Positions 1 through 64,000 of a stretch of 64,000 nucleotides of DNA are shown here, in pieces. Origin of the DNA: Paragorgia papillata (Eukaryota; Cnidaria; Anthozoa; Scleralcyonacea; Coralliidae); contig JAWNZC010000419.1 of assembly GCA_035771165.1 (NCBI GenBank), positions 4,491,001 through 4,555,000 on the forward strand, written 5' to 3'. Position 1 is the first letter of the stretch, and each line of letters opens with the position of its first letter. A program made the translations under genes and the position numbers. Under the pieces are notes generated by a model. The model was not told the DNA's origin. It was given only the letters and a program-made list of their open reading frames with translations, and ran no database searches.

Positions 1-479
1 AGACCAAGAACAAGACCGAGATCAAGACTAAGAGCGGAACAAGATCATGCAAGACCAGGAAGAAGACCAAGCCAACACCAAAATCAAGACCAAGAACAAG
101 AACATGTACACGCTCGCGGGCAAAGATCAAGACTAAAACCAAGGCCAAGTCCAAGATCAAGACCAAAACCAAAACCGAAAACGAGAACAAGAACAAGAAC
201 ACGCCCGTGGGCAAAGACCAAGAGCAAGAGGAAGAACAACACCCCCACGCAATGGGACATGGGGCAAGACCAAGAGCAAGACCATGCCCGCTGGCAAAGA
301 CCAAGTCCAGAAACAGGAACAAGATGGAAAACAAAAACACACTAGGGATGAGAAAGAGAAAAAGGATGGGATAAAAAAAATATGACGGAATGCAAAACGA
401 GGTGGGAGACAAAAACAGGATAGGAAACAAAAACATAATAGGGATAGAAAACATGAACAGGAAGGGAAACATAAACACA
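1..479. repeat. Degenerate purine-rich repeat, left host flank
   Basis: The plus strand is dominated by imperfect copies of short AAGACCAAG / AACAAGACC units that grade into the regular 18-bp minisatellite to the right. Long open frames cross it on both strands only because the short repeats lack stop codons. I see no gene. Confidence 0.7.
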
Positions 480-1480
480 GTATGGAAAGAAAACTGAAAC
501 AGTATGGAATAAAAAAACACAGTATGGAATACAAAAACAGGATGGAATACAAAAACAGGATGGAATACAAAAACAGAATGGAATACAAAAACAGGATGGA
601 ATACAAAAACAGGATGGGATACAAAAACAGGATGGAATACAAAAACAGGATGGAATACAAAAACTGGATGGAAGACAAAAACAGGATGGAATACAAAAAC
701 AGGATGGAATACAAAAACAGGATGAAATACAAAAACAGGATGGAATACAAAAATAGGATGGAATACAAAAACAGAATGGAATACAAAAACAGGATGGAAT
801 ACAAAAACAGGATGGAATACAAAAACAGGATGGAATACAAAAACAGGATGGAATACAAAAACAGGATGAAATAAAAAAACAGGATGGAATACAAAAATAG
901 GATGGAATACAAAAACAGAATGGAATACAAAAACAGGATGGAATACAAAAACAGGATGGAATACAAAAACAGGATGGAATACAAAAACAGGATGGAATAC
1001 AAAAACAGGATGGAATACAAAAACAGAATGGAATACAAAAACAGGATGGAATACAAAAACAGGATGGAATACAAAAACAGGATGGAATACAAAAACAGGA
1101 TGGAATACAAAAACAGGATGGAGTACAAAAACAGGATGGAGTACAAAAACAGGATGGAATACAAAAACAGGATGGAATACAAAAACAGGATGGAATACAA
1201 AAACAGGATGGAATGCAAAAACAGGATGGAATACAAAAACAGGATGGAATACAAAAACAGGATGGAATACAAAAACAGGATGGAGTACAAAAACAGGATG
1301 GAGTACAAAAACAGGATGGGATACAAAAACAGGATGGAATACAAAAACAGGATGGAATACAAAAACAGGATGGAGTACAAAAACAGGATGGAGTACAAAA
1401 ACAGGATGGAATACAAAAACAGGATGGAATACAAAAACAGGATGGAGTACAAAAACAGGATGGAATACAAAAACAGGATG
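480..1480. repeat. 18-bp minisatellite, left part
   Basis: About 55 copies of an 18-bp unit, GATGGAATACAAAAACAG with variants (GGAGTAC, GAAATAC, AACAGAATG). The unit is a multiple of three, so repeat-encoded frames run through the array on both strands; these are not genes. The same array continues at 20736, so the Polinton sits inside what was one array. Confidence 0.95.
1475..1480. repeat. Target-site duplication, left (AGGATG)
   Basis: AGGATG directly abuts the outer end of the left TIR and is repeated at 20730-20735 outside the right TIR. A 6-bp duplication is the known signature of Polinton integrases. AGGATG is also part of the minisatellite unit, so the duplication is supported by its exact position as well as its sequence. 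Confidence 0.93.
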
Positions 1481-1821
1481 AGTAGTAGGGGAGGGCGGGT
1501 CCTAGCGCACTTTTGGGTTTATCGTTTTGGCAAACATTCTGGCGCCATTACCACCCCCACCCATGCGCGCCATGTTTGCCCTAATTCATTCTAGAACATT
1601 ATTATTAATTTTTTAATAATAATACCTATCCACCCCAGGGGCTACTTACGTTCCGTTTATTGACTTTTGTAATGGCCGATTGCCAGTGTCTGAATTCCGT
1701 CTGGTAAAATTATTCTTTTGTCGTCGTTTGCCGAAAGAGCTATTTTATTGATGTGTTCCGTATATATTTCGTGTTGCCGGCTTCGGAATGTGTTCATTCC
1801 TTTCATTAAGTGTTTTTTACT
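1481..1821 (+). repeat. Polinton left terminal inverted repeat
   Basis: Begins AGTAGTAGGGGAGGGCGGGT and matches the reverse complement of 20389-20729 without a mismatch or gap that I could find. Position x on the left pairs with 22210 minus x on the right. The outer 176 bp are noncoding and include a strong AT hairpin. The inner 165 bp are the 3' end of the polymerase gene. Confidence 0.95.
1598..1623. terminator. Perfect AT hairpin after PolB
   Basis: An 11-bp perfect stem, ATTATTATTAA paired with TTAATAATAAT around a four-T loop, lies 34 bp beyond the PolB stop codon. Because it is inside the TIR, the same hairpin occurs at the other end (20587-20612). Similar hairpins follow other genes of the element, so a role in mRNA 3'-end formation is inferred. 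A role in terminal DNA structure is also possible. Confidence 0.5.
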
Positions 1822-4800
1822 AAACACACAGTCTTTGTAATCCTGAAAGGTGATCTCATTCTTAACTACTCCTTTCTTTACTCCCTTGCATTTCTTTTCT
1901 TCAGATCCGGAGTTCATTTTGTAAGCGTACAGCTTACTCCGCAATCCTACAAATTCTGTAATTTGTTTTCCTCCCGCCTCATCCTTAAACATACCAATAA
2001 CCTTTTTGTTGACTCCGGTTTGGATACCACTAGGGTTACCCGCGCTATCGCTGTGTTCCTTAGGGAAGTTGCTGGTGTCGAACCAACTACTTACATCATT
2101 ACTGATATCCTTGTAGAAGTCCTCGGTTTGGATTTCATAGCACAAGCTATCTGTATCCGTAAACAGCAGACTGGCCTTCTTTCCATACTTGGGTTTAATG
2201 TAGTTATAATGGAAATCGTACATTAACGTTTTGCTGATATCCAGAATACTCATACCTAAGTATATGGGTTTGTTAAGTTTTACCGTGGTCTTTTTCATAT
2301 GAACGGCAACTAGGTTTTCTGTAAAGATATTGACCCTATCGAAGTTAGATTTCTTAGCTAATTTTTCGAGCTGACCTTCATTTGTTACTAGTTTGACATC
2401 AACCCGGTTTCTTACATTCTCCATGGTTTTACCGAATACCGAGTTATTCATTAACTTAAAGAAATCTTTCTCAAAATCTGAGGTTGCCTTGGTTCTTAAA
2501 TCTGTGTTAAGTTTGATGTACGGTTTTAGCCAGGCTTCTTCAACAAACGTAATTCCGCGGTGAATTTTAGTTAACTTTAATCCTAGTTTTAAGCATTGTT
2601 TTAGCGCTTCGTGGTGAATGACGTACTTTTCCTTATTCATTAAGTTAGGCATTAGCTTGTTTACCCCGTCAACACTTAGCCTTTCCGCAGCTAATGGGTA
2701 TTCGTTATGTAGGTCGTGTAATTCTTGTGGATATTCTAAATCCACTTCTAGAATACACGGTACGGATTCCCATGTTTCAAGTTGTTTTTGTTCCAGCCAC
2801 CGGAAGTTCCTAACAGGAAGTTTCTTACTCATGGCCCAACCGTACAGGTTGTTAGCATCTAAATACGCTAGAAAAACATTTAATTCATTAAGTTTGAAGT
2901 TAGGCATGTACTTATTGTTAGCTTTTGCATATCTTTTGGTGATAGTTGAGATACCACCTCGAATTCCTTTTTCAATCATAAGGTACATGTCGGGATCAGT
3001 TATTAATTCTAGCTTAACTTTTGTTAATTTCAGAGCCGCATCCCATGCCAAACCTGGACTAGTATAATACCAAAGCGGATCTAATCCGTAGTTTTTCTTA
3101 CAAACATCTCTAAAACCTTCCATTACATCGGCAAGGAGTAACACATCGGTTTTTAAATACAGATTGTGGTAATCCCGCATAGTTTGACAACCAAAGGCAA
3201 TCCAAACATTTTGGGCATGTTTGTAATCCTCGTCTGAAATGTGTGTGTTGTTTAACTTGGAAAAGAACTCAGATTTGTTAGGTAGCTGAGGATAACTTAG
3301 TTTTTCAAATCCGGACATGAACTCATAGGGGAAAACTCCCTTTTTCTTAAGTAAGTTAACTTGGGTTTCACTATAACCGTTAAATCCTTGTTCCACAGAT
3401 TTAAACTGGTTAGAACCTAAGTTTTTAACTAACCCATCTAACGAACTTAGGGTAAACTTTAATGAATCTAAGAACCTTAGCTCATACTTAACATCTCTTG
3501 TTTTTTCGTTTTCTGTTATTGTCTCCATAACCACTTCCTTACTAAAACTGATGTACTTTTCGTCTGTTTTAGGTATACAGTTAATCTTTCCTTCTGAAAG
3601 TCCTAGACTTTTAATGAACAGATGGGCATCATAACCTTCCAGGTTGTGGAACAAAACAGGAACAAATTTTGGAGTTTTCATTTTTAAATTACACTTGTTG
3701 TGGGCGGCACCACGATACTTTCCTGTTAGATGGCAGTGGTCCCGGACTCGATCGGCGTTTAATGTTTCGCTGCAAACGTAGCAGTTTTTTACACATCGGA
3801 ATTCTTTTTCTTGTGTTTTGCTCATTTGGATGGGTTTAATTTGTTTTGTGATTTCATAGATTTCTTTCATCTCCAGTTCTACACTTTCAACAAATTTTTT
3901 GCCTATATCCTCGTCTTCGTTTTCCATCGTATACAGCACAGTTTTGTCTTGGAATATGGTTTTGTCTTTACATTTAACGGTGTAACAATATCCTGATGGT
4001 TGATGGTGCTGATAAGCAGTGGTGTGGCTTTCATCGTTGTTCTTCTGTACCGTATCAATAGGTTTAATGAAACTTTCGAAATCAGCGTAAATAACAAACG
4101 GAACATCGGTTGTTTTTTGATACTGCTTAAAATATGTTTTCGCACCTTCTTTAGGGTATTCGTGAATTTGAATATCATGTGTGTTACAGACTTCTAAGTG
4201 GTTAGACAGCAGTTCTTTTGTTCCAAACGCGTTTAGACATCTTAAACAGATATGCTTACTAGCTTTTTTCTTGCTAAGTTGACTAGAGAGAAGTTTACCT
4301 ATGTCATTGACAACGCTGTAATGTTCATTGTATAAAAACAGGTTAATTTTCTTTTTGTAATAATTTTTAGAAACTCTTAACGGAAACACCTTTTTTGTTT
4401 CATCTTCAAATCCGAAAACGTTGATACAAATTTCATTAGTTGTTTCAAACTTAGTTATATCTTTTAACTTCATAGGAAACACAACCTTAAACCAGTTAAG
4501 TTTTTCTGCCTGAAGTTTTAGAGCTTTGGTTACTCTTCCACCATCTCTTTCCACAGGGTTTAATGCTCTTGTTACCGCGTATTTGAAACACTGGTTGCCG
4601 TCGTTTTCTATGTTGATGATAGCCTTTTTGGTGCTAAGGAATTTTGGTAAAGGTTTATAGCTTTTTCCGTTTACTGGTTTGTATTTTGTTATGAAAATTT
4701 CTAAACCTCTAACAAAGAGTAGTCTCCATCCAGATCCTCTTCTTTGGAATACTGACAAACTTTCTAACATTTTTCCACACATTTTTCTGTATTCTTCGCT

Positions 4801-5514
4801 GGCATCTTCTTTTGAAATAATTGAATGGGTTTTACTTCTAAAGTAGACCAATTCTTCGTTATTATTAGCATCTTTTAACACACAAACAAGGATTGTGTTA
4901 ACCTTTTTGCCGACACTTGCGGTGTTATTGATTAGATTTTCGACGTTTTCTGCGACGCCATAGACGAATGCTCTTGGATCGTTAGCTCCATTGCCATTAA
5001 TTTCCCATTTTTCTGTGTTTTTACGTATTGCTCTTGAAACAATTGTTGGTAGGAAGCTACTTTTACTAAATTTTTCTACCATTTTCGCTTTTTCGTTGGT
5101 ACTGTTCCACAGCTTGTTGCTAAGCTTTTCGCGAATATTGGCGAGTTTTTTGGATCCTTTCCATTTCTTTCCTTCGATGATGTTGAATTGACGTTTGGTC
5201 TCCTGTTTGATTTCTTTTCGCCACTTGATGGTTTCCTTGTGTTGTTTCTTTTTCAGAGCTTTGAGTTCTTGCTTGTTCCATTGTTTTTTCGCTTTTTCCA
5301 AAACGACGTTCATTTTTTGTTGTAATTTTTGTTTGACTTTTTCTTGTTGACGCTTGACTTTTTCTTGTTGACGTTTTTCTTCTTGCTGTTGTCGTTGAAT
5401 TTGTCGCTGAAGTCTTGTTTTTTCTTGTTGATGTTTTTCTTCTTGTTTTTGAACTTGACGTTTGTTTTTAAGTTCAAGTTTTTTAATATATTCAGTAATA
5501 TTAGTATTCCACAT
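1657..5514 (-). CDS. PolB: Protein-primed family B DNA polymerase
   Basis: 1285 residues; replicates the linear element. The N-terminus (about 1-130) is a Lys/Gln/Glu-rich coiled coil. Around 305-400 is a fold with NQC (C309) and EHY (H398) that could be a papain/OTU-like domain (uncertain). CxxC...H...C finger at about 422-445. An HNH/treble-clef-like motif with paired CxxC and DHCH (592-595) lies inside the exonuclease region. Exonuclease residues: D478/E480 (DFE), D629 (GYD), D790 (YLKTDV). Polymerase motifs: A with D886 (YLDANNLYG), B MNNSVFG (1022-1028), C DTDS (1120-1123). All catalytic residues are present, so the enzyme looks functional. The start is preceded by a TATAATAAA box. The last 54 codons lie inside the left TIR, so a promoterless copy of them exists at the right end. 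Confidence 0.95.
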   Translation of the reverse strand: MWNTNITEYIKKLELKNKRQVQKQEEKHQQEKTRLQRQIQRQQQEEKRQQEKVKRQQEKVKQKLQQKMNVVLEKAKKQWNKQELKALKKKQHKETIKWRKEIKQETKRQFNIIEGKKWKGSKKLANIREKLSNKLWNSTNEKAKMVEKFSKSSFLPTIVSRAIRKNTEKWEINGNGANDPRAFVYGVAENVENLINNTASVGKKVNTILVCVLKDANNNEELVYFRSKTHSIISKEDASEEYRKMCGKMLESLSVFQRRGSGWRLLFVRGLEIFITKYKPVNGKSYKPLPKFLSTKKAIINIENDGNQCFKYAVTRALNPVERDGGRVTKALKLQAEKLNWFKVVFPMKLKDITKFETTNEICINVFGFEDETKKVFPLRVSKNYYKKKINLFLYNEHYSVVNDIGKLLSSQLSKKKASKHICLRCLNAFGTKELLSNHLEVCNTHDIQIHEYPKEGAKTYFKQYQKTTDVPFVIYADFESFIKPIDTVQKNNDESHTTAYQHHQPSGYCYTVKCKDKTIFQDKTVLYTMENEDEDIGKKFVESVELEMKEIYEITKQIKPIQMSKTQEKEFRCVKNCYVCSETLNADRVRDHCHLTGKYRGAAHNKCNLKMKTPKFVPVLFHNLEGYDAHLFIKSLGLSEGKINCIPKTDEKYISFSKEVVMETITENEKTRDVKYELRFLDSLKFTLSSLDGLVKNLGSNQFKSVEQGFNGYSETQVNLLKKKGVFPYEFMSGFEKLSYPQLPNKSEFFSKLNNTHISDEDYKHAQNVWIAFGCQTMRDYHNLYLKTDVLLLADVMEGFRDVCKKNYGLDPLWYYTSPGLAWDAALKLTKVKLELITDPDMYLMIEKGIRGGISTITKRYAKANNKYMPNFKLNELNVFLAYLDANNLYGWAMSKKLPVRNFRWLEQKQLETWESVPCILEVDLEYPQELHDLHNEYPLAAERLSVDGVNKLMPNLMNKEKYVIHHEALKQCLKLGLKLTKIHRGITFVEEAWLKPYIKLNTDLRTKATSDFEKDFFKLMNNSVFGKTMENVRNRVDVKLVTNEGQLEKLAKKSNFDRVNIFTENLVAVHMKKTTVKLNKPIYLGMSILDISKTLMYDFHYNYIKPKYGKKASLLFTDTDSLCYEIQTEDFYKDISNDVSSWFDTSNFPKEHSDSAGNPSGIQTGVNKKVIGMFKDEAGGKQITEFVGLRSKLYAYKMNSGSEEKKCKGVKKGVVKNEITFQDYKDCVFSKKHLMKGMNTFRSRQHEIYTEHINKIALSANDDKRIILPDGIQTLAIGHYKSQ

Positions 5515-5535
5515 TTTATCCCTTTATTATAGTAA
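5515..5535 (-). promoter_or_regulatory. TATAATAAA box upstream of PolB
   Basis: Read on the minus strand, CTATAATAAAGGGATAAA immediately precedes the PolB ATG. The same TATAATAAA core, 4-10 bp before the ATG, precedes the genes starting at 5941, 16217, 17267, 17363 and 19562. Promoter function is inferred from recurrence only. Confidence 0.5.
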
Positions 5536-5561
5536 GATTTTGCAAAAAAAAAAATCGATTT

Positions 5562-5588
5562 AATTTCATATATATTGTATATGAAATT
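5562..5588. terminator. Hairpin downstream of the 105-aa gene
   Basis: AATTTCATATA pairs with TATATGAAATT (11 bp, short loop) about 36 bp beyond the stop codon of the minus-strand gene 5624-5941 and just upstream of the PolB box. It has the position and form of the other gene-end hairpins in the element. Confidence 0.4.
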
Positions 5589-5623
5589 TTTTAAAAAAAG
5601 GAAGTGTAATATTAAAAAACTGA

Positions 5624-5941
5624 CTATTTGGTGACGGAATACAAACACCCCTTTATTAATACAGTTTTTTCTTTTAGAAATTTGTAAATGTAATTTGGAT
5701 TTACATCAAGATGTTTTGCCGCTTTGTATATGCTTGGAAATTGTAAAATTTCGCCGTTTTTCATGTTTTCAATTGTAATTGGAACTGGTGTTCCAATTTT
5801 GTTTTTGTTATGTGTATCAAATGCTTGGTTTCTTACTAACGTAAGACCAAGTTTTTCGCATAAGGTTTTACTATTCATTTTTGAAAAGTATTTGATTCCT
5901 CTTTCTTTACCCATTTGTCTTAATTTTCTTATTGTATACAT
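5624..5941 (-). CDS. Small putative DNA-binding protein (105 aa)
   Basis: Residues about 5-32 (KLRQMGKERGIKYFSKMNSK...) resemble a SAP-like helix-extended-helix segment. Residues about 58-103, with FPSIYKAAKHLDVNPNYIYK, look like a NUMOD1-type helix-turn-helix. Both suggest nucleic-acid binding, possibly as a regulator or replication accessory. The ATG follows a TATATAATAAATAAC box. It is transcribed in the same direction as PolB, and across the divergent repeat region from the 6408 gene. The domain calls are by eye from short motifs. Confidence 0.6.
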   Translation of the reverse strand: MYTIRKLRQMGKERGIKYFSKMNSKTLCEKLGLTLVRNQAFDTHNKNKIGTPVPITIENMKNGEILQFPSIYKAAKHLDVNPNYIYKFLKEKTVLIKGCLYSVTK

Positions 5942-6407
5942 TGTTATTTATTATATATCTTTTTTAAAGTGTCCCACTTTAAATATTGGTTTAATGGATG
6001 ATTTTTAACTTTAACTTTAACTTTAACTTTAACTTTAATGCACTTTCTTTATTATACAAAAAAATGAAAAGTTGTCCCTCCAAAATGGTTCCAAAAATGG
6101 TTCCAAAAAGTGTCCCACTTTAAATATTGGTTTAATGGATGATTTTTAACTTTAACTTTAACTTTAACTTTAATGCACTTTCTTTATTATACAAAAAAAT
6201 GAAAAGTTGTCCCTCCAAAATGGTTCCAAAAATGGTTCCAAAAAGTGTCCCACTTTAAATATTGGTTTAATGGATGATTTTTAACTTTAACTTTAACTTT
6301 AACTTTAATGCACTTTCTTTATTATACAAAAAAATGAAAAGTTGTCCCTCCAAAATGGTTCCAAAAATGGTTCCAAAAAGTGTCCCACTTTAAAATTACT
6401 ATAATAA
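5942..6407. repeat. 135-bp tandem repeat in a divergent intergenic region
   Basis: Just over three copies of a 135-bp unit (the first is 141 bp because it has one extra ACTTTA). Each unit has GTGTCCCACTTTAAATATTG, then (ACTTTA)n, then paired TGGTTCCAAAAA. GTGTCCCAC recurs at 5971, 6112, 6247 and 6382. The region separates the start of the minus-strand 105-aa gene from the plus-strand 166-aa gene. Shorter copies of the same motifs occur upstream of the genes at 17267/17363 and 19562. A shared enhancer or replication role is plausible but unproven. Confidence 0.85.
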
Positions 6408-6908
6408 ATGGTTTACAAAATATTTAACTTTAATCATGTCTCAAAAGATTTAACTGAAGACCAAATAACGAGATTTAAGGAAATGTATGCACACTACCAC
6501 AGACTAACAAAATGTTATGAGAGAATGTATAAAAAAAGCAAGTACAAAGACAACATTTTTATGGCAATAAAAGTACTTTTAATATCTGGTAGCACTGGTG
6601 GAACTGTTTTGGGTTGTATCACACTTAATCCATTGATTTTAGGTGCGATGTCAGGTTTGGGGCTTTTGATAGCTGGTTATATGCGAAAAGCTAATTTATC
6701 AAAAGCGGTGGATAGAAACAGGTTTGCCTTCAAAAATTATAGAAAGGTGTTGAATAATCTTAGAGAGTTTATGCGAGGGGTTCACTTTGATCAGGTTCAG
6801 TTTGATGGAAAGCTGATGGTGATTGACGATTTGGTTCGGGAGATGTGTTTTGAGATTTCGGACAGCGTTGACAAGTGGTATGCCCAGGAATACGAGAGTA
6901 GTTCTTGA
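6408..6908 (+). CDS. Two-TM membrane protein (166 aa), SLATT-like layout
   Basis: Two adjacent hydrophobic helices (about residues 50-70 and 73-92; AIKVLLISGSTGG..., LNPLILGAMSGLGLLIAGY) lie between a charged N-terminal helical region and a C-terminal helical cytosolic-looking region. This arrangement resembles SLATT-type two-helix membrane proteins, but I cannot confirm homology. The ATG is fused to an ACTATAATAAATG box, the same type as the capsid genes. The last 140 bp overlap an antisense reading frame (6769-7050). Confidence 0.75.
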   Translation: MVYKIFNFNHVSKDLTEDQITRFKEMYAHYHRLTKCYERMYKKSKYKDNIFMAIKVLLISGSTGGTVLGCITLNPLILGAMSGLGLLIAGYMRKANLSKAVDRNRFAFKNYRKVLNNLREFMRGVHFDQVQFDGKLMVIDDLVREMCFEISDSVDKWYAQEYESSS

Positions 6909-7050
6909 CTGTTTTGTTTGTCCAACTCATTTGTAAATTTCCTTCTATTGTTTCAGAATCTTTTCCGAAATTGATGCCAAGCTGGAACCCTTTTCGGGTG
7001 TTGTGGCTTTTATTAAGTTTTTCTTTTGTTTTACTTTTTGAGTTTCCCAT
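6769..7050 (-). CDS. Possible myristoylated small protein (93 aa)
   Basis: Begins MGNSKSK, which fits the N-myristoylation pattern (G2, small residue at 3, S6). The first half is basic and coding-like; the second half is antisense to the 3' end of 6408-6908. An AATAAAATG box precedes the ATG, but the ATG itself falls inside a strong hairpin (7043-7068) that may instead be the 3' end of 7085-7639. I rate it as possible only. Confidence 0.4.
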   Translation of the reverse strand: MGNSKSKTKEKLNKSHNTRKGFQLGINFGKDSETIEGNLQMSWTNKTVKNYSRIPGHTTCQRCPKSQNTSPEPNRQSPSAFHQTEPDQSEPLA

Positions 7051-7068
7051 TTTATTAAAAATGGGAAA
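7043..7068. terminator. Perfect hairpin downstream of 7085-7639
   Basis: TTTCCCATTTT pairs with AAAATGGGAAA (11 bp, ATTA loop) 17 bp after the stop codon of the minus-strand gene 7085-7639. It lies between that stop and the converging plus-strand gene, matching the other 3'-end hairpins. Confidence 0.5.
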
Positions 7069-7084
7069 TTAAAATAATAATGTT

Positions 7085-7639
7085 TTAATCAGTATTAACT
7101 CCACCGTTATCGGAATTAGAAGTATCGCTACTATTGTTGCTTGCGCTAGAACTTTGATTACTTTGTACTTCATCTTGTGTTTCTTTATCTACTTCGTTTT
7201 TGGGATTATCCCACATATGTTTTGCTAGTATTAAACCACCTGAAAACAAACCAATCATAGGAATGTAGGGAGATACCTTCATAACCATTGTTTTAACATC
7301 GTTGTGGAAAAGTTTGTTTGATGATAACTCCTTGTCTAAGTTACCATTGTTTTCAACCATATTTAGTTGTTCCATTAATTTTGAAAACTTGGAAATAAGA
7401 CTTTCCGTTAACTGTGAGTTGACCTTGTCCATTTGTTCGCGTTGATGGTTTTCCTTAATTTTTTCTAATGCGGTTTGACTCGCCTTTTTGATATATTTTT
7501 CCGAGTACTTAATTTCTTTTGTGACTGACAAGCGTAGTAACTCATCTCTAAGGTTGTTATCCTGTGAGGTTTGCGGAGCATCGCTGAAGCTTTGCGAATA
7601 AGTTAATTCCTCTTCAAAGTTAAGTTTTTCTGTGTTCAT
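7085..7639 (-). CDS. Coiled-coil protein with one TM segment (184 aa)
   Basis: Function not recognised. Acidic N-terminus, a helical/coiled-coil middle (about 40-100), one hydrophobic segment (about 122-140, YIPMIGLFSGGLILAKHMW) and a Ser/Asn/Asp-rich tail. The start overlaps the stop of 7636-8937 in an AAATGA arrangement, so the two genes are linked. A structural or virion-associated role is inferred only from position and the membrane segment. Confidence 0.75.
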   Translation of the reverse strand: MNTEKLNFEEELTYSQSFSDAPQTSQDNNLRDELLRLSVTKEIKYSEKYIKKASQTALEKIKENHQREQMDKVNSQLTESLISKFSKLMEQLNMVENNGNLDKELSSNKLFHNDVKTMVMKVSPYIPMIGLFSGGLILAKHMWDNPKNEVDKETQDEVQSNQSSSASNNSSDTSNSDNGGVNTD

Positions 7640-8937
7640 TTATTAGTGGGTAAAAACGTTTTTACGTTTTCGTAAAGAATATAAGCGAAAGCAATAGCTA
7701 ATATCCACAAATTTTTTGATAACCACAATAATCCTTTGGATCCAAGTAACATCATTTTGGTGAGTAACTTAAATAACGTCATTAACACAGGCAGAGCCGC
7801 TTGTAACATTTTTAACTGAAGTTTTGCTAATTTTAACGTAGTTTTTGTAAGTTTGACTGCAAGTTTGGCCGCTAGTTTTGCGGCGTTAGTTAATCCTTTT
7901 TTTCCAGCTATGACCACAGTTGTTATAATGCCAGCAATGGAAATAGATATTGCCGATAGCACACCCAGGTTGTTTTTTGCAAAATTTTTAAATTTTTCGA
8001 ATTTTGTTATGTCACCATTTTTAATCATTTCTAAGGTTTCTTCCCTTTCAGGTTTTAAGTTATTTTTTAACCTAAGTTCTTCGGCTTTTAACTTAGCCAC
8101 ATTTGAAATATCTTTGTAAACAGCTTTTTTTCGGACATCAGTTTCAGCTTTTGCCTTGTCTTCCCAATACTTAACAGATATTTCAACAGCATCTAAGTTG
8201 TCTATGTTATCCACAGCTAGTATTCCACCAAGTTCTCTTAGTTCTTCATCTGTAAGTTGTGTTCTGTCAACCGAGTTATTACCTATTTCTATTTCATCTT
8301 GAATGTTATTGATAACATTTGCTCTAATTCCGTTAACGGCTGGTGTACCAGGAAGACTACCAACAATTTCCTCAATAGAACCATTTGCGGTTTTGCTATG
8401 TTCGTAACGCGCTTTTTCCATAAGATGGGTGTATTCTTGAACAACGGACTTAATTTTTTCACTCTCGCTTAAATTAAAACCATTTCCTTTTCTAACAACA
8501 ACTCTTGTATTGTCGTAAAGAATTCCGTTTACCTTCCCAGTTTTTTCACTTATTGAAATTAAACTTTTGTTTATTAGCTCTCTTGATGCGGGACCATCTT
8601 TCATCACTATTTCTTGATTAAAATTATTACGGAAAAAAGTTTTTCGCGTTTTTGTGATTCTCCGTTTTTCAGCGGTTTCCCACCGTTTTAGTCTGTTTTT
8701 CAAGGTGTTTTCTTCTACATTTTCTTCTTCAGTTGTATTTACGTCTCTTGCTTTTACCCACGCGTTAGGATCAAACGGGTCTAAATCTGGTCTTCCTTCC
8801 AGATCAATGTTTTCATCGTAGTCATCGTCATCGTCAAGATCATCATTGTTGTAATCGTTTATAAGATCTGTTTCTTCTTCGCCACGCATTTCCGCTTCAC
8901 TGTTATCATTAAAAGTGTCAAATTCAAATCCTTCCAT
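7636..8937 (-). CDS. Large acidic-N / amphipathic-C protein (433 aa)
   Basis: Function not recognised. Residues 1-70 are strongly acidic. The middle is charged and helical. The last ~115 residues are repeated Lys/Leu/Ala-rich amphipathic or hydrophobic helices (NNLGVLSAISISIAGI..., AAKLAAKLAVKLTKT, a terminal TM-like WILAIAFAYILY). Such tails interact with membranes in some virion proteins, so a minor virion or membrane-active role is a reasonable guess. It starts five bases after the integrase stop, with an AATAAATAAAATG box in the gap, and overlaps the next start by four bases. Confidence 0.8.
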   Translation of the reverse strand: MEGFEFDTFNDNSEAEMRGEEETDLINDYNNDDLDDDDDYDENIDLEGRPDLDPFDPNAWVKARDVNTTEEENVEENTLKNRLKRWETAEKRRITKTRKTFFRNNFNQEIVMKDGPASRELINKSLISISEKTGKVNGILYDNTRVVVRKGNGFNLSESEKIKSVVQEYTHLMEKARYEHSKTANGSIEEIVGSLPGTPAVNGIRANVINNIQDEIEIGNNSVDRTQLTDEELRELGGILAVDNIDNLDAVEISVKYWEDKAKAETDVRKKAVYKDISNVAKLKAEELRLKNNLKPEREETLEMIKNGDITKFEKFKNFAKNNLGVLSAISISIAGIITTVVIAGKKGLTNAAKLAAKLAVKLTKTTLKLAKLQLKMLQAALPVLMTLFKLLTKMMLLGSKGLLWLSKNLWILAIAFAYILYENVKTFLPTNK

Positions 8938-8942
8938 TTTAT

Positions 8943-9971
8943 TTATTGTAAAACTTGAACCAACTCTTCATCGTAAAACTTTCCAATAACATTTTCACCT
9001 GAGTTGTCTTCAATGTTGTACATCACCGGATCACCGCGAAACACAGCTGATATTTTAAAAACTTCACTTGTAAAATTAGGGTCATATCCCTTTGCAAAGT
9101 TCTTTTTGTATTTGTATATTCTTACATGGTCGCCAACCTTAAATTTGGGTGTTGGAAATTTTGTTGGTGGTAAACCGTATAAAGTTAAGAATACCTCATC
9201 TTGGTTATTAAAATTAACGCTATTAGGTTTTCTTTTAATGGTTGAGTGAAATGTGTTGTTATAACTTTTGGTGAGTTTGTCTAAAACTGGTAACCAAGTT
9301 TTAGTTTGTTCAGCGGTAAAATATTTCCACATCCTTGTTTTTAATGTTCTGTTAAATCTTTCTACAATAGCTGCCTTACGTTCTGAAAGTGTTGAAAAGT
9401 ATTCTATGTCATGAGATTTTAAAAGGGATTTCACTCCAACATTATAAAATTCATTACCATTATCAAACTGAACAACCTCGGGATACTTTTGAAAATGATG
9501 TTTAAATTCCTTTAACATTTTACCAACTCCTTCTACCATACTTTCTGTATTTTTTCTGTGCACAGGAACGGTAAAAGCAAACCTACTTAAAATTTCAACT
9601 CCTGTTAATATCCAGTTAAATCTTTTGTTTACAAAACTAAACTTAGCCATATCCACTAAGTCCATTTGAAGCTGGTCGGCTAAATTTTTAACGAAAGTCC
9701 TTTGCGTTTTACGTGGTTTTCTTAGCGGTTTGTGTAGTGTGTATGTACTTTGTGAAGACAACCACTCCTTAACTAACTTTCTTGTAACTCCTTCCACATT
9801 TTTTTCAACCGCCTTTTGGTAAAGCTTTTCCGCACTTTGGTAACCGGTTACAGGATTGTAATATATGTTTCTTAACTCAAGGTCAAGTAAAGTTAAAATC
9901 GGAGAGTCGTCTGCGACTTCGCTTCGCTTTTCGCGGTGAAAACCGTTTGGTTTTTGTGTTAGGGTAGTCAT
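8943..9971 (-). CDS. INT: Retroviral-type DDE integrase
   Basis: 342 residues; catalyses insertion of the linear element, producing the 6-bp duplication seen here. RNase-H-fold core with D104 (QMDLVDM), D170 (QFDNGNEF) and E204 (AIVERFNRTLK), giving a D,D(33)E spacing. The N-terminal ~90 residues are helical. The C-terminus (about 275-342; FKVGDHVRIYKYK...) is the SH3/chromo-like domain typical of Polinton and Ty3-type integrases. The triad is complete and the frame intact. It is divergent from 9988-11475 across a palindrome that contains both start codons. Confidence 0.95.
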   Translation of the reverse strand: MTTLTQKPNGFHREKRSEVADDSPILTLLDLELRNIYYNPVTGYQSAEKLYQKAVEKNVEGVTRKLVKEWLSSQSTYTLHKPLRKPRKTQRTFVKNLADQLQMDLVDMAKFSFVNKRFNWILTGVEILSRFAFTVPVHRKNTESMVEGVGKMLKEFKHHFQKYPEVVQFDNGNEFYNVGVKSLLKSHDIEYFSTLSERKAAIVERFNRTLKTRMWKYFTAEQTKTWLPVLDKLTKSYNNTFHSTIKRKPNSVNFNNQDEVFLTLYGLPPTKFPTPKFKVGDHVRIYKYKKNFAKGYDPNFTSEVFKISAVFRGDPVMYNIEDNSGENVIGKFYDEELVQVLQ

Positions 9972-9990
9972 TTTATTTATAAATAAAATG
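9969..9990. promoter_or_regulatory. 22-bp palindromic bidirectional start region
   Basis: The core ATTTTATTTATAAATAAAAT plus flanking C and G is a perfect 22-bp palindrome whose two ends are the ATG of the integrase (minus) and the ATG of 9988-11475 (plus). Each gene therefore has an identical ATAAATAAAATG leader of at most 16 bases. Bidirectional promoter function is inferred. Confidence 0.6.
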
Positions 9991-11475
9991 ATGACTAATG
10001 TTTACTCACCAAAAGAACTACAACGTCTTAAGACATTATATGAAAAAGACTACAAAGGTGTAGTTAAAGGCGGACCGTCAGAAAAAGCCAAACTTCGTAA
10101 TGAGTTTTTAGAAAAATATCCAAATGCTGATGTAAGCAGGTTTATTTTCTCTATTTGGCTTAATAACAAAGGAGAGGTTGACTCTAGAGAGGTGCTTTTT
10201 AAACTAAATGACTCCTCAACTATCAACATCGCATCAGACACCTTTAAAAACAACCCTGATTGGGTTAACTATTTATACTGGCCAAGAGGATGGTCCGTTA
10301 CCCAAGATTTACCAAATCCCAAACTTAATAAGGATTTTTCATTAAATTTAGATGTTATTTCTATTTTTGTAACTGAAAAGAAAAAGTTTACAGCACATTT
10401 TGAAATACTAAACACAGCTTACGTAAAGCCTGTTGTTGATGAGGAAGGCGAAGCGGAAAAGAAACCATATGCGAAAGAGGAATTTGACTACATAAATAAT
10501 CCATATTTTACAGCAATAGCGGCTACCTATGTTGCTACCAATTTGTGCGGAATTTCAGAAAAACACCTTTTAAACAAAATTCCAAGAGCAAGATCAAATA
10601 TAATTACAAGTATAACCCAGTACCACCTTGCCTACCATTTAAGAAGGTTTTTACGAAACCCAAAAAAACTTAAAAAATATATGTCAGGAAAACATTTAGA
10701 TTTTTTACAAGAACACACACCAGTTAGAAAAATTTGGAGGACACAATACAGTGACACGACAACGAAACTAGAAGATTTTTTAAAACAGCAAGAAAGTCTA
10801 GGTTATATTATAAGAAACATGAGGTATGTAAAAAACCATGCAAATTACATTAATTACGGAGCAAATTTAAAATATGAAAAATATATGGGAGGCAAACCAA
10901 AAGAAGGTAATGATTACCAGCTTTTTATCCCAAAAACCTCAAATGGGATAACACCATTAGGACAAAAACTATTTCAACAATCTATAGAAAGCTATGTTTA
11001 CTGTATTTTAGGTGCGCAAGCAAGAACCAGATGGAGTATCATAGATCAGGGGGCCAAAAGTACACAAACGCAGGATGTTTTCTTAAAACTTGTTAAAGAC
11101 ACAATAGCTCAAGATGATACAACTGTTGCCATTTCAAATATGCGTACAGCTATCAAAAGTACCAATGTAATTCTAAATTTTGCCGTTTCACCGGGTTTAA
11201 TTCTTATTCCGTCGGATATGAGAATTCTTATTAATCCTATTAGCGGATTTAACAACACACTAACACTGGCAACAGGTAAGATGACATTTGGCAACAATAA
11301 GAATATTAACAAAGTGGTTAATATTCCACAGCAGAGCATAACAACTCGGATACCAGCAAAACAGCAGAGCATAACAACTCGGTTACCAGCAAACCATGAT
11401 TCACCACTTGTATTACCATTAGTTTTTGGAGCTTTTCTTACTGGCACCTTTCTCACATTCTATAAGTTTTTCTAA
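9988..11475 (+). CDS. Unrecognised 495-aa protein with C-terminal TM anchor
   Basis: I do not recognise the family. The bulk is a soluble mixed alpha/beta-looking protein rich in Asn and Lys. Near the C-terminus is a direct repeat (QQSITTRIPAK / QQSITTRLPAN, about 449-470), then a hydrophobic tail (VLPLVFGAFLTGTFLTFYKF), so a membrane-anchored or virion protein is possible. Two ATGs open the gene (9988 and 9991); the first is part of the palindromic promoter. The stop codon abuts the stop of the convergent resolvase gene with no spacer (TAATTA). No catalytic motif, including a protease Cys/His pair, is apparent. Confidence 0.8.
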   Translation: MMTNVYSPKELQRLKTLYEKDYKGVVKGGPSEKAKLRNEFLEKYPNADVSRFIFSIWLNNKGEVDSREVLFKLNDSSTINIASDTFKNNPDWVNYLYWPRGWSVTQDLPNPKLNKDFSLNLDVISIFVTEKKKFTAHFEILNTAYVKPVVDEEGEAEKKPYAKEEFDYINNPYFTAIAATYVATNLCGISEKHLLNKIPRARSNIITSITQYHLAYHLRRFLRNPKKLKKYMSGKHLDFLQEHTPVRKIWRTQYSDTTTKLEDFLKQQESLGYIIRNMRYVKNHANYINYGANLKYEKYMGGKPKEGNDYQLFIPKTSNGITPLGQKLFQQSIESYVYCILGAQARTRWSIIDQGAKSTQTQDVFLKLVKDTIAQDDTTVAISNMRTAIKSTNVILNFAVSPGLILIPSDMRILINPISGFNNTLTLATGKMTFGNNKNINKVVNIPQQSITTRIPAKQQSITTRLPANHDSPLVLPLVFGAFLTGTFLTFYKFF

Positions 11476-11991
11476 TTAGCCATACTTTCTGTACATCCAG
11501 CTAAGACTCATCAACAAACAGTCTGCCATATCATCTGCTTTTTTAACATCAAGTAAAAGTAAGGTTTCTTGATCTCCACGTTCTTCCATTATTTTTTTAG
11601 CGTGTTGTACAGCCCACTTTTTACGTGATTTGTAATCGCCAAGCTTAACCCCAAACACACTTGTTTTAAATTTTGGGGAGTACAGTTCTAGTTCCACGTT
11701 AGGATACAGCAAAGAAACCAATGTCCAAACGTGTTGCATTAACCGAACACAGTTTGTGTTTTGTCTAACTTGTTTTTCTATTAAAACATTAGTAACCGCA
11801 AATGTTTTAAAAACATTTTGAATAATATCAGAAACGCTATTGAGAACCGCAGTTGAAACCTCCTTTCTCCCATTTTTTGCCAAACATGAATTTTTTAGTT
11901 CTTTCACACAACCAGAAAGCGGATCCTTTGTATATTCTTCCACACTGTAACAAAAATTTTTAATTCCAATGTCTATGGATAATATTAACAT
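11476..11991 (-). CDS. RuvC-fold Holliday-junction resolvase (Cce1/A22-like)
   Basis: 171 residues. N-terminal ILSIDIGIKNFCYSV is the beta-1 strand signature of the mitochondrial Cce1/Ydc2 and poxvirus A22 resolvases, with D7. A second acidic residue is E72 (VLIEKQ), and the C-terminal helix has KKADDMADCLL with D153/D154 and D157. These four acids are the expected metal-binding set. It would cut branched DNA formed during replication or telomere/TIR resolution. The ATG follows ACAAAATAAATG. It is divergent from the capsid block across a repeat-rich spacer. Resolvases are not part of the standard animal Polinton core set. Confidence 0.85.
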   Translation of the reverse strand: MLILSIDIGIKNFCYSVEEYTKDPLSGCVKELKNSCLAKNGRKEVSTAVLNSVSDIIQNVFKTFAVTNVLIEKQVRQNTNCVRLMQHVWTLVSLLYPNVELELYSPKFKTSVFGVKLGDYKSRKKWAVQHAKKIMEERGDQETLLLLDVKKADDMADCLLMSLSWMYRKYG

Positions 11992-12280
11992 TTATTTTGT
12001 ATGTTTTAACAGCTAGCTATTACATACAAAATAACAAATTTATAATACAAAATAGCTAGCTGTATAACTAGCTATATAACTAGCTATTACATACAAAATA
12101 ACAAATTTATAATACAAAATAGCTAGCTGTATAACTAGCTATATAACTAGCTATTACATACAAAATAACAAATTTATAATACAAAATAGCTAGCTGTATA
12201 GCTAGCTGTTACATACAAAATAACAAATTTATAATACAAAATAGCAAAAAATAGCAAATGTGTTAATTTCGTCATAATAA
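11992..12280. repeat. 67-bp tandem repeat with TAGCTAGCT dyads
   Basis: Four units with spacing 67, 67 and 55 bp, each holding AACAAATTTATAATACAAAA and one or more TAGCTAGCT / ACTAGCTATA dyads. It fills the divergent space between the resolvase gene and the capsid block. Dense dyads plus AT-rich spacers could be a promoter array or replication-related site; no function is shown. Confidence 0.8.
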
Positions 12281-12622
12281 ATGAGTGAACAACGAACTAT
12301 TACAAAACATGAAGAAGCAACAAGGGTAAAAAACCCAAAAAGAGTTGCACAAGGATACAGACTAGCTGAACTAAGCAAGAACGCAAAAGCTAAAAAAAAG
12401 GAAGCCCGTCAACAGCAAAACGAAGAGCAAAGCGGTGAAGGCGAATCTTTAATGTTACCTGGGTTATCAACATCATTAAGTATAGTTGGTGCTGTAACTG
12501 GTATAATAGGAACATACATTGTATGGAAGCAGTACACTGGGACAAAAAAAAAAGAAAAAGTAGAACCTAAAAAAGTATCAAAAGAAGTGGTGTTTAACAA
12601 TCTTGATAACGATGATATATAA
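12281..12622 (+). CDS. Small basic single-TM protein (113 aa)
   Basis: First gene of the plus-strand virion block. N-terminal ~50 residues are basic (KNPKRVAQGYRLAELSKNAKAKKK), then a hydrophobic helix (about 62-86, LSTSLSIVGAVTGIIGTYIVW) and a charged tail. Likely a small virion or assembly protein by position. ATG fused to CATAATAAATG. Family not recognised. Confidence 0.75.
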   Translation: MSEQRTITKHEEATRVKNPKRVAQGYRLAELSKNAKAKKKEARQQQNEEQSGEGESLMLPGLSTSLSIVGAVTGIIGTYIVWKQYTGTKKKEKVEPKKVSKEVVFNNLDNDDI

Positions 12623-12633
12623 TTTTATTTAAA

Positions 12634-12659
12634 TTTTGTAACAAAATTTTGTTACAAAA
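12634..12659. terminator. Hairpin between 12622 and MCP
   Basis: TTTTGTAAC pairs with GTTACAAAA (9 bp) 12 bp after the stop of 12281-12622 and ahead of the TATAATAAATG box of the next gene. Candidate 3'-end signal. Confidence 0.4.
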
Positions 12660-12674
12660 ATTACACTATAATAA

Positions 12675-13883
12675 ATGAATAAGGAACGACAAACTAAGTT
12701 AAAACCAGGTTATAAACGTTTACAAAAAAGCGAAATAACCGGTGAACGTACAAGACATGTCACAACATTTAATCCTAACAAAGCCAATCCAGGAGAAGAA
12801 ATTTATATTCAGATTCCAAAACTTAAACCTGGGACAACTCTTGTTCCAGACAAAATGTTTCTTGTTTTTGACTTTAAAAACGCAAACACCAAATCGTGGT
12901 TTAATAACAACCTTGCAAAACAACTTCAAAAGCAACTGAAAGTTAAATTTGCAGGTGAAATTATTTACGACAACACAGGTGAAAGTTTACTTAGAACCTA
13001 CGAAGATCTGTGGTTAAATAGCGACGAGCGTGCCAATATGTTGGAGGATGGCATTGCCACCGAAAACCAACGTAAGGTAATTTCAAAGTCGGACGATGCT
13101 TCATCTGATGCGTACGCCTCAGTTTACGGCAACAAGCAAAGAATTCAACTAGGAAAAATTCTTATGGATCATGGTTTATACGCTCCTTACAACATGAGCA
13201 ACGACTTACAGTATATCATTACACTCCCACAAGCTAGCGAAATTATGCAAGCACAAAACAACCAAGCAGTTGAAGGATATAGCTTAGAAAACATTGAACT
13301 GGAATTCGAAACCATCACCAACAACGACCTTGTTCGCGAAGTCGAAAGTGGATACAACGCAGGGAGAAGTCTTAGTTTTGAACACGCTACCCTTTTGAAA
13401 AAGGTGGAATGGAACAAAACAACAACTCTTGTTAACGAAACCATTAATTTACCACGAAAGAGTATGAAAGCTGTTGTAATGCTTTTCACAAAGGGAACCC
13501 GTGGTGGATCCGAAGAGTTTGTTTTCCCAAACATTGAAAACGTGAAAGTTACCATTGAAGGTATTCCTAACAGTGTTTACTCGCAGGGAATAATTAAAAG
13601 AAGACTGTTCGAAGAAGCAGAAAGACTTTTCAAACAGGACACCAGCGCTGTTACCGCAAGTAGCTTCTTCACCGGCGACAAGTTTGCTTTGGTAGTCGAT
13701 CTTAGAACCATTGACGACAACGAATTATACGGACATGGAACAAAACTTTTGTCAACCCAATCTGGTATCATGTTGGAAATTACAAAAAAAGCAACAACTG
13801 TAAACCTTAACTGTTATATTTTTATACTTTCAGATGGTGTTCTAAAGGTACAAGCAGGAGATTTCCGAGGAGTTACTTACTAA
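12675..13883 (+). CDS. MCP: Major capsid protein (double jelly-roll)
   Basis: 402 residues. The sequence has the features I associate with Polinton major capsid proteins: a basic N-terminus, long stretches of beta-strand pattern, and the conserved-looking block YGNKQRIQLGKILMDHGLY followed by Asn/Ser-rich loops and a second beta-rich half ending in GDFRGVTY. It is short compared with many Polinton MCPs, but the downstream order MCP, ATPase, penton supports the call. The start is fused to an ACTATAATAAATG box. No break in the frame. Confidence 0.85.
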   Translation: MNKERQTKLKPGYKRLQKSEITGERTRHVTTFNPNKANPGEEIYIQIPKLKPGTTLVPDKMFLVFDFKNANTKSWFNNNLAKQLQKQLKVKFAGEIIYDNTGESLLRTYEDLWLNSDERANMLEDGIATENQRKVISKSDDASSDAYASVYGNKQRIQLGKILMDHGLYAPYNMSNDLQYIITLPQASEIMQAQNNQAVEGYSLENIELEFETITNNDLVREVESGYNAGRSLSFEHATLLKKVEWNKTTTLVNETINLPRKSMKAVVMLFTKGTRGGSEEFVFPNIENVKVTIEGIPNSVYSQGIIKRRLFEEAERLFKQDTSAVTASSFFTGDKFALVVDLRTIDDNELYGHGTKLLSTQSGIMLEITKKATTVNLNCYIFILSDGVLKVQAGDFRGVTY

Positions 13884-13905
13884 GCAGAGTAAACAAAGTA
13901 AATAA

Positions 13906-14490
13906 ATGAATTCCTTTAACATGATAATAGTTGGAATGACGGGATGTGGAAAAACACATTACCTTCTTGAAATGTTAGAAGAAAAATGTTATAAACAGTT
14001 TGAAAACATATTTTTAATTTGTCCAACTTTTGAGTGGAACAAAACCTACCTAAACTGGAAACATTTAAACGATCCAAATTTCTTTGTTATACCCTGTAAC
14101 CAGGATCAAACAGACGAGCTTCTGAAATTTGTTGTGGAATACTGCAAAGGAAGTCCATCGTTAATTATACTTGATGACTGCGCTGCTGGACAGTCGGTAA
14201 AAAACCGAACTAGTGAGTTGGTAAAACTTGGATTTGGTGCAAGGCATATGCATATCAGCACAATAGTAATTACACAACAACTAACAAGTATTGCGAAACC
14301 GTATAGAGAAAATATTTCAAAACTAGTGTCTTTTTACAATCCAAACAAAAAGGATATGCAGGTTATCCTAGATAATTATTTAGACGTTTCAAAAGATGAA
14401 GAGAAAAAAATAAAAGAAACATTAAAAGAAAAAAAATATAGTAGGTTAGAGATCAACCTAAAACATCCATACAATCATGAAATAGTATAA
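13906..14490 (+). CDS. ATP: FtsK/HerA-type genome-packaging ATPase
   Basis: 194 residues. Walker A GMTGCGKT (10-17), Walker B SLIILDD (85-91) and a sensor-type ITQQ (122-125) give the A32/FtsK-HerA packaging ATPase pattern. It would drive DNA into the capsid. Compact length fits Polinton ATPases. It starts 22 bp after the MCP stop with an AAATAAATG box and is followed by a hairpin. Confidence 0.93.
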   Translation: MNSFNMIIVGMTGCGKTHYLLEMLEEKCYKQFENIFLICPTFEWNKTYLNWKHLNDPNFFVIPCNQDQTDELLKFVVEYCKGSPSLIILDDCAAGQSVKNRTSELVKLGFGARHMHISTIVITQQLTSIAKPYRENISKLVSFYNPNKKDMQVILDNYLDVSKDEEKKIKETLKEKKYSRLEINLKHPYNHEIV

Positions 14491-14498
14491 AAAGTGTA

Positions 14499-14529
14499 AA
14501 AATCATATGTTTTGTTGGCATATGATTTT
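14499..14529 (+). terminator. Hairpin with T-tract after the ATPase gene
   Basis: AAAATCATATG pairs with CATATGATTTT (11 bp, 9-base loop), followed by a run of T, eight bases after the ATPase stop. It ends immediately before the AAATAAATG box of the next gene. Confidence 0.55.
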
Positions 14530-14541
14530 TTTTTTAAATAA

Positions 14542-15180
14542 ATGAGTCTTTTAAGAATTTTCATGGAAAAAAACAATGAAATGGAAACCATTGTTAAATT
14601 TGATGAACCTTTAGTCATCGAAAACAAAACAATGACAGTAAAGTGTGCAAGGGTGTTTTGGGATTTTAATAACATTACAGATCCTATTTTTATTGCAAAT
14701 GGTAGTAAAAAATTATGGTTTAAACCTGGTTATTGGACCGCCAACATGATTGTTGAAAAATTAGCGGAAGTAAACGCAAAAGCAGAGCTAGTACATTATT
14801 CGCAAAAAATTAAAATTACACCAACAGAAATCCTTTCATTAGAAAAACTGGCTCCAATTCTTGGTTTCTCTAAAACACGGATGGTTATTCCAAAAGGAAG
14901 TGGTTGGACTTCTAACACATCTGTTAATGTCAACCTTGGTTTAAAATATATTAACATTAAGTGCAGTGCTGTTAACAAAAACGAAACATCATTTCAAGGT
15001 CAACGGGATGGTTCCATCGCAATTCTTCCAATCACAACCACCCAGTCATTAAAGGGCACCGTTACACACTACGACAACATCAACAGTGAAACCAAACTAA
15101 ACGACGGAATTTATAACGAACTAAAGTTTTCGGTAAGCCATGAGATTGGTGACATATTGTTAGAAATAACGATAAAATAA
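14542..15180 (+). CDS. mCP: Minor capsid (penton-like) single jelly-roll protein
   Basis: 212 residues, about the expected size for the Polinton penton protein. Central ILGFSK followed by a Gly/Ser/Thr-rich loop, then alternating beta-strand pattern (VNVNLGLKYINIKCSAV, ILPITT, a final LLEITIK) fits a single jelly-roll. It lies directly after MCP and the ATPase, the usual order. The 14542 start is chosen because the AAATAAATG box includes it; other ATGs occur seven and thirteen codons in. Confidence 0.8.
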   Translation: MSLLRIFMEKNNEMETIVKFDEPLVIENKTMTVKCARVFWDFNNITDPIFIANGSKKLWFKPGYWTANMIVEKLAEVNAKAELVHYSQKIKITPTEILSLEKLAPILGFSKTRMVIPKGSGWTSNTSVNVNLGLKYINIKCSAVNKNETSFQGQRDGSIAILPITTTQSLKGTVTHYDNINSETKLNDGIYNELKFSVSHEIGDILLEITIK

Positions 15181-15181
15181 A

Positions 15182-15265
15182 ATGGCACTAAATTATGGTT
15201 TTGAAAAAGCAAGTGTAACATGCAACAAAAATCTGGAGTGTTATCTAACGACACGTCTGAATTAA
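15182..15265 (+). CDS. Possible 27-aa microprotein
   Basis: A short frame starting MALNYGFEK and ending TTRLN opens two bases after the penton stop, and its ATG sits in an AAAATAAAATG context like other genes here. It fills most of the 121-bp gap before the next gene. Nothing else supports it. Confidence 0.3.
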   Translation: MALNYGFEKASVTCNKNLECYLTTRLN

Positions 15266-15301
15266 AACTTTTCATGACGTTGTAAAATTCTACTATAATA
15301 A

Positions 15302-15523
15302 ATGATTGAAACAAAACGTGAAGTAATGCAAGATTTATACGATGCCGCACTAGTTACCGCTGGAGCCGTAGTTGTAAGTATGGTTTCTAAAAAAGTGGCT
15401 GGTCAGCCTTTAGCCGCACCAGCCAGTCTAAAGGATGCCGCAAAGTTAGCTGTCGCTGTTGCAGTTGGTAGCTTCTTGGTAAAAAAAGGGCAAACCGCGG
15501 GGTACATCCCCCTTAAAGTTTAG
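15302..15523 (+). CDS. Small two-helix hydrophobic protein (73 aa)
   Basis: Ala/Val-rich with two hydrophobic segments (about 16-30 and 45-61), Lys at the edges; no family recognised. Position in the capsid block and an ACTATAATAAATG start box suggest a small virion membrane or cement protein. Confidence 0.75.
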   Translation: MIETKREVMQDLYDAALVTAGAVVVSMVSKKVAGQPLAAPASLKDAAKLAVAVAVGSFLVKKGQTAGYIPLKV

Positions 15524-15534
15524 AGTATAAATAA

Positions 15535-15936
15535 ATGGTATCAATGATAGCAGGAGGATTATTTAATGCGGTTGCCTTTGCAGGAGCTGGTTACTTATTC
15601 TCAACGTTTAACAAAAAAGGTTACCAAGAAGAAGCAAAAAGACACAACCTTGCAATGGAAGAACAGCAAAAGGCTAACGAAGCCTTCCGTGAACAAGAGG
15701 TAGCAGCAAGGAACAAAGAAAAAAAACTCCAAGAAGAACTTTACAATGCAAAAGGTGATATTAAAGACACCAACAAAGCACTTGCAGAATTACAACAAGT
15801 CCGAAACATAAGAAACATACCGCCACCAAAACTAGAAGACTATTATCAACCATCGTCTGAAATGAAAAAATATCAGATTATGGCTGTTGGTTTAGCAGGT
15901 ACTGGTGGTGGATGGTTACTACACAAGTTGATATAA
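15535..15936 (+). CDS. TM-coiled coil-TM protein (133 aa)
   Basis: N-terminal hydrophobic helix (about 3-22), a charged Gln/Glu/Lys coiled coil (about 30-90), a Pro-rich linker (NIPPPKLEDYYQP) and a C-terminal hydrophobic helix (MAVGLAGTGGGWLLHKL). Likely a membrane-spanning virion component; function not known. Last gene of the plus-strand block, starting in TATAAATAAATG. Confidence 0.75.
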   Translation: MVSMIAGGLFNAVAFAGAGYLFSTFNKKGYQEEAKRHNLAMEEQQKANEAFREQEVAARNKEKKLQEELYNAKGDIKDTNKALAELQQVRNIRNIPPPKLEDYYQPSSEMKKYQIMAVGLAGTGGGWLLHKLI

Positions 15937-15942
15937 GCTTTT

Positions 15943-15969
15943 AAATTCCTATTTTTAAAATAGGAATTT
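15943..15969. terminator. Bidirectional hairpin between convergent genes
   Basis: AAATTCCTATTTT / AAAATAGGAATTT forms a 12-13 bp stem followed by a T-run, between the stop of 15535-15936 (plus) and the stop of 15981-16217 (minus). The same ATTCCTATTTTT stem is reused at 17927-17954, also between convergent genes. Confidence 0.6.
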
Positions 15970-15980
15970 TTTTTTTTTAA

Positions 15981-16217
15981 TTAAAGTTCATCAGTAGCTG
16001 AGGATTCTGGTAAATCTTTTTCATCCAACCAATTATTCAATTCTTCATCAGTTTCAAAGTTTACATTTGGTACAGTGTAAACTTCATTTTCGAAATCCCA
16101 TACTACACGATCACCAAATGTGTCAAAAAGCTCAGTTAAATTACTAAACCAATACAGTTCATGGTTTGAAACAACTATGTAACCTTCTGGATCTTCGTAT
16201 TGTAATTCGTTATTCAT
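15981..16217 (-). CDS. Small acidic protein (78 aa)
   Basis: Acidic, aromatic-rich protein beginning MNNELQYED and ending with an Asp/Glu-rich tail; family not recognised. The upstream-most ATG at 16259 would lie 5' of the TATAATAAAAGAG box, so the ATG at 16217, just after that box, is the likelier start. It is convergent with the capsid block. Confidence 0.6.
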   Translation of the reverse strand: MNNELQYEDPEGYIVVSNHELYWFSNLTELFDTFGDRVVWDFENEVYTVPNVNFETDEELNNWLDEKDLPESSATDEL

Positions 16218-16222
16218 CTCTC

Positions 16223-16250
16223 TTTTATTATAATGTAAATTATAATAAAA
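16223..16250. promoter_or_regulatory. 12-bp palindromic TATAATAAAA element
   Basis: TTTTATTATAAT pairs with ATTATAATAAAA around GTAA. On the minus strand it supplies the TATAATAAAA box for the gene starting at 16217 and sits just past the stop of 16262-16465, so one palindrome may serve as both 3' hairpin and promoter. Confidence 0.45.
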
Positions 16251-16261
16251 AAAAATCAATT

Positions 16262-16465
16262 TTAAGCGTTGTTCATAAGGTAAACCCAGTATTCAATGCA
16301 GTAAAATTCGTTAAAATTTTTTTGGTCGTATTTGCTATACATCACCCAAAGGTTGTATCCTTCGTTGCTACCATTTGTGAGATTAAAAATAAGTTTACCA
16401 ATATCGAACCAAGTTTTAGATTTGAATTCACACTTTGCAACATTAATGTTGTTTTTAACTAACAT
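16262..16465 (-). CDS. Stand-alone PriCT-2-like module (67 aa)
   Basis: Almost the whole protein is one module: W19-x3-G23, G36-Y37-x2-W40, S44, C56-x3-W60. This matches the pattern of the neighbouring 270-aa protein at equivalent spacing and resembles the PriCT-2 (primase C-terminal 2) domain found between primase and helicase domains. No primase or helicase is attached. It overlaps the 3' end of 16455-17267 by 11 bp and starts after TTTTAAATAAAG. Likely a paralogue of its neighbour. Confidence 0.6.
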   Translation of the reverse strand: MLVKNNINVAKCEFKSKTWFDIGKLIFNLTNGSNEGYNLWVMYSKYDQKNFNEFYCIEYWVYLMNNA

Positions 16466-17267
16466 CTTTATTTAAAAGACTATTAACTATGTTAAAACAC
16501 CCTGCGTTACACAATTCGTTTAAAAGTTTCTTCTTTTTTACTTTAGGTTCTAGTTTTTTCCGTTCTTCTACAGTTGTTTTAAAATATCTTGGTGTAAAAC
16601 CCGCGTTGTCAAATGATTTTAAATAGCTGGTTGTTCTTTCTAACCAAAGTCGGTCGTTGTTAATGTAAGGTTTAATGTTTGTGGCTTTTGGGTTTGGTTT
16701 TTCTTTTTCATCGCTGTTGTGCCAGCTAATGATACTGTTGATATCACAGCTAAACCTAAAACGTTTGTACTTCCATGTTAAGGTAAAAGTTTTTTTTAAT
16801 TCTCTGTCTTTAATTCTTTTACAAATTTCTGCTAAAATGTGTCCGTCTTTTCCTTCTGACATGGTAAACACCGCAGAACAAAGGTTGTTAAGAGCTTTTT
16901 GATTTCGCATTCTTCGGATTGATAACTTAGGAATAATGATGTTGTAAACAAAGTTTCTCACTTCTACATCTAAAACTATTTGTGTTTCACTTGGATTATA
17001 GGTTGTTCCTCCGTCTTCGTAAATCATGGGAATTAATAGTCTTATTGCATATAGTTTAACTTGTTTTTTAAAGTAAAGCCATTTTTTGTCGCAAACCTCT
17101 TTGCTGTAATTTTCATGACGTTGGGAAAACTGATGCCAAACTTTGAAACCTTCTTTGGATCCATTGGAGCAGTTATAAATAACACATCCGGTTGTGTACC
17201 AGGATTCGGAATAAGGTTTGGCACGGTTTACCGAAAGTTGAGTTAAGTAAAAGTTTAAAGTATTCAT
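16455..17267 (-). CDS. PriCT-2-like protein (270 aa)
   Basis: N-terminal module W23-x3-G27, G40-F41-x2-W44, F47-S48, Y54, C59-x3-W63 resembles the PriCT-2 domain of primase-helicases. The remaining ~200 residues are basic and helical with no Walker motifs that I can see, so it is not a helicase by itself. Possibly a DNA-replication adaptor; that is inference from the domain only. Start follows CTATAATAAAGAG. Divergent from 17363 across a 95-bp spacer with GTGGGACAC/GGAACC motifs. Confidence 0.65.
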   Translation of the reverse strand: MNTLNFYLTQLSVNRAKPYSESWYTTGCVIYNCSNGSKEGFKVWHQFSQRHENYSKEVCDKKWLYFKKQVKLYAIRLLIPMIYEDGGTTYNPSETQIVLDVEVRNFVYNIIIPKLSIRRMRNQKALNNLCSAVFTMSEGKDGHILAEICKRIKDRELKKTFTLTWKYKRFRFSCDINSIISWHNSDEKEKPNPKATNIKPYINNDRLWLERTTSYLKSFDNAGFTPRYFKTTVEERKKLEPKVKKKKLLNELCNAGCFNIVNSLLNKDVS

Positions 17268-17362
17268 CTCTTTATTATAGCAAATTTAAAGTGGGACACT
17301 TTTTGGAACCATTTTTAGAACCATTTTTGGAACCATTTAAAAAGATATATAATAAAGGAATA
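17268..17362. promoter_or_regulatory. Divergent promoter with GTCCCAC/GGTTCC motifs
   Basis: Holds a TATAATAAA box on each strand, one for each divergent gene, and between them AAAGTGGGACACTTTTTGGA followed by repeated GGAACCATTTTT. These are the inverted form of the motifs in the 135-bp repeats at 5942-6407 and in 19597-19638. Confidence 0.5.
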
Positions 17363-17917
17363 ATGGATTACATTAAAAAAAATGCGTTAGTTTCAAAGTT
17401 TCAAAAACTAATCTATCAAGACGAAATGCCGTCACTAAAAACGTTTGAAATTGAAGTTAATTTTAATTTCATAATATTTCCGGTTGGCGAACTCGAAAAA
17501 ATTTACGTGTTCATTGAAATAATGCAAAACAAGAAAAACCGGGGCCGTCTTTCAGATGCGCTAAAAAATATGTTTAAAATGCTTATTGACCATATAATTG
17601 GTCATGATACCGTTACAATTTTAAACGAAAGGAATAACAAAAAATACTATATGTTATACAAAAACATCTTCAAAGAATTTAACAGAAAGAAAATCTACCA
17701 ACAAGAATACGGACTTTATACCATTCCGTACAACCCTACCGGAACCAAAAGAAGAAATGCATATCCTGAAAAATATGGATTAGAATCATACAATGCGTAC
17801 GAATTAGAAAACTATACGCTAGAAGATTCGGATGACGAGGATGGAAAAGATTTTGCAGAAAGTCTATACGATATGGTCACTTTTAAACCAAAAAGGTGTA
17901 AACATTGTAGAATGTAA
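17363..17917 (+). CDS. Unrecognised 184-aa protein
   Basis: An upstream open frame reaches 17192, but the ATG at 17363 follows the TATATAATAAAGGAATA box and is the likely start. Mixed alpha/beta pattern, an acidic stretch (EDSDDEDGKD) and a C-terminal basic CKHC motif. Family not recognised. Convergent with 17964-19562 across a 28-bp palindrome. Confidence 0.65.
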   Translation: MDYIKKNALVSKFQKLIYQDEMPSLKTFEIEVNFNFIIFPVGELEKIYVFIEIMQNKKNRGRLSDALKNMFKMLIDHIIGHDTVTILNERNNKKYYMLYKNIFKEFNRKKIYQQEYGLYTIPYNPTGTKRRNAYPEKYGLESYNAYELENYTLEDSDDEDGKDFAESLYDMVTFKPKRCKHCRM

Positions 17918-17926
17918 TAGTAAAAA

Positions 17927-17954
17927 AATTCCTATTTTTTAAAAAATAGGAATT
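17927..17954. terminator. 28-bp perfect palindrome between convergent genes
   Basis: AATTCCTATTTTTT and its exact reverse complement meet with no loop, centred between the stops of 17363-17917 (plus) and 17964-19562 (minus). Nearly the same sequence as 15943-15969, at the equivalent place between another convergent pair. Confidence 0.6.
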
Positions 17955-17963
17955 ATGACTTCT

Positions 17964-19562
17964 TTATGCCCTTTTAAGTTGTTTAATATAATCCCTTTTA
18001 AGTCTTTCATCAACCATAGTAATGTTAAAGTTGTATAACTCTATCTTTTTTTCTTTACGAATTCCGTTAATTCGGATAATTTCCTCGTTAAGTTCGCTTT
18101 CTTTTTCGTTCTCAAAATTTGTGCTTACAATTGATTTCAGTGGTTTTAACACCCTTCTATTGGCTTTTATGTATTTTTCGATTGTTCCTTTTTTGTACTC
18201 TTTTGTGTACGCAGTGAAGTTGTAGTTATCATCTACAGCAAGGGTAAACCCGTTGCTGAAAAAGTGATGAGATATTTCCTCGTTTCGGAAATATCTAAGA
18301 TATATAAGTTTCTTTTTGGACCAGGTAGGTGTAGAATAGTTTTCCCACATTTCAATGGAAAATCGTAATGAAAAGGTGCTATCCTGTTTTTTGGTGAAGT
18401 TTAACCAAAGGTTGTGAAGAGATGGACAACCATCTGACAGTTTGTGTAAAAGATAACCATCATCCATCCATATCTTTCCGCCAAATGAATAAGGTGGTAG
18501 TGATGCTGTGGAAACACATCCTTTGTTCCACATTTCCCTAACACAGTCATGACTATAGTTTTCGCCACACATTTTTAGCGAAAACTTTTTCCATAGGTAA
18601 AACAGTCTTTCTTTCATGTTGTTGTTCTCATTAACCGCCATTCTACTTAGGATCTGACCGCACCTTACCCAATCCTTAAGGTTGTGATTAGCGGTAAAGG
18701 CGCTTTTTCTGTTGGTCTGAATTGATGAGTAATCGGGATCACCCTCTTTTCTTTCTCCTTTCTTAAGTTTCTCTGGCTTGCGTGGTGGTGGCATAGAACA
18801 GCCTTCCTCAACTAATCCACAGTTTATACAAAAATAGTTGTCGCCCTCCTCTTCCTTAATTAGGTGAAAGCAGTTGTCGATAAAGTCTCTGGGACTGTGT
18901 TCTTTACAGAACTTTTGATCACATTTCCTTTCACAGTAGTCACCCTTAAAAGAGTGTAAACAATAGTTTTGAAAATTACAACCTTTTACTGGTGAAAATG
19001 GTTGTTTAAAATCGTAATTTGGTGGAAATGTTTGTGGTTTTTCTCGTTGTTTTTTAATTGCGTGTAACATTTGACTAAACATTAGTGATGTTTCACTACT
19101 AAAATAACCAGGCTTGGTTCCCAAAAGTTTGGCTCTTGGTGCTGACAGCCTTATCACTCCTGGTATGCCTGAATCTTCAATAGACGGTAACTCGTCAGCA
19201 AGTTTTTGAAAACACTCTTTTTCACGTTTTTGTTCCAAGGTTAAAGGTTTTTCTTCTTTTTTAGGTTTCATCGGTTTTACTGGTTTTTTGTCTAATCTTT
19301 GTTCAGCTTTTTTTAGTTGATTTGTTTTACGCTTTTCCCCTAGCGGAACAGTCACCTTTGGTGGTCTCTTTGCCTTTCTTTGTTCAGCTTTCTTTAGTTT
19401 CTTTTCTTCTGCTGTTACTATTGGTTTCATCGGTTTTTTAGCTAATCTTTGTTCAGCTTTCTTTAGTTTCTTTTCTTCTGCTGTTACTATTGGTTTTACT
19501 GATTTTTTAGCTAATCTTTGTTTAGCTTTTCTTAATCTTTCTTTTTCACGTTTTTGTTCCAT
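17964..19562 (-). CDS. Repeat / zinc-cluster / PriCT-2-like protein (532 aa)
   Basis: Residues ~1-110 are four imperfect ~23-aa Lys/Ala/Glu repeats (KKAEQRLAKKP...). Roughly 190-265 is a Cys/His cluster (C-x5-C, YCERKC, FCKEH, CINCGLVEEGC) that should bind zinc. From ~296 and ~366 are two segments with W-x3-G, LW-x2-F and later Trp spacing like the PriCT-2 modules at 16262-17267. No polymerase, primase or helicase catalytic motif is clear. A nucleic-acid-binding replication factor is the best guess. Start follows TATATAATAAAGGAAT with GTGTCCCAC/GGTTCC motifs upstream. Confidence 0.65.
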   Translation of the reverse strand: MEQKREKERLRKAKQRLAKKSVKPIVTAEEKKLKKAEQRLAKKPMKPIVTAEEKKLKKAEQRKAKRPPKVTVPLGEKRKTNQLKKAEQRLDKKPVKPMKPKKEEKPLTLEQKREKECFQKLADELPSIEDSGIPGVIRLSAPRAKLLGTKPGYFSSETSLMFSQMLHAIKKQREKPQTFPPNYDFKQPFSPVKGCNFQNYCLHSFKGDYCERKCDQKFCKEHSPRDFIDNCFHLIKEEEGDNYFCINCGLVEEGCSMPPPRKPEKLKKGERKEGDPDYSSIQTNRKSAFTANHNLKDWVRCGQILSRMAVNENNNMKERLFYLWKKFSLKMCGENYSHDCVREMWNKGCVSTASLPPYSFGGKIWMDDGYLLHKLSDGCPSLHNLWLNFTKKQDSTFSLRFSIEMWENYSTPTWSKKKLIYLRYFRNEEISHHFFSNGFTLAVDDNYNFTAYTKEYKKGTIEKYIKANRRVLKPLKSIVSTNFENEKESELNEEIIRINGIRKEKKIELYNFNITMVDERLKRDYIKQLKRA

Positions 19563-19636
19563 ATTCCTTTATTATATATCTTTTTAAAAAGTTATCCCAA
19601 AAACGGTTCCAAAAATGGTTCCAAAAAGTGTCCCAC
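19563..19636 (-). promoter_or_regulatory. Upstream region of 17964-19562 with shared motifs
   Basis: TATATAATAAA lies next to the start of the 532-aa gene, preceded by GGTTCCAAAAATGGTTCC and GTGTCCCACTT, which also occur at 5942-6407 and 17287-17340. Confidence 0.5.
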
Positions 19637-20377
19637 TTAAATGTCATGCTGGTCCATTATTTTTTTGTTTATGTTTACAATATCATTTGTTTCTAAAAAT
19701 CCGCTAATTACCTTAATATCGTAAATCTCTCCTTTAAACGGTTTTGATAACGGTCCTGTGGTTCCTGTAAACCTATCGTTCACAAATATTGTACTACATG
19801 TTTCGCCAATGGTTTTTGGATTTGCATAAAAATCTGAATCTACTGACTTTACACCATTTACGTATACACAACTTCCGGACAGTAACCAATGACATGAAAT
19901 TATATGTTTTTCAAAAATATTAACATCACTTTGAATTGTACAGTTGTACTCTTTTGTAGGAAAACCGCCTCCATACGAAAGTTGGTTTGTTGATGCTGAT
20001 TTGTATCCAATAAATTTATCGTAACCACCATTATCGTTACCAATAACATATGCCCATTTTCCAGAGTTGCTAATGTTTGTAATAACACGCACCACGATAA
20101 AAACTGAAACATTAATACTAACCATTTCCAGACATTTAAATATCATAAAACACTTTCTAGTGTTTCGCACAAAATTTGGTCCAGGTATTGGTCCTCTGCT
20201 GTACTCACTTTAAAAAAGTGAATATTCATTGTCTTGCACTCTTCCAACTCTAACACCTTTATCGGATTGTCCGGTTTTTACAGCTTTTTGTAAATTAACG
20301 TCAAAAACAGTTTTGTAAGCATAGCCGTACTGTTGATGTTCAATTATCTTGTTTTCATAACCATAGTGTATACTCAT
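19637..20377 (-). pseudogene. LamG-like lectin gene with one in-frame stop
   Basis: The frame opening at the ATG 20377 (preceded by AAATAAAAAATG) runs in phase to 19637, about 246 codons, broken only by a TAA at codon 56 (20210-20212). The downstream part has the beta-rich pattern of a laminin-G/concanavalin-A-like domain (GKWAYVIGND, SCVYVNGVKS, FKGEIYDIKVISG), suggesting glycan or surface binding. The downstream part has no good ATG near its 5' end, which argues for one gene broken by nonsense. A small 6-bp hairpin (CACTTT/AAAGTG) surrounds the stop, so a separate 55-aa gene or stop-codon readthrough cannot be excluded. Confidence 0.6.
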
Positions 20378-20388
20378 TTTTTATTTAA

Positions 20389-20729
20389 AGTAAAAAACAC
20401 TTAATGAAAGGAATGAACACATTCCGAAGCCGGCAACACGAAATATATACGGAACACATCAATAAAATAGCTCTTTCGGCAAACGACGACAAAAGAATAA
20501 TTTTACCAGACGGAATTCAGACACTGGCAATCGGCCATTACAAAAGTCAATAAACGGAACGTAAGTAGCCCCTGGGGTGGATAGGTATTATTATTAAAAA
20601 ATTAATAATAATGTTCTAGAATGAATTAGGGCAAACATGGCGCGCATGGGTGGGGGTGGTAATGGCGCCAGAATGTTTGCCAAAACGATAAACCCAAAAG
20701 TGCGCTAGGACCCGCCCTCCCCTACTACT
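20389..20729 (-). repeat. Polinton right terminal inverted repeat
   Basis: Inverted copy of 1481-1821, identical by segment-wise comparison. It ends CCTACTACT at 20729 and begins 11 bp upstream of the lectin-like gene start. Confidence 0.95.
20390..20553 (+). pseudogene. Promoterless copy of the PolB 3' end
   Basis: Because the left TIR covers the last 54 codons of PolB, the right TIR carries the same codons on the plus strand, ending at the TAA 20551-20553. No start region or polymerase motif is included. It is a by-product of TIR homogenisation. Confidence 0.9.
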
Positions 20730-20735
20730 AGGATG
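20730..20735. repeat. Target-site duplication, right (AGGATG)
   Basis: Same hexamer as 1475-1480. Removing the element plus one copy restores the 18-bp minisatellite in register (AACAGGATG joined to GAGTAC). Confidence 0.93.
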
Positions 20736-21058
20736 GAGTACAAAAACAGAATGAAATACAAAAACAGGATGGAATACAAAAACAGGATGGAGTACAAAAA
20801 CAGGATGGAATACAAAAACAGGATGGAGTACAAAAACAGGATGAAATACAAAAACAGGATGGAATACAAAAACAGGATGGAGTACAAAAACAGGATGGAA
20901 TACAAAAACAGGATGGCATACAAAAACAGGATGGAATACAAAAACAGGATGGAGTATAAAAACAGGATGGAATACAAAAACAGGATGGAATACAAAATCA
21001 GGATGGAATACAAAAACAGGATGGAATACAAAAACAGGATGGAAGACAAAAACAGACA
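20736..21058. repeat. 18-bp minisatellite, right part
   Basis: About 17 copies of the same 18-bp unit found at 480-1480, in register with it across the Polinton. It ends in AAAACAGACAAAAACAAATA and passes into an ATTT microsatellite. Confidence 0.95.
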
Positions 21059-21065
21059 AAAACAA

Positions 21066-21495
21066 ATAAACTATTTATTTATTTATTTATTTATTTATTA
21101 ATTTATTTGTTTATTTATTTATTTATTTATTAACTTATCTATTGATTTATTTAATTAATTAATTAATTAATTAATTAACTATTCATTTATTTATTTATTA
21201 ATTAATTTCTTTATTTCTTTATTTCTTTATTAATTTATTAATTTATTTGTATATCTATTAATTAATTGATCTATTTATTTATTAATTAATTTATATATTT
21301 ATTTATTTATATATTTATTAATTTATTTACTTATTTATTTATTTATATATCTATTTATTGATTTAATTATTTATTTATATATATATTAACATATTTACTT
21401 ATTTATTTATTTGTTGATTTATTTATTTAGTTATTTATTTATCTATTCATTCATTTATTTATATTATTTATTTATTTACTTATTTACCTATTTAT
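21066..21495. repeat. ATTT-type microsatellite
   Basis: About 430 bp of ATTT repeats with ATTA and ATAT variants. No gene. Confidence 0.9.
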
Positions 21496-21820
21496 TTATT
21501 TACAAAGTTCACCAAATCACGAGGGATAACAACAACCAACGGCATGGCAAAAAATGTCGAAACTGCAGAATCAGTCGCGACATTAATTCCGCGCATTTTT
21601 GTGATGACCCCAGTCCTTCCCAGGAGCTCCTGCGATCGCGTGAGTACTTCGATATAGTTTTCGTGATCTTGACGGCCGGCCGTAGATTGTGTTGTATATC
21701 GCTCAGTGATTATATCGACACCACTCGGAAGGTTTGTGGGAATTTTGCCGTCAAAAATGCATAGCAGAAGGACTAGAGAAGCAGAAGAAGGAGTACTAAA
21801 ATGATCTGGCATCAAAGCAA
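21496..21820 (+). promoter_or_regulatory. Probable promoter/5'UTR of the DGK gene
   Basis: 325 bp of mixed, less AT-rich sequence between the microsatellite and the DGK start codon. An out-of-frame ATG at 21801 opens a 13-codon upstream frame that overlaps the main start. No TATA box is obvious. Confidence 0.35.
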
Positions 21821-61931
<40,111 letters not shown>

Positions 61932-62109
61932 GTAAGTATTGTCTAACACACTAGTGCACTACTCACAAGTGAATGTGCATGCCATCAAGGTGTTTACTTA
62001 TGTATGACAAGACGCCTGGGTCAGGCGTTCACTTGGGCTACCGGCTACGTACCGGCAAGTCGCGTTCACCTGTGTGAAGTATGCACCATATTCACCCTTC
62101 GTTCAAGCT

Positions 62110-63105
62110 AGGCTGTTGCGGTATATCGATATATCGATAATTATCGGGGTTTTTTAAATATCGGTTATTCGGTATTTTAAATTTGAAAATATCGATATAC
62201 CGAAAATATCGAAATGTTACCGAAAATATCGAAATCTACGTTATTATCGGTATTAGACGCGCGAAAACCGATTATCACTGTTTTGACGCTTGATTTTTTG
62301 TTGAACTTCTGTTGCGGAAGTTTCGGGACTCTCTTTGCGGCAAATCACGCCACCTATTGTCAAACTATGACTCATCCTGAATTATGGTGCCAAAGTGCAC
62401 ATTTCACGGGCTGTCGACTCGACAATGTCGAGGATAGACCCATCGCAGTCTTTAGAAATTTTTTTCGCACGCGATGAGTCATCGCTAGAATAAATAGAAC
62501 ATGTTTGTGACAGATGCAGTATATACCGACTCAATCGACAATCTCCAGACTTCTTTACTGCCGATGGCGAAGGTGAACAGATGAACGACGACACTGTCAC
62601 TGAAAAGCCAAACGAGCTTATTGTCGTCAAAGAAGCTCTTTTAAAAGAATGAAATAAAAGTAGCGTGCTGCGTAGGCAGTGTAGAAATAACAATCGAAAT
62701 ATAGTAACTTAGGTTAGATATACTGCCGAAACAGAGAACGTAGGAATCTAAAGTTTCGAGCGAAGGCCTTTTAAAAGAAGCTGTGTTCGCTTCAAGTGAC
62801 TTTCCTGAAGACGAGCCATGTCAACCACCGCCACAGAAACGTCAGAAAGTCAAGAAGACGCTTGGCTCCCTGACCACCATGCGGAAGTCGTCGCAGATAT
62901 CATCGCCATCACAGTCGCCGCGCGATCGATTGCAGAAGGAGATGGATAAATACATAAAAATCCAAACAATTGATTGCGAAAAATTAGGCTTAAAATATAG
63001 TTAATTTCCATCGCGGAAAAATATCGATATATCGATATTATCGGGTTTTTTCTTTCGATAACCGATATCGGTATTTTTTCAATACCGCAACAGCCTAGTT
63101 CAAGC
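62110..63105. mobile_element. Inverted-repeat element with ATCGATATATCGAT arms
   Basis: Arms AGGCTGTTGCGGTATATCGA and its complement near 63080-63105. The interior has short hAT-like or unclear coding fragments and a nested copy (62647-62770) of the repeat seen at 40830-40960. Family uncertain. Confidence 0.5.
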
Positions 63106-63169
63106 TCGATGCACTTGCCGCAAGTCGAATGGTGAATGTGGTCATACAGTACCGCTCAGAAATAACCTA

Positions 63170-63380
63170 ACACTCCGGTTGCGGTTAGTTGGCGGTGCGG
63201 TTGCGGTTAACTGGCGGCGGTTAGTTTGCGGTGCGGTTGCGGTTAACTGGCGGCGGTTAGTTGACAGTGCGGTTGCGGTTAACTGGGGGTTAGTTTGCGG
63301 TGCGGTTGCGGTTAACTGGCGGTTAGTTTGCGGTGCGGTTGCGGTTAACTGGCGGTTAGTTTGCGGTGCGGTTGCGGTGA
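63170..63380. repeat. GC-rich GCGGTTGCGGTTAACTGGCG tandem repeat
   Basis: Five to six units of 30-45 bp composed of GCGGTTGCGGTTAACTGGCG and GGTTAGTTTGCGGT. Near-regular and absent elsewhere in the window. Confidence 0.9.
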
Positions 63381-63865
63381 GGTTGGTGTCGCTAGCTACG
63401 TGAACCGCAAGAGGGAAACCACGGTTAACCGAACACCACGAGTACCGACTTATTCCGACTGCACATGTAGCCCAGGCAACGAACACGTACAAGTGGTGCA
63501 CACTTCACATATGTGAACTTGTGTGAACAAATAAACTACAAAGTCAGTCAGTCTGTTTCGAAATCTACCAATGACAGCGTGCAAGAACACCTTGATCAAA
63601 AAGCAAAACTGTTCAACGTTTTGTTTAACTCCAAAAGCGAAAGGAGAAAAAACTTCCCGTCCGCGATATAATTGGAAAGGAAATAAACAAAATGTTATAT
63701 TCAATGTCGAATTAATCTACCTGGCCCATTTTTTACCAAATGAATTACCGACTCAGCAGTTCAATTGCCAACCAAAGATTAATAAAATCACGGTCTGAAA
63801 GACATGAGCAGTGAGATTATCTTATAATTGAGCTACTGGGACTCAGGTTTGTTATGGTGGTTGAT

Positions 63866-63916
<51 letters not shown>

Positions 63917-64000
63917 TTGGTGGGTCGGTTGGTTGGTTTGTTGGTCGGTCGGTCGGGTGGGTGGGTGGTTGGGTTGGTGGGTTGGTGGGTTGGTGGTTGG
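63381..64000. other. Intronic tail with ATTT and GGTT microsatellites
   Basis: No exon recognised. (ATTT)n at 63862-63918, then GGTT/GGTC/GGGT repeats to the window end. Confidence 0.6.

Follow-up and report, generated by a model that had tools for sequence, protein, structure and literature searches.

The accounts of promoter and end signals consulted here concern poxviruses (PMC11980589), giant viruses (PMC4402537) and virophages (PMC6723459), not Polintons. The 64,000-nt window analysed here, from the genome of Paragorgia papillata, contains a 19.2-kb Polinton bounded by exact 341-bp terminal inverted repeats (TIRs; 1481..1821 on the + strand and 20389..20729 on the − strand). Both TIRs are flanked externally by AGGATG, a 6-bp target duplication within a minisatellite array that itself contains AGGATG.

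TIRs, the 6-bp duplication, an rve integrase, a packaging ATPase and a probable capsid gene are features that the element has in common with known Polintons/Mavericks. The integrase (start 9971, − strand) matched Pfam PF00665 with an E-value of 1.6e-7 and 32.0 bits, slightly below the cut-off of 32.6; the best 120 of its 2080 relatives were 51–61% identical and carried PF00665 in nearly all cases, and the octocoral Paramuricea clavata was the only organism named among them. Pfam also identified an A32-like packaging ATPase (13906-14490; PF04665, E 6.2e-16), an A22-like resolvase (11476-11991), a PriCT_2 gene (16455-17267) and, slightly below the family cut-off, NUMOD1 (5624-5941; E 2.4e-4). 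The 1285-aa product of gene 1657-5514, whose sole Pfam match was Endonuclease_7, appears polymerase-like from polymerase motifs spotted by eye, and is thus a candidate for the protein-primed family B polymerase of Polintons. Gene 12675-13883 is probably the major capsid gene (MCP): 14 of 32 Foldseek matches of its low-confidence predicted structure at E<=1e-3 were named capsid or coat proteins, with a mean pLDDT of 58.8 and a query TM of at most 0.28, and PDB sequences gave no convincing match (best E 0.33). Among the 20 ORFs scanned, no Pfam match was obtained to an Ulp1-type cysteine protease, RNA polymerase, capping enzyme, RNase III or poly(A) polymerase.

The start box in the window

The initial annotation had proposed an AAATAAA-type box at essentially every gene start, in two spacing classes that followed gene function. 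When the A of the ATG was allowed to be shared with AATAAA, all 19 listed starts were ATGs with AATAAA ending 0–10 nt upstream, compared to 6 of the element's 583 remaining ATGs (Fisher 4.4e-31) and 24 of 1370 host ATGs. The box was found at 2 of 48 non-start intergenic ATGs, and dinucleotide shuffling of the 60-nt upstream sequences gave a mean of 1.4 and a maximum of 6 boxed starts (mean 2.65, maximum 8 of 19 when limited to the last 25 nt before the ATG). Because the listed starts may have been chosen by the motif, the test was repeated on mechanically picked ORFs. AATAAA ended within 10 nt of the ATG in 20 of 21 main ORFs of at least 60 aa and in none of 14 shadow ORFs (16/17 and 0/2, respectively, for at least 100 aa). 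The only main ORF without the box, 19637-20146, belongs to a gene that copy L085 holds as a single ORF with a box at its start. The start-box observation is real, and stronger than first stated.

At 13 of the 19 starts the box adjoins the ATG or comes very close to it, with AATAA directly before ATG at nine. The wording given for this fused class, (T)ATAATAAATG or AAATAAATG, is literal at 8 of the 13; start 7639 reads CTAATAAATG, starts 8937, 9971 and 9988 read AAATAAAATG, and start 20377 reads AAATAAAAAATG. On the + strand, fused boxes precede genes 6408-6908 (6400..6408), 12281-12622 (12274..12281), MCP (12667..12675), the ATPase gene (13900..13906), 14542-15180 (14536..14542), 15302-15523 (15294..15302) and 15535-15936 (15529..15535). 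On the − strand they precede gene 7085-7639 (7639..7644, CTAATAA/ATG, within the end of the upstream gene), gene 7636-8937 (8938..8944, AAATAAA/ATG), the resolvase gene (11991..11997) and the gene starting at 20377 (20380..20386). The ATGs of the integrase and of gene 9988 (+ strand) point away from each other, 16 bp apart, and the interval is a 16-bp palindrome, TTTATTTATAAATAAA (9972..9987), with a fused box on each side.

In the second class the box lies upstream of the ATG, with spacers that measure 3–8 nt rather than the 4–10 nt claimed. Such offset boxes belong to the polymerase-like gene (5523..5531, −), the NUMOD1-like gene (5947..5955, −), gene 15981-16217 (16224..16232, −), the PriCT_2 gene (17271..17279, −), gene 17363-17917 (17348..17356, +) and gene 17964-19562, which encodes a 532-aa protein (19568..19576, −). 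Farther upstream there is often a module, AAAATGGTTCC (x2)..AAAAAGTGTCCCACTTTAA, seen between the divergent starts 17267 (−) and 17363 (+) (17284..17327), upstream of start 19562 on the − strand (19588..19641), and on the + strand at 6352..6393, 6082-6123 and 6217-6258. The complete TATAATAAA occurs 13 times in the element, always in intergenic sequence: nine copies are at starts, three lie ahead of 5941 within a 135-bp tandem repeat, and one is an orphan at 16241 on the + strand.

The proposed division by function holds in part. Offset boxes stand at the polymerase-like and right-arm genes and fused ones at the integrase, ATPase and probable capsid genes, but the split is not clean, since gene 6408-6908 combines a fused box with the class-2 upstream module. 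The description of the fused class as virion genes has a basis in homology for the ATPase and, weakly, for the capsid gene, and for these two only.

As the box contains AATAAA, it could be read as the poly(A) signal of the preceding gene, and a same-strand gene does precede 10 of the 19 starts. The remaining nine are divergent or first, so that AATAAA, present at all of them, cannot be an upstream gene's signal there; moreover, AATAAA was found at 3 of 51 copies' ends that have no start behind them. As a general account this explanation is contradicted and almost certainly wrong, although the box could double as a poly(A) signal at tandem genes.

The box in sister copies of the same genome

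To follow the box in related elements, 84 pieces of the same genome were used, namely 83 sister pieces from at least 150 related copies and the window's own locus (L004); the counts cover the genes other than those from 5514 to 8937. The box was kept at 304 of 316 homologous starts (85/90 without near-identical copies), compared to 189 of 9821 other ATGs in the copy loci. For eight genes in non-redundant copies, pairwise identity was 0.54–0.82 in the box vs. 0.31–0.45 in the flanks, the latter being lowered by upstream indels because the comparison was gapless and anchored at the ATG.

Six late-type genes have the core AATAA/ATG, kept in 55/55 copies of MCP, 58/60 of the ATPase gene, 56/59 of g14542, 50/52 of g15302, 15/15 of g12281 and 25/34 of g15535. 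The integrase gene (0/13) and g9988 (1/14) mostly have AAATAAA/ATG instead. The A22-like resolvase gene, assigned to the fused class, has its fused box in the window and in four of nine sister copies, and the other five have CTAAAG/ATG in its place. Of 14 copies of gene 9988, 3 lack the box at the ATG that lies closest to the gene's start in the window, and in these three another ATG, 33 nt upstream, is preceded by AATAAATAA. Single failures were seen at four further genes. The box of the gene starting at 20377 is present in L085, and L087 has AAGATAAACA/ATG instead. Offset starts carried the box in four of the five copies counted (PriCT_2 gene 2/2, gene 17363-17917 1/2, 532-aa gene 1/1, in L084), and further ones were seen by eye. 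The existence of two spacing classes is therefore supported, strongly across sister copies for the fused class and on few copies for the offset class.

In 72 non-redundant starts of the six late-type genes, information peaks at −5 to −1 with 1.3–1.9 bits (next highest 0.67), and T occupies −3 in 85%. The usual Kozak preference is a purine at −3. A translation-start context, with promoters elsewhere, would agree with the position of the box at or nearly at the ATG in 13 of 19 starts and with the AT-rich sequence common before starts. The T at −3 is the opposite of the usual purine, class-2 boxes keep their sequence at a distance of 3–8 nt from the ATG, and the complete TATAATAAA is found at 9 of 19 starts, all of which make this explanation improbable.

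Codons 2–11 behind the ATG showed synonymous fractions of 0.34–1.0 in the copies, compared to 0.18–0.25 expected if all changes were equally likely. This excess supports the box-adjacent ATG as the true start. As these codons are under selection, mRNAs should contain that ATG, which argues against the box as a TATA element some 30 nt before the point where RNA begins.

The last point bears on the possibility that a factor encoded by the Polinton lets host RNA polymerase II recognise the box, or that the box is an unusual initiator for this polymerase. The element is nuclear and integrated, and class-2 boxes are TATA-like (TATAATAAA), in keeping with such a reading. Against it, a canonical TATA would place the RNA start inside ORFs although selection acts on their first codons, and no conserved element was seen near −30 in the copies. 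The 532-aa class-2 protein, part of which is CxxC-like and, judged by eye, similar to a zinc ribbon, would be a candidate factor, yet it gave no notable Pfam (best E 0.48) or database match and its predicted model has a mean pLDDT of 35.5. Together with the signals at gene ends considered below, this leaves polymerase II control somewhat unlikely.

Stem-loops at gene ends

The analysis also revealed a feature beyond the start box. Eight of 19 stops have a perfect stem-loop within the next 60 nt, six distinct hairpins in all (shuffle mean 0.095, maximum 2). On the − strand, stem-loops lie behind gene 1657-5514 (1598..1623, coordinates derived from the offset; AT-only, 11 bp, in the left TIR), gene 5624-5941 (5562..5588; 11 bp, nine of them within the 60-nt limit) and gene 7085-7639 (7043..7068, overlapping the boxed start of ORF 6769-7050). 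On the + strand they follow gene 12281-12622 (12634..12659) and, with a T-run, the ATPase gene (14498..14530). The stem-loops at 15943..15969 and 17927..17954 are each common to two convergent ends (15936+/15981− and 17917+/17964−, respectively), the latter also found in L084. One further stem, of 13 bp, belongs to the promoter region of resolvase/12281 and does not follow a stop.

In non-redundant copies, stem-loops were found at 33/41 ATPase, 16/20 g15535 and 10/31 g12281 ends, compared to 0.3, 0.4 and 0.9 expected. They were rare or absent at the ends of MCP (2/29), g14542 (0/29), g15302 (0/17), g9988 (0/11) and the A22-like gene (0/9). Hairpins that recur at some gene ends show compensatory changes. 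At the gene 12281 end the stem sequence varies between copies, reaching at least 10 bp in only the 10 of 31, and the ATPase-end hairpin keeps a nearly constant CATATG core. Compensatory changes fit an RNA hairpin or a DNA palindrome, e.g., a substrate of the A22-like resolvase, and do not separate the two.

Host-type polyadenylation would be suggested by ATTAAA, a second poly(A) hexamer, which stands behind the stop in many gene 15535 copies (ATTAAA or AATAAA in 15/24). AATAAA itself, at ends with no same-strand start behind them, was counted in 2/24 copies of g15535, 0/16 of g9988, 1/9 of the A22-like gene, 0/1 of g17363 and 0/1 of the 532-aa gene, which we estimate to be about the level expected from base composition.

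A candidate viral-type transcription code

We consider it probable that these signals form a compact viral transcription code, in which the box is the core promoter or initiator of the element and hairpins set the 3′ ends. RNA would start within TAAA or just upstream of it. Late-type genes (probable capsid, packaging ATPase, integrase and neighbours), with the box fused to the ATG, would give nearly leaderless mRNAs. Polymerase-like and right-arm genes, with the box 3–8 nt upstream and often a GGTTCC/GTGTCCCAC module farther upstream, would be of early or intermediate type; the initial annotation had suggested a late/early split. Stem-loops behind the final stop of a single gene, or of a group of tandem genes, would set the transcript ends. 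Machinery of the kind found in large DNA viruses agrees with these observations better than ordinary polymerase II TATA and AATAAA signals.

Poxviruses offer the closest parallel for the starts. According to PMC11980589, vaccinia late promoters contain TAAAT, typically with a G that overlaps the start codon; in intermediate promoters TAAA lies upstream of the ATG. The Polinton likewise has a TAAA-T core over the ATG and a second class with upstream TAAA (PMC11980589, PMC5294985). It differs in having AATAA(ATG), often as ACTAATAA or TATAATAA, in an integrated element with no RNA polymerase gene seen among the 20 ORFs scanned. A T about 10 nt upstream, a poxvirus late feature, occurs in 0.59 of 108 rows, and in 28 of 68 (p 0.10) without two T-rich genes; the upstream T tract is strong at those two only.

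For the ends, PMC4402537 and PMC5413956 describe palindromes after stops, concentrated between ORFs and, in mimivirus, not conserved in sequence. Palindromes after stop codons are above chance here too (8/19 vs. 0.095), as under the Mimivirus/Marseilleviridae hairpin rule, but they occur at some gene ends only, RNase III and poly(A) polymerase were not seen among the 20 ORFs scanned, and the CATATG core at the ATPase end is nearly constant. In the virophages Sputnik and Mavirus one promoter motif marks many of the genes or all of them, and 16 gene ends of Sputnik carry hairpins (PMC6723459). These dsDNA elements resemble ours in both respects, whereas the gene set here is Polinton-type (rve integrase, A32-like ATPase, A22-like resolvase) and the motif differs.

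In a narrower version of the viral transcription code, a co-infecting large DNA virus would use the box as its late promoter and the hairpins as its 3′-end signal, and its polymerase would transcribe the Polinton as in virophages. Polintons carry an integrase gene and are generally regarded as nuclear, which speaks against this, and one helper would need poxvirus-type starts plus mimivirus-type ends. In its favour, fused TAAATG is the poxvirus late signal (PMC11980589), mimivirus hairpins vary in sequence (PMC4402537) as do the gene 12281-end stems between copies, and no RNA polymerase was seen among the 20 scanned ORFs. On balance we regard helper control as unlikely. A speculative extension, which we hold to be slightly less likely still, is that an abundant Polinton lineage integrated in a large eukaryote genome, perhaps that of an animal, is wired like a virophage, with late boxes of giant-virus or poxvirus style at its gene starts and hairpins of giant-virus style at the ends, and stays silent until a large DNA virus supplies the polymerase.

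A start-box and hairpin code for Polintons was not described in the titles and abstracts of the literature searched. The strict start box and end hairpins predict exact RNA ends, timing classes and extra genes, e.g., 6769-7050. In large eukaryotes, Polintons might be self-sufficient, rely on host polymerase II or need a helper virus, a choice for which the code is relevant; if it is old, it would also bear on the origin of late promoters and hairpin ends in large DNA viruses.

Gene content of the Polinton

Exact terminal inverted repeats of 341 bp delimit the 19.2-kb element at 1481-1821 and 20389-20729, and AGGATG flanks the outer side of each. The element encodes an rve integrase (8943-9971), an A22-like resolvase (11476-11991), an A32-like ATPase (13906-14490), a PriCT_2 gene (16455-17267) and a NUMOD1-like gene (5624-5941) whose match lies under its cut-off. 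The 1285-aa ORF at 1657-5514 resembles a family B polymerase by eye; Pfam returned only Endonuclease_7. ORF 12675-13883 is likely the major capsid gene (MCP): the quality of its structure model is low (mean pLDDT 58.8), but of 32 Foldseek matches with E<=1e-3, 14 are annotated as capsid or coat proteins. An 18-bp minisatellite (MEYKNR-type repeat; 335-1480 and 20730-21080) surrounds the element, with AGGATG on each side, and Rfam matches within the window comprised two tRNAs only. Between the divergent starts of the resolvase and gene 12281 (genes are named by start coordinate) lie 67-bp tandem repeats with CTAGCTA words (12013-12268), and sister copies hold short words resembling these.

The start box in the window and in sister copies

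The initial annotation had placed a TATAATAAA/AAATAAA box at essentially every Polinton gene start, and our counts bear this out: AATAAA ends 0-10 nt before the ATG at 19/19 listed starts, vs. 6/583 other ATGs of the element and 24/1370 host ATGs. The proposed comparison with shuffled sequence was run, and dinucleotide shuffles of the 60-nt upstream regions gave at most 6/19 starts with a box, or at most 8/19 when confined to the last 25 nt. Because starts might otherwise be chosen by the motif, ORFs of at least 60 aa were also taken mechanically, and the box was present at 20 of 21 main ORFs and at none of the 14 shadow ORFs used as control. The sole main ORF without it, 19637-20146, is part of a larger gene; its counterpart in the related locus L085 is a single ORF starting at TATAAATAAAAA|ATG, and that in locus L087 is a single ORF with the start AAGATAAACA|ATG and no box. 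The gene starting at 20377 (minus strand) is one ORF in both loci and two in the window (19637-20377), where it looks broken.

The box also predicts a candidate extra gene, the 93-aa minus-strand ORF 6769-7050, which starts at TTTTTAATAAA|ATG within the 7043-7068 stem-loop and has a myristoylation-like N-terminus, MGNSKSK. An orphan TATAATAAA at 16241 (plus strand) points away from the 16217 box, and the next listed same-strand start is more than 1.1 kb off.

The coral's own 618-Mb genome holds at least 150 ATPase matches (989 first-look candidates, 150 scored). By our reading of the list, internal stops occur in 8 of the 150 scored copies (84-100% identical) and in none of the others, a pattern that suggests recent spread. 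We examined 84 pieces, one per copy and including the window's own locus, and dropped from the counts any copy whose start or stop could not be used (truncated or too near a piece's edge); the gene starts counted lie outside 5514-8937. At 60 loci covering the stretch from the capsid gene to 15535, the box accompanied the ATG closest to the window's start in 53/54, 59/60, 58/59, 51/52 and 36/37 usable copies. In 20 further pieces the box was found in 13/13 usable copies of the integrase, 15/15 of 12281, 11/14 of 9988 and 4/9 of the resolvase; the three boxless copies of 9988 have an alternative ATG 33 nt upstream, preceded by AATAAATAA. Stricter placement gave 304/316 starts with the box, or 85/90 without near-identical copies, vs. 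189/9821 other ATGs. Ungapped pairwise identity among non-redundant copies was 0.54-0.82 across the box, vs. 0.31-0.45 for flanking sequence. The divergent ATGs of the integrase and 9988 stand 16 bp apart around TTTATTTATAAATAAA in the window; this spacer varies between copies, and AAATAAA|ATG is mostly kept on each side.

Proposed action of the box and its two spacing classes

Codons 2-11 behind the box showed a synonymous excess in all nine genes compared (fractions 0.34-1.0 vs. 0.18-0.25 expected), as counted over non-independent copy pairs and with expected values that ignore transition bias. From this excess we take the box-adjacent ATG to be very probably a translated codon; the 5′ end of the RNA should then lie at that ATG or upstream. 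A Pol II TATA box acting 30 nt away is disfavoured, since its RNA would leave out the ATG; selection on codons 2-11 and the lack of a conserved element near -30 both speak against it. We propose instead that the box would act on DNA, close to the RNA start. Information at 72 starts of six late-type genes peaks at -5 to -1 (AATAA), and T occupies -3 in 85%, which argues against a Kozak-type translation context. Reading the box as the preceding gene's poly(A) signal would suit the AATAAA core, yet this fails at nine divergent or first starts, and only 3 of 51 free 3′ ends carry AATAAA; after 15535 ATTAAA is common, and 15/24 copies have ATTAAA or AATAAA. Tandem in-frame stops (TAA-TAA) before the ATG suit many fused starts, but neither AAATAAA|ATG nor the offset starts. 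As for trans-splicing, inspection of the boxes by eye showed no AG acceptor, and a poxvirus-like T tract is strong at MCP and g14542 only.

The two spacing classes of the initial annotation were recovered. The box is fused to the ATG (distance 0-3) at 13/19 starts, including the integrase, probable capsid gene, ATPase and resolvase. It is offset by 3-8 nt at 6/19: the polymerase-like ORF, the NUMOD and PriCT_2 genes, 15981-16217, 17363-17917 and the 532-aa gene (17964-19562). The base following TATAATAAA at the offset starts is G in four of six, A then G at 16217 and T at 5941. The strict count in copies gave a box at 4/5 offset-class starts, and the offset form is present by eye at several starts in the right-arm pieces L084-L087. 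A longer module of GGTTCC repeats with AAAGTGTCCCACTTTAA precedes the starts 5941-/6408+, 17267-/17363+ and 19562-, and is seen again, altered, in L084 (by eye). Assignment of 6408 to the fused class stands for its spacing only; because it carries this module, it groups with the offset genes. Three tandem 135-bp units (6010-6414) upstream of 5941- hold three more minus-strand TATAATAAA (6056, 6191 and 6326) and, from their sequence, could possibly be a multiplied promoter. A TFIIB-like identity of the 532-aa protein, whose model failed, drew no Pfam, PDB or database support and is kept as a lead only.

Hairpins at gene ends and comparison with known systems

Perfect stem-loops follow stops at 5562-5588, 7043-7068, 12634-12659, 14498-14530, 15943-15969 and 17927-17954, the last two each common to two convergent genes. 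A perfect stem of at least 10 bp lies within 60 nt after 8/19 stops (6 distinct hairpins), vs. a shuffle mean of 0.095 and maximum of 2. Stems of at least 11 bp occurred in 13/920 scanned intervals along the element, two of them away from any stop. The stop of 1657-5514 is followed by a stem made up of A and T alone, and a 13-bp stem at 11992-12034 is in a promoter region. Among non-redundant copies the end hairpin was found for the ATPase in 33/41, 15535 in 16/20 and 12281 in 10/31 (expected 0.3, 0.4 and 0.9), and was rare or absent at other ends (MCP 2/29, 14542 0/29, 15302 0/17, 9988 0/11, resolvase 0/9).

The two hairpin alignments were built solely from copies whose stem is perfect over 9 bp or more (14 of 18 stem copies for g15535, from 20 non-redundant; 20 of 33 for the ATPase, from 41), so their percentages paired lean towards structure. 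Within these stem-bearing copies, compensatory-change cells numbered 20 vs. 4.9 and 12 vs. 3.4, above 500/500 shuffles. Of the five covariation measures, two gave weak results: both-sides-changed pairs were matched by 11/500 and 95/500 shuffles, and additional pair types were matched by 22/500 and 99/500.

Scans of viral contigs and a scan of genome contigs found no relatives of the element; a second genome-contig scan gave three stray contigs. One of these, L002, belongs to a Limnohabitans MAG and is distantly Polinton-like; it has the fused box at 2/4 gene starts (807 and 1798; few starts) vs. 3/132 of all ATGs. L001 and L003 showed no such pattern (fused box at 1/146 and 0/724 ATGs).

Vaccinia late promoters carry TAAAT, then typically G overlapping the start codon, and intermediate promoters an upstream TAAA, followed by TG in some only (PMC11980589; also PMC5294985). 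Mimivirus transcripts end at palindromes without sequence conservation (PMC4402537), and palindromes concentrate between ORFs in Marseilleviridae (PMC5413956). Sputnik and Mavirus carry the late promoters of their helpers, and Sputnik also has mimivirus hairpins (PMC6723459); endogenous mavirus-like elements have diverse promoter motifs (PMC8547959). The consulted portions of a vertebrate Maverick study (PMC8097293) do not discuss Maverick promoters, and those of PMC11071308 and PMC12085832 hold nothing on them. A start-box and hairpin code for Polintons was described in no title or abstract searched.

We infer that the mRNAs would be leaderless and that the two spacings would mark temporal (early/late) classes of Polinton genes. 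Most likely the element relies on a compact regulatory code of viral type; its reader may be host Pol II working with a factor from the element, or else a helper virus.
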